A DNA stretch of 64,000 nucleotides from Pectobacterium sp. A5351 (GTDB lineage Bacteria > Pseudomonadota > Gammaproteobacteria > Enterobacterales > Enterobacteriaceae): positions 744,001 to 808,000 of the forward strand of contig NZ_CP116477.1 in NCBI RefSeq assembly GCF_028335745.1, in the 5' to 3' direction. Every line of letters begins with the position of its first letter. The stretch's first letter is position 1. Of this stretch, positions 1-64,000 are shown in pieces. Below the pieces are notes generated by a model. The model was not told where the DNA came from and ran no database searches. It saw nothing but the letters and a program-made list of their open reading frames with translations. Made by a program: the position numbers and the translations under genes.

Positions 1-1096
1 GTATCCCGACTGGAGCCAGCCGTTTTTGCAGATGGGGTTTGTCGCCGCGTACATCATTCTGGCACCGTTTGTTGGACAAATTGCGGATAGCTTCTCCAAA
101 GGGCAGGTGATGATGTTCGCCAATACCCTGAAGCTGGCGGGTGCGCTGCTGATTTGCGTGGGCGGGAACCCGTTTCTGGGGTATACGCTGGTGGGGATTG
201 GCGCGGCTGCGTATTCACCGGCGAAATACGGCATTCTGGGCGAGATCACACGCGGTGGCCAGTTGGTCAAGGCCAATGGGCTGATGGAAGCCTCAACCAT
301 TGCGGCGATCCTGACCGGCTCCGTGGCGGGTGGCGTGCTGGCGGACTGGAACATTTACGGTGCGCTGTCGATTTGCGCGGTGGCGTATGGCGTGGCACTG
401 GGGGCGAATATGCTGATTCCTCGCCTTAAGGCGGCGCGGCCGGGGCAACCGTGGCATCCGGTGCAGATGGCGAGCAGCTTCTTTTCCGCCTGTCGAGTAC
501 TGTGGCGCGATGGCGACGCTCGGCTCTCGCTGATAGGCACCAGCATGTTCTGGGGCGCGGGCGTGACGCTGCGCTTTCTGCTGGTACTGTGGGTGCCCCA
601 TGCGCTTGGGATTACTGACAATGCGACGCCGACGCTGCTTAACGCGATGGTGGCGGTGGGCATCGTGGTGGGAGCCGGCGCGGCTGCGAAGCTGGTGACG
701 CTCGATAGCGTACGGCGCTGCCTGCCTGCGGGCTTCCTCATCGGCGTGGTGGTGGTGATTTTCACGCTTCAGCACAACCTCATGAGCGCCTACTCGCTGC
801 TGATTCTGCTGGGGGCGCTGGGTGGGTTCTTCATTGTTCCGCTGAATGCGCTGTTGCAGGAACGAGGGAAGGCCAGCGTCGGCGCGGGGAATGCGATCGC
901 CGTACAGAATTTGGGTGAGAACGGCGCTATGCTGTTAATGCTTGGGCTCTATTCTCTGGTGGTGAAACTGGGCGTGTCGGTTATCGCTATCGGGATTGGC
1001 TTTGGCGTCCTGTTTGCGCTGGCGATTGCGCTACTGTGGGCATGGTTGATTCTGGCTAAACGCCGCGATCGTTCCCTCGGTGCAGGTAAAGAATAA
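1..1096 (+). CDS. lplT: Lysophospholipid transporter LplT (5' end outside window)
   Basis: Major-facilitator-type inner-membrane protein that flips lysophospholipids into the cytoplasm for re-acylation by Aas. The reading frame is already open at base 2, giving [12 protein letters not shown], which matches an internal stretch of enterobacterial LplT, so roughly the first 40 residues lie upstream of the window. Family segments seen are [19 protein letters not shown] and NALLQERGK, with many hydrophobic helices. The methionine at base 26 is internal and not the start. LplT normally follows aas in an operon; that gene would be off the left edge. Confidence 0.95.
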
Positions 1097-1137
1097 ACGT
1101 CTGTGTAATAAACGTATTGTGTAATAAACGTATGGTG
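1091..1137. repeat. Short tandem repeat after lplT
   Basis: Three tandem copies of a 15-16 bp unit, TAATAAACGTATTGTG and close variants, begin in the lplT stop region and run towards elaA. The unit carries TAA in more than one frame, so it ends translation firmly; no other function is evident. Confidence 0.7.
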
Positions 1138-1153
1138 TAAGAGGGAAGGGTGA

Positions 1154-1561
1154 ATGAGTCTGATATGGCATGACTGGGATGTGGCAGACCTTAATGTGTA
1201 TTCATTGCATGACATATTGGCGCTGCGCAGTCAGGTATTTGTGGTTGAGCAAACCTGCCCCTATTTAGATATTGATGGCCGAGACCTGGTGGACGGCAAT
1301 CGCCATATTGCGGCGTACCGTGACGGCAAGCTGGCTGCGTATGCTCGCTTGCTCGCTCCCCATCCGAATAACGATGTGGTGACCATTGGGCGCGTGATTG
1401 TCGCGCCGCATGCCCGAGGGCAACATCTGGGGCATCAACTGATGGAGCACTCGCTGATTGCCTGCGCACGCCACTGGCCGCAAAAGCATCTTTTCCTGTC
1501 CGCGCAGGCTCACCTGCAAGCGTTCTACGGTGCGTGTGGGGGAGTGTTCATTTTTACATAG
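1154..1561 (+). pseudogene. elaA: elaA 5' part, interrupted by the prophage
   Basis: GNAT-family N-acetyltransferase related to E. coli ElaA (about 153 residues). The first 127 codons match the family, including FVVEQTCPYLDIDG, the acetyl-CoA region IGRVIVAPHARGQHLG and SAQAHLQAFYG. After base 1535 the frame runs into prophage DNA and ends with an unrelated tail, CGGVFIFT. The missing C-terminus (AFGFVATGEVYDEDG...) is found in frame at 37200-37277. Rejoining the two parts at the shared TGCGT gives a 151-residue ElaA. The truncated protein lacks the last strand of the fold and is probably inactive. Confidence 0.93.
1531..1535. repeat. Left copy of target-site duplication
   Basis: TGCGT at 1531-1535 is repeated at 37199-37203 on the other side of the prophage, and joining across it restores elaA. 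Mu-family transposition makes 5-bp duplications. If the phage is instead defined as starting with TGT and ending with ACA, the duplication is TGCG with base 1535 shared, so the boundary is uncertain by 1 bp. Confidence 0.8.
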
Positions 1562-1700
1562 CTAAGGGAGAGAGTCTGGGATAGCGCGACGCCTTTAATG
1601 ACGCGGCTTTCGTGGGATTTCAGAGATTTTGCATAGCTCAGAGAAAAATGAGCAAAAGTCGACTTTTTTGTATTTAAAACTGCATAGTTTCGAGCGCCGA
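1535..1700. promoter_or_regulatory. Left-end transposase-binding region
   Basis: A CATAG motif recurs at 1556-1560 (ACATAGCTAAG), 1632-1636 (GCATAGCTCAG) and 1683-1687 (GCATAGTTTCG). The first copy lies about 20 bp from the phage end. The right end has related GCACAG copies on the opposite strand, the nearest also about 20 bp from the terminus. Arrays of transposase sites at both ends are typical of Mu; assignment to protein A is inference. Confidence 0.55.
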
Positions 1701-1732
1701 TTGATCATGTTTAATCGGCATTTAAACCACTA

Positions 1733-2446
1733 TTAAATTGTCCTGCCAAACCACACAACGCGGCCAATGATTGCGAAATCTGCTGGCTGGTTGTTCATAT
1801 CTACTGTAAACGGCTCATACGCTGTATTTGTGCTTGATACCTTCAACAGCCCACCAGGAACACGCTGAACCAATTTAACCAGCAGATGGCCATCTACACG
1901 CAGCACGTAAACCCCCTCTTTGGGGTCTGTGTCAGCACCATTCACGAGGATGTTATCACCGTCATTCAGCGTTCCCTCAAGCGACGAACCGTCCACCGTG
2001 ATTACGAATAGATGATGTGGATCTGCATTGAGGAAGTTCTTTATCCAATACTTGCGAAATGCCATAGAAAACTTTGGCGTTTCTGTTTCGTTCAATGCGC
2101 CATGACCCGCTGCAGCTCTCACGTCATAGCGCGGTATAAATGCAAATTCGTCGATATCAACACTGTTACCTAACACATCCGATGCAGTTGTGTGAGATTT
2201 ACTAGCCATGCGTAACGTATTTTCACCAGTGATCAACCAGTGGGCGCTTGTTGAGAGGCTTTCAGCTAAGCGCAATATGTTGCTTGCGGCTGGCTCCCTT
2301 TCTCCATTCTCCCATGCCTGCATTGTTGATAGTGCAACCCCAACATCTTCCGCTAACGCTGTGCGAGATAGTTTTAGTTCTCCCCGCCGCTCTTTGATTC
2401 GAGTACCAATCGCCTCAGATAACTCATTTTCAGGTTTATTTGTCAT
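1733..2446 (-). CDS. Phage repressor, HTH plus S24 LexA/CI-type peptidase domain
   Basis: Maintains lysogeny by repressing the early promoter. Residues about 11-70 form an HTH_3 DNA-binding domain (LSRTALAEDVGVALSTMQAW). The C-terminal S24 domain has an Ala-Gly cleavage site (A113-G114), nucleophile Ser155 in DGSSLEG and general-base Lys191 in LLVKL. These residues predict RecA-stimulated self-cleavage, hence SOS induction. The start at 2446 (MTNKPENEL) gives 237 residues; a 26-residue upstream extension to 2524 is poorly protein-like. The gene is divergent from ner and the operators overlap its first codons, suggesting autoregulation. Mu's own repressor is of a different type. Confidence 0.92.
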   Translation of the reverse strand: MTNKPENELSEAIGTRIKERRGELKLSRTALAEDVGVALSTMQAWENGEREPAASNILRLAESLSTSAHWLITGENTLRMASKSHTTASDVLGNSVDIDEFAFIPRYDVRAAAGHGALNETETPKFSMAFRKYWIKNFLNADPHHLFVITVDGSSLEGTLNDGDNILVNGADTDPKEGVYVLRVDGHLLVKLVQRVPGGLLKVSSTNTAYEPFTVDMNNQPADFAIIGRVVWFGRTI

Positions 2447-2586
2447 AACATGAAAATCCCGCCTTTCTGTTTTCCAGTTTTTCACCTTTATACAAGTGAA
2501 TGAAAACAATAATAAATAACTCAAAATCAGGTTTTGAGATGATTTATAAACCTGAAAACAAACTTAATGACTCATTTTCAGGTTTA
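2422..2586. promoter_or_regulatory. Repressor/early-promoter operator region
   Basis: An exact 17-bp sequence, ACTCATTTTCAGGTTTA, occurs at 2422-2438 (inside the first codons of the repressor gene) and at 2570-2586. An inverted copy of its core, TAAACCTGAAAA, lies at 2547-2558, and a looser copy (AAAATCAGGTTTTGA) at 2523-2537. The intergenic copies form an inverted repeat between the divergent repressor and ner genes. This is the expected place for lysis/lysogeny operators; binding by the repressor or Ner is inferred. Confidence 0.7.
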
Positions 2587-2641
2587 CATGACTCGATTTT
2601 GATCATATTGTACTTATGAGTTCAGTCTTAGAGGTTATCCC

Positions 2642-2905
2642 ATGAGTACATTAAACGGCGCAAAAAAAAGTCAGACTAATTCTGACTGGCACCGAGCTGA
2701 CATCGTCGCAGCGTTGCATAAGCAAGGATGGTCACTACGTCAATTGTCACTACATCACGGCTATAAAAGCGCTGGCGCTTTAAAAAATGCCCTTGATCGC
2801 CCTTGGCCTAAAGCCGAGCGCATCATTGCTGATGCAATTGGAATCCCACCAGATCAAATATGGCCGACTCGGTATCATAAATCATTTCCAGGTCAATGGA
2901 ACTAG
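2642..2905 (+). CDS. ner: Ner-like negative regulator (Nlp/SfsB family)
   Basis: Small winged-HTH DNA-binding protein of 87 residues. WHRADIVAALHKQGWSLRQLSLHHGY and RPWPKAERIIADAIGIPPDQIWPTRY are typical of Mu Ner and SfsB/Nlp proteins. In Mu, Ner binds between the divergent early and repressor promoters and damps both; the same position here supports that role. SD-like AGAGG (2630-2634) precedes ATG 2642. Its 3' end overlaps the A gene start by 10 bp. Confidence 0.93.
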   Translation: MSTLNGAKKSQTNSDWHRADIVAALHKQGWSLRQLSLHHGYKSAGALKNALDRPWPKAERIIADAIGIPPDQIWPTRYHKSFPGQWN

Positions 2906-4953
2906 CAAATATGAGTAGGACTAACCTGAAATCACACTATACGGCTCAAGAAATTGCCGATATGCGTTTACCGGGTATCCCTGGAACCAGACCTGGTATC
3001 ACAGCTAGAGCAAAAAAATCAGGGTGGCTATCCCGTCCGCGAGTCGGACAAGGTGGTGGTTACGAGTATTCATTGGAGTCAATGTCATCTGATATCCAAA
3101 ACAAGATCCGTGAAAATTACTACAACACTCTACTGCAACAGCAGCCGGTTAAGGCTCCGGTTGTAGCAAAAACCACGGCGTCATCCAGTCAGTTGCTCGA
3201 AATCGTGCGTCAATGCCCTGCGGTTCTCGACCAGAAAACAGCAGAGCTGACGCAAAAGCAGCGCGATATTGCCGACGCCCGCATGGTTCTTGTTGTCGAA
3301 GTGCTGCGTCTGGAAGATACCGGCTTATCGCGTATCAAAGCGATTAACTTTATCTGTGACCGGTCACGCTCCGGCGATCTGCCTGCGCATCTGCAAAAGT
3401 ATGTTGACCTCGCTAATGCGCGAAAAGGCCAGCGTGTCGGTGTCAGCGTCCGAGCGTTGAATCAGTGGGTTGTTGACTATCTGAAAGCGAAAAACAGCGC
3501 TGAACGTCTTGCTCTTTTAGCGCCCGGTCATAAAAAAGCGAAGAAACCAGAGCAGCTTTCATGGGTGCCGATGTTTATGGCGCACTATCGTAACCCTAAC
3601 GGCCCGTCAGTTGCCGAGGCTTATCAAGGGTTCTGCGCCGAATGGCATCAACGCTATGCCGATCAGCCTGCGATGCGTGATGCGGTTCCTTCTGTCCATG
3701 CGGTTTATCGTGCGTTAGACAAAATGCCTCGCATTGTGCGTCAGCGTGGCCGTGTTACCGGTTCTGCCATGACTGCTTTGCAGACTTACGTCAAACGCGA
3801 CTGGTCTGTAATGCCGGTTAACGGTGTATGGATTGGTGACGGTCACAGCATGAAGATGAAGGTTGCACATCCAGACCACGGACGCCCGTTTACGCCAGAG
3901 TTAACACTGGTTATCGATGGCCGTACCCGCTATGTGGTCGGCTGGAGTCTCGCACTGTCAGAAAACACGCTGGCCGTTGCGGATGCACTGCGCCACGGCA
4001 TCGAACGCCACGGCGTACCGCTGCTGTACTACTCCGATAACGGTGCAGGTGAAACCGGGAAAATGCTGGATGCGGATATCACCGGTATCCTGCCACGCCT
4101 CGGTATCGAACACCCGACCGGTATTCCGGGGAACCCGCAAGCACGCGGCATCATCGAACGTCTAAACCGTGAGATACCGGCTCGTATCGCCCGTAAGTTT
4201 GCCACCTATAACGGTAAATCGGCGGACAAAGAAACCGCACGTATCACCAGTCGTGCGATTGATTCTGCCGTGAATGCCCTGAATCAGAATAAGGCGCTCA
4301 ACCCCGTACAACAGTCTGCGATTGCGAAATTGCCGAGTTGGAACCAGTTGATTGATGCCATTGAAGACGAAATCACGGCCTACAACACGCAATATCGGCA
4401 TAGCGAGTTACCGCTGCGTGCTGCGGGTGGGCATTACACCCCAGCTGAGTACCGCGCCGCGCTGCTGGCCGACGCTGAGATTGATCGCCTGTCTGAGGCG
4501 GAGCTGCGCGAAATGTTCCGGCCACAGGTTAAGCGCACCGCGCAGCGTGGCTGGCTATCTATTTTCAACAATCAGTATTTTGCCGAGGAACTGATTCAGG
4601 TTGACGGCGAAGAAGTGCTGGTTGCGTTCGATATTCACGATGCGACGAGTGTAACGGTGCGGCGGCTGGATGGTTCACTCGTCTGTACGGCCATCGTCAA
4701 CGGCAACACCCGCGCCGCATTCCCGGTTGATTACATCGAGAAGGTTCGCAAGGACAGACACTCTCGCCGCATGGCGCTGAATAACCGGAAAGCCGAGGAA
4801 ATCAATGCTGAGCTGAATCCGGCGTTGCCTGGCGAACGGTTTGATTTTGGCAGTTTCATCCCCGCAGAGCGACCGGAACCGGAAGACGAGCCGTATTTCT
4901 TCCTGCAAACCGACCGTGACGAATATTTAAGAAAGAAAGCCGCACAGCGGTAA
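2896..4953 (+). CDS. Mu-type transposase A (DDE recombinase)
   Basis: Catalyses strand transfer for integration and replicative transposition. The N-terminal 75 residues are a Mu-type DNA-binding domain (HYTAQEIADMRLPGIPGT, GWLSRP). The central rve domain carries the DDE triad: Asp315 in WIGDGHSM, Asp381 in YYSDNGAG and Glu421 in GIIERLNRE. A Mu C-terminal beta-barrel follows (about 500-600), then a tail that would contact B. Its 685 residues are close to the 663 of MuA. Translation may start at 2896, overlapping the ner stop, or at ATG 2911. All catalytic residues are present. Confidence 0.96.
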   Translation: MELANMSRTNLKSHYTAQEIADMRLPGIPGTRPGITARAKKSGWLSRPRVGQGGGYEYSLESMSSDIQNKIRENYYNTLLQQQPVKAPVVAKTTASSSQLLEIVRQCPAVLDQKTAELTQKQRDIADARMVLVVEVLRLEDTGLSRIKAINFICDRSRSGDLPAHLQKYVDLANARKGQRVGVSVRALNQWVVDYLKAKNSAERLALLAPGHKKAKKPEQLSWVPMFMAHYRNPNGPSVAEAYQGFCAEWHQRYADQPAMRDAVPSVHAVYRALDKMPRIVRQRGRVTGSAMTALQTYVKRDWSVMPVNGVWIGDGHSMKMKVAHPDHGRPFTPELTLVIDGRTRYVVGWSLALSENTLAVADALRHGIERHGVPLLYYSDNGAGETGKMLDADITGILPRLGIEHPTGIPGNPQARGIIERLNREIPARIARKFATYNGKSADKETARITSRAIDSAVNALNQNKALNPVQQSAIAKLPSWNQLIDAIEDEITAYNTQYRHSELPLRAAGGHYTPAEYRAALLADAEIDRLSEAELREMFRPQVKRTAQRGWLSIFNNQYFAEELIQVDGEEVLVAFDIHDATSVTVRRLDGSLVCTAIVNGNTRAAFPVDYIEKVRKDRHSRRMALNNRKAEEINAELNPALPGERFDFGSFIPAERPEPEDEPYFFLQTDRDEYLRKKAAQR

Positions 4954-4969
4954 ATACAGAGAGGCTGAT

Positions 4970-5863
4970 ATGAGTTTACAGGCTGAATTAAATGAACTGA
5001 TTGCCCGTAAGGGCTGGTCGCAGGCGCAAGCGGCGCGTGCGATTGGTAAAAGTCCGGCGGTCATTAACCAGTATTTGCAGGGCAAATACAACGGTGATGT
5101 AGACGGCATTAATGAACTGATCGAGGGATTCATTGCGCGTGAGCGTGAAAAGGACAAAGGCCAGCGCATTACTGCTGAGTACGTCAAAACGATGACATCC
5201 GCACGCGGTATCGAAGTGATTCGCATGGCGCATCTGGACGGTGATATCAATGTGATTTACGGCGAGGCCGGGCTGGGTAAAACAATGATGTTGCGGGAAT
5301 ACGCTGCACGTCATCGTGACGCGATCCTGATTGAAGCCGACCCCGGCTATACCGCCCGCGTTGTGCTGGAAGAGCTGTGCAGCCGCCTCGGCCTCAGCAA
5401 GCGCGGCAATATGCACGAACTGAGCGAGGCGTGCATCACAGCACTGCGTGAATCAGGTCGTATTGTGATGATCGACGAGGCGGAAAACCTGCCGTATCGC
5501 GCCCTTGAAACGCTGCGTCGCATTCATGATAAAGCGGGGATCGGGCTGGTGCTGGCCGGAATGCCGCGCCTGATTATCAACCTGAAAGGAAAGCGTGGTG
5601 AATACCGGCAGTTATACAGCCGTGTAGGGTTTGCCCTGTTCATCGGTGATGTACTGCCCGAGGACGATATCAACATTATCGCTACGCATATGCTGCCTGA
5701 TGCGCAGAACGGCGACATAGCCGAGGCGCTCTTCAAGGCGTGCCGTGGTAATGCCCGCCGTTTGTTCAAACTGGTGCGAGGCGTTAGTCGCCACAGCGCT
5801 ATTAGCGGCAATGCCATTAGCGCTGGCGCGGTACGCAAATTTGCAGAAATGCTGATTAGTTAA
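4970..5863 (+). CDS. Mu-type transposition protein B (AAA+ ATPase)
   Basis: DNA-binding ATPase that captures target DNA, activates transposase A and gives target immunity. An N-terminal HTH (WSQAQAARAIGKSPAVINQYL, 16-36) is followed by an AAA core with Walker A GEAGLGKT (98-105) and Walker B RIVMIDEAE (about 164-172). It lies 16 bp after A with AGAGAGG as SD. The 297 residues compare with 312 in Mu B. Confidence 0.95.
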   Translation: MSLQAELNELIARKGWSQAQAARAIGKSPAVINQYLQGKYNGDVDGINELIEGFIAREREKDKGQRITAEYVKTMTSARGIEVIRMAHLDGDINVIYGEAGLGKTMMLREYAARHRDAILIEADPGYTARVVLEELCSRLGLSKRGNMHELSEACITALRESGRIVMIDEAENLPYRALETLRRIHDKAGIGLVLAGMPRLIINLKGKRGEYRQLYSRVGFALFIGDVLPEDDINIIATHMLPDAQNGDIAEALFKACRGNARRLFKLVRGVSRHSAISGNAISAGAVRKFAEMLIS

Positions 5864-5877
5864 TTAGCGAGGTATTT

Positions 5878-6114
5878 ATGGTGTGCAAGTTGCCAATTAA
5901 TAATCCCGAATTAATGAAACCTATTAATCGATTAATTCGTTCAGGTATTAACGTCGTCAATGTGAATTTAAATTTTAAACGTCCTGTTATTGAAGTTGAC
6001 CGCCCGTTTAAAGCGTGGGAGGCCGGAGCGGTGGACATTACTGAAACCCGTAACGGCGTGCAGCAGATTGTAAAAATGACGCGCTGGCGTGGCGCTCACA
6101 TTATCTGGAGGTAG
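5878..6114 (+). CDS. Hypothetical early phage protein
   Basis: 78 residues, family not recognised. It follows B with GAGG upstream of ATG and runs into the next gene, so it is probably translated in the early operon. The C-terminal half (VDITETRNGVQQIVKMTRWRGAHIIWR) is basic. In Mu this position holds the kil and semi-essential early genes. Confidence 0.7.
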   Translation: MVCKLPINNPELMKPINRLIRSGINVVNVNLNFKRPVIEVDRPFKAWEAGAVDITETRNGVQQIVKMTRWRGAHIIWR

Positions 6115-6117
6115 TTG

Positions 6118-6321
6118 ATGGCGAAAGTCATTGTGTATTTTCATGACCGTCCGAACGGGTTGGCGGTTGATTGCAAAGTCGTACCTGAGCCTGGCGATAG
6201 CGAACTGGCACAGCGTGCTGCTGAAAAAGTTGGTGCGGGTCTGGCTGGGCATGTGCTGGCAAAAGTTGAAGCGGTAGTAAAAAAATCCAAATCACGTAAG
6301 GGGAAAGTCAATGTCCATTAA
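6118..6321 (+). CDS. Hypothetical early phage protein
   Basis: 67 residues starting at ATG 6118, preceded by TGGAGG; a TTG one codon earlier is also in frame. MAKVIVYFHDRPNGLAVDCKV looks like a beta-rich N-terminus; the end is lysine-rich (KKSKSRKGK). The 3' end overlaps the DUF3164 gene by 11 bp. No function recognised. Confidence 0.7.
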   Translation: MAKVIVYFHDRPNGLAVDCKVVPEPGDSELAQRAAEKVGAGLAGHVLAKVEAVVKKSKSRKGKVNVH

Positions 6322-6949
6322 AAACAAGCAGTTTACCGAAGAGAAAGCCCCGGAGGGGTACTGGGTTGATGCAAAAGGTGTATTAACACCGGAACATCTG
6401 ATTAAGCCGATTGATATTGCGCGTGACGGGCTGGTCGAGGAAATCGTTACTCGCGCATTGGCCGTCAATAAAGCTATCGCTGATTTTAAAGCGACTGGCT
6501 TCACAGATATTGCTGCGTTCGTGGCGCTATCTGGGGACGAATACGGCGTTAACCTGGGCGGGAAAAAAGGCAACGTAACACTACCTAGTTACGACGGCCG
6601 TTACAAAATCCAGCGGGCTATGCAAGACCGCATCGCGTTTGATGAACGCCTGCAAGCCGCTAAAGCGTTGATTGATGAGTGTCTGGCGGATTGGGTTGAA
6701 GGGGCGCGACCAGAGATTCACGCGATTATTAGCCGTGCGTTTCAGACGGAAAAAGAAGGTGAAGTCAATACGGGTGCGGTGTTGGCATTACGTCGCCATA
6801 ACATTGAAGACCCGCGCTGGCAAAAGGCGATGGATGCGATTAGCGAGGCGGTTCAGGTTGTTGGTAGCCGTTCTTATATTCGTGTCTACAGGCGTGTCGG
6901 CGATTCTGACCAGTACCAGTCTATTTCGCTCGATATTGCGGGGGTGTGA
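6311..6949 (+). CDS. DUF3164 family phage protein
   Basis: 212 residues of the DUF3164 type found in the early region of many Mu-like phages (APEGYWVDAKG, YDGRYKIQRAMQDRIAFDERLQAAK). Helical and charged; the biochemical role is unknown. Overlapping start and stop with the previous gene indicates translational coupling in the early operon. Confidence 0.85.
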   Translation: MSIKNKQFTEEKAPEGYWVDAKGVLTPEHLIKPIDIARDGLVEEIVTRALAVNKAIADFKATGFTDIAAFVALSGDEYGVNLGGKKGNVTLPSYDGRYKIQRAMQDRIAFDERLQAAKALIDECLADWVEGARPEIHAIISRAFQTEKEGEVNTGAVLALRRHNIEDPRWQKAMDAISEAVQVVGSRSYIRVYRRVGDSDQYQSISLDIAGV

Positions 6950-6950
6950 C

Positions 6951-7139
6951 GTGAACGCAGGCGAGTTTAATAAAAAGCATAAAGTTGGGGCGGCGTTTTT
7001 TCATCGCGCACCTCCTTTACGCGCAGGGCGTATGGTTAAAACTGTCGATATTGCGCGTGACTTTAATTGCGGGGCGATTGTTGAAATTAATCTGGAGTCT
7101 TATTTCGTCAAGATTAATACGTTAAAACCAGCAAGCTGA
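6951..7139 (+). CDS. Small hypothetical early protein
   Basis: 62 residues from GTG 6951, one base after the DUF3164 stop (GGGGGTGTGACGTG). NKKHKVGAAFFHRAPPLRAGRMVKTVDIARDF suggests a small beta protein. Unrecognised. A 70-bp gap with a possible hairpin (GGCGTAAACCCGCC) separates it from the next gene. Confidence 0.6.
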   Translation: MNAGEFNKKHKVGAAFFHRAPPLRAGRMVKTVDIARDFNCGAIVEINLESYFVKINTLKPAS

Positions 7140-7221
7140 TTTAAACCGAAATTAAAACATCTTTAAAAATGGCGTAAACCCGCCAGGGGCGCGCTTACGC
7201 CAAAATCAGGAGAATTGAATT

Positions 7222-7674
7222 ATGTCAGATAAACAAGATATGCAGGTGAAATGCACACGTTGCAGAAATACGCATATGAAATCTCAGCGTGTAGATAAAT
7301 GGAATAAAGCGTTCTGCGGTCATGAATCCACATGTCCGCGCTGTGGTGGAAAAAGTTTTTACGATATGACGCCGCAGTTTGCGTGGTGTTGGGCGAGCGG
7401 CTTGATTGAAATTGGCGATGTTTCACCGGCTGATGAGTCAGGAGCCATTCTGATTGCCCGTGGGCCTAAGTATGCATTAAAGGGCTTTCTTGATGTTGTT
7501 GCCCGTCATGGGAAAGGAGCCAGTGACGGAAAATTACTGGTTCCCGGCGTGCCAGAGGCTCCCGATGGGAACGCGGCTATTGAGGCCTTAGAAGCATTTC
7601 TGAAGTGGTGCGAACCCAATAAAACCGCGAAGCGTGATGGCATTACGATTGTTTTGGGCGAGAGGGCTAGCTAA
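7222..7674 (+). CDS. Zinc-ribbon early phage protein
   Basis: 150 residues. Two Cys pairs near the N-terminus (CTRCRNTH and CPRCGGKSF, with another Cys between) form a probable zinc ribbon. The rest (GPKYALKGFLDVVARHGKGA) is compact and basic. Good SD (CAGGAG). It overlaps the next start at ATGG. Function unknown; nucleic-acid binding is inferred from the zinc ribbon. Confidence 0.78.
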   Translation: MSDKQDMQVKCTRCRNTHMKSQRVDKWNKAFCGHESTCPRCGGKSFYDMTPQFAWCWASGLIEIGDVSPADESGAILIARGPKYALKGFLDVVARHGKGASDGKLLVPGVPEAPDGNAAIEALEAFLKWCEPNKTAKRDGITIVLGERAS

Positions 7675-7889
7675 TGGCGACCGTTAACAGTTGTGAGTAC
7701 CTGGAGAACGGCGCAAAGCGCCTTTACCACCTGAACGATGGCACGCTCGTAAAAGAGCGTCCAGCACTGCCTGGGAAGTCCCGTTTTGAGTTTTACGACG
7801 CACGCGGCAATCGTATTTACAAGCCTGCTGTGTTGCGGGAAATGAAACAGGCCATTGAACGTCATAAAAAAATCTGGAGAGTTTCATGA
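7674..7889 (+). CDS. Hypothetical early phage protein
   Basis: 71 residues in an overlapping chain of genes: its start shares bases with the upstream stop and its end overlaps the next gene by 4 bp. Basic, mixed composition (YLENGAKRLYHLNDGTLVKERPALPG). Not recognised. Confidence 0.7.
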   Translation: MATVNSCEYLENGAKRLYHLNDGTLVKERPALPGKSRFEFYDARGNRIYKPAVLREMKQAIERHKKIWRVS

Positions 7890-8335
7890 GTAATGTTCGC
7901 GCTAATTTACATCTGTTGGATAGCTTTATTGCTCATAACCCTGATTTGGGTGATCGGTGGCTGGATTTGCTGGTTAATTGCCGCGATGAGCTGCTTGAGC
8001 TACGCCAGCAAAGCCCTAACCCTGACCAGCAGGCGCTCGGTCATGTTGGTAATCAGTCTGTGGGCTGCTTCATCAATCGATATGAATGTGATGGTGATAC
8101 CGAAACCCTCGCGTTAACCCTGCACCACTCTTTAGATGATCAAGCTCTTGAGCAGGATGTCACGCTGGCTTCACATTGCGGCCGCTGGCAGGTCGCAATC
8201 ACCCTTGATGAATTCTCAGATACAGAAACTGCGGCAGGCGCACTGCTTAAACTCTCTGAATATTTTCTGCGCGTAGGTCTGGCTGCGCGGGTTGATGCTG
8301 TTACAGAACAACGACTGGAGGCGCTGACAGAATGA
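7886..8335 (+). CDS. Hypothetical early phage protein
   Basis: 149 acidic residues, coupled by 4-bp overlaps on both sides. The N-terminal part is helical (LHLLDSFIAHNPDLGDRWLDLLVNCRDELLEL), followed by a beta-rich middle. No family recognised. Confidence 0.7.
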   Translation: MSNVRANLHLLDSFIAHNPDLGDRWLDLLVNCRDELLELRQQSPNPDQQALGHVGNQSVGCFINRYECDGDTETLALTLHHSLDDQALEQDVTLASHCGRWQVAITLDEFSDTETAAGALLKLSEYFLRVGLAARVDAVTEQRLEALTE

Positions 8336-8991
8336 AATCCTATGATAATACTCAACTCAGCAATGCTGAGTTAGATGGAATACTATCCGGTTCTGTTGAG
8401 GGTGTTTACCCAACAACTCACGAAACACTGATGGCCCGTGAGCTTATATCACTCCGCGCACAAGTGGCAAAGCTTGCAAGGCAAGAACCATTTATGCACG
8501 GAATCGCAAACCCAGATGGTGATGCGTATTTTGACGAATGCTGTGTCGGTGATGCGGGTTTGATGAGCGATGAAGTGGCAAGACTAAATGACGATCTGGA
8601 AGGTGGCGAGCCGCTTTATTCCGTTGTTGAGCTGTTTCGTCGCCCCGTTCTGCCAACTGTGCTGAATAAAGATGTGGCTAGTGCGATGAAGGACGTTATA
8701 GCGGAGCGTGAGCGCCAGATAAATGCAGAGGGTTGGACTCCAGAACATGATGATGAGCATTCTATGGGTGAATTAGCCCTGGCAGGGTCTTGCTATGCCT
8801 ACGCTGCTGGGTGTTTGTTTCCTGGTGCTGGACTCGGTTATCACGAATGGCCGTCGTTAAAATTCTGGCTGTGGGGTGAAGAGTGTTGGAAGCCCACTAA
8901 CCCGCGCCGCGACTTAGTGAAAGCTGGTGCTCTGATTCTTGCAGAAATCGAACGCCTTGATCGGGCAGAAGCTAAGGCTGGTGACGCATGA
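8332..8991 (+). CDS. Phage protein with MazG-like/dNTP-pyrophosphohydrolase-type C-terminus
   Basis: 219 residues. The C-terminal half (AMKDVIAERERQINAEGWTP, EHDDEHSMGELALAGSCYA, PRRDLVKAGALILAEIERLDR) has the ERxxQ...EHDD...GEL pattern of phage proteins usually annotated as MazG-like or dATP/dGTP pyrophosphohydrolase-like. The acidic and histidine residues could bind metal. The N-terminal 110 residues look like an Ea22-type variable segment. Domain identity is from memory of the motif; activity is inferred. Confidence 0.7.
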   Translation: MKSYDNTQLSNAELDGILSGSVEGVYPTTHETLMARELISLRAQVAKLARQEPFMHGIANPDGDAYFDECCVGDAGLMSDEVARLNDDLEGGEPLYSVVELFRRPVLPTVLNKDVASAMKDVIAERERQINAEGWTPEHDDEHSMGELALAGSCYAYAAGCLFPGAGLGYHEWPSLKFWLWGEECWKPTNPRRDLVKAGALILAEIERLDRAEAKAGDA

Positions 8992-9494
8992 AAAACGTAA
9001 CCCAACAGCAAACAGCGGCGCGTCAGCGCCGCCAACCAACCACTAGCAATAACGGTAATACCATCACTAAAGAGCAATGGGCGCAGATAGCCGAAGAATT
9101 GAAGGGCTATTTTTGCCGTGTTCAGCTCCAGTATCAAAACACAGTAATTACTATCGCTCGTCAGCGTGATGGCGAAAGTAAGACCGTTTTATCTGTCTAT
9201 TTCGATGGGAGAATTTACAGTGGGTGGGGAATGGAGACCAGCGAGATTTACAACCCTATCACCCGTTTGTTTTGGTGCGAGAAGAAAAAGCGCCTTTACT
9301 CAGCGCAGCGAGCAGCGAAAATCGAAAAGGAATTCGGAAAGCGCAGAGCTAAAGAGTTTTTCCCTAAGCTATATGATTCAATTAGCTTTTGGTTACCGTA
9401 CTTTGCTACCTCCACCAGTTTGATCCGCCAGTTCAAAAAAGCCGATGGGCTTGTCTGGCTACGTAAATCGGAGGCAGGCAGTGACCAATCTTAA
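8988..9494 (+). CDS. Hypothetical basic early phage protein
   Basis: 168 residues, basic, family not recognised. The N-terminus (TQQQTAARQRRQPTT) resembles that of the gene at 9481 (NQKQQAAARKRRQRAR), so the two may share a duplicated leader segment. The body has a beta-like part (FCRVQLQYQNTVITIARQ) and ends with an aromatic helix. Overlaps neighbours on both sides. Confidence 0.65.
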   Translation: MKNVTQQQTAARQRRQPTTSNNGNTITKEQWAQIAEELKGYFCRVQLQYQNTVITIARQRDGESKTVLSVYFDGRIYSGWGMETSEIYNPITRLFWCEKKKRLYSAQRAAKIEKEFGKRRAKEFFPKLYDSISFWLPYFATSTSLIRQFKKADGLVWLRKSEAGSDQS

Positions 9495-9879
9495 CCAGAA
9501 ACAGCAGGCAGCGGCGCGTAAGCGTCGCCAGCGTGCCAGGCAGGCTAACGAGTTCGGGAAAAATCGGCTTGAGCTTGTGTTATCCGATAGCGAATTGCAG
9601 ATACTGGAAGAGAACTGCCAGCGCCGCAATCCTGGGCGGGAACCGTACAGCAAGGCTGATTATGTTTCTCTGCTGATACTGTGTGATAACGAACGTCTGG
9701 CACGACAAGAAGCAGCGCTGGGAACCTGTGAACGTTGCAATGAAACATTGCCAGCGGGCTGCGGCGGTTTGTTTCGCGGTGAGTCTGTGTGTTGGTTTAT
9801 GCGAGATTCCCGCCAGTTAAATTTAACTGATGTGACCGGTCACGCTCAATTAGATGAGGGTTCAGCTAATGAGGGGTAG
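9481..9879 (+). CDS. Hypothetical early protein with Cys-rich finger
   Basis: 132 residues from GTG 9481, placed by the SD GGAGGC just upstream. A basic N-terminus (QKQQAAARKRRQRARQ) precedes a helical part (LVLSDSELQILEENCQRR) and a probable zinc finger, CERCNETLPAGCGG with a later Cys. DNA or RNA binding is plausible but unproven. Confidence 0.65.
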   Translation: MTNLNQKQQAAARKRRQRARQANEFGKNRLELVLSDSELQILEENCQRRNPGREPYSKADYVSLLILCDNERLARQEAALGTCERCNETLPAGCGGLFRGESVCWFMRDSRQLNLTDVTGHAQLDEGSANEG

Positions 9880-10078
9880 GACGAAGCGGCAGCAAATTGC
9901 ATATCACCGACGTCGCCTTTTGGGAATGACTCGTAATCTTAACCGCATGGCTGCGGAATGGGAAGATGTCGATTATTGGTTGGAAGGTCGATTTGATGAT
10001 GTTGTGCAGCAAATTGAAATGCTCAGGGGGCAATTGGCTGATGTGGGTAACGCAATAAAGAGAGGTGATGAGTCATGA
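9869..10078 (+). CDS. Small hypothetical early protein
   Basis: 69 residues from ATG 9869 (an ATG at 9854 is also in frame; GAGGG at 9856-9860 favours 9869). Helical and basic at the start (RGRTKRQQIAYHRRRLLGM), amphipathic at the end. Overlaps gemA by 4 bp (ATGA). Confidence 0.65.
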   Translation: MRGRTKRQQIAYHRRRLLGMTRNLNRMAAEWEDVDYWLEGRFDDVVQQIEMLRGQLADVGNAIKRGDES

Positions 10079-10488
10079 ACACTCAGCAGCGCCGCATGAT
10101 TGGCGCGATAAAAGCCGGTCAATCCGCGCTCGGCTGGGACGATGTGACATACCGCAGCGTACTGGCTCGGCTAACAGGAAAGTCCTCATCGACCCTTTGC
10201 ACCATCACAGAACTGGAGAAAGTAAAGGAGTACATGCATCAGCAAGGCTGGCCGCGCAAAGCGAAAAACCACGGCCGCAAACCCAGCGTACCTGCCAGCA
10301 AGAAAACGGTACTGAGCAAGGTTGAAGCGCTGTTAGCGGATGCTTCACGCCCGTGGCAGTATGCGGAGACTATGGCGCAGAACATGTTTGGTGTACGATA
10401 TGTTGACTGGCTGGATATACAGCAATTAACCAAACTCATGCAAGCGTTGATCATCGACGCTAAACGTCGCAAAAAAGCCGAGGAATAA
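10075..10488 (+). CDS. gemA: GemA/gp16-like regulatory protein (DUF1018)
   Basis: 137 residues with family features MIGAIKAGQSALGWDDVTYRSVLARLTGKSS and WQYAETMAQNMFGVRYVDWL, matching Mu gp16 (GemA, DUF1018). In Mu, GemA affects host DNA supercoiling and gene expression at the early-middle transition. It sits directly before the Mor-type activator, as in Mu. Confidence 0.9.
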   Translation: MNTQQRRMIGAIKAGQSALGWDDVTYRSVLARLTGKSSSTLCTITELEKVKEYMHQQGWPRKAKNHGRKPSVPASKKTVLSKVEALLADASRPWQYAETMAQNMFGVRYVDWLDIQQLTKLMQALIIDAKRRKKAEE

Positions 10489-10489
10489 T

Positions 10490-10924
10490 ATGGAACTGGA
10501 GCGTGTCGCAGGGCTGCTGCCCGAAGTCGTTTTGCAAATCGCTGAACTTATCGGTTTTCCTGCGACCGCTCGCCTGCTGGATAAATTCGGCGGTACGACG
10601 TTCCCGATTGGTAAGGGGCTGAGAGCGCTGGGGGCGCATCGCGCCGAGCTACTGCGCGAAACGGTCGGTGTTGATAATGCCGCGCTGCTGGTTAAGAAGT
10701 TCGGTGGCGAAGTTCTGTATCTTCCGCGCTGCGACCGCGCATTACGTGAGTTGCGTAACCAGCGCTTTCTCTCAGAATTCGCAGCGCTGCGCTCTTCCGG
10801 TACATCGGGTAACATGGCAATGATGCAGCTTTGCCCTGTATACGGGTTCTCTGACCGGTTCGCGTGGGAGCTGGTTCGCGAGAGCAAAAACGCAGTAACG
10901 CATTCACAGCAAAGTCTTTTCTAA
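10490..10924 (+). CDS. Mor/C-family late transcription activator
   Basis: 144 residues of the Mor transcription activator family. The C-terminal half (RNQRFLSEFAALRSSGTSG, YGFSDRFAWELVRESK) is the HTH region. The N-terminal half appears to carry two copies of the dimerisation motif: IAELIGFPATARLLDKFGG and LRETVGVDNAALLVKKFGG. In Mu, Mor activates the middle promoter that makes C, and C activates the late promoters. Only one such protein is seen here, so it may do both jobs and is the natural candidate to bind the triplicated late-promoter sequence. Confidence 0.88.
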   Translation: MELERVAGLLPEVVLQIAELIGFPATARLLDKFGGTTFPIGKGLRALGAHRAELLRETVGVDNAALLVKKFGGEVLYLPRCDRALRELRNQRFLSEFAALRSSGTSGNMAMMQLCPVYGFSDRFAWELVRESKNAVTHSQQSLF

Positions 10925-10934
10925 GGAAGGTAGA

Positions 10935-11381
10935 ATGAAACTTAAGACCCTAAGTGCAATCATTTTTTGTGGGATTGCTTTTAGTTCTTCTGCTTTGGCT
11001 AACTACAAGCCGGAAGGTAATGAAAGCGCCGCAATCGCAGAAGCTGTTAAAGATGGTTATCAGGTGCAGCGGAATCTTGCTTTTAACTACAGTACGGGGA
11101 GAGGTAATCAAGGCGGTGCTGATTACATACCTAAAGATAGCGTTAAGGCTTGCGCTTGGCGGAAAATCTTACTTGTTTCAAACCCAGAGAAGATAGATAA
11201 CTCTGACCCAATGAATGAGCGCCATGATTGCGGTAAGCTTAGCTTTAAGCAGGATGAGGATGTGTGGCGTGTAGTACACAAGTATTTACCGTTGATTAAC
11301 AATGCAAAATCAAAAGGTGAGTACATGGTTGTAAAAGAGAATGACGAGCCGGTCGAATTACAAATCATTGATGTTCAATAA
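10935..11381 (+). CDS. Exported accessory protein (probable moron)
   Basis: 148 residues with a clear signal peptide (MKLKTLSAIIFCGIAFSSSA, cleavage after ALA at about 22). The mature part has AFNYSTGRG, KACAWRKILLVS and ERHDCGKL; the two Cys could form a disulfide. This resembles a Sel1-repeat-like exported family, at low certainty. Strong SD AAGGAAGG. Placed between the activator and the lysis promoter, it is outside the conserved Mu gene order and AT-rich relative to neighbours, so it may have been acquired and may alter the host envelope. Confidence 0.75.
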   Translation: MKLKTLSAIIFCGIAFSSSALANYKPEGNESAAIAEAVKDGYQVQRNLAFNYSTGRGNQGGADYIPKDSVKACAWRKILLVSNPEKIDNSDPMNERHDCGKLSFKQDEDVWRVVHKYLPLINNAKSKGEYMVVKENDEPVELQIIDVQ

Positions 11382-11406
11382 ACCCACTGAACCCCTTCCT
11401 CTTATT
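11382..11406 (+). promoter_or_regulatory. Late promoter element, copy 1 (Plys-like)
   Basis: First of three exact copies of a 25-bp sequence starting ACCCACTGAACC and ending CCTCTTATT. It ends 51 bp before the first lysis gene. TCTTATT could be the -10. A hairpin, ACCACCTC / GAGGTGGT (11432-11454), follows just before the start codon and encloses the SD GAGGTGG. Position corresponds to Mu Plys. Confidence 0.8.
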
Positions 11407-11457
11407 AGCCTCCCCGCATAATTGAATACTGACCACCTCACATAACGAGGTGGTTTC

Positions 11458-11811
11458 ATGAACATTTTCAACAACAAAAACTTTCGTATCGTACGCGTTA
11501 AACGCTTGCTGGGCTGGCAGTTGACCGCCGTTCTGTTACTGGTGCTCATCGGCCTGGTATCACCGCAGCAACTTCCCGTTGTCATCTATAAAATCTCACT
11601 CATCACGTTAGCTGCCGTACTCGGTTACTGGCTTGATCGTTCGTTGTTCCCCAAAGCGGGACTGGCGCAATATCTTGAACACAAGCCTGACCTGATGAAA
11701 ACCGGTATCTATCCCGTTAAATCAGGTTGTGAGCGGGTCTTTGCCGCCGCACTGATACGCCGCGCAATTATCGTGGCTGCTGTCTGCCTGGCCGTGGCGA
11801 TGGGGCTGTAA
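11458..11811 (+). CDS. Putative holin, lysis cassette
   Basis: 117 residues with hydrophobic segments at about 20-37 (LTAVLLLVLIGLVSP), 42-58 (VVIYKISLITLAAVLGYW) and 95-115. This resembles the putative-holin membrane proteins at the start of lysis cassettes in Mu-like phages. It is the first gene after the Plys-like element. Holin function is inferred from topology and position. Confidence 0.8.
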   Translation: MNIFNNKNFRIVRVKRLLGWQLTAVLLLVLIGLVSPQQLPVVIYKISLITLAAVLGYWLDRSLFPKAGLAQYLEHKPDLMKTGIYPVKSGCERVFAAALIRRAIIVAAVCLAVAMGL

Positions 11812-11813
11812 CT

Positions 11814-12542
11814 ATGGACTGGCCGCAAATTACCTGGATTGTGATTGCCTCGCTGGGACTGGGCGTTGAGCTATCGAAGCATGGACAGTCGCGTACAGGC
11901 ACGCGTAATGCCTGGGTGCAGTTGTTCGCCACGTTGTTCGCTGCATGGCTGCTTTGGTCTGGCGGTTTTTTCGGCCACGCTTACGCCGCACAGCCTCCCG
12001 CTGCCGCTCAACAGTACCGTAGCGATGTGATCCGCAACGCCAGGCTAGATTGGGGTATCAATGCCCCCATTGCAGACTTTGCCGCGCAGTTGCACCAGGA
12101 AAGCGGCTGGAACCCTCGCGCCGTGTCGCCAGTTGGTGCGCAGGGGCTGGCGCAGTTCATGCCAGCCACCGCCGAGTGGTTTAGCCGCATCATGCCTGAG
12201 TTACAGGCTAATCAACCGTTTAATCCCGCCTGGGCTATTCGTGCGCTGACGGGCTATGACCGCTGGCTATGGGAGCGCGTTAGCGCCCGCAACGACTGTG
12301 AACGCATGGCAATGACCCTGTCGTCATACAACGGCGGATTGGGCTGGGTACAGCGCGATCAGCGTCTGGCAACGCAGCGCGGGTTAGATCACCTGCGCTG
12401 GTTTGAGCACGTCGAAACCGTCAATGCGGGTCGCAGTGCCGCCAACTGGCGCGAGAACCGACACTATCCTACCCGCATTTTGCATCAACTTGCCCCGCAC
12501 TATCTGACATGGGGAGGCCGTAGCTGTGCTGAAACTCGTTAG
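11814..12542 (+). CDS. Membrane-anchored lytic transglycosylase (endolysin)
   Basis: 242 residues. The first 60 form two hydrophobic segments (QITWIVIASLGLGVEL and LFATLFAAWLLWSGGFFG) like a small stand-alone phage membrane protein. Residues about 75-200 are an SLT/lysozyme-like fold with catalytic Glu96 in HQESGWNPRAVSPVGAQG, GLAQFMP and LSSYNGG. It would cleave the glycan backbone of peptidoglycan. The N-terminal segment suggests a fusion of a holin-like or signal-arrest-release anchor with the enzyme. Overlaps Rz by 17 bp. Confidence 0.9.
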   Translation: MDWPQITWIVIASLGLGVELSKHGQSRTGTRNAWVQLFATLFAAWLLWSGGFFGHAYAAQPPAAAQQYRSDVIRNARLDWGINAPIADFAAQLHQESGWNPRAVSPVGAQGLAQFMPATAEWFSRIMPELQANQPFNPAWAIRALTGYDRWLWERVSARNDCERMAMTLSSYNGGLGWVQRDQRLATQRGLDHLRWFEHVETVNAGRSAANWRENRHYPTRILHQLAPHYLTWGGRSCAETR

Positions 12543-13134
12543 AGCCTATTGGCCGCACATCCTGATCCTCGCGGCGGTTGCCGCGTTCGGCTACAACATC
12601 GGCCATATCAAGGGCAAGAACGCCACGCAAACCGAGCTGCAAGAGGCCATCACGTACTTATCAGCAGAGAACAAGCTGAAAACCGGGCAAATCACGGCTT
12701 ACGAAAATGATAAACGCCTCGCTGCCGAACAGCATGTCGCGGCTTTGAAAAAAGCGATAGCCGATGCCGATGCGCAGCGCAAACGGGCTGACCAACTCGC
12801 CGCAGAGCTATTGAAAACCAAAGCCGAGCTTAACCAGGCTAAAACCCAGCTAAAAAGGAAAATTCACGATGTTGTTAAAGCAGATGGCGCTACTTTTACC
12901 GGCATTGGCCCTGACAGCCTGCGGCTCTACCGCGCCAGTCTTGGCTACCCCGCCGATGATTTGCCCCAAACCTCCGGCGGAGCTGCTGTATATCCCGCCG
13001 ATGCCACCGGCACCCGTGGCGGACTTTCCCCGGCTGGACTCCTTGACCACAGCGCCGATTACGGCGAATGGTGCCTGATCCTGCGTGAGAACATGACCAA
13101 GCTGAATCAGTTTTACACGGAGGGTAACCGATGA
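12526..13134 (+). CDS. Rz-like i-spanin
   Basis: Inner-membrane spanin subunit, 202 residues from GTG 12526. One N-terminal transmembrane segment (ILILAAVAAFGYNIG) is followed by a long coiled coil (EQHVAALKKAIADADAQRKR...). It carries a nested Rz1 gene in the +1 frame. Spanins disrupt the outer membrane in the last step of lysis. The C-terminal extension after about residue 115 is what encodes Rz1 in the other frame. Confidence 0.88.
   Translation: MLKLVRAYWPHILILAAVAAFGYNIGHIKGKNATQTELQEAITYLSAENKLKTGQITAYENDKRLAAEQHVAALKKAIADADAQRKRADQLAAELLKTKAELNQAKTQLKRKIHDVVKADGATFTGIGPDSLRLYRASLGYPADDLPQTSGGAAVYPADATGTRGGLSPAGLLDHSADYGEWCLILRENMTKLNQFYTEGNR
12869..13078 (+). CDS. Rz1-like o-spanin lipoprotein nested in Rz
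   Basis: 69 residues wholly inside Rz in another frame. A lipoprotein signal (LLLPALALTAC, lipidation at Cys18) is followed by a proline-rich mature part (PPAELLYIPPMPPAPVADFP), the hallmark of Rz1 proteins. Together with Rz it spans the periplasm. SD AAAAAGGAAA is 7-10 bp upstream of ATG. Confidence 0.9.
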   Translation: MLLKQMALLLPALALTACGSTAPVLATPPMICPKPPAELLYIPPMPPAPVADFPRLDSLTTAPITANGA

Positions 13135-13373
13135 GCATGGAGTGGGTGCTGGGGGTGGCGATGACGCTGATATCAACGCTGGGCAGTCTGTTTATGCGTT
13201 CCCTGCAAAAGGACATTACAGACCTGGAGAGTGCGGTGGAGCGTATCAAAAACGATTACCAGCGTCGTGAGGACGCTCGACGCGATCAGGATTCCGTCAT
13301 GGACGCCCTGCGCGACTTGAAAAAAACGATTGAACGTATCGATAACAAACTGGATAGGAAGGCTGATAAATGA
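13131..13373 (+). CDS. DUF2730-type phage protein
   Basis: 80 residues: an N-terminal hydrophobic helix (WVLGVAMTLISTLGSLFM), then a charged coiled coil (KDITDLESAVERIKNDYQRRED). Matches the DUF2730 small membrane proteins between lysis and terminase genes of Mu-like phages. Overlaps Rz by 4 bp. Role unknown. Confidence 0.78.
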   Translation: MSMEWVLGVAMTLISTLGSLFMRSLQKDITDLESAVERIKNDYQRREDARRDQDSVMDALRDLKKTIERIDNKLDRKADK

Positions 13374-13660
13374 AGGCAAGGCAAAAACGACGCGTTCGTC
13401 GCGTTGCGGCGGTATCCAGTGCGGACTCGGTGGCGCTGGCTGGTATTAAGCAACGGCTGGATGCGTTACAGGCTCCAACAGTGCAACTGGGTGGGCTGGA
13501 TGAGATTTCCGGGCAGTTAAATCGCATTGAGCGGCGTATGGACAGTATCGAAGCCGCAGCCGTTCGCCAGGGTGCCATCGCGGGCGGTGTCGCCGGTGCG
13601 GTCACCGGTGGTCTGGTCACAACGGCAATTATGCTCATCAAAGCACGATTGGGGTACTAA
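13370..13660 (+). CDS. Mu-like gp26-type small protein
   Basis: 96 residues, basic N-terminus (KARQKRRVRRVAAV), coiled-coil centre and a glycine-rich hydrophobic segment near the end (GAIAGGVAGAVTGGLVTTAIML). In the position of Mu gp26; function unknown. Overlapping start and stop with both neighbours. Confidence 0.7.
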   Translation: MKARQKRRVRRVAAVSSADSVALAGIKQRLDALQAPTVQLGGLDEISGQLNRIERRMDSIEAAAVRQGAIAGGVAGAVTGGLVTTAIMLIKARLGY

Positions 13661-14160
13661 TGGCGCATCCGCAGGAGGTACGCGACAAGCTGCGCCGCGC
13701 CTACATTTTCGGGCAGATGTCGCTTGAGATTGCGTCTGCGCAATCTGGTGTTGCGTTTGCGACCGCACGGCGCTGGAAGAAAGACGCGCAGGACGCGGGC
13801 GACGACTGGGACAAGCTACGCGCCGCGCATGTGATTGCGGGTGGCGGTCTTGAAGATATCGGACGCGCTGTGCTCACAGGTTTGGTGACACAGTACCAAA
13901 CCACGCTTGAAATGTTGAACGGCGCAGCGGACATCCCGCCGCGTGAGCGTGTCGAGCTGCTTGCAAGCCTGGCGGATGCGTTTAACAAGGCGACATCTGC
14001 CAGCAAGAAAATCCTGCCGGAAACCAGTGAGCTATCGGTGGCGTTGGAGGTGATCCAACTGCTTTCGACCTTCATCCGGGAGCGGCACTCAAAACACCTG
14101 GACGCGTTCGTCAGCATTCTTGATGGATTTGGCGAAGAAATAGGGAAACGTTATGGCTAA
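13660..14160 (+). CDS. DUF1804 protein, probable terminase small subunit (gp27)
   Basis: 166 residues with an N-terminal HTH (LRRAYIFGQMSLEIASAQSGVAFATARRWK) and a helical body, matching DUF1804 (Mu gp27-like). Directly upstream of the large terminase region. Would recognise phage ends and hand DNA to the large subunit for headful packaging. Confidence 0.85.
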   Translation: MAHPQEVRDKLRRAYIFGQMSLEIASAQSGVAFATARRWKKDAQDAGDDWDKLRAAHVIAGGGLEDIGRAVLTGLVTQYQTTLEMLNGAADIPPRERVELLASLADAFNKATSASKKILPETSELSVALEVIQLLSTFIRERHSKHLDAFVSILDGFGEEIGKRYG

Positions 14161-14335
14161 TAACGATTATCAGGCGCTGTTATCCAGCGCCCATAAACAG
14201 GCATTCAATGCAGCTTGCCTGATAAATGTTCAAACGCTGAATCAATGTCGAGCACTGATTCGTCAGTCACTGGATACGGGAGTTTCATTGCATACGGCGA
14301 AACAGCGCATTAACGCGGCATTAAGCGGGGCTTAA
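14153..14335 (+). CDS. Small hypothetical phage protein
   Basis: 60 residues, start overlapping the DUF1804 stop by 8 bp. Helical (YQALLSSAHKQAFNAACLINVQTLNQCRALIRQSLD). Not recognised. Confidence 0.6.
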   Translation: MANNDYQALLSSAHKQAFNAACLINVQTLNQCRALIRQSLDTGVSLHTAKQRINAALSGA

Positions 14336-14533
14336 ATGATGGAAAAATACGAACCAGTGAAAATCCGTGAGCAATTAAGAACACGCATTATGGATGTAAT
14401 TTGTGCGGAGTTTTCAGAAGACGAAATGCACCACCCTGATTTTCACGACGCGTTACTGAGTGCCGTAAATAGCCTTTGCGGCCCGGATGAAGCCGCAAAG
14501 GCCATTCGACGAACGCAGATTAATCTTCAATGA
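14336..14533 (+). CDS. Small hypothetical phage protein
   Basis: 65 acidic residues immediately after the previous stop; two tandem ATG codons, either may be used. No recognised family. Its 3' end overlaps a minus-strand ORF by 14 bp. Confidence 0.55.
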   Translation: MMEKYEPVKIREQLRTRIMDVICAEFSEDEMHHPDFHDALLSAVNSLCGPDEAAKAIRRTQINLQ

Positions 14534-14714
14534 CGCTATCAACAACGATGTTATAGACCGCGTTATAAATGGACTGAAGGTCGTCTGAGCGCAGGTCGGG
14601 AAGGATATGTCGAGGCGCGATCCGACTATTACTCAGGATGCTAGTCGTCAATTCTTTCGCGATTTCGGCTATTTGGATCTTCTGGTCAATAGTGAGTGTT
14701 GTTTTAACTGACAT
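14520..14714 (-). CDS. Small hypothetical protein, opposite strand
   Basis: 64 residues from ATG 14714, with AAAGGG upstream; a longer form starts at 14732. TLTIDQKIQIAEIAKELTTSIL is a plausible amphipathic helix. One of only a few minus-strand genes in the phage and possibly expressed in the lysogen. Coding status uncertain. Confidence 0.45.
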   Translation of the reverse strand: MSVKTTLTIDQKIQIAEIAKELTTSILSNSRIAPRHILPDLRSDDLQSIYNAVYNIVVDSVIED

Positions 14715-14790
14715 ATAAGCCCTTTTTGGCATGGTGAAAATTCGCGTTTAAACCGTATCAGAGGGGATTCATTTTTTACAGGGGTTCAGG

Positions 14791-16443
14791 GTGGCTAAAA
14801 AGCTCACAGCCAAAGACTTTGCCAAAGAGCTGGAAGAACTGGCGGCAACGCTGCGACGGACGATTGAGGCCGAATGCGTCGGCTTTGATCCGTCTGCGGC
14901 AGCAATCGCCGAGCGTCGCGCTCGCGTATTCGACCCCGTGAGTGGCTACGACTATTTTGTTGAGCACTATTTCCCGCACTATGTGCGGCACGCTGACAAA
15001 AGTGAGCTGCATAAATACTTGTTTACGCGCCTGCCTGAGATTGTCGCCAGCCCAAAAAGCGAGAATGACGCGATAGCCGCGCCACGCGGCGAAGCTAAAT
15101 CCACGCTCGTTACCCAGTTGTTTTCACTCTGGAACATTGTGTGCGGCTTCAAGCACTACCTGGTTATCGTGATGGACTCCATCGACCAGGCATACCCAAT
15201 GCTGGAAGCCATCAAAGCCGAACTGGCGTTTAATCCCCGGCTGGAGATGGACTTTCCCGACGTCGCAGGTGGTGGCCGTGTCTGGCAGGCTGGCACGATT
15301 GTCACGCGCAACGACATCAAAGTGCAGGTCGCGGGCAGCGGTAAAAAGCTGCGTGGCCTGCGTCATGGCCCGTACCGCCCTGACTTGGTCGTGCTGGACG
15401 ATATCGAGAACGACGAGCAGGTGCGCAGCCCGGAGCAACGCGACAAGCTGGATAACTGGCTGAAAAAGACCATTCTTCCGCTTGGTGGCGCGGGTGCGAA
15501 GTTCGACGTTATCTATATCGGCACCATCCTGCATTACGATTCCGTATTGTCCCGCACCCTGAAAAACCCGCTGTGGAGGGCGGCACGCTTTAAAGCCATT
15601 ATCCAATGGCCGGTCAATATGTCGCTGTGGGAGGAATGGGAGGAAATCCTCCGCAACAACGACAATAACGGCGAATGGATGGCGAACGCGTTCTACCAGA
15701 ACCATAAACTCGAAATGGACGAGGGCGCGATTGTCTCATGGTCAGCTCGTCCGATTCTGGCGTTGATGTTGATCCGCGCCCGTGACGGCCACAGTACCTT
15801 TGATTCTGAGTACCAGAATGACCCTGTGAGCGGTGAAGATGCGCCATTCGCTCACTGCATCATGTTCTGGGTAAACCGTCTGAATGAGTGGATCTTCTTC
15901 GGTGCCTGCGACCCCTCCCTCGGTAAAGCCGGTGCCAGTCGAGACCCCTCTGCATTGCTTGTTGGTGGGTTTAACCGTCATACCGGCATTCTTGATGTGG
16001 TCGAAGCGGCTATCCGTAAGCGCCTGCCCGATAAAATCATTTCTGATGTGATTGAGTTACAGCGCATTTACGGCTGCCTGGTCTGGGCGATTGAGTCCGT
16101 CCAGTTCCAGGAATTCTTACGCACTGAACTTGTAAAACGCAGTGCGGCAGCGGGTATCCCTGTGCCTGCACGCGCGGTCACTCCGCACAGTGACAAGCTG
16201 CTGCGCATTGAGTCACTGCAGCCACACATGGCAAACGGCCTGATACGGTTGCATCCCAGCCAGACAACGCTTATTGACCAGTTGCGACACTTCCCGATGG
16301 CCGACCATGACGACGGCCCGGATACCTTACACATGCTGTGGGCGCTGGCTGTGTCTGGATTTGGCTCGTTTTCTTTTACTCCCGCTCCCCGTCGTAATTC
16401 TGATGACCGGGGCAGTAGATTTGGCTCTTCAGGAGGCTGGTAG
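14791..16443 (+). CDS. Terminase large subunit (gp28-like)
   Basis: ATPase-nuclease motor that packages DNA into the prohead, 550 residues from GTG 14791 (SD AGGGGTT). ATPase: Walker A-like APRGEAKST (97-105) and Walker B DLVVLDDIE (198-206). C-terminal RNase H-like nuclease begins at GACDPSLGKAGASRDPSAL. Mu-family phages cut host DNA about 50 bp beyond the left end and fill heads. Confidence 0.95.
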   Translation: MAKKLTAKDFAKELEELAATLRRTIEAECVGFDPSAAAIAERRARVFDPVSGYDYFVEHYFPHYVRHADKSELHKYLFTRLPEIVASPKSENDAIAAPRGEAKSTLVTQLFSLWNIVCGFKHYLVIVMDSIDQAYPMLEAIKAELAFNPRLEMDFPDVAGGGRVWQAGTIVTRNDIKVQVAGSGKKLRGLRHGPYRPDLVVLDDIENDEQVRSPEQRDKLDNWLKKTILPLGGAGAKFDVIYIGTILHYDSVLSRTLKNPLWRAARFKAIIQWPVNMSLWEEWEEILRNNDNNGEWMANAFYQNHKLEMDEGAIVSWSARPILALMLIRARDGHSTFDSEYQNDPVSGEDAPFAHCIMFWVNRLNEWIFFGACDPSLGKAGASRDPSALLVGGFNRHTGILDVVEAAIRKRLPDKIISDVIELQRIYGCLVWAIESVQFQEFLRTELVKRSAAAGIPVPARAVTPHSDKLLRIESLQPHMANGLIRLHPSQTTLIDQLRHFPMADHDDGPDTLHMLWALAVSGFGSFSFTPAPRRNSDDRGSRFGSSGGW

Positions 16444-16446
16444 TTT

Positions 16447-18012
16447 ATGGCTCAGATTGTTGATCAATTCGGTCGTCCGTTGAACCGCGATGTACTGAAA
16501 TCCCCGCAGACGGCGCGGGTTGCGCAGATAGCGCGGCATTTCCCAGAGCATCCTTCGCGCGGTCTAACCATTCGCCGCCTGCCGCGTATCCTCGAAGCCG
16601 CCGAGCGTGGCGATTTAGCCGCACAGGCTGACCTGTTTGAAGACATGGTCGAGAAAGACGGTCACATCTTTTCGGAAATGGCAAAGCGCAAGAATGCCCT
16701 GCTGGGGCTGGACTGGAGTATTGAACCGCCGCGCAATGCGACAGCCGAAGAGAAAAGCCTCGCGGCGATGGTTGCCGAATGGATGGATGATATTCCCGAT
16801 TTTGAAGACATTGTTCTCAATGCTGCGGAAGCCATCGGACACGGATTTTCAGCGCAAGAAATTGAATGGGAATTTGAAGAGAACATCTGGTTACCCGCTA
16901 AAGCCACACTGCGCCCGCATCGCTGGTTCTGCACGAACCCGGAGATTGACGACATCGTGCGCCTGTCTGACGGCAGCATGAATGGCTCGGAGCTATGGCC
17001 GTTCGGCTGGCTGGTTCACACTCATAACGCAAAATCGGGCTATGTTGCCCAGTCCGGGTTGTACCGCGTGCTGGTCTGGCCGTATCTGTTTAAAAATTAC
17101 AGTGTGCGTGATTTTGCTGAATTCCTGGAGATTTACGGTTTACCGGCGCGAGTCGGGACATATATGGAAGGGTCGTCTGACGAGCAAAAAGATGCATTGC
17201 TGCACGCTCTGGTGACGCTCGGCCATAACGCCGCCGGCATTATCCCGATGGGCAGTGAAATCAAATTTGAAGCCGCTGCCGAAGGACAATCCGATCCGTT
17301 TATGGCGATGATCGACTGGTGCGAAAGGACGGTATCAAAAGCCGTGCTTGGCGGAACGCTGACGAGTCAAGCGGACGGCAAAACCGCAACGAACGCGCTC
17401 GGTAATGTTCATAACGACGTGCGTAACGATATCCTGGTCGCTGATGCGAAGCAGCTACACGGTTTTTTCTCGCACATGATCCAGATGCTGCTGTCGATTA
17501 ACGGCTATCAGGTAAGCCGCCGCCGGTTGCCGAAGTTCGTTTTTGATACCAGCGAGTTGGAAGATATCGGCACGTTTTCTACCGGCGTGTCTACGTTGGT
17601 TCAGGCGGGGATGAAAACTATCCCAGTTTCGTGGGTACACAAAAAAGTCGGTATTCCCGTCCCGCAGAATAACGAGCCGGTGCTTGAAGCTGCCCCGCGC
17701 CCGTCGCTTACGGGACTATCGACTTCACCCTATCGCGGATTTGCGGCGTTAAGCACGGTGCCTGGCGAAATCAGCGACCCGGCGCAATCGGCACTCGATA
17801 GCGCCCGCTCAACGCCGGAAGCGATTAACGACGCGATGCAGGCGCTGATTGCGCCACTGGTCACGGCGTTACAGCAAGGCCAGACGCCGGACGATGCGCT
17901 CGATATCATCGCGGGCAGCTATCCCTTGCTTGATGACTCACAGCTCCAGCAACTGCTGAAACAGGCGCTGTTTGTCGCGGATGTGTGGGGGCGACTGAAT
18001 GCCGACACCTAA
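16447..18012 (+). CDS. Portal protein, DUF935 (Mu gp29-like)
   Basis: 521 residues of the DUF935 portal family (DRLSDG-type RPHRWFCTNPEIDD, LPARVGTY, GTLTSQADGKTATNALGNVH). Forms the dodecameric ring at the capsid vertex. Starts 3 bp after the terminase stop; its end overlaps gp30 by 14 bp. Confidence 0.94.
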   Translation: MAQIVDQFGRPLNRDVLKSPQTARVAQIARHFPEHPSRGLTIRRLPRILEAAERGDLAAQADLFEDMVEKDGHIFSEMAKRKNALLGLDWSIEPPRNATAEEKSLAAMVAEWMDDIPDFEDIVLNAAEAIGHGFSAQEIEWEFEENIWLPAKATLRPHRWFCTNPEIDDIVRLSDGSMNGSELWPFGWLVHTHNAKSGYVAQSGLYRVLVWPYLFKNYSVRDFAEFLEIYGLPARVGTYMEGSSDEQKDALLHALVTLGHNAAGIIPMGSEIKFEAAAEGQSDPFMAMIDWCERTVSKAVLGGTLTSQADGKTATNALGNVHNDVRNDILVADAKQLHGFFSHMIQMLLSINGYQVSRRRLPKFVFDTSELEDIGTFSTGVSTLVQAGMKTIPVSWVHKKVGIPVPQNNEPVLEAAPRPSLTGLSTSPYRGFAALSTVPGEISDPAQSALDSARSTPEAINDAMQALIAPLVTALQQGQTPDDALDIIAGSYPLLDDSQLQQLLKQALFVADVWGRLNADT

Positions 18013-19339
18013 CCCCGGCGACGTCAATTTGGCATATGCCATTGGTCTGAAACCCGAAGAAGCTATCCGCTATTTTGAGTCAAAAGGCTATGCGATTGGC
18101 TTTAATTGGCATGACGTTGAAGCCCGCGCACATGCCACAGCGTTCACCGTTGCCGGTGTTCTCAAGCAAGACGTGCTAGCCGATATCCGGGGCGGATTGG
18201 ATGCGGCGCTGAAGAACGGCGAAACGCTGGAACAGTTCCGGCGTCGATTAACGCCCGTTCTTGAGCAAAAAGGCTGGCTGGGTACGGGTCTGAAAGCCGA
18301 CGAAGATGGTGTACTTGAAGGGAAAAAGCTCACCCCGCGCCGCCTGAAAACCATTTTTGAAACCAATATGCAGGCAGCGTATAACGCGGGTCGCTACGAA
18401 GAGCAGCTCGCTAACGCGGAGTTTCGCCCCTACTTACAGCGAGTGGGGATAATGGACACCCACATCCGCCCAAGCCATGCCGCATTACATGGCTACACGG
18501 CACGGATTGATGATCCGGTGTGGCAATTTATGTATCCGCCGGACGGTTATCACTGCCGCTGCCGCGTTCGCGCATTATCTCAGGCCGACGTGGATAAACG
18601 TAGTGTGACTGTCCAGCACAGCGAGATTGTCGACGTTGAGCAAGCCTGGGGGCCGAATGATTCGCGCCTGGTCAAGGCGATTAAATGGGATGGTGCGCTG
18701 TATACGCCTGACGCCGGTTTCGGCCACAATCCCGGTCAGGGATATCTTGCCGCGCTCGGTCAGCGACTGCTGGAGCGTTCCGCTGTTGCTGACCCACAGC
18801 TTGCGGCACTGGCCGTTCGTCAAACAATGGGTAATGAAACGCTGTTAAAGGCCGTTTCAACGGACGTTAACGCGTTCGTTAATAACACACTGCTGAACAA
18901 GCGGGCACGCGGCCAGCTCCGCCACGTCGGGGCATTACCGCCGCAAGTGGTTGATCGCCTGGCCGAGAAAGGCGTCGCGGTGGAATCATCCGTTATCACG
19001 CTGACCGATGAGAACCTGTTGCACGCCATCCGGGACAGCAAGGACGCGCAGCTTCCAGAGTCGCTGTGGCAGCGCCTACCAGAGTTCATACTCAATCCTA
19101 AAGCCATTCTCTATAACACGCAGAAAGCCGACGCGGCATTGACCTACGTTTTAGATTTACCGGACACCTCCGGCAAGCTGGTCGTGTTTATCGATCGGGA
19201 GCTAAAAGCCCGGCCACCAGAGGGTGGAAAGAAAGAGAAGATAAAAACCAATCTGATACGGACGGGTAAAATCCTGGCGAATGATGAGTCGCTGAGAAAC
19301 AAAGGGATTAACGAAGTATTGTGGGGGAGTCTTGATTAA
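17999..19339 (+). CDS. Minor head protein gp30/F-like with C-terminal PBECR-type nuclease domain
   Basis: 446 residues. The N-terminal part is the Mu F / SPP1 gp7 head morphogenesis domain (ETNMQAAYNAGRYEEQLAN, DTHIRPSHAALHGYTA, PPDGYHCRCRVRALS with the conserved His/Cys cluster). The C-terminal 150 residues (ILNPKAILYNTQKADAALTY, KEKIKTNLIRTGKILANDES) resemble the PBECR toxin-like nuclease domains fused to phage head proteins. Delivery with phage DNA is possible but inferred. Confidence 0.88.
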   Translation: MPTPNPGDVNLAYAIGLKPEEAIRYFESKGYAIGFNWHDVEARAHATAFTVAGVLKQDVLADIRGGLDAALKNGETLEQFRRRLTPVLEQKGWLGTGLKADEDGVLEGKKLTPRRLKTIFETNMQAAYNAGRYEEQLANAEFRPYLQRVGIMDTHIRPSHAALHGYTARIDDPVWQFMYPPDGYHCRCRVRALSQADVDKRSVTVQHSEIVDVEQAWGPNDSRLVKAIKWDGALYTPDAGFGHNPGQGYLAALGQRLLERSAVADPQLAALAVRQTMGNETLLKAVSTDVNAFVNNTLLNKRARGQLRHVGALPPQVVDRLAEKGVAVESSVITLTDENLLHAIRDSKDAQLPESLWQRLPEFILNPKAILYNTQKADAALTYVLDLPDTSGKLVVFIDRELKARPPEGGKKEKIKTNLIRTGKILANDESLRNKGINEVLWGSLD

Positions 19340-19440
19340 GCGGCGATGAAAGCGCCGGACTCGAACCGGATCATGCTCAAACACTCGTGGCGTAGTAGCA
19401 ACCGTTCCTATTGGAAACAACTCTCATCCACCGCACCTTA
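19340..19440 (-). other. tRNA-like structured element between gp30 and G
   Basis: Non-coding. On the minus strand, GGTTCGAGTCC (19357-19367) matches the T-psi-C arm consensus, with a CCGG/CCGG stem and 7-base loop. A 9-bp acceptor-like stem pairs 19345-19353 with 19420-19428 (two wobbles valid only in the minus-strand RNA), extended by GCGG/CCGC at 19340-19343/19431-19434. A short arm TTCC/GGAA (19405-19416) sits where a D arm would be. No proper anticodon stem was found, so a functional tRNA is unlikely; a degenerate or mimic structure is possible. Confidence 0.4.
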
Positions 19441-19455
19441 ATTATAGAGTAATTT

Positions 19456-19998
19456 ATGTACGAAATAAAATATGACATTACCGATTTTGAGCGCGGACTG
19501 GGTGAGCTGATTAGCCGCATAGAACACCGTCAGCCGTTGATGCGCGAGATGGCCGCAGCGATGCATGATGCTGTCGAAGAAAATTTCGCACAGCAGGGTC
19601 GCCCCGCATGGGCAGGCTGGAGTCCGCGCTATGCCAAAAAGCGCGCGGGCGGAAAAATACTGCAAAAATCCGGGCGACTGGCGGCGAGTATCAGCGAGTA
19701 CAGCGACAACGATAGCGCGACTGTCGGGACTAACGTTGTCTATGCGCGTATCCACCAGGAAGGCGGGACGATCAACATCCCCGCACGTAGCCAGCGGGCT
19801 TACTACAAAAAGAATGCGGATGGCCGCATTGGTAATCGGTTCGTGAAAAAATCCGAGTCAGATTCTTCTCGATGGAACACGATGGGCGAGTATAAAATCA
19901 CCATGCCCGCCCGCCCGTTCCTGCATCTTACGGAATCGGATGTGGAGGGAATGGAGAGTACAGCACGGGACTATTTACAGCGTGTACTGGGTTCATAA
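19456..19998 (+). CDS. Virion morphogenesis protein G (phage_tail_S family)
   Basis: 180 residues with family features FAQQGRPAWAGWSPRYAKKR, ILQKSGRLAASI and YARIHQEGG...PARPFLHL. Mu gpG-like tail completion/morphogenesis protein. Located after gp30 as in Mu, separated by the 116-bp structured gap. Confidence 0.93.
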   Translation: MYEIKYDITDFERGLGELISRIEHRQPLMREMAAAMHDAVEENFAQQGRPAWAGWSPRYAKKRAGGKILQKSGRLAASISEYSDNDSATVGTNVVYARIHQEGGTINIPARSQRAYYKKNADGRIGNRFVKKSESDSSRWNTMGEYKITMPARPFLHLTESDVEGMESTARDYLQRVLGS

Positions 19999-20021
19999 CT
20001 ACATTACCTATGGGAACTATT

Positions 20022-20399
20022 ATGAGTCGATTAAGATCTGTTGTTGGGGATAATTTTCATCAAAAAGAAGCAACGCTGATTTACTATGTAACATTCGATT
20101 TGACCAACACTTATGACGACAAAAGCGTTTATAAGAAAATCGAGAAAGCTATCGAAGCTGAAGGCTATACCAGAGACACAAATATCGAAGAAGATGCGCT
20201 GCCGTATAACTTCTACGCAGGGCAAAAGAAAATCACATTCGATGCTCGTGAAACAACTCTGACCAAAGCAATCACCAAAGAGAAAGAGGCGTTCAAAAAC
20301 GTGATTATCAGCATTATTGATTCGATTGCGCCTGGTAAACGTGAGCGCCTATTCCTGTCTGTTTCAGACGCCGCGCACACCAAGTTTTATGTCGGTTAA
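20022..20399 (+). CDS. Accessory protein of unknown function between G and I
   Basis: 125 residues from ATG 20022 (GGGA upstream; ATG 20010 also in frame). No counterpart at this position in Mu. The N-terminus (IYYVTFDLTNTYDDKSVYKKIEKAIEAEGY) has a strand-then-helix pattern reminiscent of VapD/Cas2-type ferredoxin folds, but this is only a resemblance. Lysine-rich and AT-richer than its neighbours, consistent with a late-acquired moron. Confidence 0.7.
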   Translation: MSRLRSVVGDNFHQKEATLIYYVTFDLTNTYDDKSVYKKIEKAIEAEGYTRDTNIEEDALPYNFYAGQKKITFDARETTLTKAITKEKEAFKNVIISIIDSIAPGKRERLFLSVSDAAHTKFYVG

Positions 20400-20405
20400 C
20401 ATTGA

Positions 20406-20510
20406 CCTGCGTAAAATCGCGCAGGCGTGACTTTCTGATGTATTCCATACCATTACCGCCCCTCACTCAGTTGAGGGGCTTACAACGCGATTTAAACGGG
20501 GTTTAAATGC
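20406..20510. other. Palindrome-rich G-I intergenic region
   Basis: Contains CCTGCG/CGCAGG (20406-20425), CCCCTCA/TGAGGGG (20459-20478) and a perfect inverted repeat ATTTAAAC-GGG-GTTTAAAT around 20490-20508. The middle hairpin may end transcription from G, though no T-run follows. In Mu the strong gyrase site lies in this same G-I gap; whether one exists here cannot be decided by eye. Confidence 0.45.
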
Positions 20511-20577
20511 GGTCATATCGGTTGCCGTTGCCGTGTTTTAAGTGGCAAGATAAAAAAGTCCTTTTTACCCCACACCT

Positions 20578-20602
20578 ACCCACTGAACCCCTTCCTCTTA
20601 TT
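20578..20602 (+). promoter_or_regulatory. Late promoter element, copy 2 (PI-like)
   Basis: Second exact copy of the 25-bp late element, ending 30 bp before the I gene start. Followed by hairpin TGCTGCC-ATTCT-GGCGGCA (20615-20633), whose 3' arm abuts the ATG. Position corresponds to Mu PI. Confidence 0.8.
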
Positions 20603-20632
20603 CGTTGATTTGCGTGCTGCCATTCTGGCGGC

Positions 20633-21778
20633 ATGAAAAAGAAATTGCTCGTCGCTGCGCTGGCCGCAGAAATCAATAAAGCCTCCCTCGGCGTCATCCA
20701 GTTGTTTCCTGCTGGTGAGTTCCGGGCGCGTGATGGCCGTCCCACCGAATGTCCTGCCTGGATTATGACGGCCGAGGTCGCGCAGGCATTGATTGCCGCC
20801 GCTGATGCGCAACAAACCCCTTACGTCATCGACTACGAACACCAGACCTTGCGTGCCGCCAAGAACGGCAAGCCTGCACCGGCTTCCGGCTGGTTCAAAA
20901 CGCTGGAATGGCGCGACGGTGACGGCCTGTTTGCTGTCGATGTGATGTGGACAGACAGCGCCGCCGCGATGATTGCCGACGGCTCCTATCGATTTATTTC
21001 CCCGGTTTTTTCTTACGACAAATCAGGTCGCGTCTTGCAGCTCCTGCACGCGGCGCTCACGAACACCCCCGCTGTTGACGGTATGGACGAGGTCATGCTC
21101 GCTGCGGCTTCGCTTCTCGCCGTCACATCATCAACCCAAGAGGACACTATGGACGAACTACTAGAACGTCTGCGCTGGATGCTGAATCTACCGATTGCAG
21201 CCACCGCAGAAGACATCACCGCCGAGCTAAACAAGCTCATTGATCAACTGACGGCTGCGACCGCAGGAACGGCGGCAGCATCATTTAATACGCTGTCAGC
21301 TAATCCATTCAATCTGATTGAAAAACTGACAGCAGATGCCGCAAGTGTTGCGGCACTGACCGCGCAGGTCGCTACTCCCGACCCGGCTAAGTGGGTTTCC
21401 GTCGATGTGATGCAGCAATCCGTCACTGAAGCGCTGGCAACCGCGAATAACAACACGGCCGCACTGGCGCAGCAGCAATGCGCGGAGTTGATCACCGTCG
21501 CGCTGTCTGATGGCCGCCTGTTACCGGCACAAAAAACGTGGGCTGAATCCCTGGCGAAATCCTCCCCGGACAGCCTGAAAACGTTCCTGGGCAACGCGCC
21601 AAAAATCGCGGCGCTAACCACCACGCAAACCGGGGGTCAACCGCCCGCAGGCGTAAAACCCAGAAACGAAACCGCAATCGGCAATGACGACGATGTCGTA
21701 GACGTCGCTATCTGCAACATGATGGGCGTTGATCCGGCTGAAGTCGCCAAGTTTGTAAAAGGAGAAGGCAATGAGTGA
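20633..21778 (+). CDS. Prohead protease I (Mu gp32-like)
   Basis: 381 residues. The N-terminal protease part has IQLFPAGEFRARDGRP, YVIDYEHQTLRAAKNGKPAPA and SYRFISPVFSYD, typical of Mu I proteases that mature the capsid. The C-terminal half is Ala/Gln-rich scaffold, also predicted to be made alone from an internal start. No clear SD precedes ATG 20633; the leader hairpin reaches the start codon. Confidence 0.93.
   Translation: MKKKLLVAALAAEINKASLGVIQLFPAGEFRARDGRPTECPAWIMTAEVAQALIAAADAQQTPYVIDYEHQTLRAAKNGKPAPASGWFKTLEWRDGDGLFAVDVMWTDSAAAMIADGSYRFISPVFSYDKSGRVLQLLHAALTNTPAVDGMDEVMLAAASLLAVTSSTQEDTMDELLERLRWMLNLPIAATAEDITAELNKLIDQLTAATAGTAAASFNTLSANPFNLIEKLTADAASVAALTAQVATPDPAKWVSVDVMQQSVTEALATANNNTAALAQQQCAELITVALSDGRLLPAQKTWAESLAKSSPDSLKTFLGNAPKIAALTTTQTGGQPPAGVKPRNETAIGNDDDVVDVAICNMMGVDPAEVAKFVKGEGNE
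21149..21778 (+). CDS. Scaffold protein Z, internal in-frame start in I
   Basis: An in-frame ATG at 21149 is preceded by a strong SD (AAGAGGACACT), giving a 209-residue product equal to the C-terminal part of I. Mu uses the same arrangement to make scaffold Z. Composition is Ala, Gln and Thr rich and helical. Confidence 0.7.
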   Translation: MDELLERLRWMLNLPIAATAEDITAELNKLIDQLTAATAGTAAASFNTLSANPFNLIEKLTADAASVAALTAQVATPDPAKWVSVDVMQQSVTEALATANNNTAALAQQQCAELITVALSDGRLLPAQKTWAESLAKSSPDSLKTFLGNAPKIAALTTTQTGGQPPAGVKPRNETAIGNDDDVVDVAICNMMGVDPAEVAKFVKGEGNE

Positions 21779-22166
21779 TCGCAATACGCCGCACCGTGAC
21801 GGGCTGCTGTTCCCCGTTCGGGTTGCGGCATCCACGGAAATTTTTGGCGGTCACATGATTGCCGTTAATGCGGCTGGTTATGCCGTCCCTGCGACGGCGA
21901 CGGCCGCGCAGATCACCCTCGGCGTCAGTGACGGCTGGGTTGATAACAGTGCGGGTGCAAATGGCGGTGCTGATGCACTCGTGCGACGTGGCCGGGCGTG
22001 GCAGTTCGTCAACCACGCTGCCGATGCAGTAACGCAAGCTGACGTTGGCAAAGACTGTTATGTCGTTGACAGTCAGACCGTTGCCAAAACCAGCGATACC
22101 AATGCCCGCCCGGTGGCGGGGAAAGTTCAGGCGGTCGGCGGCGACGGCGTCTGGGTTCTGATTTAA
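21771..22166 (+). CDS. Putative capsid decoration protein (gp33 position)
   Basis: 131 residues, beta-rich and glycine/alanine-rich (FPVRVAASTEIFGGHMIAVNAAGYAVPA, WQFVNHAADAVTQADVG), resembling small capsid cement/DUF2190-like proteins. Overlaps I by 8 bp and sits just before the major capsid gene. Confidence 0.72.
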   Translation: MSDRNTPHRDGLLFPVRVAASTEIFGGHMIAVNAAGYAVPATATAAQITLGVSDGWVDNSAGANGGADALVRRGRAWQFVNHAADAVTQADVGKDCYVVDSQTVAKTSDTNARPVAGKVQAVGGDGVWVLI

Positions 22167-22177
22167 GGAGAAACACC

Positions 22178-23086
22178 GTGTTAGTGAATGTAAAAAACGT
22201 CAGAGCGGTTTTCGTTAATCTGAAAACCACCTTCCAGAAGGCGTTTACCCAAACGCCTTCTGACTGGACAAAAATCGCAATGGTCGTGCCATCTACCGGC
22301 AAAGAAAACGACTATTCCTGGCTGTCGCGCTTTCCCAAAATGCGCGAATGGGTGGGCGACAAAGTAGTAAGGGCGCTGGCCGCGTTTAACTACACCATCC
22401 GTAACAAGGACTGGGAAGCAACTATCGAAGTAAATCGCAACGATCTGGAAGACGATCAGGTGATGGGGCTGGCCATTCAGGCGCAGTCCGCAGGCCAGTC
22501 TGCGGCGGAGTTGCCCGCTGATATCGTCTTTGCCCTGGTCAGCGACGGATTTAAAAACCTCTGCTACGACGGCCAGCCGTTCTTTGATACCGATCACCCC
22601 GTAAAAGGGCGTTCAGTATCGAATAAAGGCACGAAAAAGCTCTCGGTTGCCAGTCTGGCGGCGGCAAAAGGCAGTTACGGCGAGGCACGTAAAACCTTGC
22701 GTAGCCTGAAGGACGAGGAAGGTGCATCCCTCAAAATCATGCCTAATCTGCTGGTTGTACCCCCTGCGCTGGAAGATGACGCTAACTATCTGATGACAGC
22801 CGACCGCTTCCCGGACAACACGCCGAATCCCTACAAAGGCACGGCGGAGGTGCTGGTCGCGCCAGAGTTGAAAACGGATACCGAGTGGTTCCTGTTCGAC
22901 ACCACGAAGCCGGTTAAGCCGCTGATTTATCAGGAGCGTAAAAAACCGGAGTTCGTCGAACAGACGGACTACAACAACGACAACGTCTTTATGCGGAAGC
23001 AGTTCCTGTTCGGTGCAGAAGCCCGTGCGAATGGCGGTTACGCATTCTGGCAGATGGCCTACGGCTCAACCGGGGAGGTTGCATAA
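22178..23086 (+). CDS. Major capsid protein gpT-like
   Basis: 302 residues from GTG 22178 (SD AAGGAG). Typical gpT segments: TFQKAFTQTPSDWTKIAMVVPS, WLSRFPKMREWVGD, NRNDLEDDQ and FDTDHPVKG. Forms the HK97-fold shell. Confidence 0.95.
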   Translation: MLVNVKNVRAVFVNLKTTFQKAFTQTPSDWTKIAMVVPSTGKENDYSWLSRFPKMREWVGDKVVRALAAFNYTIRNKDWEATIEVNRNDLEDDQVMGLAIQAQSAGQSAAELPADIVFALVSDGFKNLCYDGQPFFDTDHPVKGRSVSNKGTKKLSVASLAAAKGSYGEARKTLRSLKDEEGASLKIMPNLLVVPPALEDDANYLMTADRFPDNTPNPYKGTAEVLVAPELKTDTEWFLFDTTKPVKPLIYQERKKPEFVEQTDYNNDNVFMRKQFLFGAEARANGGYAFWQMAYGSTGEVA

Positions 23087-23514
23087 TGCCGATTCAAATT
23101 ACTGCGCGTGTTGATGGTTTCCGTCGCTGCGGCATGGCACACAGTGCCAAAACCCAGACCTATCCTGATGACCATTTCACCGCTACGGCGTTAGCGGTGC
23201 TGGAAAACGAGCCGCAGTTGATCGTCGTGCGCGTCAGTGGTGATGCAGAAAAAAGCGATGGCGCGGCCAGACAACTGTCTGCGGCGCTAGAAAAACTGGA
23301 CGCCGCAGGAAAAGCCTCGGCGGTGCTGGCTGGTGAGCGTGACTCGCTCAAAACCCGTGTAGCTGCTCTGGAGCGTGATGTTGCGTCCGCCAATACCACG
23401 ATTGAAACGGTATCGGCAGAACGCGACGCCCTTCAGGAAAGCAACACGGCGCTGACCACCGAGCGTGATGCGCTCCAGGCGCAGCTTGCTGACGCAGTGA
23501 AGGCGAAAAAATAA
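23086..23514 (+). CDS. gp35-like coiled-coil protein (HI1506-related)
   Basis: 142 residues. The first 55 (RVDGFRRCGMAHSAKTQTYP) match the Mu gp35/HI1506 domain; the rest is a long coiled coil (LAGERDSLKTRVAALERDVA). Start overlaps the capsid stop. Confidence 0.83.
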   Translation: MPIQITARVDGFRRCGMAHSAKTQTYPDDHFTATALAVLENEPQLIVVRVSGDAEKSDGAARQLSAALEKLDAAGKASAVLAGERDSLKTRVAALERDVASANTTIETVSAERDALQESNTALTTERDALQAQLADAVKAKK

Positions 23515-23945
23515 TGTACGCGACCCGTGCCGACATGGTGCTGGCGTTCGGTGAGAAAGAGTGTGTCTCGCTCACCGACCGTGATTTCACTGGCGATATT
23601 GATGATGAGGTGCTTACGGGGGCGTTAAACCGCGCCAGTGCGGAAATCGATAGCTATCTGGCTGGCCGCTACCCCGTTCCCTGGTCAGATACCCCCCGGA
23701 TTCTGGTTGGTCGTTGCTGTGATATCGCCCGCTATCTGCTCTGTGGTGGAGGTACACAGATGACCGAGGAGATCCGCGTGCGCTATGAGGACGCGATCCG
23801 CTATCTGGAGCGCGTCGCCGATGGGCGTATCACGTTGGGCAAAATGCCAGACGGCCAGGTCGTTCAACAGACCAGCTCTGGCGCACGTTTTCAGTCGGCC
23901 GGTCGCGCATTTGACAGGGGTTCTACCGGGGGAGGTGCATTTTGA
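23514..23945 (+). CDS. gp36-like head-tail connector (DUF1320)
   Basis: 143 residues: YATRADMVLAFGEKE, ALNRASAEIDSYLAGRYPVP and a C-terminal Gly-rich tail, matching DUF1320. Probably part of the neck below the portal. Confidence 0.9.
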   Translation: MYATRADMVLAFGEKECVSLTDRDFTGDIDDEVLTGALNRASAEIDSYLAGRYPVPWSDTPRILVGRCCDIARYLLCGGGTQMTEEIRVRYEDAIRYLERVADGRITLGKMPDGQVVQQTSSGARFQSAGRAFDRGSTGGGAF

Positions 23946-24604
23946 TTATCCGGGATATTGAGCGGGCAATGATTGACCGGCTCAGCAAGGGGCTAGGTCG
24001 TATGTCGGCAAATGTGTGTTCTTACGGTGGTGAGCTGGACGGTGAACCCGCAGAGGTTGCGCGTGCAATGCCTGCCGTATGGGTGACATTCGGGGGTATC
24101 CAGAACACGCAGAACGCCAACGTTGGCAAACGAAAGTACAAAACCACCGGGCGTTTTGTGGTGATTGTTGGTGAGCGCAGTGTGCGCAGTGAAGAAGCCA
24201 CACGCCACGGCGGCGCACGACTGGACGAGGTCGGTACGTATCGCCTGGTCGAAGCGGTGCGCCGGTTGCTCTCTGGGCAGGATTTAACGGAATCGGGCTT
24301 AAAAATAGCCGCATTGATGCCAGGCCGGGTGCGCCCCTTGTTTAACACCAAATTGGAGAGCCAGGCGCTGTCTGTTTTTGCGTGTGAGTTCGACACCGCG
24401 TGGATGGAGTCTGCACTCGAAAACGGCAAATACCCGCTCGATGGCGCTGCCCCATTCCATCCAGACAGCGTGTTTACCGGCTATCACGGTGCCACCAGTC
24501 CCGACGACCCGGACTGGCTGCGCACCCAGTTGAGCTACGACATTCCGCAGACGGCGGCGTCGCCAGATGCAGAGGACATTATTCATCATGAAAATCAAAG
24601 TTAA
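23942..24604 (+). CDS. gp37-like neck protein (DUF1834)
   Basis: 220 residues (IIRDIERAMIDRLSKGLGRM, VTFGGIQNTQ, RKYKTTGRFVVIVGERS) matching DUF1834. Overlaps gp36 by 4 bp. Structural neck/tail completion role inferred from position. Confidence 0.88.
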   Translation: MIIRDIERAMIDRLSKGLGRMSANVCSYGGELDGEPAEVARAMPAVWVTFGGIQNTQNANVGKRKYKTTGRFVVIVGERSVRSEEATRHGGARLDEVGTYRLVEAVRRLLSGQDLTESGLKIAALMPGRVRPLFNTKLESQALSVFACEFDTAWMESALENGKYPLDGAAPFHPDSVFTGYHGATSPDDPDWLRTQLSYDIPQTAASPDAEDIIHHENQS

Positions 24605-24794
24605 GGCGGCGCAGGGTGTTCAGGTGCCGCGCGAAGATAACGGCCGTCGCTACATCACCAGCGACACCGTGGTCGAGGTAGAACGCACAGCGTACTACCT
24701 GCGGCAGTTAAACGTCGGTGATCTGGTTGTCGTTACTGACAGTGCCGCTGTGGCAAAAAAAGGTAAAGAGGAGGTGAGCCGTGGCGAGTCCTAA
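24588..24794 (+). CDS. gp38-like DUF2635 protein
   Basis: 68 residues from ATG 24588 (VKAAQGVQVPREDNGRRYIT, YYLRQLNVGDLVVV), the DUF2635 pattern. Small structural or assembly factor; overlaps both neighbours. Confidence 0.85.
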   Translation: MKIKVKAAQGVQVPREDNGRRYITSDTVVEVERTAYYLRQLNVGDLVVVTDSAAVAKKGKEEVSRGES

Positions 24795-26202
24795 CGTCGA
24801 GTTTTACGAAATCGGCAGCAGCATCCGCAAGCCAGGTAAGTATTTTGAATTTAATACCCGTCTGGCCGTGCGCACGTTGCCGAGCAATCAGCAAAAGGTG
24901 TTGCTGGTCGCGCAGATGCTCAGCAGCGGTACGGCAACCCCACTCAATGCGGTTAACGTGTTCTCTGATGAAGAAGCGGCTACGTTGTTCGGGCGCGGCT
25001 CAATGGCGCACCTGATGGCAGCGGAAGCGATTGGCTGTAACAGCTATTTGCAGTTGCAGGTGATTGGCGTCAGCGATGCGGGGGCAGCAACAGCTGCAAC
25101 AGGGGCGCTGACGTTAACAGGAACGGCGACCGCATCCGGCACGTTGAGCGCGTTTGTTGGTGTAACGCGTGTTGATGTTGCTGTGTCTGCTGATGATACC
25201 GCTGCGACCGTTGCTGCTGCGCTGAATACCGCTATCGCGCAGAAAACTGTACTACCGGTCACGGCTACTGTCACCGCTGGCGTCGTCACGCTGACTGCCA
25301 AAAATAAAGGCTTGGCAGGCAATGACATTACGCTGCGCATCGCGTCAACCACGACGGGGTTAACGGCGGCGGCAACGTCAATGACGGGTGGTGATATTGA
25401 TCCTGATATCGCCCCAGCTCTCGCTGCTGTGTTCGCCGCAGGTCACAACATCATCGTAAGTCCGTATGCGACGCAGACCGCATTAACAGCTCTACGCACA
25501 CATCTGGACAACGTCAGCGACCCATTGGAGCAGCGCGGTGCGATTGGTGTTGCGGGCTGGCCTAAATCACTGTCAACCGGCTCAACACTTGCGTCCAGTA
25601 TCAACAATGGCCGTATTACGGCTGGATGGCATAACGGATCAGTGAAAACGCCGGCACAGATTGCGGCGGCGTATGCGGCGGTTATCGCAAGCGAAGAAGA
25701 CCCTGCCCGACCGCTCAATACTCTGGCGATGAACACGCTGGATGTCACTGCGCTGTCTGCACGCCCAGGTCGTAACGAGCAAGAAAACGCACTGTATAAC
25801 GGGCTAACGCCGTTTGAGATTGGCCCCGGTGACAAAGTTCAGATTGTCCGGGCTATCAGCACGTACACCAAAAATGCAGATGGCGTTGACGATGTTTCGC
25901 TGCTGGATATCACCACCATCCGCACGCTGGATTACGTGCGCAAAGCCTGTCGTGAGCGCGTCACGTTGCGATTCCCGCGTGACAAGCTGAGTTCACGCAC
26001 GCCAGACCGGGTACGCAGCGAGCTGCTGGACGTGCTCTACAAGCTCGAAGAGCTGGGAATCATTGAGAATGTTGACGCGTATAAAGACCAGTTAATCGTT
26101 GAACGTGATTCTCAGGATGTTAACCGACTCAATGCACGCATCCCGGCCGATATCGTGAATGGTCTGCATGTCTTTGCTGGTCGCATCGACCTACTGCTGT
26201 AA
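24781..26202 (+). CDS. Contractile tail sheath protein L
   Basis: 473 residues from GTG 24781. Sheath hallmarks: PNVEFYEIGSSIRKPGKYFEF, LLVAQMLSSGTA, and the C-terminal VRKACRERVTLRFPRDKLS. An Ala/Thr-rich beta domain at about 100-200 is the usual variable insert. Confirms a myovirus-type contractile tail. Confidence 0.95.
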   Translation: MASPNVEFYEIGSSIRKPGKYFEFNTRLAVRTLPSNQQKVLLVAQMLSSGTATPLNAVNVFSDEEAATLFGRGSMAHLMAAEAIGCNSYLQLQVIGVSDAGAATAATGALTLTGTATASGTLSAFVGVTRVDVAVSADDTAATVAAALNTAIAQKTVLPVTATVTAGVVTLTAKNKGLAGNDITLRIASTTTGLTAAATSMTGGDIDPDIAPALAAVFAAGHNIIVSPYATQTALTALRTHLDNVSDPLEQRGAIGVAGWPKSLSTGSTLASSINNGRITAGWHNGSVKTPAQIAAAYAAVIASEEDPARPLNTLAMNTLDVTALSARPGRNEQENALYNGLTPFEIGPGDKVQIVRAISTYTKNADGVDDVSLLDITTIRTLDYVRKACRERVTLRFPRDKLSSRTPDRVRSELLDVLYKLEELGIIENVDAYKDQLIVERDSQDVNRLNARIPADIVNGLHVFAGRIDLLL

Positions 26203-26216
26203 TAAGGATCTGAATC

Positions 26217-26594
26217 ATGGCATTAGAAGAATATGTTGGGGCGATCATTCTGGAAGTGAATGGCGTTGAACTTGAATGTACTGACCTAAAAGAGGATGTG
26301 CAAACCGGGCGTAAGCTGGTCAAGACCATGAACCGCACTGGCCGCGCAAAAGGATTCTCGCGTGGTATTGCCGAGTACCAGGCAGCAGTGTCTGTCGTTA
26401 TCCCGTTAAGTGGCGATCTGGACTGGGAGGGTATGGAAGGCGTCAAAATCACCCAATACCCCGTTAGCGGTAGCGGCGGTAAGCGTGTGTCGTTTTTGGA
26501 TTGTTTTAGTACACAGGTCGGGGCGCAGTACACGGTTGATAGCGAAGCGAAACGTGACATTACGTTTGCTGCCCTGCGTCGTGTTGAGGAGTAA
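26217..26594 (+). CDS. Tail tube protein M
   Basis: 125 residues (GAIILEVNGVELECTDLKED, TGRAKGFSRGIAEYQ), the Mu M tail-tube type. Follows the sheath gene with SD AAGGA. Ends by overlapping gp41. Confidence 0.92.
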   Translation: MALEEYVGAIILEVNGVELECTDLKEDVQTGRKLVKTMNRTGRAKGFSRGIAEYQAAVSVVIPLSGDLDWEGMEGVKITQYPVSGSGGKRVSFLDCFSTQVGAQYTVDSEAKRDITFAALRRVEE

Positions 26595-26980
26595 TGAAAA
26601 TGGAAAACGGTATGTTGATGCATGGCGTGGAGTTGGATGACCAGAGGCACTTTACTTTCTCTGTCCGTCTTCCTGTTGTTGGCGACACCATCGCTGCGCT
26701 GGAAGAAACACAGGAAGAGAAAGGCACGACAGATGGAGCTGCGGCGGGTATGCACTATCGCGTCGGTATTCTGGCACGGGTGCTCACGCTTGATGGTGTT
26801 GAACGTGACAAAGTCACTACAGAATTGCTGTTAGAGCAGCTGTCTGATGAGGACTTTGATCTCATCGATGCGCAAGTGTCAGCCGTTAAAAAAAAGCTGA
26901 TGCAGTCGAGAGCGCTCTCGGCGGATACCGCACCGTTATCCTCGCCCTCGGCCGCTACGGCATCACAAAACAGCAAATAG
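26594..26980 (+). CDS. Tail assembly chaperone gp41-like (short form)
   Basis: 128 residues, the normal termination product. A sheath-tube-chaperone-tape measure order is standard. The codons near residues 98-101 contain the slippery heptamer A_AAA_AAG (26890-26896), after which the last 28 residues (Ser/Ala-rich) are specific to this form. Confidence 0.88.
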   Translation: MKMENGMLMHGVELDDQRHFTFSVRLPVVGDTIAALEETQEEKGTTDGAAAGMHYRVGILARVLTLDGVERDKVTTELLLEQLSDEDFDLIDAQVSAVKKKLMQSRALSADTAPLSSPSAATASQNSK

Positions 26981-27129
26981 AAGCGATGAGCCGTGCAGAG
27001 CTGGACGGCTACATCAATGCAATGGCCCGGTTGAACGGCAGAAAAGCGCCGTCAGCCGGGGATGCCAAAACCTCCCGCAAAGTGAAATCACTACGCCAAA
27101 AGCGTCCTATAAAGAAACGGAGAACGTAA
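26594..27129 (+). CDS. Tail assembly chaperone, -1 frameshift long form
   Basis: If ribosomes slip -1 at A_AAA_AAG (26890-26896), translation continues through 27129 and adds about 77 residues including TVILALGRYGITKQQIEAMS and RAELDGYINAMARL, a conserved-looking domain that has no good start of its own. This parallels lambda G/GT and is common in phage tail chaperones. Coordinates are the span of the joined product. Confidence 0.8.
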
Positions 27130-27132
27130 GCA

Positions 27133-29307
27133 ATGGCTCGCAGTTTGCAACTTGCATTAACGATATTAGCCAGAGACAACGGTTCAAAAGTGCTGCGTAA
27201 GGCACTGGAAGACGCTGTCGCAAAAACGAAAGCCGCAGAAAAAGCCGGTGACGACCTGGCTAAGTCGCAGCAGCAGAGCAGCTCGCAAGGCATCCGGGCG
27301 TCGCGTGCATTGAGCGAGGAATTTAAGCGGGCTAATAGCGCTCGCTCTACGCTCGGCATTCGTTCAGAGCGTGAAATTCAGCGTGAAATCCAGCAGACCA
27401 TTGCGGCATACAGCCGCCTAACTCGCATGGGTGTGATGTCAGCGAGTGAGCAGTCACGCGCATTCAGTGCAATGACTGACCGTGTCAGTCGTTTGCGTGG
27501 TGAGTTAAACGCTACAGCTCAGTCTGTTAGCCGCATGGACAAGTTACGAGCGGTTGGGTCTGGCGCTATGGCCGTGGCGGGCGGGGTTGCTGCTGCAACA
27601 ATGGTAATCAAAGACCCTGTTCAGAGGCAGATGGCGTTTGAGAGCAAAAATGCAGAAATTGCAAATACGGCGTACAACGCGCTTTCTCCTGCCGAACGTA
27701 TTAAGAAAATCCCAGTAATTAACGACACGATAAGGGAAGCCGTTCGCTATGGAGGTGGGACGCCGGAGGCTGCACAAGCAACGTTAGGTGCTCTTTTTGC
27801 TGGCGGACTAGATGAAGAGGCAGCAATAAAGATGCTGCCCGACATTACGAAATATGCAACTGCATCGGGCGCTAGCCCAGAGCATCTAGCGCAGATCGGG
27901 ATCGGAGCTATTAAAAACTTCGGCATTAAAGCTGAGGATCTGCCTGCCGTTTACGATAAGGCGATCCGTTCTGGTGAGAACGGGAAATATGAGCTGGCAG
28001 ATATGGCTGGCTCGTTATCGTTGACAATGACTAAAGCAAATTCGGTCGGTATGTCTGGATTGAACGATCTGGATAAACTACTAGCAATGCTCCAGGCCAA
28101 CGCTGAAACCGCTGGGGATAATAGTGCTGCATCAACAAACGTTAACAACCTGCTTGATAAATACACCAGTGCTGATACGCAAAATGCCATGAAGGGCTAT
28201 AAATTTCGCATGAAAGACGGCCGTACCGTGGGGTATACCGATTACATGGCAGAAAAGCGGCTGCAAGGTGTTAGTGCTTCTGATGCGTTTACCGGCGCAG
28301 TGGATGGTATCGTTTCATCAGACAAGCGTGTGCAGAAGTTACGTGCGGCAGCGGAGAAATATAAAGGCACGGATAAAGAGGCGGATATTCTCGCATCGTT
28401 GGATTTAGTGGTTTCGTCGATCACATCGAAGATTGTTGCTGATCAGCAGGCGGGAATGGCCTTAAAAACTAGCATCCTGAAAAAGGACTTTATTACAGAA
28501 CAGATCGCGGGAACAAAAAACGCTACGGGCGCTGGTGCTGATTCATTTGCTGTTGTGTCATCAACAGCAGGATATAAATCACAGCAATTTGAATCTGAAA
28601 AACTGTTCGCGGAACAGGACTCAGTTAAGCCTCTGGCAGACTGGTACGGTGATTTAGTTTCAAATCTAACTGATTATTCGAAAGAGTATCCCGGATTAAC
28701 AACAGCACTCTCTGGCGCAACGACAGGCATTAAAGCACTGGGCGCGGGAGCAGTTACGGCTGGGGGTGTTCTGGCCGCGTGGAAACTCATATCGGGTAGC
28801 GGTGGCGTTAATCCCCCTCCAGTTCCCGGAGGCCCAACAACCACACCGAATGTTCCAGGCACGCGTCTACCGTCATGGTTAAGTCGGCTGGGAGGTGTTG
28901 CGCGTGTCGCTGGGCGCGTCGCTGCACCGTTAGCGCTCTATCAAGCAGCCGAAGATGCGCCGCTCGTCCAGGTCGAGCGCGGTGACACAGCAGCACGAAC
29001 CCGCCTCAAAGCGAATGAATACGCCAGTGACCTTGAGCGTATTCAAGATAGCCGCCGCGCTGTTCCTGGCTTTCTGGATGTTGTCGATGAGGTTAAAACC
29101 TGGTGGGCAAGACCCACAACCATCGGCGCAGACGTGAACCCAGCCACAATGGGCGTGCCGTCTTACTTGCTGCCGCAGCAACCGCAAAGCAACCAACCGA
29201 TTCAGATAAATACAAAGGTCGAGCTGGATAGTCGTGTCATTGCCGAGGCCGTTAACGAAGCCAACAGCCAGCAAGCCACGCGTGGCTCGAACGGAGCATA
29301 TCAATAA
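27133..29307 (+). CDS. Tail tape measure protein
   Basis: 724 residues. N-terminal coiled coil (KALEDAVAKTKAAEKAGDDL), TP901-type core (IANTAYNALSPAERIKKIPV, GGTPEAAQATLGALFAGG) and hydrophobic stretches at about 150 and 540 (ALGAGAVTAGGVLAAW). Sets tail length and sits after the chaperone pair as usual. Confidence 0.93.
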   Translation: MARSLQLALTILARDNGSKVLRKALEDAVAKTKAAEKAGDDLAKSQQQSSSQGIRASRALSEEFKRANSARSTLGIRSEREIQREIQQTIAAYSRLTRMGVMSASEQSRAFSAMTDRVSRLRGELNATAQSVSRMDKLRAVGSGAMAVAGGVAAATMVIKDPVQRQMAFESKNAEIANTAYNALSPAERIKKIPVINDTIREAVRYGGGTPEAAQATLGALFAGGLDEEAAIKMLPDITKYATASGASPEHLAQIGIGAIKNFGIKAEDLPAVYDKAIRSGENGKYELADMAGSLSLTMTKANSVGMSGLNDLDKLLAMLQANAETAGDNSAASTNVNNLLDKYTSADTQNAMKGYKFRMKDGRTVGYTDYMAEKRLQGVSASDAFTGAVDGIVSSDKRVQKLRAAAEKYKGTDKEADILASLDLVVSSITSKIVADQQAGMALKTSILKKDFITEQIAGTKNATGAGADSFAVVSSTAGYKSQQFESEKLFAEQDSVKPLADWYGDLVSNLTDYSKEYPGLTTALSGATTGIKALGAGAVTAGGVLAAWKLISGSGGVNPPPVPGGPTTTPNVPGTRLPSWLSRLGGVARVAGRVAAPLALYQAAEDAPLVQVERGDTAARTRLKANEYASDLERIQDSRRAVPGFLDVVDEVKTWWARPTTIGADVNPATMGVPSYLLPQQPQSNQPIQINTKVELDSRVIAEAVNEANSQQATRGSNGAYQ

Positions 29308-30686
29308 TGGCCTGGGCAGATTCATTACAGGATGCGTCATTTCGTGGCGTGAAATTCGATGTGTTCAACGCGCGGGACAGTGCGCAGCGCGACATGGCAC
29401 AGCATGAATACCCGAATCTGGACGGCGCAGACATTCAGGATTTAGGGCTAAAGCCGCACAGCTCGCAGATTCAAGCCGTGGTGTGGGGTGATGATTACGA
29501 AACCCGCCTACAGTCTTTGCTGGATGCACTGCGCAAGCCAGGGGCGGCGGAACTGATACACCCCGTCTTTGGTGCGATGCCGAACATGTTAGCCGTAGTA
29601 TTCCAGGTCAATCACGATGCGGATAATGTCAATTACTGCACCATCGATATGCAGTTTGTGCAGTCAAAAACGGGCAATCCGTTCTTTGTTAAAGACTATC
29701 CGTTATCAAAAGCCGATGAGATTTTTAATCAGACGCAGTCGCTGATCGACAGTGCAAGCACGCTGCTTGACGATGTCACTAAGCCGCTCAGAACGGCTAA
29801 AACCATGATGAATAAAGTTCGTGGTCTGGCGACCGGCGCATTAAACATGGTGACTATATTCCGCAGCGATATCAGCGGATTTATCAGCAGCACAACGGAC
29901 TTTATTAATTTCCCTGGCGCGTTTTTCGGCGACCTGCGCTCTGCGCTGTCACTCAAGACGGGCGCGTCAAAGAGTTCATTGCATTCTGCTTACGTGGGCG
30001 GCGGGACGTCTACTGCTGTTGCATCGGTATCAGGCACAGAGCAACAGGCTATCGCCACCTCGAACTATGCCGCATCACCCACAGTCATTATGGCTGACTG
30101 GACAAGTACGCAGGCCGCGCTGCTGTCCGTTCAGTCAATGCCGGCAGGATTAGTCTCAGGCAGTATCGATGCGCCGGTTGATATGCCTGCGCAACTGGTT
30201 GAGCGCGATATTGTTGAGTTAACCGCGATTGTCGCGGTGGCCGTGGCGATGGAGGCAGCGGAAGAAGCCGGTGCGGTGCTCAGTGACCCTGCATTAACCG
30301 CCGTGTTAACCCCGCTCGACATTGAGAAAATCACCAATGAAACCCGGACGATGATACAGGACGCGATTGATATCAATCGTGATACCTATGCACCGGCGAT
30401 GAATGAAATCAGTAGCAGCGCACAGCCGACCGGTCTTTCGTATCAGCCCGTTATCGACAAATTGGCCGCTATCGCGCTGACGGTTCAGGTGCTGGCAGAA
30501 GCCGTCATCAACGAAAAGCCGCAGCTAATGACGCGTACTGTTACTGCGCCAGGTAATCTGCATCTGGTTGCGCATCGCTGGTATAGCGACTATTCCCGCG
30601 CCGCTGAGTTGCAACGATTGAATCCGCAGTTGCGCGATGTGAACAACATTAATGTGGGGGATGTGCTGAATGCCTACGCAAAATAA
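29307..30686 (+). CDS. Tail/DNA circularisation protein N (Mu gp43-like)
   Basis: 459 residues. The N-terminal DNA_circ_N domain starts WADSLQDASFRGVKFDVF; the C-terminus (HLVAHRWYSDYSRAAELQRLNP, NINVGDVLNAYA) looks LysM-like. In Mu, N is a tail protein associated with circularisation of infecting DNA. Overlaps P by 17 bp. Confidence 0.9.
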   Translation: MAWADSLQDASFRGVKFDVFNARDSAQRDMAQHEYPNLDGADIQDLGLKPHSSQIQAVVWGDDYETRLQSLLDALRKPGAAELIHPVFGAMPNMLAVVFQVNHDADNVNYCTIDMQFVQSKTGNPFFVKDYPLSKADEIFNQTQSLIDSASTLLDDVTKPLRTAKTMMNKVRGLATGALNMVTIFRSDISGFISSTTDFINFPGAFFGDLRSALSLKTGASKSSLHSAYVGGGTSTAVASVSGTEQQAIATSNYAASPTVIMADWTSTQAALLSVQSMPAGLVSGSIDAPVDMPAQLVERDIVELTAIVAVAVAMEAAEEAGAVLSDPALTAVLTPLDIEKITNETRTMIQDAIDINRDTYAPAMNEISSSAQPTGLSYQPVIDKLAAIALTVQVLAEAVINEKPQLMTRTVTAPGNLHLVAHRWYSDYSRAAELQRLNPQLRDVNNINVGDVLNAYAK

Positions 30687-31863
30687 CCCCGCGACCGATA
30701 ATGCCGCCGTGTCCGTCATTATCAATGGAAAAGCGCACACGGACTGGTCACGCTACCAGATTGACAGTGATTTTCTGATACCGGCTGACGCGTGGAGTGT
30801 CAGCCTGGGATTGCCCGACGGTACGTTCCCTGCTGATGTGGTGCGTGGTGCGCCGGTGATGGTGAAAGTTGGTAGCGATACGGTGATGACTGGTCGTATT
30901 GACAGCGTGCAGCGCTCGGTTGCCCGCAGTGGCGTTACGCTGTCGCTGTCTGGCCGGGACGGTGCCGCTATCCTCGTTGACTGTGCCGCGCCAATACTGA
31001 CCGCACGGCAGGTCGGGCTGGAGGATGTTGTCGCGCAGATCGTCCGCCCGCTCGGCATCACAAACATCCGCATTGAGGCTGAGAGCGCCATCCGCAGCGA
31101 CAAAATCAGTGCAGAGCCTGGCGAACGGGCGTGGGACATGCTGTTACGGGCGTGCGCCGGTCGCGGTCTGTGGCCGTGGTTCGCGCCGGATGGAACGTTA
31201 GTCATCGGCGGTCCGGATTACACAAAGCAGCCTGTCGCGTCGCTTATCATGCGCATGGACGGCAAAGGCAATAACGTGCTGTCGCTGTCTGATGCCAGTT
31301 CAATAGATAAATCGTTTTCCGAGCTGACGGTACTAGCGCAAAGTCATGCGCACTCATCAAGTAAAAAGGATTTGGCGATTATCGACGTCGATGATGACAG
31401 TAGCAGCGACAGCGATATTGAGCTGAGTACAGGCACGGCAGAAACCGGACAGCACGGCATGAGAGCAGTGGTCAAAGACCCGACGGTCAATTACTACCGA
31501 CCGCAGGTGCTTGTTGTCGGTGATGCAGACAATCAGGAGCAAATCAACTACCGCGCCCGCAAAGCGCTGGCCGATGCGAAGCTGAACGGCTACAGCCTGA
31601 CGGCGACAGTCTACGGCCACAGAACATCGGACGGTGTGCTGTGGGAGCCAGGGCAACGCATTCACGTAATCAGCGAGTACCACGGTATTGATGCAGTGTA
31701 TTTCCTGATGGGGCGTGAATTTAGCGGTGGTCGTCCGGGCGGCACAACCACCACGCTCCGCCTGAAAGAGGATGGCGTCTGGATACCGGATGCGTATCCG
31801 AGGAGGAAAAAGCAGCGTAAACGCAAAGGTAAAGGAGAAACAGCAATTGTCGATGTGGCCTGA
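30670..31863 (+). CDS. Baseplate hub protein P (Mu gp44-like)
   Basis: 397 residues (WSVSLGLPDGTFPADVVRG, LSGRDGAAILVDCAAP, RAWDMLLRACAGRGLWPWF), a gpD/gp27-type hub protein. The C-terminus is very basic (RRKKQRKRKGKG). Overlaps the spike gene. Confidence 0.92.
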   Translation: MPTQNNPATDNAAVSVIINGKAHTDWSRYQIDSDFLIPADAWSVSLGLPDGTFPADVVRGAPVMVKVGSDTVMTGRIDSVQRSVARSGVTLSLSGRDGAAILVDCAAPILTARQVGLEDVVAQIVRPLGITNIRIEAESAIRSDKISAEPGERAWDMLLRACAGRGLWPWFAPDGTLVIGGPDYTKQPVASLIMRMDGKGNNVLSLSDASSIDKSFSELTVLAQSHAHSSSKKDLAIIDVDDDSSSDSDIELSTGTAETGQHGMRAVVKDPTVNYYRPQVLVVGDADNQEQINYRARKALADAKLNGYSLTATVYGHRTSDGVLWEPGQRIHVISEYHGIDAVYFLMGREFSGGRPGGTTTTLRLKEDGVWIPDAYPRRKKQRKRKGKGETAIVDVA

Positions 31864-32503
31864 TATTGAAAGACGCATTAACGGGGCGTTAAATCGCATT
31901 CGTCTGGCGTTCAGAACCCGTTTAACGCGGGTTAATAGTGCTGGCCCGTTGCAAACGTTCCAGGCTAAAGGGCTTTTCGGTGAATCATTGCAGGACAGCG
32001 AACTGTTCCAGCACTACGGATTTACGTCAAATCCGTTACCTGGTGCGGCTGCTATCGTGCTACCGCTAGGCGGGAGAACGTCACACAGCATTGTGATAGC
32101 CACCGAGCACGCAACCTATCGCCTTCAGTCGCTGAAGCCTGGTGAGGTCGCACTCTATACCGATGAAGGCGCAAAAATTGTCCTCAAGCGCGGGCGCGTG
32201 ATAGAAACGGACTGCGACGAGTTCCGCGTCAACTGCAAACAATTTGTTGTCAATGCGGCCGAAAAAGCGGATTTTAATACCCCGATGGTTACGGCCAGCG
32301 AACAGGTAACGGCGCAAAGTCAAATCACCGGCAACGGTGGTATGGCGATCAAGGGTGGCACTGGCGCATCGTTTGAAGGTAACGTTACGCAAACAAAAGG
32401 CGACTATCAGACCAGCGGGAATGTCACGGCAGGCAATATAGCGCTCAACGGCCACAGGCATCCTGGCGATTCCGGCGGTACGACTGGCCCCGCAATTCCA
32501 TAA
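31847..32503 (+). CDS. Baseplate spike protein gp45-like
   Basis: 218 residues from TTG 31847, placed by AGGAG 9 bases upstream; ATG 31853 is the alternative. OB-fold N-terminus (FQHYGFTSNPLPGAAAIVLP) and beta-helical C-terminus ending NGHRHPGD; the HxH motif is known in Mu gp45 and P2 V to bind iron at the spike tip. Membrane-piercing role. Ends at the third late-promoter copy. Confidence 0.92.
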   Translation: MSMWPDIERRINGALNRIRLAFRTRLTRVNSAGPLQTFQAKGLFGESLQDSELFQHYGFTSNPLPGAAAIVLPLGGRTSHSIVIATEHATYRLQSLKPGEVALYTDEGAKIVLKRGRVIETDCDEFRVNCKQFVVNAAEKADFNTPMVTASEQVTAQSQITGNGGMAIKGGTGASFEGNVTQTKGDYQTSGNVTAGNIALNGHRHPGDSGGTTGPAIP

Positions 32504-32528
32504 ACCCACTGAACCCCTTCCTCTTATT
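32504..32528 (+). promoter_or_regulatory. Late promoter element, copy 3 (PP-like)
   Basis: Third exact copy of the 25-bp late element, directly after the spike gene stop and 30 bp before the gp46 start. Followed by hairpin ATGCTGCC-ATTCT-GGCTGCAT (32540-32560) overlapping the ATG, at the same spacing as copy 2. In Mu the corresponding PP lies slightly further upstream. Confidence 0.8.
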
Positions 32529-32558
32529 CATTGCCTCCCATGCTGCCATTCTGGCTGC

Positions 32559-32909
32559 ATGGATAATTTACTGAACCCGACAACCGGCGATTACACCGGC
32601 ACGATGACAACGACATTAGCCAATGCCGTTTATCTGCGCCTGATGACGCCATTAGGCGCGTACTGGGCTGACCCGTCATTAGGTTCAAAGCTGCATCTAT
32701 TAGCGCGTGAAAAAGACGTTGCGCGGGTGCATAAGCTGGCGCAGCAGTACGCCGCCGAAGCATTGCAGCCGATTGTTGACGATGGCCGTGCATCGGCTGT
32801 TTCCGTTTCTGCATCGGCGGGTAATCCAGGTTGGGTCGTGTTGCAAATCGAAGTCACAACGGCCGCGCAGCAAACACAAACGTTTAGACATCCGGTGAGA
32901 GTAAGCTAA
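32559..32909 (+). CDS. Baseplate wedge protein gp46-like (W/gp25 family)
   Basis: 116 residues (MTTTLANAVYLRLMTPLGAYWADPSLGSKL), matching Mu gp46 and the gp25-like baseplate family. No clear SD; its start codon is in the leader hairpin. Confidence 0.88.
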   Translation: MDNLLNPTTGDYTGTMTTTLANAVYLRLMTPLGAYWADPSLGSKLHLLAREKDVARVHKLAQQYAAEALQPIVDDGRASAVSVSASAGNPGWVVLQIEVTTAAQQTQTFRHPVRVS

Positions 32910-33970
32910 TGCCGCATATCACCCCATCGTTCGATGAAACCCGTAGTCGTTTATTGCGTGACCTGCAAAACCTGCGCCCGGATGCTGACATTAGCGCTGA
33001 CAGTGATTTTTATGTCCGTGCATCGTCGGTAGCTAGTGCTGTAACCGGCATTTATCAGCATCAGGGTTGGATTGTCCGGCAGATTTTCCCCGACACGGCC
33101 GACACTGAGTTTCTAGAAATGCACTGCCGGTTACGTGATATTTCACGTAAAGCGGCCACTACGGCCACAGGTGAAATTACGGCGACCGGCGAAGTCGGCG
33201 CGGTCTGTCCCGTCGGGCAGATAATCAATCGCGGCAGCCTGTCATTCACGACTACTGCGATTGGCACGGTGGGGGCCGACGGCAAGGCGATCATTCCTGT
33301 TATTTCATCCGCATCCGGTGCGGCGGGTAACACTACCGCGATTGCATCCGGGACGTTCTCCAGTGCGCCAGTCGGCTATGACAGCACGGTGAGCATCGGT
33401 CTGCTGGGCGGCGGAACGGACAAAGAGACTGACGCTGAAATGCTGGCGCGTCTGCTTGAGTTGATCCGTCGCCCCCCGGCGGGCGGGAATAAGTACGATT
33501 ACAAGCGCTGGGCGCTGAGCATTACCGGCGTTACCTCTGCATATGTCTACCCGCTGCGGCGTGGCCTGGGAACGGTTGATGTGGTTATCACGTCCGCGAA
33601 CGGCCTGCCGAGTGACGAAATCATTAATGCGGTGCAGACGTACATTGATGATGTGCGCCCGGTCACGGCAAAAAACACGATGGTAATCGGCCCGACAATC
33701 AAAAATTTCGATATTGACGTGAAAGTCTCGCTGTCTGGCGTGTCACTGATTGAGGCAACGACAGCGATTAATACCGCGCTGACGGACTATATCAATACGC
33801 TGGCACCGGGTGAGCCATTTATTCGTAGCCAGGCCGAAATGATTATTTCGCAATTATCAGGCGTGACTGACCGAAATATTATTTCCCCTGCGGCAAATAT
33901 CTATCCGGCAGCGGATGAAAATAAAGTCGAGTGGCTGCGAATTGCCAATATTACGGTGTCGCTGCTATGA
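32909..33970 (+). CDS. Baseplate J-like protein gp47
   Basis: 353 residues of the baseplate_J family (FYVRASSVASAVTGIYQHQG, LLELIRRPPAGGNKYDYKRWAL, ITSANGLPSDEII). Starts on the gp46 stop (TAATG) and overlaps gp48 by 4 bp. Confidence 0.94.
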   Translation: MPHITPSFDETRSRLLRDLQNLRPDADISADSDFYVRASSVASAVTGIYQHQGWIVRQIFPDTADTEFLEMHCRLRDISRKAATTATGEITATGEVGAVCPVGQIINRGSLSFTTTAIGTVGADGKAIIPVISSASGAAGNTTAIASGTFSSAPVGYDSTVSIGLLGGGTDKETDAEMLARLLELIRRPPAGGNKYDYKRWALSITGVTSAYVYPLRRGLGTVDVVITSANGLPSDEIINAVQTYIDDVRPVTAKNTMVIGPTIKNFDIDVKVSLSGVSLIEATTAINTALTDYINTLAPGEPFIRSQAEMIISQLSGVTDRNIISPAANIYPAADENKVEWLRIANITVSLL

Positions 33971-34539
33971 GTGATTCAAAAACATTACTCGGCCTGTTAT
34001 TGCCGCCAGTCTCATATGATGCGACGCAGCCGGCTATTGCCGCAGAGCTGGAAGCCGAAGGGAACGCGCTGGATGCCGCAAAGCTACTGGCTGAACGTGT
34101 GCTCGGCGGTATCACGCCCGTCGCAGCACAAAGCCTGCTGACAGACTGGGAACGTGTTCTGGCTATCACCCCGCTTGCTGAGAGCAGCTATCAGCAGCGG
34201 CTCGGTAATGTACTGATAAAGCTCGCAGAAACGGGCGGGTTGAGTATTCCGTACTTTATTCGCCTGGCATCACGACTCGGCTACACGATAACGATTGATG
34301 AGCTGCGACCGTTCCGCACGGGAGTAAGCCGCTGCGGTGAGCAAATCATGCATCACGACGTGATGTGGGCGTGGCGGGTCAATGTCACCGGAACACAGGT
34401 CAAAAAATACCATTTTAGGACGGGGTTATCGGCAGTCGGAGAGCGCCTGCTGTCATTTGGCGACACGGTTATTGAGTCGGTATTCAATGACCTGAAACCA
34501 GCCCACACATTTTGTTATTTCTCGTATCAGGAAATCTGA
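33967..34539 (+). CDS. Tail protein gp48-like (DUF2313/YmfQ)
   Basis: 190 residues from ATG 33967 (LLGLLLPPVSYDATQPAIAA, QQRLGNVLIKLAETGGLSIPYFI), the YmfQ-type baseplate protein that joins tail fibres. Confidence 0.92.
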   Translation: MSDSKTLLGLLLPPVSYDATQPAIAAELEAEGNALDAAKLLAERVLGGITPVAAQSLLTDWERVLAITPLAESSYQQRLGNVLIKLAETGGLSIPYFIRLASRLGYTITIDELRPFRTGVSRCGEQIMHHDVMWAWRVNVTGTQVKKYHFRTGLSAVGERLLSFGDTVIESVFNDLKPAHTFCYFSYQEI

Positions 34540-34541
34540 TT

Positions 34542-36248
34542 ATGCAAAACCCAATGCCTCCGGTGAACACACCGGATAATGTATTTCATGATGGCAATCC
34601 GTTAACAGGTGAATTGGGAACGATTGTCACCGCGTTATTTATGAATAACGTGCAAGCCGCAATCAGGAATTCACAGGCTGAGATTATTTCTGTATTAGCC
34701 GATGCCGGTATTACTGTTGATTCGAATAAAACCGATCAGCTATTAACGGCATTAAAAGCGACGTTTGCAACAAACTCGAACATGAATGACCGTGTGCCAT
34801 CGACCCGCACAGTTAACGGCAAGGCGTTGTCTGCTGATATCACTCTAAATGCTGGTGATGTTGGCGCATTAGCGAAAGACCAGAACGGCGCAGATATCAC
34901 AAATTCTGCATTGTTCCGTAAAAACATCGGAATAATTGAATCGGCATGGGGCGGAAAAGCCGTGCAATTAAGCGGCGCCAATATTCAGGACTATTTTAAG
35001 GTAAATCGCCCGTCAGACTTATATCAATGTGATTCCGCTAACGTGACGGGGTTACCTGCTGGTTTTGGTCCCAGCATTATTGAATGGAAATCATCGGCTG
35101 ACGGGTTCGGCGTACTGAGCATTGTCGATGTGACAAATCCGTCCCGAACAGCATGTGTTGTATTGAGTAATGGCAATTGGCAAGGCTGGGTAACGCCTGT
35201 TGTATCTCATGCCAGCACGACTCGCATCCCGACTCGAATCATTGAAATCAATGAACCTAATGTAAATGGTGATTATGTCATTGAGTACGGCGGAACGAAC
35301 GGCACCCCATCATATTGTTATGTTGATTTTCATACAGATGGAAAACAAAGCACTGACTATAACGTCCGTATTGCTGCCCCGCCGCCTGCACCTGGCGAAT
35401 CCTTATCACTGCTGAATATCACCGCTAGTAAACTTCTTGTGAATTCTGCAAGGGTCTGGACTGAAGGTGACTTTACGTTACCGCTGCGCAAGGAGTACGG
35501 CGGCAGCGGCATGGAAACGGGTGCTGTCGGAAACGCAATAACGACCAAGTTTGCGACTATTGCTGACTGGCTCTATGTATGTGACCGCTCTGGAAATAAT
35601 TTATGTGGTTCAGTTGAATTTGAAGGGTCTGGCTGGGCATCGTTTTTATCAGTACGCCACCGCTCTGGGGGTGGGCATGATGGGCATGATTGGGGGTGGA
35701 TTCTTGCTGATGAAGATATGACGGGCGGTTCGTATGACTATTTTACGTTACGTAAAAAGACGAGTAATGGATGGTTAGGTGCAGTCAAGTTATATCATTC
35801 AGGAAACCTCACCCCGTCAACAATCGGCGCAATGCCTACATCTGAGTTGGTTGGAATGCCGCAGTTGTTCCCTGGCGCAGTAGCGCCAGCGGGCTGGCTA
35901 AAATGCAACGGTCAACAGTTCGACACAGTGCAATACCCTGTTCTTGCATCCCGTTATCCGAGCGGTTTCCTGCCTGATTTACGCGGCGAATTCGTTCGCG
36001 GCTGGGATGATGGGCGCGGCGTTGATGCGGGGCGTGCGTTACTGTCAGCGCAATCGGATATGTTCAAATCGCACTCGCACGCGACGAACTGGCAAATGTA
36101 TGCAGAAAGTGGTGCGTTAAATGACCATATCGCGAATGGGGGAAACATTATCGAACCAACAATATTTACGTGGCCGACCGCCGAAACGGGTGGAGATGAA
36201 ACCCGCCCCCGCAACATCGCCTTTAACTACATCGTGAGAGCCGCATAA
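34542..36248 (+). CDS. Tail fibre protein with collar domain
   Basis: 568 residues from ATG 34542. N-terminal attachment region (TPDNVFHDGNPLTGELGTIV), then repeated fibre motifs, and a C-terminal phage collar domain (GAVAPAGWLKCNGQ, FLPDLRGEFVRGWDDGRGVD). Receptor specificity determinant. The HDGHD region at about 390 is histidine-rich. Confidence 0.92.
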   Translation: MQNPMPPVNTPDNVFHDGNPLTGELGTIVTALFMNNVQAAIRNSQAEIISVLADAGITVDSNKTDQLLTALKATFATNSNMNDRVPSTRTVNGKALSADITLNAGDVGALAKDQNGADITNSALFRKNIGIIESAWGGKAVQLSGANIQDYFKVNRPSDLYQCDSANVTGLPAGFGPSIIEWKSSADGFGVLSIVDVTNPSRTACVVLSNGNWQGWVTPVVSHASTTRIPTRIIEINEPNVNGDYVIEYGGTNGTPSYCYVDFHTDGKQSTDYNVRIAAPPPAPGESLSLLNITASKLLVNSARVWTEGDFTLPLRKEYGGSGMETGAVGNAITTKFATIADWLYVCDRSGNNLCGSVEFEGSGWASFLSVRHRSGGGHDGHDWGWILADEDMTGGSYDYFTLRKKTSNGWLGAVKLYHSGNLTPSTIGAMPTSELVGMPQLFPGAVAPAGWLKCNGQQFDTVQYPVLASRYPSGFLPDLRGEFVRGWDDGRGVDAGRALLSAQSDMFKSHSHATNWQMYAESGALNDHIANGGNIIEPTIFTWPTAETGGDETRPRNIAFNYIVRAA

Positions 36249-36862
36249 TGAGCAACTATTCAACACAAATTAAAAACGCAGAACTGAACGAACGCGGATT
36301 AGCAATCAACGCGGGCTGGATTACGGTTTATCACGTTAACCCTGAAACACGCGAATACCAGTCAGCGAGCTACGAGTACGTCATGCAAGGCGTTGGCTTG
36401 CCTGCTGACAGCTACGCAGACGAACCGCAATTGCCGCCTGTCGGCCGAGCCTTGCGCCGTAGTGCAGACGGTCAATCATGGGAACAGGTGCCAGACTATC
36501 GCGGCCAGACGGTTTACCACACCGACACGAGACAGGCGCAGCTCGTTACGCTGTTCGGTGAACTGCCGGATAACGTCACGCTGCTGAAACCTGCGTCAGA
36601 GTTTGATGTCTGGAACGGGAAAAAGTGGGTGATTGACAAAGACGCGCAAGCCGCCGCCGCCATCAAAACGGCACAGCAGGAACTGGCAACACGCAAAACC
36701 GCTGCAACATCGCGCATCAATGAACTGACCTATGCGGTAAATCTGGACATTGCTACAGATGCAGAGAAAACAGCGCTGACGGCGTGGCAGACATACGCGG
36801 TGCTGCTGAGTCGTATTGATGTGAGTGCTGCTGATATCGAATGGCCTGTTCAGCCTGAATAA
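36248..36862 (+). CDS. Tail fibre assembly chaperone (Tfa family)
   Basis: 204 residues. The C-terminus (FDVWNGKKWVIDKDAQAAA and a helical tail ending IEWPVQPE) is the Caudo_TAP/Tfa pattern. It overlaps the fibre stop by 1 base. Only one fibre/chaperone set is seen, with no inverted second set. Confidence 0.9.
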   Translation: MSNYSTQIKNAELNERGLAINAGWITVYHVNPETREYQSASYEYVMQGVGLPADSYADEPQLPPVGRALRRSADGQSWEQVPDYRGQTVYHTDTRQAQLVTLFGELPDNVTLLKPASEFDVWNGKKWVIDKDAQAAAAIKTAQQELATRKTAATSRINELTYAVNLDIATDAEKTALTAWQTYAVLLSRIDVSAADIEWPVQPE

Positions 36863-37102
36863 TTAGCCTGGAACACCTTGCTGCATTAAGTATTCGGATA
36901 GTCCGCTGCGTTCATCTGGCGTTAGCGGGCTATATTTTGTAGTTATGTTAAGAAGTTCAGTGCGATTCCCTCCAATTGGAGTTGCTAGAGTTGATCGCAC
37001 ATTCTCCCCATGTATTTTCAACGTGTACACATTGTTCGGGAGTGGTGTTAGTCGGGCGTAACGACCTGTACTAATTTTATAGTCACCCATACCATGCCTC
37101 AT
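36863..37102 (-). CDS. Small hypothetical protein at the right end, opposite strand
   Basis: 79 residues, or 75 from ATG 37090, which has GAGG 7 bases upstream. Convergent with tfa with no gap. MGDYKISTGRYARLTPLPNNV and TTKYSPLTPDERSGLSEYL look protein-like. The location matches the Mu com/mom end, but the sequence resembles neither. Its strand suggests expression in the lysogen. Confidence 0.6.
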   Translation of the reverse strand: MRHGMGDYKISTGRYARLTPLPNNVYTLKIHGENVRSTLATPIGGNRTELLNITTKYSPLTPDERSGLSEYLMQQGVPG

Positions 37103-37139
37103 GATTCATATTGCACAATGCAAAACCTTCGGTAATCCT

Positions 37140-37198
37140 AGACTATAGGCTGTGCGGAATTATTTGCAATTCTGTGCAAAAAAAATCGGCGCGGTACA
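37140..37198. promoter_or_regulatory. Right-end transposase-binding region
   Basis: On the minus strand TTGCACAGAATTG (around 37177) and CCGCACAGCC (around 37156) resemble the CATAG sites at the left end. The nearer site lies about 21 bp from the terminus ACA at 37198, mirroring the left end. Confidence 0.5.
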
Positions 37199-37203
37199 TG
37201 CGT
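37199..37203. repeat. Right copy of target-site duplication
   Basis: TGCGT, identical to 1531-1535. Confidence 0.8.
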
Positions 37204-37277
37204 TTGGCTTTGTGGCGACAGGCGAGGTATACGATGAAGACGGCATCCCGCATATTGATATGCTGTCGGCGTTCTGA
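37199..37277 (+). pseudogene. elaA: elaA 3' remnant
   Basis: After the phage end the sequence encodes AFGFVATGEVYDEDGIPHID and MLSAF before a TGA stop at 37275-37277, the expected ElaA C-terminus (E. coli has FGFIPVTEVYEEDGIPHIGM). It has no start of its own. Confidence 0.93.
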
Positions 37278-37329
37278 AGAGTATTGAGTGTGCATCGGAA
37301 GTTATTGGGATTGTGGCTTAAACAAAAAA

Positions 37330-37356
37330 ACCGGCTAACGTATGGCCGGTTTTTTT
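37330..37356. terminator. Rho-independent terminator, bidirectional
   Basis: Stem ACCGGC / GCCGGT with flanking A7 and T8 runs. Serves elaA on the plus strand and the entericidin gene on the minus strand. Confidence 0.88.
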
Positions 37357-37369
37357 GTCTGGCGGTGAG

Positions 37370-37501
37370 TTAGCTGGCTGCGTGAGAAATGGTGCTACCG
37401 AGCTTTTGCACATCCTGGCCAAAGCCGCGCGTGGTGTTACAGCCGCTCAATGTTGCTGTGACCAGCAACGCCACTACGATCGTTGTTATACGTTTCATCA
37501 T
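37370..37501 (-). CDS. ecnA: Entericidin A-like lipoprotein
   Basis: 43 residues (42 if the second ATG is used). A lipoprotein signal ends at TLSGC, followed by NTTRGFGQDVQKLGSTIS, closely like E. coli EcnA. Entericidin A is the antidote to the bacteriolytic entericidin B in E. coli. No ecnB-type gene lies beside it here. It is followed by a strong terminator. Confidence 0.88.
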   Translation of the reverse strand: MMKRITTIVVALLVTATLSGCNTTRGFGQDVQKLGSTISHAAS

Positions 37502-37522
37502 CAGAACCCACACTTCATTCCA

Positions 37523-37819
37523 TCAAAATAATTCACTATGTGAACCAAGGCGAGCCAACTTTAAAATACCAGAGTCGTCTTCTTCATTATTGATCTTTTT
37601 ATAAATTAAAATTAAATCTGGATATAAATGACAATCTCGGAAGCTACGCCAATTTCCTCTCAATGGATGGTCAACGTAGTTAGCCGATATGGGTAAATCA
37701 TTTGCCAGTATATTTAATAGTACCAACAAATCAGCCTCAACGGTTCTACAGTGCCGCCCTTTCTTTTCGCGCTTGTAGTCTTTTTTAAACTCTGTTGAAC
37801 GCTCAATCTTCCTCGTCAT
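37523..37819 (-). CDS. yafQ: YafQ-family mRNA interferase toxin
   Basis: 98 residues of the RelE/YafQ fold. The catalytic residues known from E. coli YafQ are present: His in YVDHPLRG, His and Asp in RDCHLYPD, His in LGSHSELF and the terminal Phe. It would cut mRNA on the ribosome. A small insert (NNEEDDSG) is unusual. Overlaps dinJ by 17 bp. Confidence 0.92.
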   Translation of the reverse strand: MTRKIERSTEFKKDYKREKKGRHCRTVEADLLVLLNILANDLPISANYVDHPLRGNWRSFRDCHLYPDLILIYKKINNEEDDSGILKLARLGSHSELF

Positions 37820-38084
37820 TATTCAGATCATCCATCAGAGCCGCAACATTATCAAACTGCTTCCCCCTTCCATGTTCAAGCTGATTAATTGCAGCCTTCG
37901 TGCGTCGTGCATTTATATAATTAGCCCCCTTAACTTTAAAAGGTAGCTCATTTTTCTCTGCAACTTGCACCATTAATAATCGAATAGCATCACTCACCGT
38001 TAACCCCATAGATTCAAGCGCAACCGTTGCAAGCGCCTTTGTTTTAGGGTCAATCTTCGCCCTTACATAAGTTTCTGTCGCCAT
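37803..38084 (-). CDS. dinJ: DinJ-family antitoxin
   Basis: 93 residues: RelB/DinJ ribbon-helix-helix N-terminus (ETYVRAKIDPKTKALATVAL, GLTVSDAIRLLM) and an acidic toxin-binding tail. Neutralises YafQ and represses the operon. SD GGAGG precedes ATG. Confidence 0.92.
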   Translation of the reverse strand: MATETYVRAKIDPKTKALATVALESMGLTVSDAIRLLMVQVAEKNELPFKVKGANYINARRTKAAINQLEHGRGKQFDNVAALMDDLNNDEED

Positions 38085-38124
38085 TTTGAAACCTCCTATT
38101 TTATAGCGTTGCTTTAAATTGTAG

Positions 38125-38412
38125 TCACACTAGGGTCACAAAACAAGCGCTGCCGCCCTCTCTCACTCCCGTAAACACCAACAAAAAACACCAGCCTGTC
38201 GCAAGCTCTTTACGTTCGATCCCTATCTTGTTGTGCCTGATAGCGATAAATGCGTGCTCGATAGTTTCCAGATAGGCTTCAGCCCTTTCCTGATTAAAAT
38301 GCAGCAAACCGTAGAGGTAAATCGCTTCCAGATCGCGTTGCGCCAGCGGCGTTAGCTTGATTTTATCGGGTGGCCGTTCGCGTCCTGTTTCTGATTTTTT
38401 GCAAGAATTCAT
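38125..38412 (-). pseudogene. ParE-like toxin, probably C-terminally damaged
   Basis: Residues about 18-65 match ParE (KLTPLAQRDLEAIYLYGLLHF, AEAYLETIEHAFIAI). The end (ELATGWCFLLVFTGVREGGS) does not match the usual ParE C-terminal strands with their HxxRD segment, so a frameshift or truncation is likely. It overlaps the antitoxin by about 50 bp, more than usual. Toxicity is doubtful. Confidence 0.7.
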
Positions 38413-38623
38413 CTTTATTCCACTCCTGTGGCGCTCCGCTGTTTATCCCTTCAGCGATTAACTGACGCAGCGTTTGCAGGTCTGACTCCGCCTGTTTTTC
38501 CCGTAGCATTCTCAGCGCTTCCCGAATGACTTCACTTTGTGTGCGGTAATCGCCCGATTCCACCAGCGATTCCACGTAATGGCGAAGTTCATCTCCAAGG
38601 TCAATTGTCATGGTTCTGGCCAT
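38363..38623 (-). CDS. ParD-like antitoxin
   Basis: 86 residues. The CopG/ParD ribbon-helix-helix (TMTIDLGDELRHYVESLVES, YRTQSEVIREALRML) is intact, followed by an acidic/basic tail. Start placed at 38623 after GGAGG; 38626 is also in frame. Confidence 0.85.
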   Translation of the reverse strand: MARTMTIDLGDELRHYVESLVESGDYRTQSEVIREALRMLREKQAESDLQTLRQLIAEGINSGAPQEWNKDEFLQKIRNRTRTATR

Positions 38624-38814
38624 CATGCCTCCGGTACTCAGATGTAAGATTTGTTCTTATCAGAAGCCTGTAGCGTACTTAACGATGACATCGTCGTCCA
38701 GCACAAGGAAAAAGGATTTTCACGCTGTGGGCAAACGGCGCGTGATGAAAAAGGGAGGCTGCTCGAAATAAGGTTTGTAAGCATTGCAAAAGGGGGAGAT
38801 AGGGTGGGAAGCAA

Positions 38815-38841
38815 TGGGCAGGTTTATCAAAAACCTGCCCA
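38815..38841. terminator. Hairpin after hemW
   Basis: Perfect 11-bp stem TGGGCAGGTTT / AAACCTGCCCA with a 5-base loop, 9 bp beyond the hemW stop. No strong T-run on the minus strand, so termination is probable rather than certain. Confidence 0.6.
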
Positions 38842-38849
38842 CGGAATGA

Positions 38850-39992
38850 TTACTCTTCTTCTGCCAGAAACAGTTCCAGCAGGGAATTCAGGAACAGTTT
38901 GCCGTGTTCGGTGATTTGCCAGTGCGTGGCGGTTTCTGTCAGATAGCCTTGCGCCAGCGCCAGATCCAACTGTGGGCGGATGCTATGTTCTTCCAGACCG
39001 GTATACGCGGTGAAATCCTCGCGTGGCGCGGCTTCCAGCAGGCGAAAGCGGTTCATGAAGAACTCAAATGGCCGATCGTCGTTAGCGACGTCGTGTTGTT
39101 TATCCAGATAGGTGCCCTGCATATAGCCACGCGGATGGCGGACTTTGACCGTGCGCAGAATGCGGCCGTCGCTGAACGTCAGCTTGCCGTGCGCGCCACA
39201 GCCAACTCCCAAATAATCACCGAAGCGCCAGTAGTTCAGGTTGTGCTGACACTGGTAGCCCGGTTTGGCATAGGCGGAGGTTTCATACTGCTGGTAACCC
39301 GCGGCGCTCAGTAACGCGTGACCCTGCTCGTAGATGTCCCACAGCGCGTCGTCGTCCGGCAGCGTCGGCGGACGCGAGCTGAACAGCGTATTGGGTTCGA
39401 TGGTGAGCTGATACCACGATAAATGCGGCGGATTGAGCGCGATGGCCTGACGCAGATCGTCCAGCGCTTCGTCCAACGATTGATCCGGCAAGCCGTGCAT
39501 CAGGTCCAGATTAAAGCTGCGTAAGCCCAGACCGGTCGCCAGATGCGCGGCACGCTTGGCTTCGTCCGGGCCGTGAATACGCCCTAAGCGCGTCAGCTTT
39601 TGCGGATCGAAACTCTGCACGCCAATAGATATTCGGTTTATGCCTGCACGCTGATAGCCACTGAAGCGGTCAGCTTCAACCGTTCCGGGATTGGCTTCCA
39701 TCGTAATTTCGGCATCCGGCGTCAGCGGAATTCTTGCCCGAACGCCGTCGAGCAGCGCCTGCATCGCTTCCGCACTCAACAGGCTGGGCGTACCGCCGCC
39801 GATGAAGATCGAATGTAGCGCACGACCGCTCGCTAACGGCAAATCGGCGTCCAGATCCGCCAGCAGGTGATCGACATATTCCTGATGCGGCACGTCGCCT
39901 TTCAGCGCGTGAGAGTTGAAATCGCAGTACGGACATTTTTGTACGCACCACGGAATATGGATGTACAGGCTGAGCGGGGGGAGCTTAAGCAT
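38850..39992 (-). CDS. hemW: Heme chaperone HemW
   Basis: Radical-SAM family protein, 380 residues. The start at 39992 ([18 protein letters not shown]) matches E. coli; the longer upstream frame is antisense to rdgB. CxxxCxxC is seen in [14 protein letters not shown] and the SAM-binding GGGTPSLL follows. HemW binds heme and passes it to respiratory proteins. Overlaps the rdgB stop by 8 bp. Confidence 0.95.
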
Positions 39993-40578
39993 TGCGTAAC
40001 GCATCCAGCAGCAAGCGCAGCGCCTGACCACGGTGAGACTGTGCGTTCTTCTCTTCACGCGTCAGCTCTGCGGCTGTTTTACCCAGCTCAGGCACGAAGA
40101 AGATGGGGTCATAGCCAAAACCGCCGCTGCCTGCGGCTTCATGCGTCAGTACACCTTGCCAGCTACCGTGGCAGACAATCGGCGTCGGGTCTTCCGCGTG
40201 GCGCAGGTAAACCAGCACGCAGTGGAAGCTGGCGCGACGCTGTTCGTCCGGCACATCTTTTAGCGCCAGCAGCAGCTTATCCAGATTTTGCTGGTCGCTG
40301 GCATCCACACCCGCGTAGCGGGCCGAGTAAATGCCCGGCGCGCCGCCCAGTGCATCAACAGCCAGACCGGAATCATCGGCAATCGCCGGTAGCCCCGTGA
40401 TTTGCGCCGCATGACGTGCTTTCAGGATGGCATTTTCGATGAAAGTCAGACCGGTTTCTTCGGCGGAATCCACACCTAGCTCAGTCTGAGCCACAATATT
40501 CAGACCGAAATCGGCCAGCAAGCTGGCGAGCTCGCGCACTTTACCGGGGTTTCCGGTAGCCAAAACCACTTTTTGCAT
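39985..40578 (-). CDS. rdgB: XTP/dITP diphosphatase RdgB
   Basis: House-cleaning nucleotidase that hydrolyses dITP, XTP and dHAPTP. 197 residues, as in E. coli. Motifs: [35 protein letters not shown] and [20 protein letters not shown]. Confidence 0.96.
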
Positions 40579-40609
40579 CGTCTTGTCCTGCGTGTTTATT
40601 CAATCGTGT

Positions 40610-40900
40610 TTATTCAATGAAGTCCGCGACGTCAGTCGGGATGTGTTGCGGATGGGTAATTCTAATCTGTTTATGCCGCCCGAGTTCGCCTTTTTCAATC
40701 ACGACCAGACTCTTGGCGACCCGAAACTGTTTGGCGAGAAATTTGGTCAGATGGGCATTGGCCTGCCCATCCACCGGTGGTGCGGTAATGGCGACTTTTA
40801 GCTCGTCGCCATGCAAACCCACGATCTGATCCCGACTGGCTTTCGGCTGAATATACAGCCGAATCACCAGCGCATCGCCGTGGCGGGTAATGGCACTCAC
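40610..40900 (-). CDS. yggU: YggU family protein (DUF167)
   Basis: 96 residues from GTG 40900, which overlaps the yggT stop as GTGA and gives the same length as E. coli YggU. Family motif [20 protein letters not shown] and [14 protein letters not shown]. Function unknown. Confidence 0.94.
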
Positions 40901-41451
40901 AGCAGGAACCACAGCCCCGGGAACAGGTCCATGCCCAGATAGTTGAGCATATACAGAATCAGAATCACGGCCATCGCAGAGAAATCAATGCCGCCCATGA
41001 CCGGAATAATGCGACGGAGCGGCGCCATGAGCGGTTCAGTCAACTGATGCAGCAGATACTCAATAGGGCTACGGCCCTGACTAACCCAGCTCATGATGGA
41101 ACGGATGATGATGACCCAGAAGACCAGATAGCCTGCGGATTTAATCAGCGAAATCAGCCCGACCAGCAGGTTCATTGGGCTGAGGGAAATCGCGCCAACC
41201 TGAATCAAAAGCAGTAGCGGGTATTTGATCGTCGTCAGAATAAAGGCCAGCAACAGCGAGGCGCTGTCAATCGGCCCTAACGATGGCAGAATGCGGCGCA
41301 GCGGCCCGACAATCGGCTGGGTGATTTTGACGACAAACTGCGACAGCGGGTTATAGAAATCGCTACGTGACCACTGCATCCAGATGCGCAGCAACAGGAC
41401 CATTACATAGAGGTCAACCAGCGTTTTGACCAGAAAAGTCAGGGTGAGCAT
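40897..41451 (-). CDS. yggT: YggT family membrane protein
   Basis: 184 residues with two YGGT repeats ([20 protein letters not shown] and [20 protein letters not shown]) and four to five hydrophobic helices. Conserved in this operon; linked to osmotic or K+ homeostasis in some bacteria. Confidence 0.94.
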
Positions 41452-41499
41452 AAGTACGTCTTTTCCTTATAAGATAAAGAATCGGGGAACTCGCTTTGG

Positions 41500-42327
41500 T
41501 TAAAAAAGCGTTTCCATTTCCTGTGCGCGAGCAATTGCCGCCTGCATGGCCTCAGCCACGGTTTGCGTCAACTGTTGTTCGTTAAATACCCGCAGCGCTT
41601 CTGCCGTCGTGCCGCCCTTGGAGGTGACATTTTCCCGTAGCGTTGACAGCGGCGTATCGGGATTGGCTTCAACCAGCGCGGCAGCACCTGACGCGGCCTG
41701 CTGCACCAGCAGGCGAGCGGTTTCCGGGCTGAATCCCTGACGGATGGCTTCCTGCTGCATCGCTTCCATAAACAGAAAGAAATAGGCGGGGGCACTGCCT
41801 GCCGCGGCGATCACGCCGTTAATGCCCGGTTCGCTATCCACCCAGCAAATCTTACCGACGCTTTGCATCAACTGTGCGGTGAAGTCTTTATCTGCCTGAC
41901 TGACGGACGCGGGAGCATACATTCCGCTCATGCCTTTTCCGACCAGAGACGGCGTATTTGGCATAATCCGCACGATATTAAGCGGCGCTCCCAGCAGCGC
42001 CTGAAAACGGGCAATGCTGATGCCTGCTGCAATCGAGAGTACCAGTTTACCCGTGAAATTGATGTGTTCATGCAGCGGTTCGCAAACTGTCGCCATCATT
42101 TGCGGTTTGACGGCCAGCACAATGACGTCCGCTTCCTGCGCGCAACGGACATTGTCTGCACTGCTGATCACGCCGTATTGTGCAGCCAGCGCATCGCGGT
42201 TCTTACCCGAAGGTGCGCAGACGCTGATGTGTTGAGCGGGGTAACCGCCGTTGACTAATCCGGCGATAATGGCCTGCGCCATGTTTCCGGCACCAATAAA
42301 CGCTATTTTACGTTGCTGCATTTGCAT
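41500..42327 (-). CDS. proC: Pyrroline-5-carboxylate reductase
   Basis: Last step of proline synthesis, NAD(P)H-dependent. 275 residues; Rossmann motif IAFIGAGNMAQAIIAGL, then VKPQMM, MPNTPSLVGKGM and the C-terminal SKGGTTAEALRVF. Its place between yggS and yggT is common in gamma-proteobacteria though not in E. coli. An ATG two codons in is an alternative start. Confidence 0.96.
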   Translation of the reverse strand: MQMQQRKIAFIGAGNMAQAIIAGLVNGGYPAQHISVCAPSGKNRDALAAQYGVISSADNVRCAQEADVIVLAVKPQMMATVCEPLHEHINFTGKLVLSIAAGISIARFQALLGAPLNIVRIMPNTPSLVGKGMSGMYAPASVSQADKDFTAQLMQSVGKICWVDSEPGINGVIAAAGSAPAYFFLFMEAMQQEAIRQGFSPETARLLVQQAASGAAALVEANPDTPLSTLRENVTSKGGTTAEALRVFNEQQLTQTVAEAMQAAIARAQEMETLF

Positions 42328-42411
42328 CCTCGTTGCTCACCTGTTTGTCAAAGATGACGTGCCGTTCAGGGCGTGCCTCTGCGGTTTATGCGCTTTTGGC
42401 TGATGGGGTGG

Positions 42412-43140
42412 TTATACACTTTTTGCGGCATAGTCTTTTACGGCATAGTCGCGCGCGCCAAAGATTGCTGTGCCAATGCGCACCAGCGTGCTGCCCGCGG
42501 TAATCGCCGCGCGCATGTCGTCCGTCATCCCCATAGAAAGTGTATCAACATGCGGATAAGTTGCGGACAACGTTTGGAACAGCGTTGCCATTTGTTTAAA
42601 AACCGCCAACTGCTGTTCGTAATCGGTTTCCGGTGCCGGAATCGCCATCAGGCCACGCAGTTGCAGATTAGGTAACGCGGCGACGCTGGCGGCAAGCTCC
42701 GCGAGTTCATCCACCATAATGCCGGATTTGCTCGGTTCACTGCTGATATTAATCTGCAATAGCACGTTTAACGGCGGCAACGTGGCCGGACGTTGTTCAC
42801 TCAGACGCTGCGCGATGCGCAGCCGATCTACGGTATGAAACCAGTCAAAATTCTCGGCCACCAGCCGACTTTTGTTTGACTGTAACGGGCCGATAAAGTG
42901 CCATTCCAGCGGCGTAGTCGGATGGTTTTCCTGGAAATAATGAATCTTCTCCACGCCTTCCTGAACGTAGTTCTCGCCAAACGCCTTTTGTCCTGCCGCG
43001 ATGGCTTCTTCGATCGCGCTCACAGGTTTGGTTTTACTGACTGCAAGTAGCGTAATTTCTTCTGGCGCTCGCGCGCAATGCGCAGCGGCGGTGGCGATTT
43101 GCTGCCGGATGTCCTGTAGATTCTGCTGGATTGTCGTCAT
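42412..43140 (-). CDS. yggS: PLP homeostasis protein YggS
   Basis: 242 residues, fold III PLP-binding (LLAVSKTKP with the PLP lysine, FGENYVQEGVEKI, WHFIGPLQSNKSR, SMGMTDDMRAAI). Controls intracellular pyridoxal phosphate; no racemase activity is expected. Divergent from yggR. Confidence 0.96.
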   Translation of the reverse strand: MTTIQQNLQDIRQQIATAAAHCARAPEEITLLAVSKTKPVSAIEEAIAAGQKAFGENYVQEGVEKIHYFQENHPTTPLEWHFIGPLQSNKSRLVAENFDWFHTVDRLRIAQRLSEQRPATLPPLNVLLQINISSEPSKSGIMVDELAELAASVAALPNLQLRGLMAIPAPETDYEQQLAVFKQMATLFQTLSATYPHVDTLSMGMTDDMRAAITAGSTLVRIGTAIFGARDYAVKDYAAKSV

Positions 43141-43160
43141 GGTTGTTCAGGAGGTTATCT

Positions 43161-44177
43161 ATGGAATTGGATGAGTGGATAGCGCGTAGTGTAAAACATA
43201 ATGCCTCGGATCTGCATCTTTGTAGCGGGCATCCGCCAGTATTGCGTGTGGATGGGCGGCTACAGCCTGAAAATACCTTACCACGTTTAACACCGGAGCA
43301 GGTGGCACAATGGTGCGATGCCTGGCTCGAACCCGCGCAGCGAGAGCAACTGCGGCAGTTTGGTCAAGTGGACGGTGCGTTAATGCTGGCTGATGGGCAA
43401 CGTCTGCGGGTGAATGTGTTTCGCCAGCGGCAAGGGCTGTCTGCGGCGCTGCGTATTATTCCGTCTGCTCAGCCTTCATTGGACGGGCTACAGGCACCAC
43501 CCATTCTATCGACGTTACTGGAAAAACCGAATGGGCTGATTCTGATTACCGGTGCGACGGGGAGTGGAAAGTCCACGACGCTGGCAGCCATGCTCGGGGC
43601 GTTAAACGACAGCAGCGATCGCCATGTGATTACGCTGGAGGATCCGATCGAATTTATCCATGCCAGCCGACGTTGCCTGATTCAACAGCGGGAGATCGGT
43701 ACGCACAGCGCATCTTTTGCGCAGGCGTTACGGGCGACATTGCGGGAAGATCCTGATGTGATTCTGTTGGGGGAATTGCGTGATACGGAGACGATCCGCC
43801 TGGCGCTGACGGCGGCGGAAACCGGCCATCTGGTGTTATCCACGCTGCATACGCGCAGTGCCTCTCAGGCGGTCGATCGTTTGATTGACGTCTTTCCCGG
43901 CGAAGAGAAAGCCTATGTTCGCAGCCAGCTCGCCACCTGTTTGCAAGCTGTGGTGACGCAAAAGTTATTGCCAGCCACACAAGGTGGCCGCATCGCGCTT
44001 TATGAAGTACTGACGGTGACAGCGGCAGTGAGCAACCTGATTCGGGAGGGGAAAACACACCAGCTTCCCGGCCTGATTCAAACGGGAACGGCTGCGGGAA
44101 TGCAAACGTTCGAACAAAGCTACCAGCAGCGCTGTAGGGATAGGCTTATTTCACACAGTTACGACCCTGTCGTTTAG
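43161..44177 (+). CDS. yggR: PilT-like type IV pilus retraction ATPase (YggR)
   Basis: 338 residues from ATG 43161, chosen for the SD AGGAGG; upstream codons overlap the yggS promoter. Walker A GATGSGKST (131-139), Asp box and LREDPDVILLGELRDTETI, HLVLSTLHT. About 10 residues longer than E. coli YggR and its 3' end overlaps the convergent cyclase gene by 32 bp. Confidence 0.94.
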   Translation: MELDEWIARSVKHNASDLHLCSGHPPVLRVDGRLQPENTLPRLTPEQVAQWCDAWLEPAQREQLRQFGQVDGALMLADGQRLRVNVFRQRQGLSAALRIIPSAQPSLDGLQAPPILSTLLEKPNGLILITGATGSGKSTTLAAMLGALNDSSDRHVITLEDPIEFIHASRRCLIQQREIGTHSASFAQALRATLREDPDVILLGELRDTETIRLALTAAETGHLVLSTLHTRSASQAVDRLIDVFPGEEKAYVRSQLATCLQAVVTQKLLPATQGGRIALYEVLTVTAAVSNLIREGKTHQLPGLIQTGTAAGMQTFEQSYQQRCRDRLISHSYDPVV

Positions 44178-45972
44178 CCGCATAGAGGTTTGCATCGGAT
44201 AACTGAATCCAGTCCTCAACGGAGGCAAGATCGGAGTGGTAAGCGGTAATGCCTGCGCTGATCGTGAAATGCAGAGTTTGGCGATCGTATTCCAGCGTAT
44301 GTAGCTCAATTGCTTTACGAATACGCTCGATTGTTATCACTGCCGTTTCATAAGGGACATCTTTTAGCAGGATAATGAACTCTTCTCCCCCAAGGCGGGC
44401 GACCAGATCTTCCTGACGCAGCGACATACGCATGAGCATCGCTAGCTCTTTGAGGACGGCATCACCAGCCAGATGGCCGTATTGATCGTTGATACTTTTG
44501 AATAAATCGATATCAATAATCGCCAGACAGCTTTTATCTGTCTGCTGGTTTTGCTGCTTGTGCAGAAAAAAGGCGTTGGCTTGCTCAAAGAAGCTGCTGC
44601 GATTGGGCAGGCCGGTAAGAAAATCATGCCCCGCGTTAAAGCGCAGGGATGCCTCTATCTGTGCGCGCTCATCTTCCAGCGAACGGGCGTGAATGATGAT
44701 GCCGAGCGTTTTCACCAGCGGAGCCAGTAGCTCGATCATCGTTTGATCATAGCCTTCTCGACGGTTAGCCAGTGCGATCATTCCGATCGCTTTGCCGTTG
44801 TGGGTGATAGGAATTCCCAGCAGGGAATAGAGCGCGGGATGGATGGGCGGAAGAGCCCGGCCAGCCTTTTGCCTCAGCAGGTTATTGGTGCATACCACCG
44901 TATTGTGGGTCACCACGTGACCAAACAGATTATCCAGTTTACGGAGCGTCAGGCCGCCGTGGGTTCTACGCTGGTTTCTGTACCAGACCAGCGTATCTTC
45001 ATCCCAGGTAAGATTGGATATTGCGGGAAGGTAGAGCGACTGACCGTCTTCGTCTTCCTGCAACGTGGCAATGAAGCCGAAGGTGCTGTTGGTGACTTCA
45101 AGCAGTCGTTCAAAGACTTTATCACAGGCGGAAGGCAGATTATGGTCGAGCAGAAAGCTGTCGTGAACGGATAGCAGGATATCGAGAATGATGCCTTGTT
45201 GGTGGGCTTTTTTTTCGGTTTCGACGTTCTGCGTAATGTTGTGAGCGTATTTAATGATTTTCCTCACATTACCGTCACTATCCATGATGGGGCTGTAGGT
45301 CGCTTGTATCCAATATGAATGGCTGTCTTTGCCCAGCCGATGGAAGCGCCCACTGATCGGGTGGCCGCGATGTAAGGTTTCCCAAAACGTTTGGTAGTCT
45401 GCTTGTTCGGTATCAACGGGATCGCAGAGTAGCCTGTGATGCTGACCGAGTAATTCCTTTTCCTCATAGCCTGTCAGCACCAGATAATGTTTATTGATAT
45501 GGGTAATATAACCGTCTTTATCAAACTCGATGACGCCTTGCGAGTTCTCAATCGCATCCAGTCGTGCGCGGTGCTCTGACACGAGAAGTTTTTCCTGCGT
45601 AATATCTGTTGCCAGTTTTATGATGCCGATGCGTCGGCCTTTGTCATCGATAATTGGCGTATAAGCAGCATGGAGCCAAATAATTTCTCCTTTTTGCGTT
45701 TTGCGTTGGAATTCGCCAGCGTTGATATTTCCTTTCACCACATCATGCCAGAAATGATCGTGTTTTTGGCGCTGTGCTTCTGGCAGGAAAAATGTGTGAT
45801 TTTTCTGAATAATATCTTCTTTTTTATAGCCCAGCATTTTGCAAAAAAGAGGGTTGGCCTCAACCAGTTTTCCCGCCAAATCGAATTCGGCAATGGCATA
45901 AATGGAATCAAGCGCGTGTAGTTTGGCTTCACTGTCAAACCTGGCAATCAAATCAACTGACTGATTATTCAT
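44146..45972 (-). CDS. Diguanylate cyclase with two PAS and one GAF domain
   Basis: Makes c-di-GMP. 608 residues: PAS1 about 15-130 (SIYAIAEFDLAGKLVEANPL), PAS2 about 140-255 (GVIEFDKDGYITHINKHYL), GAF about 265-430, GGDEF 440-608. The active site is GGEEF (528-532) and an inhibitory I-site RQED (519-522) lies five residues before it, so product feedback is expected. No transmembrane segments. The PAS sets contain the xYWIQATYSPIMD type associated with Aer-like sensing, but the ligand is unknown. Confidence 0.94.
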   Translation of the reverse strand: MNNQSVDLIARFDSEAKLHALDSIYAIAEFDLAGKLVEANPLFCKMLGYKKEDIIQKNHTFFLPEAQRQKHDHFWHDVVKGNINAGEFQRKTQKGEIIWLHAAYTPIIDDKGRRIGIIKLATDITQEKLLVSEHRARLDAIENSQGVIEFDKDGYITHINKHYLVLTGYEEKELLGQHHRLLCDPVDTEQADYQTFWETLHRGHPISGRFHRLGKDSHSYWIQATYSPIMDSDGNVRKIIKYAHNITQNVETEKKAHQQGIILDILLSVHDSFLLDHNLPSACDKVFERLLEVTNSTFGFIATLQEDEDGQSLYLPAISNLTWDEDTLVWYRNQRRTHGGLTLRKLDNLFGHVVTHNTVVCTNNLLRQKAGRALPPIHPALYSLLGIPITHNGKAIGMIALANRREGYDQTMIELLAPLVKTLGIIIHARSLEDERAQIEASLRFNAGHDFLTGLPNRSSFFEQANAFFLHKQQNQQTDKSCLAIIDIDLFKSINDQYGHLAGDAVLKELAMLMRMSLRQEDLVARLGGEEFIILLKDVPYETAVITIERIRKAIELHTLEYDRQTLHFTISAGITAYHSDLASVEDWIQLSDANLYAAKRQGRNCVK

Positions 45973-46181
45973 GTTTATCTCTGCCTATGTTCTTTCTGTC
46001 TTTATCCTTGATTCGCTGTTGTCAGAGGTGTCATTTTATCGTGATGCCGTCAGTGGTGTTATTGTGCGATCGGCAGTCCCCCCTTTTTACGTGGAAATCA
46101 ATGGAACGAATTAATAAAATAGCCTGCTATTAATTAGGTTAATAAATATTGTGATAATGTGTAATTAATGACCTGAGGTGC

Positions 46182-46319
46182 ATGATTACAATCACCAATA
46201 AGATGCTTTTTTATTGTCTTTTTATTCAATATATTTATGCGGCTGTTCTTGCCGCTTTTATGCTGTCACTCTATTTATACGCTTATGTACAAAAACAGAG
46301 AATAGCGGTAAAAAAATAA
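46182..46319 (+). CDS. Probable small membrane protein, 45 residues
   Basis: ATG 46182 is preceded by a strong SD (GAGGTG, 46175-46180) in a 523-bp gap. Residues 9-35 are almost wholly hydrophobic (YIYAAVLAAFMLSLYLYAY), followed by a basic tail (VQKQRIAVKK), so a single transmembrane helix with N-out or N-in orientation. AT-rich. Not recognised; it resembles many enterobacterial stress-linked small membrane proteins only in architecture. Confidence 0.55.
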   Translation: MITITNKMLFYCLFIQYIYAAVLAAFMLSLYLYAYVQKQRIAVKK

Positions 46320-46495
46320 TACTCAAATTATCTGAAAGTATACCTATAAAATAAGTGCGTTAAGCGTGAAGAGGGTTCCTGCCTTGTTCGATTATTTATT
46401 CGTCTTGTAAAGAGGATGGCGTAAGTAGTGGATTGACGGGAGGGGCCTGCAGTCAGCGCTGAGGCCGACCACAGGCGGTGTAATACACCAGCAGA

Positions 46496-48067
46496 TTAGG
46501 AAAGGCGAGGCTCTACCTGAAACAGCGCCATCGATCTCATGAGCCGCTGAGACTGCTGCTCCAGCGATTGCGTAGTCGCGGATGAGGCTTTGACGAGCTG
46601 TGCATTGTGCTGAGCGACTTTGTCGATTTGTGTGAAGGCAACGTTAACCTGCTCGATACCGCGATGCTGCTCTTGCGTAGCAGTGGAAATATCTCGCATC
46701 AGTTGCGTAATACGGATGATTTCGTCGGTGACTTCATCCATAGTTTCTCCCGCCTTAGAGGCTAATTCCAGCCCTTCTGACACGCGCGTCTGGGAATCCA
46801 GAATCAGCGAACGGATCTCTTTTGCCGCCTGTGAACTATGCTGCGCCAGATTACGTACCTCTCCGGCGACAACGGCAAAACCTCTGCCTTGCTCGCCGGC
46901 GCGGGCGGATTCGACAGAGGCATTCAGCGCCAGAATATTGGTCTGGAACGCGATACCGTCAATGACGCTGAGGATGTCATTGATGCGCTTGGCGCTGACG
47001 GCGATCTCCTGCATTTTCTCAATCACATAACAGACGGACTCGTTGCTGCGGCTGCTGGTGTTCGAGACGTTGTTGGCGAGTTGGTGCGCGAGTTCGGCAT
47101 GGTCGGCATTGAGCTTCACCGTGGCGCTGAGTTGCTCCATGCTCGCTGCCGTCTGTTCCAGTGCAGCAACGGATTCTTCGGTGCGTTGGGCAAGCTGGGT
47201 GTTCTCCTCAAAGAGTTCGCGGCTGCCGAGATCGATTTGCGTACTGGCATCGCGCACCTGGCTCACCGACTCCAGCAGCGCGCCCTGCATGCGGCCGATG
47301 GCATCGTTGAGTCTACCCAGTTCGTTGTCTCCACCTTGAATCAGGCGACGGGTCAGGTTACCAGCGGCAACCTGCTCCAGTTGCTCAATGGCATAATCCA
47401 GCGGTTTGAGCAGCATGTGTCGCAGTGCGATCCAGGCTAAGGCAACCAGCGTGATAGACAACAGGCAGGCAACGGCAATCAGCAATAGCATCATGTTCTC
47501 GTTACGTTCGGACTGTGCCAGACCCTGTTCGGATAGTTGTTGGGCATACTGACGAAAGTTTTGGATCGATAAATCAAAAGCTTCACTCAGTGGACCGAGA
47601 TGTTTTTCCAGAACATCATAATATTCATCGGTATACTGTTTTTGCAATGCGCTTAGCATTGGGGTCATGCCCTGTTGAAAATAAGCCTGATAGGTTTTTA
47701 ATACCTCCTGCGCGAGCGCCTGCTGCTTCGGATCGGCATTGGCTGATTTGATCACGCGGTCAATGTCTTCCTGCGACTGGCTGAGGTGTTTCTCTACGAC
47801 CCCAGTTTCCTTCGCCCCGTCGTCTAGCAGGCCGATTTCGATTTTCCTGACGGCGAGCGTTGCCGAGGCGCGTGCGCTGAGCGTTTGGTTATAGCCGCTC
47901 ATCAGATTGCCCAGTTCAATGCCCTGAATCTGGTTTTGCGCGGTCAGCGTTTCTCTGTCCTTCTTAATCGCGACTACGCCCATGCTGCTGACGATAAGCA
48001 GCAACAGGGTGGTTAACAGCAATAACGTTAATAAGCCGGTACGAATAGAAATATTTTTCAACCTCAT
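46496..48067 (-). CDS. Methyl-accepting chemotaxis protein
   Basis: 523 residues. TM1 about 10-32, periplasmic four-helix-type sensor about 33-190, TM2 about 192-214, HAMP, then the signalling domain with hairpin tip [20 protein letters not shown] and [16 protein letters not shown]. Tar/Tsr-type layout. No terminal NWETF-like CheR/CheB tether is present. Ligand unknown. Confidence 0.95.
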
Positions 48068-48377
48068 GGTGTCCTTTTCCTTACGCCGCCTTCGTCGGTG
48101 ATAAATCAGTCATCATTGGGTGTGGTGTGTGTAACTAAAGAGAATACGTTATCTGTGTTGCGGTGAGATAAAATTAAAAAGATATGGCAGACGTAAAGGA
48201 TGTGTGGAAAGGGCGTAGCCAGGCGGTTTCTCTCAACGCAGGTTTCTCTTAACACATAAGGGTATAAATAATTAGCCGTAGCGTTTACGCCTGGTTTATT
48301 ATCTGTTAATAGCGTTGGTTTTTCAGGGGCGTACTCAATACGCCAGTCAATGATACCCAGAGGTATCCGAGGTTTAT
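48068..48377. other. 310-bp intergenic region, divergent promoters
   Basis: Lies between the divergent chemoreceptor gene and nsrR. No convincing ORF. AT-rich around 48130-48180, as expected for promoters; I could not place -35/-10 boxes with confidence. Confidence 0.5.
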
Positions 48378-48803
48378 GTGCAGTTAACAAGTTTTACGGA
48401 TTATGGCTTGCGGGCGCTGATTTATATGGCGTCGCTGCCGGGCGGGAAAATGACCAGCATTTCTGAGGTAACGGAAGTGTATGGTGTGTCTCGTAATCAT
48501 ATGGTCAAAATTATCAATCAACTTAGTCGCGCTGGGTTGGTGATGGCCGTACGCGGCAAGAATGGCGGTATCCGTCTTGGGAAACCGGCAGAAACCATTC
48601 GAATTGGCGATGTCGTGCGCGAACTAGAGCCGCTTACGCTGGTTAACTGTAGCCACGAGTTTTGCCATATCACGCCAGCCTGCCGCTTGAAGCAGGTGCT
48701 TCAACAGGCGGTACAAAATTTCCTGCAAGAGCTGGATCAATACACGCTGGCTGATATGGTCAAAGAAAACCCACCGCTTTATAAATTATTGTTGGTTGAA
48801 TGA
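48378..48803 (+). CDS. nsrR: Nitric-oxide-sensing repressor NsrR
   Basis: Rrf2-family [Fe-S] repressor, 141 residues from GTG 48378 (SD GAGG). Winged HTH at 25-65 and cluster cysteines Cys91, Cys96 and Cys102 ([13 protein letters not shown]). NO destroys the cluster and releases genes such as ytfE, hmpA and nrfA. A matching operator occurs before ytfE at 60681. Upstream of rnr as in E. coli. Confidence 0.96.
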
Positions 48804-48844
48804 ATTTTGTTCAGCCTCCTGCTGATGACAACGGAGGAACCGCA

Positions 48845-51301
48845 ATGTCACAAGATCCATTCCTGGAACGAGAAGCAGAAAAATACGAATCCCCCATCCC
48901 CAGTCGTGAATATATTTTGGCGCACATCGCCAAGCGCGATACCCCGATTAGCCGGGAAGAATTAGCCGCCGACCTGCAATTAACCGGAGAAGAACCTCTC
49001 GAAGCACTGCGCCGCCGCCTGCGTGCGATGGAGCGCGATGGTCAGCTTATTTTTACCCGCCGCCAGTGCTATGCGTTGCCGGAAAAACTCGATCTGCTAC
49101 GTGGGACGGTTATCGGTCACCGCGATGGCTTCGGCTTCCTGCGTGTGGAAGGCCGTAAAGACGATCTGTATCTGTCGGCTGAAGAGATGAAACGGGCGAT
49201 TCACGGCGATGTGGTGCTGGCGCAGCCGCTGGGCGCTGATCGTAAAGGGCGGCGCGAAGGGCGCATTGTGCGCGTGCTGGAACCGCGTACCGGGCAAATT
49301 GTCGGCCGCTATTTTGTCGATGCGGGTGTCGGGTTCGTGGTACCGGATGACAGTCGTCTGAGCTTCGATATTCTGATCCCGAAAGAAGAAATTAACGGCG
49401 CCCGCATGGGGTTCGTGGTGGTGGTTGAGCTGACGCAGCGCGCCACACGCCGCACGAAAGCAGTCGGTAAGATCGTCGAGATCCTCGGTGACAATATGGG
49501 CACCGGGCTGGCGGTAGATATCGCCCTGCGCACCCACGATATTCCGCACACCTGGCCGCCTAAAGTAGAAGAGCAGGTGAAAGATCTTGCTGAAGACGTG
49601 CCGGAAGCGGCGAAAAAGGGCCGTGTGGATCTGCGTAAGCTGCCGCTGGTGACGATTGACGGCGAAGATGCCCGCGATTTTGATGATGCGGTGTACTGTG
49701 AGAAGAAACGCGGTGGCGGTTGGCGGCTGTGGGTTGCCATCGCGGACGTGAGCTATTACGTGCGGCCGAATACGCCGCTTGACCATGAAGCGCGGGCGCG
49801 TGGCACCTCGGTATACTTCCCGTCGCAGGTAGTCCCGATGCTGCCGGAAGTGCTGTCGAACGGGTTATGTTCGCTTAACCCGCAGGTCGATCGTCTGTGT
49901 ATGGTGTGTGAAATGACCATCTCGGCGCAGGGCAAGCTGTCGTCTTACAAGTTCTATGAAGCGGTGATGAGTTCACACGCGCGTCTGACCTACACCAAGG
50001 TGTGGAACATTCTGCAAGGTGACGCCGAGCTGCGTGAGCACTACAAACCGCTGGTGGGCGGGCTGGAAGAGCTGCACCACATGTATAAGGTGCTTGAGCA
50101 CGCGCGTGAAGTGCGCGGCGGTATCGCGTTTGAAACGGAAGAAGCGAAGTTCATTTTCAACGCCGAGCGCCGTATTGACCGTGTGGAAGCCGTGGTGCGT
50201 AACGATGCCCACAAGCTGATCGAAGAGTGCATGATTCTGGCGAATATCTCCGCCGCGAGATTTGTGGAGAAAAATGAAGAACCTGCGCTGTTCCGCGTAC
50301 ACGACCAGCCGAGCGAAGATCATGTATTAGCCCTGCGCAGCGTGCTGGGCGAGCTGGGCCTGACGCTGAAAGGCGGAATGAAGCCACAGCCGAAAGACTA
50401 CGCGGAATTGATGAATGAGGTAGCGGAGCGCCCTGATCGGGAAATGCTGCAAACTATGCTGCTGCGTTCCATGAAACAGGCGATTTATGACCCGGAAAAT
50501 CGGGGTCACTTCGGTCTGGCATTGACGTCTTACGGTCACTTTACGTCGCCGATTCGTCGTTATCCCGATCTGTCGCTGCACCGTGCGATTAAGTATCTGC
50601 TGAGCAATCGCCATGAGCGCTGGACGTCAACGGGCGGCTGGCATAGCGATATTAATGAGATGCTACAGCTGGGCATGCATTGTTCGATGACGGAGCGCCG
50701 TGCGGATGAAGCGACACGCGACGTTGCGGACTGGCTGAAGTGCGACTTTATGCAGGATCACGTGGGTGAAGTCTTTACGGGAATCATCTCCAGCGTGACC
50801 GGTTTTGGCTTCTTCGTGCGCCTGAAAGACCTGTTTATCGATGGGCTGGTGCACGTTTCTACGCTGGATAATGACTACTACCGTTACGATAATATCGGTC
50901 AGCGTCTGATCGGTGAATCGCGCGGGCAGGTTTATCGTCTGGGCGATGAAGTCGAAATTCGCGTTGAGGCGGTGCATATGGATGAGCGCAACATTGATTT
51001 TGCGCTGATTTCCAGCACGCGCAAGGTCCGTGGCGAAGGGAAAACCGCACGCGACCGCGCGAAGAAACCGGAGTCGCGTGAGGCTAAGCCAGCCCGACGT
51101 CGTCGCAGCGGCAGCAAAGCGCCGGCAAACTTTGAGCCGGATGCCGCGTTCCGTAAAGAAGGCGACCGCAATGCGAAATCGGATCAGCCAAAAGCCAAAC
51201 CGAAAAAGAACCGCGATAAAGCGAAAAAGAACGCGGAAAAAACGCGTAAAATCGCCGCTGCGACTAAAGCAAAACGTGCGAAGAAAAAGTCTGCTGAGTA
51301 A
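48845..51301 (+). CDS. rnr: Ribonuclease R
   Basis: 3'-5' exoribonuclease that degrades structured RNA and acts in tmRNA quality control and cold shock. 818 residues from ATG 48845 (SD GGAGG). N-terminal HTH_12 (about 25-90), two cold-shock domains, RNB domain with active site [14 protein letters not shown]1 domain ([20 protein letters not shown]) and a long Lys/Arg tail. Confidence 0.97.
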
Positions 51302-51408
51302 GGTTAGCGAATCTACTCCCTCCCCTGTGAAGGGGAGGATGGCGTGGGGCAAGCCTCTATCTCTAAATTAACGGGCACTGCCTGTTATGGTTAATTTGAA
51401 GAGTATCA

Positions 51409-52140
51409 ATGAGCGAAATTATTTACGGTATCCATGCGGTTAAAGCACTGCTTGAGCGTGATCCACAGCGTTTTCTGGAAGTTTTTGTTCTGAAAGGGCG
51501 CGACGATCGTCGCCTTCAGCCTGTGATTGCGGAGCTGGAAGCGCAGGGCATCGTCATTCAAGTGGCGAATCGCCAATGGCTGGATAAGCAGGCTGACGAC
51601 GCGGTGCATCAGGGGATCGTAGCGAAAGTCAAAGAAGGGCGGAAATATCAGGAAAACGACCTGCCGGCGCTGTTAGACAATCTGGAAATGCCTTTCCTGC
51701 TGATATTGGACGGCGTGACCGACCCCCACAACCTAGGCGCGTGCCTGCGTAATGCGGACGGAGCTGGCGTGCATGCGGTGATCGTGCCGCGCGATCGTTC
51801 TGCGCAACTGAATGCGACAGTGAAGAAGGTGGCCTGTGGCGCGGCGGAAACCGTACCGGTTATCAGCGTGACCAATCTGGCTCGTACCATGCGCCTGTTG
51901 CAGGAGCGTAATATCTGGATTGTCGGCACGGCGGGTGAAGCGGATCATACGCTGTACCAAAGCAAGCTGACCGGGCCGCTGGCGCTGGTGATGGGCGCGG
52001 AAGGAGAAGGCATGCGTCGCCTGACCCGCGAGCACTGCGATGAATTGATCAGCATTCCGATGGCGGGTAGCGTGTCTTCCCTGAATGTGTCAGTTGCCAC
52101 TGGTGTGTGTCTGTTTGAAGCGGTTCGCCAGCGCACGTAA
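51409..52140 (+). CDS. rlmB: 23S rRNA Gm2251 2'-O-methyltransferase RlmB
   Basis: 243 residues, as in E. coli. SpoU/TrmH knot motifs: [53 protein letters not shown]. Usual partner of rnr, 107 bp downstream; the gap has a small hairpin CTCCCCT-GTG-AAGGGGAG. Confidence 0.97.
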
Positions 52141-52160
52141 TCAGGAGTGTTGTTAAGAAC

Positions 52161-52186
52161 AGCGGGGTGCCTCATGGCACCCCGCT
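52161..52186 (+). terminator. rlmB terminator
   Basis: 11-bp perfect stem AGCGGGGTGCC / GGCACCCCGCT with a 4-base loop, 20 bp after the stop; a weak T-run follows. Confidence 0.75.
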
Positions 52187-52255
52187 GTCGTTAGGGGGCC
52201 TGCATGGCTTATCACGTAAAGTCATGTATAAACGCTTTGCCATGCAAGAATCATC

Positions 52256-52525
52256 TATACCCGTCATACTTCAAGCTGCTTGTGCGTTGGCAATACTCGG
52301 CTCATCTCTGAGCCTCGCCCTGAAGGGTCGCCGTAAACGGCGTTCAAATTGGCTTAGCCAATTTGTCCTTACTCACCCCAGTCACTTACCTGAGTAAGCT
52401 CCTGGGGATGAAATGAGAGACATCCTGTCTCTCACCGAAGGCCAGCCGTTGGCTGGTCAAATTCGTTCCCGACGAATTTGTCGTTCAGTTGCCGCCTTCA
52501 CGCAACTCGAATTATTTAGGGTATA
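52256..52525. repeat. MITE-like element with ERIC core, 270 bp
   Basis: Imperfect terminal inverted repeats: left TATACCCGTCATACTTCAAG, right (reverse complement) TATACCCTAAATAATTCGAG, about 24 bp with 18 matches. The centre includes ACTCACCCCAGTCACTTACC followed by TGAGTAAGCTCCTGGGGATG, the ERIC/IRU signature. Non-coding and inserted between rlmB and yjfL. A related shorter copy begins at 63944. Confidence 0.8.
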
Positions 52526-52593
52526 TAATTCTCCCTTCTTCGCCTTATCTGTTGCTGATGCGCCAACGGGGCTCATTTAAAAGGAATATTGCT

Positions 52594-52992
52594 ATGCCTA
52601 TTGTTACGTCGCTACTCGCTTTCGCCTCTTATTTCTTTATCGGGTTTGCCATGGTGTTGGCCTTTCTGTTTCTTTACACCCGCGTGACGCCGCATGATGA
52701 ATGGGCGCTGATTAAAGAGAACAACGGTACGGCAGCCATTGGGTTTGGTGGGGCGTTGATTGGCTATGTGATCCCGCTTTCCAGTGCGGCGATTAATTCC
52801 GTGAGTTTGGTAGATTACATTACCTGGGGCGTGGTTGCGCTGGTGGTGCAATTGCTGATTTATTTCGCTGTGCGCCTGTATATGCCGCGTCTCAGCCAGC
52901 ATATCCAGAATAACGATATTGCCTCTGGTGCCTTTCTCTGTGCCGCCTCGCTCAGCGGTGGGATTCTGAATGCGGCGTGTATGTCGTATTAA
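52594..52992 (+). CDS. yjfL: DUF350 inner-membrane protein YjfL
   Basis: 132 residues from ATG 52594 (SD AAAGGA); upstream frame lies in the repeat. Four hydrophobic helices with TAAIGFGGALIGYVIPLSSA and SGGILNAACMS. E. coli YjfL homolog; function unknown. Ends at a strong bidirectional terminator. Confidence 0.92.
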   Translation: MPIVTSLLAFASYFFIGFAMVLAFLFLYTRVTPHDEWALIKENNGTAAIGFGGALIGYVIPLSSAAINSVSLVDYITWGVVALVVQLLIYFAVRLYMPRLSQHIQNNDIASGAFLCAASLSGGILNAACMSY

Positions 52993-53006
52993 TGTGCCGT
53001 TACATG

Positions 53007-53034
53007 ACAATACCGGGAATTTTCCCGGTATTGT
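53007..53034. terminator. Bidirectional terminator
   Basis: Stem ACAATACCGGGAA / TTCCCGGTATTGT with T-run on the plus side, shared by yjfL and the convergent chemoreceptor gene. Confidence 0.85.
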
Positions 53035-53091
53035 TTTACCACGTGTCCCTAGGATAAACATGGCGATACAAAAGCGAATATCTCACTAGTT

Positions 53092-55032
53092 TTAAATACG
53101 GAAGACGCTGACCAGTTCGCTGAGGTGGTGGCCTTTCTGGCGCAGACCCTGTGCGGTGTCTTCCGAGTTGTTGACCAGAATGGTGTTTTCCTGCGTTGCC
53201 TGACCAATCTGTACAATCGCGATATTCACTTGGCCAATCCCGGCGGACTGCTCACGTGAGGCGATATCAATATCGTTCACGATGGTACTGACCTGCAAGA
53301 TGCGGTTGCGCAAGTCGTCCATTACCGCCTGCGTTTTTTCTGAGAAATGGTAACCCGCTTCGATTTTCTCCAGCGACTCATCAATCAGGGTTTCGATTTC
53401 TTTCACGGCGGTAGAACTGCGCTGTGCCAGCGCGCGTACTTCCGCAGCAACCACGGCGAAGCCTCGGCCGTGCTCGCCCGCACGAGCGGCTTCAACTGCC
53501 GCATTCAGCGCCAGAATATTGGTCTGGAACGCGATAGATTCGATCACCGTCGTGATATCGGCAATGCGCTGTGAGGAGTTCTTGATGTCGCTCATCGTGG
53601 AGACGGAGTCGGTGACGGTCTGGCTGCCGTTACGTGCCGCTGCGGCGCTCTCTTCTGCCAGCCCTTTGGCGGCGGAGACGTTGTCGGCGTTCTGCTTCAC
53701 GCTGGCGGAGAGTTGCTCCATGCTGGCAGAGGTTTCTTCGACGCTACTGGCCTGGCGGGCAATCTGCTCGCTGATGTTTTCACTATCGGCAGCCAGGGCA
53801 TCGGTCGAGGCGCTGATTTCTTCGGCCGAGTTTCTCACCTGCGACACAATAGTAGTCAGTCCTTGACCGATACCGTTAATGGCATCAATCAGGCGGCCTA
53901 CTTCGTCGGTACGATCGGTGGAGAGCGTCGCGGTCAGGTTACCGGCAGAAAACTGTTCCGCCACTTTGACGATTTCAACCAGCGGATGGCTCAGCCATTT
54001 GCGCGTCAGTACGACAAAGAATGCGGCGAAGAGCAGAACCAGAATAATGCCGCCGCTCAAAAACAGGTTACGGGTGTGATTAATCTCAGCCATTAGGCTT
54101 TCTTTACTCACCGTGCCTGCAACAATCCAGTTCCACTGTGGAATGCTGCGATACACCATGATTCGGGTTCTTTCTTCACCCGTCATCGTGTTGTTGTCGT
54201 ATTCGATCGTCCCATTACCGGTTGCCAGCACTTTCTCTAACGCCCCTTCCGACCAGTCAGGGCGCTGGTTGGCATTGCTTTGGTGATAAAGATAGTTCCC
54301 TGCATCCTTTCCTTTTTTCGTACTAAGAACAAAGAAATGGCCTGTCTCACCCATTTTCTTATTCAGGATGGTTTGTTGCATCTCGGTAAACTGCTTCGTG
54401 ATGTCGACACCGACGAACAGAATACCGATAACCTTATGTGCACTGTCGCGTATCGGCTGGTACTGGGTGATGTACTGTTTGCCGAACAGCGTTGCTAGCC
54501 CACTGTAGGTTTCACCTTTCATCACGAGCGCATAGGCTGGGCTTTCACGATCGAGCTTGGTGCCCATTGCGCGCGATCCATCTTCTTTTTTCAGTGACGT
54601 GGTGACGCGCGTAAAATCGTCTCCATCACGGACAAAAATCGTTGAGATCGCATGGGTACGGCTCAGAAAGTCGTCCGGCACTTCGGTATTGAGGTTCAAT
54701 ACCGTATCGCCAGCCTTGAGTGTTGGCTGCGATGTGGTGCCGAAAGGCGTGCGGTTAATGGTATCCAGCGAAAACTGCGTCGGCAGAAAGCTTGCCAGCA
54801 GACGCGTATAGTTGCTGACCTCGGCTTGCAGGCTGGTATCGTACATGTTGATCATGTCGGTGACGCCATTCACCTGGCTTTGCATGTCGTTGAGGGTCAG
54901 GGCTTTGAGCTGATTGCCTGCTGAGCGAGTGAGGGATAGGGTGAACGCAATGAAAAGTATCGCCACGCTCAGTGAAGCGATGACCGATAACTTGATACCC
55001 AGGCCCCAGTGTTTAAAAGAAAGTCCCAACAT
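53092..55032 (-). CDS. Methyl-accepting chemotaxis protein, Cache-type sensor
   Basis: 646 residues. TM1 about 12-35; a large periplasmic Cache 3/Cache 2-type region about 36-320 ([54 protein letters not shown]); TM2 about 325-347; HAMP; signalling domain with [20 protein letters not shown]. Ends at VSVFRI without a CheR pentapeptide. Probably senses a small organic molecule. Confidence 0.95.
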
Positions 55033-55326
55033 ATGTGTGTCTCTTATAATAAAAAAGGTTATTTTTTAGTCTTACTTCACATGCGTTAACGGCAGTAAAT
55101 GAAAAAAAATTAATCACGGAGTGTAAGTATTCATTTCAGTTTTTGATCTGGGTCAATGTGATTTTTTCATTTACATAAATACGCCGATTAAATCAGCACG
55201 GAATTCATGACGACACGGGATAAGAAGATGGCGGTGAGTGGGTTTATCGTAAAAGGATGCCTGCTTTTTGCTAAATACGATTTCGCTACATAACAATAGG
55301 CTGACAGAACGGAATACGAGGGAAAT

Positions 55327-56097
55327 ATGGTCGAAATGTCATTGGATAAGCTCGTTAGCGGTATTGAAGTGATTCACGCGGTGCCGGCGGGAAAAAAAGA
55401 TCAGCCGTTACCGACGATTTTTTTCTTCCACGGGTACTATTCGTCAAAAGAGGTGTATTCGTATTTTGGTTATGCGCTGGCGCAGGCTGGATTCCGAGTG
55501 ATTCTACCGGATGCCGCCATGCACGGTGCCCGCTATGACGGGGATGACGCGCAGCGGTTGCGTCACTTCTGGGATATTCTGCAATCGAATATTGAAGAAC
55601 TCCCTGGCTATGTGGCGGAATATCGGCAGCGTGGCTTGATCGACGGGGAGCAGATTGGCGTTTGCGGCGCGTCGCTCGGTGGAATGAGCGCGCTGGGGTG
55701 TATGGCCCGCTATCCCTGGATTACTGCGGTGGCGGCGTTTATGGGATCCGGTTATTTCTCTACGCTGTCGTCGGCGCTGTTTCCGCCAGTTCCGGCCGAT
55801 CGTGAGGAAAATCAGGCGGTGTTGCAGGCACTGGCGACCAAACTGGCGGATTATGATGTCACCACGCGTCTGGACGCGCTGTCCAATCGACCGCTGCTGG
55901 TGTGGCACGGTGACGCGGATGACGTCGTGCCGGCGGCAGAAAGTGTTCGTCTTTATCAGGCATTACAGGCGCGTGATAAACTGGCTAATCTGACGTATCT
56001 GACCGAGCCGGGTGTAGGGCACCGCATTACGCCAACGGCGTTGCAGGCGGGCGCTGATTTCTTCCGGCGGACGCTGTCATCCCGCCCCGATCGCTGA
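55327..56097 (+). CDS. yjfP: Esterase YjfP (alpha/beta hydrolase)
   Basis: 256 residues. Nucleophile Ser116 in GASLGGM, acid in WHGDADD (about 196-199), His232 in GVGHRIT; FFHGYYSSKEVYSYFGYALA matches YjfP. E. coli YjfP hydrolyses short acyl esters and has been linked to deacetylation of sugars on export. A 294-bp gap upstream, AT-rich, separates it from the divergent chemoreceptor gene. Confidence 0.93.
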   Translation: MVEMSLDKLVSGIEVIHAVPAGKKDQPLPTIFFFHGYYSSKEVYSYFGYALAQAGFRVILPDAAMHGARYDGDDAQRLRHFWDILQSNIEELPGYVAEYRQRGLIDGEQIGVCGASLGGMSALGCMARYPWITAVAAFMGSGYFSTLSSALFPPVPADREENQAVLQALATKLADYDVTTRLDALSNRPLLVWHGDADDVVPAAESVRLYQALQARDKLANLTYLTEPGVGHRITPTALQAGADFFRRTLSSRPDR

Positions 56098-56132
56098 AAT
56101 ATCGTCAGACAGAAAATGTCTGTGCTTCTTCC

Positions 56133-56161
56133 TTGTGTTCTTTAATGTCGGGCACTATACT
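56133..56161 (+). promoter_or_regulatory. rpsF operon promoter
   Basis: TTGTGT (56133-56138), 17-bp spacer, TATACT (56156-56161): a good sigma-70 match 100 bp upstream of rpsF. Confidence 0.7.
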
Positions 56162-56200
56162 TACGCGTCATTTTTTCAGCCGCACACATACACGTTCCTT

Positions 56201-56235
56201 GCCTCCACGGGCCGCGGTTGACCCAGACAGGAGGC
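56201..56235 (+). promoter_or_regulatory. rpsF leader hairpin, possible S6:S18 regulatory RNA
   Basis: GCCTCC (56201-56206) pairs with GGAGGC (56230-56235) around a loop containing GGGCCGCGG and a CCG. The S6:S18 complex is known to bind a leader with this kind of stem and an exposed CCG in enterobacteria. Assignment is by position and pattern. Confidence 0.5.
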
Positions 56236-56242
56236 TGAATAA

Positions 56243-56653
<411 letters not shown>

Positions 56654-56658
56654 TTGTT

Positions 56659-57211
<553 letters not shown>

Positions 57212-57252
57212 TCGGCCACTGTCCATTAACGAGACTTTGAGAGGATAAAGTA

Positions 57253-57705
57253 ATGCAAGTTATTCTGCTTGATAAAGTAGCAAACCTGGGCAGCCTGGGT
57301 GATCAGGTAAACGTTAAAGCGGGCTATGCTCGTAACTTCCTGGTTCCACAGGGCAAAGCTGTCCCGGCAACCAAGAAAAACGTTGAGTTCTTCGAAGCAC
57401 GCCGTGCTGAACTGGAAGCCAAACTGGCTGACGTTCTGGCCGCTGCTGAAGCTCGCGCCGCTAAGATCAAAGAACTGGGTAGCGTTACTATCGCGTCTAA
57501 AGCAGGCGACGAAGGTAAACTGTTCGGTTCCATCGGTACTCGCGATATCGCTGATGCGGTAACGGCTGCCGGTGTTGACATCGCTAAGAGCGAAGTTCGC
57601 CTGCCGAACGGCGTTCTGCGTACTCTGGGTGAGCATGAAGTAAGCTTCCAGGTACACAGCGATGTATTTGCTGAGCTGAATGTCGTTGTTGTTGCTGAAG
57701 CGTAA
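57253..57705 (+). CDS. rplI: 50S ribosomal protein L9
   Basis: 150 residues ([20 protein letters not shown], long central helix). SD GAGAGG. Last gene of the operon, followed by a terminator. Confidence 0.98.
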
Positions 57706-57746
57706 TTCACGTTTATCGTCGAATTAACACTTTAGTTAACATGTGA

Positions 57747-57769
57747 AACGCTGGCCTTGTGCCAGCGTT
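57747..57769 (+). terminator. rplI operon terminator
   Basis: Stem AACGCTGGC / GCCAGCGTT, loop CTTGT, then TTGCATTTT. Confidence 0.85.
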
Positions 57770-57835
57770 TTGCATTTTAGGGATCGGGAAATAACCTATC
57801 ATTACCGATACCTAAAAAGTGAGGCCGGAGGCCAC

Positions 57836-58198
57836 ATGTCTGACTTGATTCACCTCACCCGCGTGTATGACGCGCAGGCTCCTTTCTCTTCCCATACTTT
57901 TCTTATTGATCGTCTGTGGCCGCGTGGCATCAGTAAAGCGCGTCTGGAGGGCGTGGAGTGGTTTAAAGACATCGCACCGAGCAGCGAGCTGCGGAAATGG
58001 TTTCACGCCGAGCCGGAACGCTGGATGGAATTTGTGAATTATTATCGTAATGAGTTAGCGCAAGGGACGGCGTGCGACAGGCTGTTGAGGTCGCTTGAAC
58101 AGAAGCAAGCCATCACGCTGCTTTATGGCAGTAAAAACGCGCAGCACAACCATGCTATTGTTCTGCGCGATTTTCTATTGGAACGGCTAGCTCGTTAG
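57836..58198 (+). CDS. DUF488 family protein
   Basis: 120 residues from ATG 57836 (SD GGAGG). IDRLWPRGISKARLEGVEWF and LLYGSKNAQHNHA are the DUF488 signature (YeaO-like). Biochemical role unknown. Its stop overlaps that of the convergent ytfB. Confidence 0.9.
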   Translation: MSDLIHLTRVYDAQAPFSSHTFLIDRLWPRGISKARLEGVEWFKDIAPSSELRKWFHAEPERWMEFVNYYRNELAQGTACDRLLRSLEQKQAITLLYGSKNAQHNHAIVLRDFLLERLAR

Positions 58199-58905
58199 CG
58201 AGTACGTGTAAAGGCGCCGTCTGCACCGCGGGTGAACCGAATCGTCTGGTTTGCCGTGGTTTCGATTTCCAGCTCTGCGACCATGCCTTGCGCATTTAAC
58301 TGTAATTTAACTTCCTGACCCGCCCGTAAATTGCTGAGCGGCTTATCCCTGCCTTCCACCTGTGCCATCGCGAACACGTCGCTGACGGGTAGATTGTTAT
58401 CGCGAAAGAGCTGAGCCAGCGTTTGTCCTGAAGCAATCTCATACTGCCGCCACGGTGCTGATGACGGCGTTGGCGGCGTTGTGGCAGGTTGCTGATGTGA
58501 CGTTGAAGGCTGATTTTCAATAATCACCGCCTGCATTGCAGCCTGATTATCCGCCTGGGTCAGAGGAATAGGCATGGTTCGGATCGGTTGCGGGTGTTGT
58601 GCGCTGTAAGGCCAGAGCAAGACAACCAGAAGCAGGGCGATAGCGATTAAAATCCAACGGCGGTGGAGGAGCGGCAAGGGTTCCATCCAGTGGTAGCCAT
58701 CGGGCAGATGCCAGATTTTTTGCAGCAGGGCACCAAGGCGTTCACGCGGGGAAGCAGGAGCCAGGCGTTCCTGATCTTCGCGTTCCCCGTCGTTTTCTAC
58801 GGCTACAGCATGTGAGGGCTGCCGCTGGATAATTCGCTGGCAGAAGCGTACTAGCGTTTGATAATCCCAGGTGGTTTTCCGCTTCCTGGGCGCAATTCTG
58901 CCCAT
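58195..58905 (-). CDS. ytfB: OapA-family cell-envelope protein YtfB
   Basis: 236 residues (E. coli about 212). Cytoplasmic N-terminus, one transmembrane helix (WILIAIALLLVVLLWPYSA, about 84-102), Pro/Gln-rich linker, and a LysM-like OapA domain (YEIASGQTLAQLFRDNNLPV). E. coli YtfB localises to the division septum and binds glycans. Confidence 0.92.
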   Translation of the reverse strand: MGRIAPRKRKTTWDYQTLVRFCQRIIQRQPSHAVAVENDGEREDQERLAPASPRERLGALLQKIWHLPDGYHWMEPLPLLHRRWILIAIALLLVVLLWPYSAQHPQPIRTMPIPLTQADNQAAMQAVIIENQPSTSHQQPATTPPTPSSAPWRQYEIASGQTLAQLFRDNNLPVSDVFAMAQVEGRDKPLSNLRAGQEVKLQLNAQGMVAELEIETTANQTIRFTRGADGAFTRTR

Positions 58906-58953
58906 GGTGACCTCTCTTACTACAATTCAGTATAAAAACAGCATCATATAAAA

Positions 58954-59103
58954 ATGATGTCATTAGCAACGCTATATCGGCAGCTCAACTATCTGTGCCA
59001 GCCACTACGCTATATCACTCGCCAGGCGGCGTCGGCACAAAAACAGTATCAGGATGATAACGCAATACAGTATACCGATAATCTGTATGAGCTGACCAGT
59101 TAA
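58954..59103 (+). CDS. Possible small ORF, 49 residues
   Basis: ATG-ATG start at 58954 in the 378-bp gap between the divergent ytfB and fklB genes. MSLATLYRQLNYLCQPLRYI... looks protein-like and ends LYELTS, but there is no SD (ATATAAAA precedes it). The rest of the gap (59104-59283) holds the fklB promoter region and no other gene I can see. Confidence 0.25.
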   Translation: MMSLATLYRQLNYLCQPLRYITRQAASAQKQYQDDNAIQYTDNLYELTS

Positions 59104-59283
59104 CGCGTTGATGATTAAGGTAACCGCTAAGCCCGAAACATCGGAACTACCAGTATAGGACAGCTTCCCGGAATGGCTTGGCTGGCGTGCGGTTAACGTG
59201 ATTACCTACACACAGGATTTTACCCCAATCCCCGTCGCTGTTATGCTGCGCTTTCAGTTTTTTACAGATTAAAAGGAACATCC

Positions 59284-59904
59284 ATGACAACTCCTTCTTT
59301 TGATAGCGTCGAAGCGCAGGCAAGTTACGGCATCGGCTTACAGGTTGGTCAACAGTTACAGGAATCAGGTCTTGAAGGTCTGATCCCAGAAGCTCTGCTT
59401 GCTGGTCTACGCGATGCGCTGGAAGGTAATGCGCCTGCGGTGCCTGTGGATGTGGTTCATCGTGCGCTGCGTGAAATTCATGAGCGTGCTGATGCGGTAC
59501 GTCGCGATCGCCAACAGGTGCTGGCGGTAGAGGGTCAGCAGTTCCTGGCCGAAAACGCGCAGAAAGAAGGCGTGAACAGCACGGAATCTGGTCTGCAATT
59601 CCGCGTGTTGATGCAGGGGGAAGGTTCGATTCCTGCTCGTCAGGATCGCGTACGTGTGCATTACACCGGTCGTCTGATCGACGGCAGCGTGTTCGACAGC
59701 TCCGTCCAACGTGGTCAACCTGCTGAATTCCCAGTAAGCGGCGTGATTCCAGGCTGGATTGAAGCGTTGACGCTGATGCCAGTCGGTTCCAAGTGGGAAC
59801 TCTATATTCCGCACAATCTGGCGTATGGCGAACGTGGCGCAGGAGCTTCCATTCCGCCGTTCAGCGCGCTGATTTTTGAAGTGGAACTGCTGGAAATTCT
59901 GTAA
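59284..59904 (+). CDS. fklB: FKBP-type peptidyl-prolyl isomerase FklB (FKBP22)
   Basis: 206 residues as in E. coli. N-terminal dimerisation helices ([16 protein letters not shown]) and C-terminal FKBP domain ([38 protein letters not shown]). Accelerates proline cis-trans isomerisation in folding. SD AAAGGA. Confidence 0.96.
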
Positions 59905-59914
59905 TCTCCAGACA

Positions 59915-59943
59915 AAGAAAGGCGCTCACTGAGCGCCTTTCTT
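59915..59943. terminator. Bidirectional terminator fklB / ytfE
   Basis: 13-bp perfect stem AAGAAAGGCGCTC / GAGCGCCTTTCTT with loop ACT. Confidence 0.88.
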
Positions 59944-59985
59944 GTTTCTACTTTCTACTGACTTTCTTTTTTTATTGAAACGACA

Positions 59986-60651
59986 TTACTCACCGCGCAG
60001 CGCACGTGGGAACAGCAAATTGTTTTCCAGATGGATGTGTTCCATCAGGTCGGTAATGAACTCGTTGATACCGGAGTACAGCGCACGCCAGGTGTTGCAG
60101 GCACCTTCTGGCGGTACGACACCGTTGGTCAGCTCTTTGACCACTTCCACATCACGCCCGGCGTCATCGTGCTCATGCTCCATCACTGAAATCGGTGCAG
60201 CAGCATTCGCCCCCATGCCCTGACTGATCATCGGGAAGAGGATACGTTCTTCTTTCATCATGTGCTGAGACAGCTCGTTATAAATGGCGTTCAGCTGGTT
60301 GGCGAGGCCGTGTGGACACTCGGCTTTATCGTGATGCACGCGCTCGACTTTTTCTGCCATCAAAATCAGTTCCGGCAGTTGTTCGCGATGGCGATCGTGA
60401 AAGCGAGGGATGATGTACGCAATAATGTCGGCCAGCGGGGCTTCACGCCAGTCCCGTGCGTCAGAAGGCTGCGCGGCCAGTTTTTCTAGCTGTGCTTCCA
60501 GCTCGTCGATATTGAGATCCTTTTTGCCCGCAGCGCGGCTGAGCATTTGCTTTCCGCCGCAGCAGAAGTCCAGATTGAGTTCACGAAAGAGTTTGGTCGC
60601 GCGTGGAATAGCGATAGCCAACTCACCCAGGGATTGATCGCGGTATGCCAT
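59986..60651 (-). CDS. ytfE: Iron-sulfur cluster repair di-iron protein YtfE (RIC)
   Basis: 221 residues from ATG 60651 ([12 protein letters not shown] as in E. coli). N-terminal ScdA domain with DFCCGGKQ, then a hemerythrin-like domain with His/Glu ligands ([40 protein letters not shown]). Repairs clusters damaged by NO and oxidants. Preceded by an NsrR-type operator. Confidence 0.96.
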
Positions 60652-60680
60652 GATGATGCCTCTCAACGAATGCAATTTAT

Positions 60681-60703
60681 AAATTGTATTTTAAATGCAT
60701 CTT
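60681..60703 (-). promoter_or_regulatory. NsrR operator upstream of ytfE
   Basis: On the minus strand the 23-bp site begins AAGATGCATTTAAAATAC. The first half matches the NsrR consensus exactly and the halves agree at 8 of 11 positions as an inverted repeat. It ends 30 bp before the ytfE start. NsrR is encoded at 48378. Confidence 0.8.
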
Positions 60704-60753
60704 TTGGCATTGAATATACCGCTTACGAGGTAGGCGGTATAAAGTATATCGTG

Positions 60754-62421
60754 CTACTGCACGGTATTGCGGGTCTCAAGCGACTGCGTGATGGTGTGTA
60801 AAAGCGCGGGAATATCCATTCTCGGCAACACAACTTCTATAAGCGACAAGCGAGATTCCGCGTTCACCTGTTTGAGCGTCTGTGCGAGAGCCGTCGGTGA
60901 GCAAACCTGTTCGCAGAGTATTTCGTTTTCATCTGCGCCTAACGCGGCGGGAAGCTGTGTCCAGTTCCAGGCGGCGATATCGTTGTAGCGCTGTTCAGGA
61001 CCGTGAATCGCCCGTTCGACGGTGTAGCCCTCGTTATTCAGCACTACAATGACCATATTCAAGCGATCCCGAATGATAGAACCAAGCTCTTGTACGGTAA
61101 GCTGAAGTGAGCCATCGCCGATCAACAGCACTACGCGCCGGTTCGGTTCGGCAATTTGTGCGCCGAATGCAGCCGGCAGAGAGTAACCTATCGAGCCCCA
61201 TAGTGGTTGAACGATGAAATGGCAGCCCCTCGGTAACCGGAGCGTGGCGGCGCCAAAACACGATGTGCCCTGATCGGTCACGAGAATATCGCCAGGGCGG
61301 AGGAAACGCTGCATCTGTTGCCAAAACTCGCGCTGATTGAGCGTGTCTTTTTGCTCTGACTGCGGTAAGGCCGGGGCTGTAATCGTGCGGTGATCCCAAC
61401 GGGACGCCAGTGTTGCGGTGATGGTTTCCAGCGCGGCGATAGCGTCTGACATTGGAATTGAGGGGAAAACCTGGCTGCCGACGCGAGCCAATGTTGGCTG
61501 GATATCGATGTTTTTTTCGCAGGCAATCTGATGACTGAATCCCGTCGTAATCGTATCAGTATAGCGCACGCCAACGCTGATGATGACATCCGCATCTTCG
61601 ATGTGTGCCCGAATCGCTTCGTCACTGCCGCCACCTGAGTAGGTACCGGTGAAGTTGCGATGCTGTTCGTTTAGCGTGCCTTTTCCCATCAGTAAGGTGG
61701 CGTGGGGGAACGGCGTGTTATCGATCCAGCGTTGGATTTGTTCTGCGACACCCATGCGCTGAGCCAGAAAGTCAGCCAGCAATGAGACCGTGTTGGCTTT
61801 GCTCAGCATCGCGGTGGCTGCGGTGATAAAGGCCTGTAGCGAATCATCAGAACGGAGTGGTTCAGGAAGTGCAAGCGGGTATGGCTGTGCGCCGACCGGT
61901 GCCGCAGCCACGTCCAATGGCAGAAACAGATAGACCGGTTCGTGCTGAGAAAGCGCTTCTCCAATCACTCTGTCGATCTCTGTGGTGGCGTTTTCGACGG
62001 TGAGGCTGGCCTGTGCAGCGGTGACTTCCGCTGCCATGCGGGAAAAGCGGCTAAAATCGCCGTCGCCTAGAGTGTGGTGAAGTAATTCGCCGTTGCGTTG
62101 TGACGCGAGGCTGGGTGCAACAGCGATGTGAATAACAGGGAGGTATTCAGCGTAGCTGCCTGCAATGCCGTTAATCGCGCTAAGTTCACCCACCCCGAAG
62201 GTGGTGAGCAGTGCCGCTGCCGGACGGCATCGCGCATAGCCATCGGCGGCATAAGCGGCGTTTAACTCATTTGCGCAGCCCACCCAGGTCACTTCTGGAT
62301 GGCTGATAACATGATCGAGAAAATGTAGGTTGTAGTCGCCCGGTACGCCGAAGAGGTGCTGAATACCGATCTGTGCCAGACGGTCCAATAAATAATCGCC
62401 CACCGTATAGTTTTCGCTCAT
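60754..62421 (-). CDS. ipdC: Indolepyruvate decarboxylase
   Basis: ThDP-dependent enzyme converting indole-3-pyruvate to indole-3-acetaldehyde, the key step of plant-associated auxin synthesis. 555 residues. Catalytic Glu52 (CANELNAAYAADGYAR), His pair in LLHHTLGDGDF, and the ThDP motif GDGSLQ...LNNEGYTVE. A phenylpyruvate or pyruvate decarboxylase specificity cannot be excluded by sequence alone. Confidence 0.9.
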   Translation of the reverse strand: MSENYTVGDYLLDRLAQIGIQHLFGVPGDYNLHFLDHVISHPEVTWVGCANELNAAYAADGYARCRPAAALLTTFGVGELSAINGIAGSYAEYLPVIHIAVAPSLASQRNGELLHHTLGDGDFSRFSRMAAEVTAAQASLTVENATTEIDRVIGEALSQHEPVYLFLPLDVAAAPVGAQPYPLALPEPLRSDDSLQAFITAATAMLSKANTVSLLADFLAQRMGVAEQIQRWIDNTPFPHATLLMGKGTLNEQHRNFTGTYSGGGSDEAIRAHIEDADVIISVGVRYTDTITTGFSHQIACEKNIDIQPTLARVGSQVFPSIPMSDAIAALETITATLASRWDHRTITAPALPQSEQKDTLNQREFWQQMQRFLRPGDILVTDQGTSCFGAATLRLPRGCHFIVQPLWGSIGYSLPAAFGAQIAEPNRRVVLLIGDGSLQLTVQELGSIIRDRLNMVIVVLNNEGYTVERAIHGPEQRYNDIAAWNWTQLPAALGADENEILCEQVCSPTALAQTLKQVNAESRLSLIEVVLPRMDIPALLHTITQSLETRNTVQ

Positions 62422-62720
62422 TGCTGTTCCCTATATGAATGATGGATATTCTGAGAGTAAGTATTAGCGATAAGATGAATATTTCTAATATTTATTCCCT
62501 ATGGTTAATCCATGAGTCTGTGTTTTCTCGTAGAGTTAACGGTTTTTTAGGTTAATTTTATTAATGAATTAGTAGGGCGCTGATGAATAGCGTGTAGTGG
62601 CATTAGCGAAATGTTAAGAACAGTAAAGTCAGGAAAATGCGTATTTATCTGATAGTGGCGCAGAGGAATTCCCCGTATATCTTTGCCAGGCCGCAGTCGC
62701 GGTGAGCAAGGAGTTACCCT

Positions 62721-63143
62721 ATGTTTAAGCCATTCGTCATCAGTGCCCTGTTTATGGGAATGTTTGCGGTTATGCCAGCGCCAGAGGCCAAGGGTGCCAG
62801 CATCGATCTGATGCCCGGCGTCACGTTGAATATTGGTGAACGTGACAGACGTGGTAATTACTGGGATGGCTATGACTGGCGCAGCGAGCGCTGGTGGCAG
62901 GAGCACCGGGGTTACTATCGTGGTGAACGTAATCGACACGGTTATTATTGGGATGGCTGGCGCTGGCGCGATGCTCGCTGGTGGCGTGAGAGTCAGCGGG
63001 ATAGACGCGATTACGACAAGCGCCGTTTTGATCCTCCACGCTATGTTGACGATCGCGGTCCGCGTCGCGGTGATTGGGACAGGCGTGAGCATGAGCGGGG
63101 GAATGGTTACTATCGCAATGGACGGGGATCGTTCCGCGACTAG
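62721..63143 (+). CDS. DUF2502 exported protein (YpeC-like)
   Basis: 140 residues. Signal peptide FKPFVISALFMGMFAVMPA..., cleaved near residue 26, then IDLMPGVTLNIGERDRRGNY and repeated YYWDGWRWRD/WW-R motifs, rich in Arg, Trp, Tyr and Asp. Periplasmic; function unknown. The 299-bp upstream gap shared with ipdC holds no other gene I can see. Confidence 0.88.
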   Translation: MFKPFVISALFMGMFAVMPAPEAKGASIDLMPGVTLNIGERDRRGNYWDGYDWRSERWWQEHRGYYRGERNRHGYYWDGWRWRDARWWRESQRDRRDYDKRRFDPPRYVDDRGPRRGDWDRREHERGNGYYRNGRGSFRD

Positions 63144-63155
63144 CCGGATAAAAAA

Positions 63156-63179
63156 AAGCGCCGCGAAAGGGCGGCGCTT
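63156..63179. terminator. Terminator after the DUF2502 gene
   Basis: Stem AAGCGCCGC / GCGGCGCTT with loop GAAAGG; the upstream A7 run would act as a T-run for minus-strand transcripts of the flavodoxin gene. Confidence 0.75.
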
Positions 63180-63216
63180 GTGTGTCGGATAATGGCGCTT
63201 AGGTCGTGTTGCTGAA

Positions 63217-63771
63217 CTAGTTAGCCAGTTTTGCAGCGATGTCAGCGATACGCTGGCCATACAGCTTACCGGTTGCCAGATCGCCTGCGACCACTTCATC
63301 TACGCTGGCGTCAGACGGCGTCTGCGCCAGCAGACCCACGGAGCCCCCGAGGTTATTCAAATCGTCGCGTTTTGCCGCTTTGGCATTGGAAGGCAGCTGA
63401 TTCAGGCTGACCCAAATACCGCCGTGCTGTGAAGCCAACGTCTGCAGATAAATCAGCGTGACTTGCTTGTCCCCGTTCAGGCTGGCGCTGTTGGTAAAAC
63501 CGCCAAACACTTTGTTGCTCCAGGTACGGGAAAACCAGGCTTTAGAGCTGGCATCCGCAAATTTCTTGAACTGCCAGGTCGGGCCGCCCATGTAGGTCGG
63601 TGTACCAAAGATAATCGCATCGGCGGCGGCGAGTTTCTCCCACTCGGCATCGCTGATGTTTCCTTCCGCATCGATGGCAATCAGTTCGGCGTTAGCGCCC
63701 TCGGCGACGACAGTCGCCAAACGTTGTGTGTGACCATAGCCTGAATGATAAATAACAACTGCTTTTGACAT
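63217..63771 (-). CDS. Flavodoxin-fold NAD(P)H-dependent oxidoreductase (WrbA-like)
   Basis: 184 residues: VVIYHSGYGHTQRLA (FMN phosphate loop), IIFGTPTYMGGPTWQFKKF and KVFGGFTNSASLNGDKQ. WrbA is about 198 residues, so this is a related flavoprotein, probably a quinone or azo reductase, rather than WrbA itself. Confidence 0.85.
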   Translation of the reverse strand: MSKAVVIYHSGYGHTQRLATVVAEGANAELIAIDAEGNISDAEWEKLAAADAIIFGTPTYMGGPTWQFKKFADASSKAWFSRTWSNKVFGGFTNSASLNGDKQVTLIYLQTLASQHGGIWVSLNQLPSNAKAAKRDDLNNLGGSVGLLAQTPSDASVDEVVAGDLATGKLYGQRIADIAAKLAN

Positions 63772-63943
63772 AACCTATCCTCATTTCTCTGTGTTTATCA
63801 ACAATACGCTGTGGCCATCATGTAGCCCTGCGAGTGATACGTGCTTTCTAATAGATACTAACTTTATAATGTGAGGACTATATCGGAGCCTCATGGTTCT
63901 GTTAAGAAAGCACTTTTAAGTGAGCTGGTATCTTCAAGGTAAC

Positions 63944-64000
63944 CATACCTGTCATATTTCAAGCGGTTGTGTGTTGTCCGTCTTCGCGCAACTCGACTGA
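63944..64000. repeat. Second, shortened copy of the MITE-like repeat (cut by window end)
   Basis: CATACCTGTCATATTTCAAG matches the left end of the element at 52256, and CTTCGCGCAACTCGA matches its right part, with the centre missing. Likely an internally deleted copy. Confidence 0.65.

Follow-up and report, generated by a model that had tools for sequence, protein, structure and literature searches.

Predicted late promoters with start sites inside inverted repeats, and probable leaderless mRNAs, in a Mu-like prophage of Pectobacterium sp. A5351

The locus raises the question of why one 25-bp sequence is present unchanged at three gene boundaries of a prophage. The sequence, ACCCACTGAACCCCTTCCTCTTATT, is found on the plus strand in three exact copies, at the places where the initial annotation had reported them (Table 1). 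No fourth match at up to 3 mismatches is found within the window, i.e., the whole 64-kb stretch of DNA analysed, and 100 dinucleotide shuffles gave none. At the same threshold the 25-mer is limited to these three copies in its own genome (4.41 Mb), and it is not scattered through the host chromosome. All three copies are intergenic; copies 1 and 3 are directly 3′ of a stop codon and copy 2 starts 178 nt past one. The genes downstream, which had been read as lysis, protease/capsid and baseplate blocks, match the corresponding families: a holin and an SLT transglycosylase, a Mu-like I protease, and GP46. Relatives keep the sequence at the same boundaries. A 23-bp core is 98–100% identical across orthologous sites though the flanks have drifted, the 45 nt upstream being 44–61% identical in ungapped comparison (n=6 for I, n=6 for gp46 and n=5 for lys, window included).

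The 25-mer probably forms the activator-binding half of a promoter, and would mark three late-gene promoters of a Mu-like prophage. It had been proposed to be activator site and promoter in one. Its non-coding position and its conservation agree with such a role, but it covers only −55 to −31, which is the activator site and the −35 region, and the −10 element begins 18 nt past its end.

Table 1. Features of the three promoter sites and the genes linked to them (positions are those of the window)
Feature	Position	Strand	Remarks
Mor/C-family late activator gene (likely activator)	10490..10924	+	PF08765, 42.6 bits (cut-off 24.9); PHROG 836, late transcriptional activator
P-lys activator region, copy 1	11382..11406	+	−55 to −31; dyad GAACCCCTTC at 11389-11398, centre −43.5
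P-lys −10-like hexamer AATACT	11425..11430	+	predicted +1 at 11437; 31 nt from dyad centre
lys inverted repeat GACCACCTC-acataac-GAGGTGGTT	11431..11455	+	predicted +1 in 5′ arm; SD GAGGTGG in 3′ arm
Holin gene, first in lysis operon	11458..11811	+	PF13272
P-I activator region, copy 2	20578..20602	+	dyad at 20585-20594
I inverted repeat CGTGCTGCCA-TTC-TGGCGGCATG	20613..20635	+	surrounds −10; 3′ arm ends with I start codon
P-I −10-like hexamer CATTCT	20621..20626	+	predicted +1 at 20633, the A of ATG
Gene I (protease/scaffold), predicted leaderless	20633..21778	+	PF10123; no SD, SD energy −1.5
P-gp46 activator region, copy 3	32504..32528	+	dyad at 32511-32520
gp46 inverted repeat CATGCTGCCA-TTC-TGGCTGCATG	32539..32561	+	9/10 pairs; surrounds −10; 3′ arm ends with gp46 start codon
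P-gp46 −10-like hexamer CATTCT	32547..32552	+	predicted +1 at 32559, the A of ATG
Gene gp46 (baseplate), predicted leaderless	32559..32909	+	PF07409; no SD, SD energy −1.5

The 25-mer contains a dyad, GAA-N4-TTC, and a −10-like hexamer is found 31 nt from its centre. This distance places the dyad at −43.5, the position at which Mor binds in Mu. The sites display sequence traits of Mor/C-type sigma-70 promoters, i.e., a G/C-rich dyad at about −43.5 from the predicted +1, a −10, and no −35 hexamer; a consensus scan found no two-hexamer sigma-70 promoter at any of the three. A scan for terminators upstream of the sites, also by consensus, did no better than its shuffles, thus no terminator is claimed for the window. 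No Rfam family is found in 11000–33000.

To compare the sites across phages, 80 loci were reduced for gp46 to 61 distinct sequences, to 60 without N or a short upstream region, and to 35 with <85% mutual identity, and 80 loci for I were reduced to 64 and then to 48. All 35 gp46 sequences and 40/48 I sequences have a hexamer of the form xAxxxT 6–8 nt 5′ of their start codon, the in-register hexamer being missing at 8/48 I sites. At lys, A at position 2 and T at position 6 are found in all 29 distinct leaders. When sequences are anchored on the ATG and no motif is used, symmetry centres appear at −9 and −43.5 for gp46, and at −10.5, −9 and −44.5 for I. The centre at −43.5 recurs in 15 distant lys promoters chosen by hexamer and hairpin only, although the average includes L026, L086, L087 and L088, whose chosen hexamer looks out of register. 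The mean symmetry profiles have further peaks at −3.5 and in the region downstream, to which the invariant start codon contributes.

By analogy with Mu, the Mor-family protein encoded by the last gene but one before P-lys is the likely activator at all three dyads, as had been suggested. Besides the Mu Pm geometry, the motif follows Mor identity: it precedes lys at 46/46 loci whose Mor is at least 57% identical, vs 4/34 of the remaining loci, a link confounded by the kinship of whole phages. A control of 1.41 Mb read backwards gave 0 motif matches. Because I sites formed part of the training set of the motif profile, the lys count is the only independent one; the I count covers the 63/80 loci that reach far enough. 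The lys and I boxes resemble each other more within one phage than between phages (p = 5e-5, 19 distinct pairs). The description of this protein as the single family member holds within the prophage but not outside it, since the host genome encodes two more, at distances of about 1.1 and 1.7 Mb. One more profile match, scoring 16.9 vs 12.8 for the best of five shuffled windows, is at 36965 on the minus strand; it is located in a 79-aa open reading frame without family matches and is recorded as an observation only.

The initial annotation missed two properties of these sites, the predicted leaderless mRNAs of I and gp46 and the start-site hairpins. The mRNAs of I and gp46 are probably leaderless, because their predicted +1 coincides with the A of the ATG and an SD is missing. 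An SD at ≤−4 kcal/mol is found in 1/35 gp46 and 3/48 I sequences, vs 35/43 (other prophage genes) and 45/46 for other genes and 20% of random positions. It should be noted that some Mu-like phages do have an SD at I. At lys the predicted RNA start is 21 nt 5′ of the ATG and the RNA would carry its SD, although among the 29 lys starts an SD at ≤−4 is present in just 14.

Each of the three predicted +1 positions falls within an inverted repeat that also takes in the start codon or the ribosome site. Stems are found at 23/35 gp46 sites, vs 2.6% of shuffles, and at 15/48 I sites, vs 2.1%, a strong stem being absent at 33/48 of the latter; L189 has the same I stem as the window. At lys the stem score is ≥7 in 27/29 distinct leaders vs 0.9% of shuffles, in a set where one leader (L030) was read from another ATG. 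The gp46 stem shows 22 two-sided changes, a covariation reached in 0/500 shuffles. Stem cells of gp46 and I together hold 36 G-U vs 7 A-C, in a count that left out loci with <5 Watson-Crick pairs (9/35 for gp46, 25/48 for I). The gp46 alignment (A4) comprises 22 rows, one for the window and the others for 21/26 of the gp46 loci in the G-U count; the five loci with another stem span were left out, which favours the percentage paired.

When read-through RNA of the window is folded, the start codon or SD is in a helix at all three sites. The same is found across phages for gp46 and lys, but for I it does not go beyond shuffles, with masking of the AUG predicted in 20/48 sequences vs 18/48 for shuffles in the accessibility test. 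At the lys site of the window, accessibility rises no further than from 0.34 to 0.44, and there is no gain in 4/29 lys leaders. On these sequence comparisons the inverted repeats are strongly supported at gp46 and lys, and moderately at I. A T-run follows the lys hairpin in some phages, where this structure could double as a terminator of read-through transcription.

A mechanism that joins these observations is considered probable, namely three late promoters fired by Mor, leaderless I and gp46 mRNAs, and inverted repeats that mask start sites in read-through RNA. By analogy with Mu Mor, a dimer of the Mor/C-family protein would occupy the dyad at −43.5, which stands in for a −35 element, and recruit host sigma-70 RNA polymerase to the weak −10 hexamer 31 nt on. 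With the geometry and the missing SD as a guide, RNA of I and gp46 would begin at the A of the ATG, and the first head or baseplate cistron would be translated without a leader. Read-through RNA would fold and hide the start site, in the manner of T4 gene e, and RNA made from the promoter would retain little or none of the 5′ arm. Thus late proteins, the holin above all, would be made only after Mor fires the proper promoter.

The late promoters might also stand while the inverted repeat acts as DNA, either as a palindromic operator to which a second regulator binds or as a cruciform that aids melting of the −10. Phage N4 has hairpin promoters, the gp46 and I repeats are centred near the −10, and many stems are perfect palindromes. 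However the lys repeat begins after the −10, thus what the three sites have in common is how the repeat is placed relative to the translation start. The preponderance of G-U over A-C is what a role at the RNA level predicts, the 35 other non-pairs (29 in I) being neutral, and function as DNA is considered unlikely. More doubtful still is a start further upstream, with the TCTTAT that closes the 25-mer serving as −10 and the hairpin within a normal leader opened by a phage protein, as by Com in the case of Mu mom. TCTTAT is −10-like and exact in the three copies, but it was rejected as a −10: relatives differ there (for example ACTGATT, CCTGAAT, CCGATAA) and conserve instead the hexamer located 31 nt past the centre of the dyad. 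Such a start would also leave I and gp46 with SD-less leaders and a buried AUG.

The regulon may be real and its activator another early protein, such as the product of 9445–9879 (PHROG 536, transcriptional regulator), a predicted regulator from the same early operon. The geometry, however, matches the Mor site of Mu, and presence of the motif tracks identity in Mor; an activator other than Mor is given the same slim chance as the start further upstream. Recent duplication, or a functionless mobile repeat, would account for 25 bp identical at three places, but this reading is contradicted by identity held at the same boundaries in several diverged prophages, and other phages show the same geometry with different consensus sequences; practically no weight is given to it.

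The Mor-fired promoters proposed here can be compared with known systems. Pm of Mu has a Mor site at −43.5, a G/C-rich dyad centre, a −10 and no −35 (PMC4390567). It drives the middle operon, which includes C. The sites described here are similar in the G/C-rich dyad near −43.5, the −10 without a −35, and the Mor-family protein encoded just before, but the half-sites differ and the start sites are in hairpins. Several late operons of Mu are under one Mor/C-family activator, C (PMC4461284), and a single activator of this family is also proposed here. The prophage has no second activator C, unlike Mu, and its one Mor-family protein seems to control the three late promoters directly. Correspondence in place with Mu Plys, PI and PP had also been claimed. 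It is found for lys and I, whose operons are in the same order, but not for the third site, which lies between gp45 and gp46, while Mu PP is inside gene N, ~0.4 kb before P. In addition, the C sites of Mu are of another sequence, and Mu I and lys have leaders.

The T4 genes e, soc, 49 and I-TevI have long transcripts that fold over the SD or AUG, and late ones that start inside the fold and are without its 5′ part (PMC3014915). The predicted late start inside a start-site helix would be of the gene e type. In T4 the late promoters are the phage's own and the mRNAs carry leaders; the promoter here is of the Mor type, the −10 is in the loop, and two of the three sites are predicted to be leaderless. 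Lambda cI is named as a leaderless mRNA (PMC9031893), and a paper on phage AR9 mentions as an aside that leaderless transcripts occur often in phages (PMC5312081). I and gp46 resemble cI in having no SD and would share its 5′-terminal AUG, but they are first cistrons of late structural operons. For Mu-like phages, no published description of leaderless late mRNAs or start-codon hairpins was found in a search that had most subscription journals outside its reach.

The chances are about even that the mechanism extends to a broad group of Mu-like phages, including the laboratory phage DMS3, in which Mor-family proteins would fire late promoters set in start-codon hairpins and the head and baseplate operons would be leaderless. 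The start point would then be a switch that removes the hairpin, thus no late proteins would come from read-through RNA. The dyad, the 31-nt distance and the −10 would form a recognition rule for this class of late activators, such that late operons and their start codons may be read from sequence. In DMS3 the rule shifts the start of I to 42 codons upstream of that in the record, and indicates an unannotated 115-aa open reading frame at the lysis-operon promoter. A further prediction is that phages of gamma-proteobacteria translate structural operons from leaderless mRNAs. The hairpins would provide Mu-like phages with a safety catch on late genes comparable to that of the T4 lysozyme, on a different type of promoter. 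If true, late structural output would hinge on leaderless initiation, and may be controllable via 70S ribosomes and initiation factors in the lytic burst.

The 25-mer ACCCACTGAACCCCTTCCTCTTATT is present in exact copies at the three sites claimed in the initial annotation, upstream of the holin/lysis operon (P-lys), the I protease/scaffold gene (P-I) and the gp46 baseplate gene (P-gp46). No further copies with up to 3 mismatches are found in the window, none appeared in 100 shuffles, and the 4.41-Mb genome holds the 25-mer at no other place. A 23-bp version is matched with up to 3 mismatches in 5 of the 98 genomes searched, including its own genome. Three of the four others carry a close Mor (G002, 94%; G003, 94%; G025, 67% identical), and G014, a 170-contig assembly, displays one match with 2 mismatches, without Mor. 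An exact 20-bp piece occurs in three IMG/VR contigs (7 stretches). The search of relatives that had been proposed as a check upholds the reading of a conserved element: orthologous sites agree in 98-100% of the 23-bp core, versus 44-61% of the preceding 45 nt (aligned without gaps). The three window sites have the same core, with 34% identity in the DNA upstream of it, and in some relatives (L005, L013) the gene end directly before P-lys is entirely different, with the motif kept. The place of a 148-aa open reading frame of unknown function (PHROG 5882), between Mor and P-lys, is thus a possible exchangeable gene slot.

Coordinates of predicted late promoters and associated features in the window
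Feature	Positions	-10-like hexamer	Hexamer position	Predicted +1
P-lys 25-mer	11382-11406	AATACT	11425	11437
P-I 25-mer	20578-20602	CATTCT	20621	20633, A of ATG
P-gp46 25-mer	32504-32528	CATTCT	32547	32559, A of ATG
PHROG 536 transcriptional regulator, early operon	9445-9879			
148-aa ORF, PHROG 5882	10935-11381			
Weaker motif-profile match, minus strand	36941-36965			

The core of the 25-mer contains the dyad GAA-CCCC-TTC, and a -10-like hexamer lies 31 nt past the dyad centre at all three sites. With the predicted +1 placed seven nt on, counted from the last base of the hexamer, the dyad is centred at -43.5, the same centre, relative to +1, as that of the site bound by Mor in Mu Pm (PMC4390567). 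The predicted lys leader is 21 nt long and contains the Shine-Dalgarno (SD) sequence GAGGTGG.

Alignments of Mor, gp46 and I served to find relatives in IMG/VR; for each protein the best 80 loci were used, out of 119, 318 and 591, respectively. When only the ATG is used as anchor, upstream symmetry is centred at -9 (z 6.5) and -43.5 (z 3.2) in gp46 (best 80 of 318) and at -10.5, -9 and -44.5 (z 3.0-3.6) in I (best 80 of 591), where many promoters are displaced by one position; an extra centre at -3.5 takes in the invariant start codon. The hexamer xAxxxT is found 6-8 nt 5′ of the start codon in 35/35 gp46 and 40/48 I loci from these sets, chance expectation being about 18% by our own arithmetic with equal bases assumed. 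By eye the half-sites vary among phage groups (CTGAA...TTCAG, GACGAACCCCGTC, GGAA-N4-TTCC, TTTTCGCCCCTTCCAAAA), with a constant layout. Fifteen distinct distant lys promoters, selected on hexamer and hairpin without use of the dyad, again have their best mean symmetry centre at -43.5 (z 4.7). The three window sites are almost certainly late promoters. In the G003 prophage (C1:672458-685043; L012, L016, L019) only 4.2 kb separate the promoters of I and gp46, versus 11.9 kb in the window, so late genes between them have probably been lost.

A motif profile was trained on 50 gp46 and I sites (no lys sites, some I sites included). Among the best 80 of 119 Mor loci, the motif is found within 2 kb after Mor in all 46 with a Mor at least 57% identical to that of the window, and in the I region of all 36 that are sufficiently long; below 57% identity it follows Mor in 4/34 and is in the I region in 2/27. 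Reversed Mor loci (1.41 Mb) gave 0 matches. The minus-strand match in the table scores 16.9 (shuffles at most 12.8) and lies inside a 79-aa open reading frame at the right end. Lys and I boxes share 15.1 of 17 positions within a phage and 13.6 across phages (19 distinct pairs; p = 5e-5), a likeness that fits one trans-acting factor per phage, with whole-phage kinship as a confounder. Mor is very probably the activator. The PHROG 536 protein is a possible second regulator; the genome also has two further Mor-family genes (C2:2488311 and C2:1817114) and a single I-protease gene, that of the window.

SD sequences are lacking at I and gp46. Pairing with the 16S end at -4 kcal/mol or lower is displayed by 1/35 gp46 starts (best 80 of 318), 3/48 I starts (best 80 of 591) and 14/29 lys starts (best 80 of 119); the figures are 35/43 for other prophage genes (starts per the ORF list), 45/46 for genes of Klebsiella phage ST405-OXA48phi1.1 and 20% for random positions (n=500). 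I and gp46 are likely to be leaderless, unlike Mu itself, where leaders are present. An exception is the Pasteurellaceae-type phages, with SD-like GAGGTG or AGGA 5′ of I; two named ones have, by eye, the leaderless layout at gp46. In DMS3 (L024, NC_008717) the promoter rule moves the I start 42 codons ahead, from the annotated 19163 to 19037; the N-terminus that this gives, MEKNRLLVAIAAC, resembles that of the window's I. The rule also shows a second site, at the start of a 115-aa open reading frame at 10261. The promoter geometry suggests that the record begins I 42 codons too late and lacks the second frame. In Fc02 the rule agrees with the annotated I start at 20152. Another, related box is located at 11702, ahead of the lysis genes, which open the first of three late clusters on that strand in RNA-seq (PMC9936078).

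Inverted repeats accompany the promoters. At gp46 a CATGCC...GGCATG-type repeat encloses the -10 and terminates in the start codon. Stem scores of at least 7 are found in 23/35 gp46 loci (best 80 of 318) versus 2.6% of shuffles, and in 15/48 I loci (best 80 of 591) versus 2.1%. In a gp46 alignment of 22 rows (20 distinct), selected for possessing the stem, 93.5% of cells are paired with 22 two-sided changes; none of 500 shuffles equals it, and the signal is lost when the partner arm is slid. Non-Watson-Crick cells of both genes, with the stem defined by Watson-Crick pairs only, comprise 36 G-U, 7 A-C and 35 other non-pairs; that G-U outnumbers A-C points to RNA.

The lys hairpin starts directly after the -10. 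Its 5′ arm includes the predicted +1; its 3′ arm contains the SD or stops 0-6 nt 5′ of the ATG. A stem of at least 7 is found in 27/29 loci (best 80 of 119; 15 distinct arm pairs) versus 0.9% of shuffles. Comparable structures occur in three named phages and in 27/34 loci with Mor below 57% (best 80 of 119; shuffled regions, 5/40), and 22 of these 27, many of them near-duplicates, have an intrinsic-terminator-like run of 4-6 T 5′ of the ATG. In Pasteurellaceae-type loci (L025, L026, L085, L091, L104 and others) the hairpin lies directly 3′ of Mor and is followed by 4-6 T; it may terminate transcripts that read through from upstream, and the promoter start falls inside its 5′ arm. In Mu (L028, record 17983-18058) a CTGCTCA...TGAGCAG hairpin, by eye, stops just 5′ of SD and ATG, and PI seems to start inside it.

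At all three sites RNA from upstream would have both hairpin arms, and RNA begun at the promoter would not. In the window, minimum-energy folds of read-through RNA place the lys SD, the I AUG and the gp46 AUG in paired positions. The gp46 AUG is predicted to be hidden in 25/35 loci versus 9/35 shuffled (best 80 of 318), which supports masking. At lys the native form is the more open in 25/29 by predicted accessibility (best 80 of 119), a modest support, and the gain in the window is small (0.34 to 0.44). For I, 20/48 versus 18/48 shuffled (best 80 of 591) leaves masking unsupported. Read directly from sequence are the repeat and its conservation, the dyad, the spacing, the association with Mor identity, the missing SDs and the covarying inverted repeats; binding by Mor, the start points, leaderless translation and masking are deduced from these. 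The Mor promoter type with its -43.5 centre, the masking principle and leaderless mRNA are each known singly; no description of the three combined in Mu-like late operons was found in the portions of the literature searched, which does not prove that none exists. For Mu-like phages of P. aeruginosa, one study used general software to predict six promoters, and the motif was not found in the available text (PMC4378225). The masking principle has already been described for T4 genes e, soc, 49 and I-TevI, hidden thus in long transcripts, gene e being the case for which a late promoter is explicitly described in the available text (PMC3014915). Masking of read-through RNA is, by a narrow balance, the probable role of the hairpins in these late operons.
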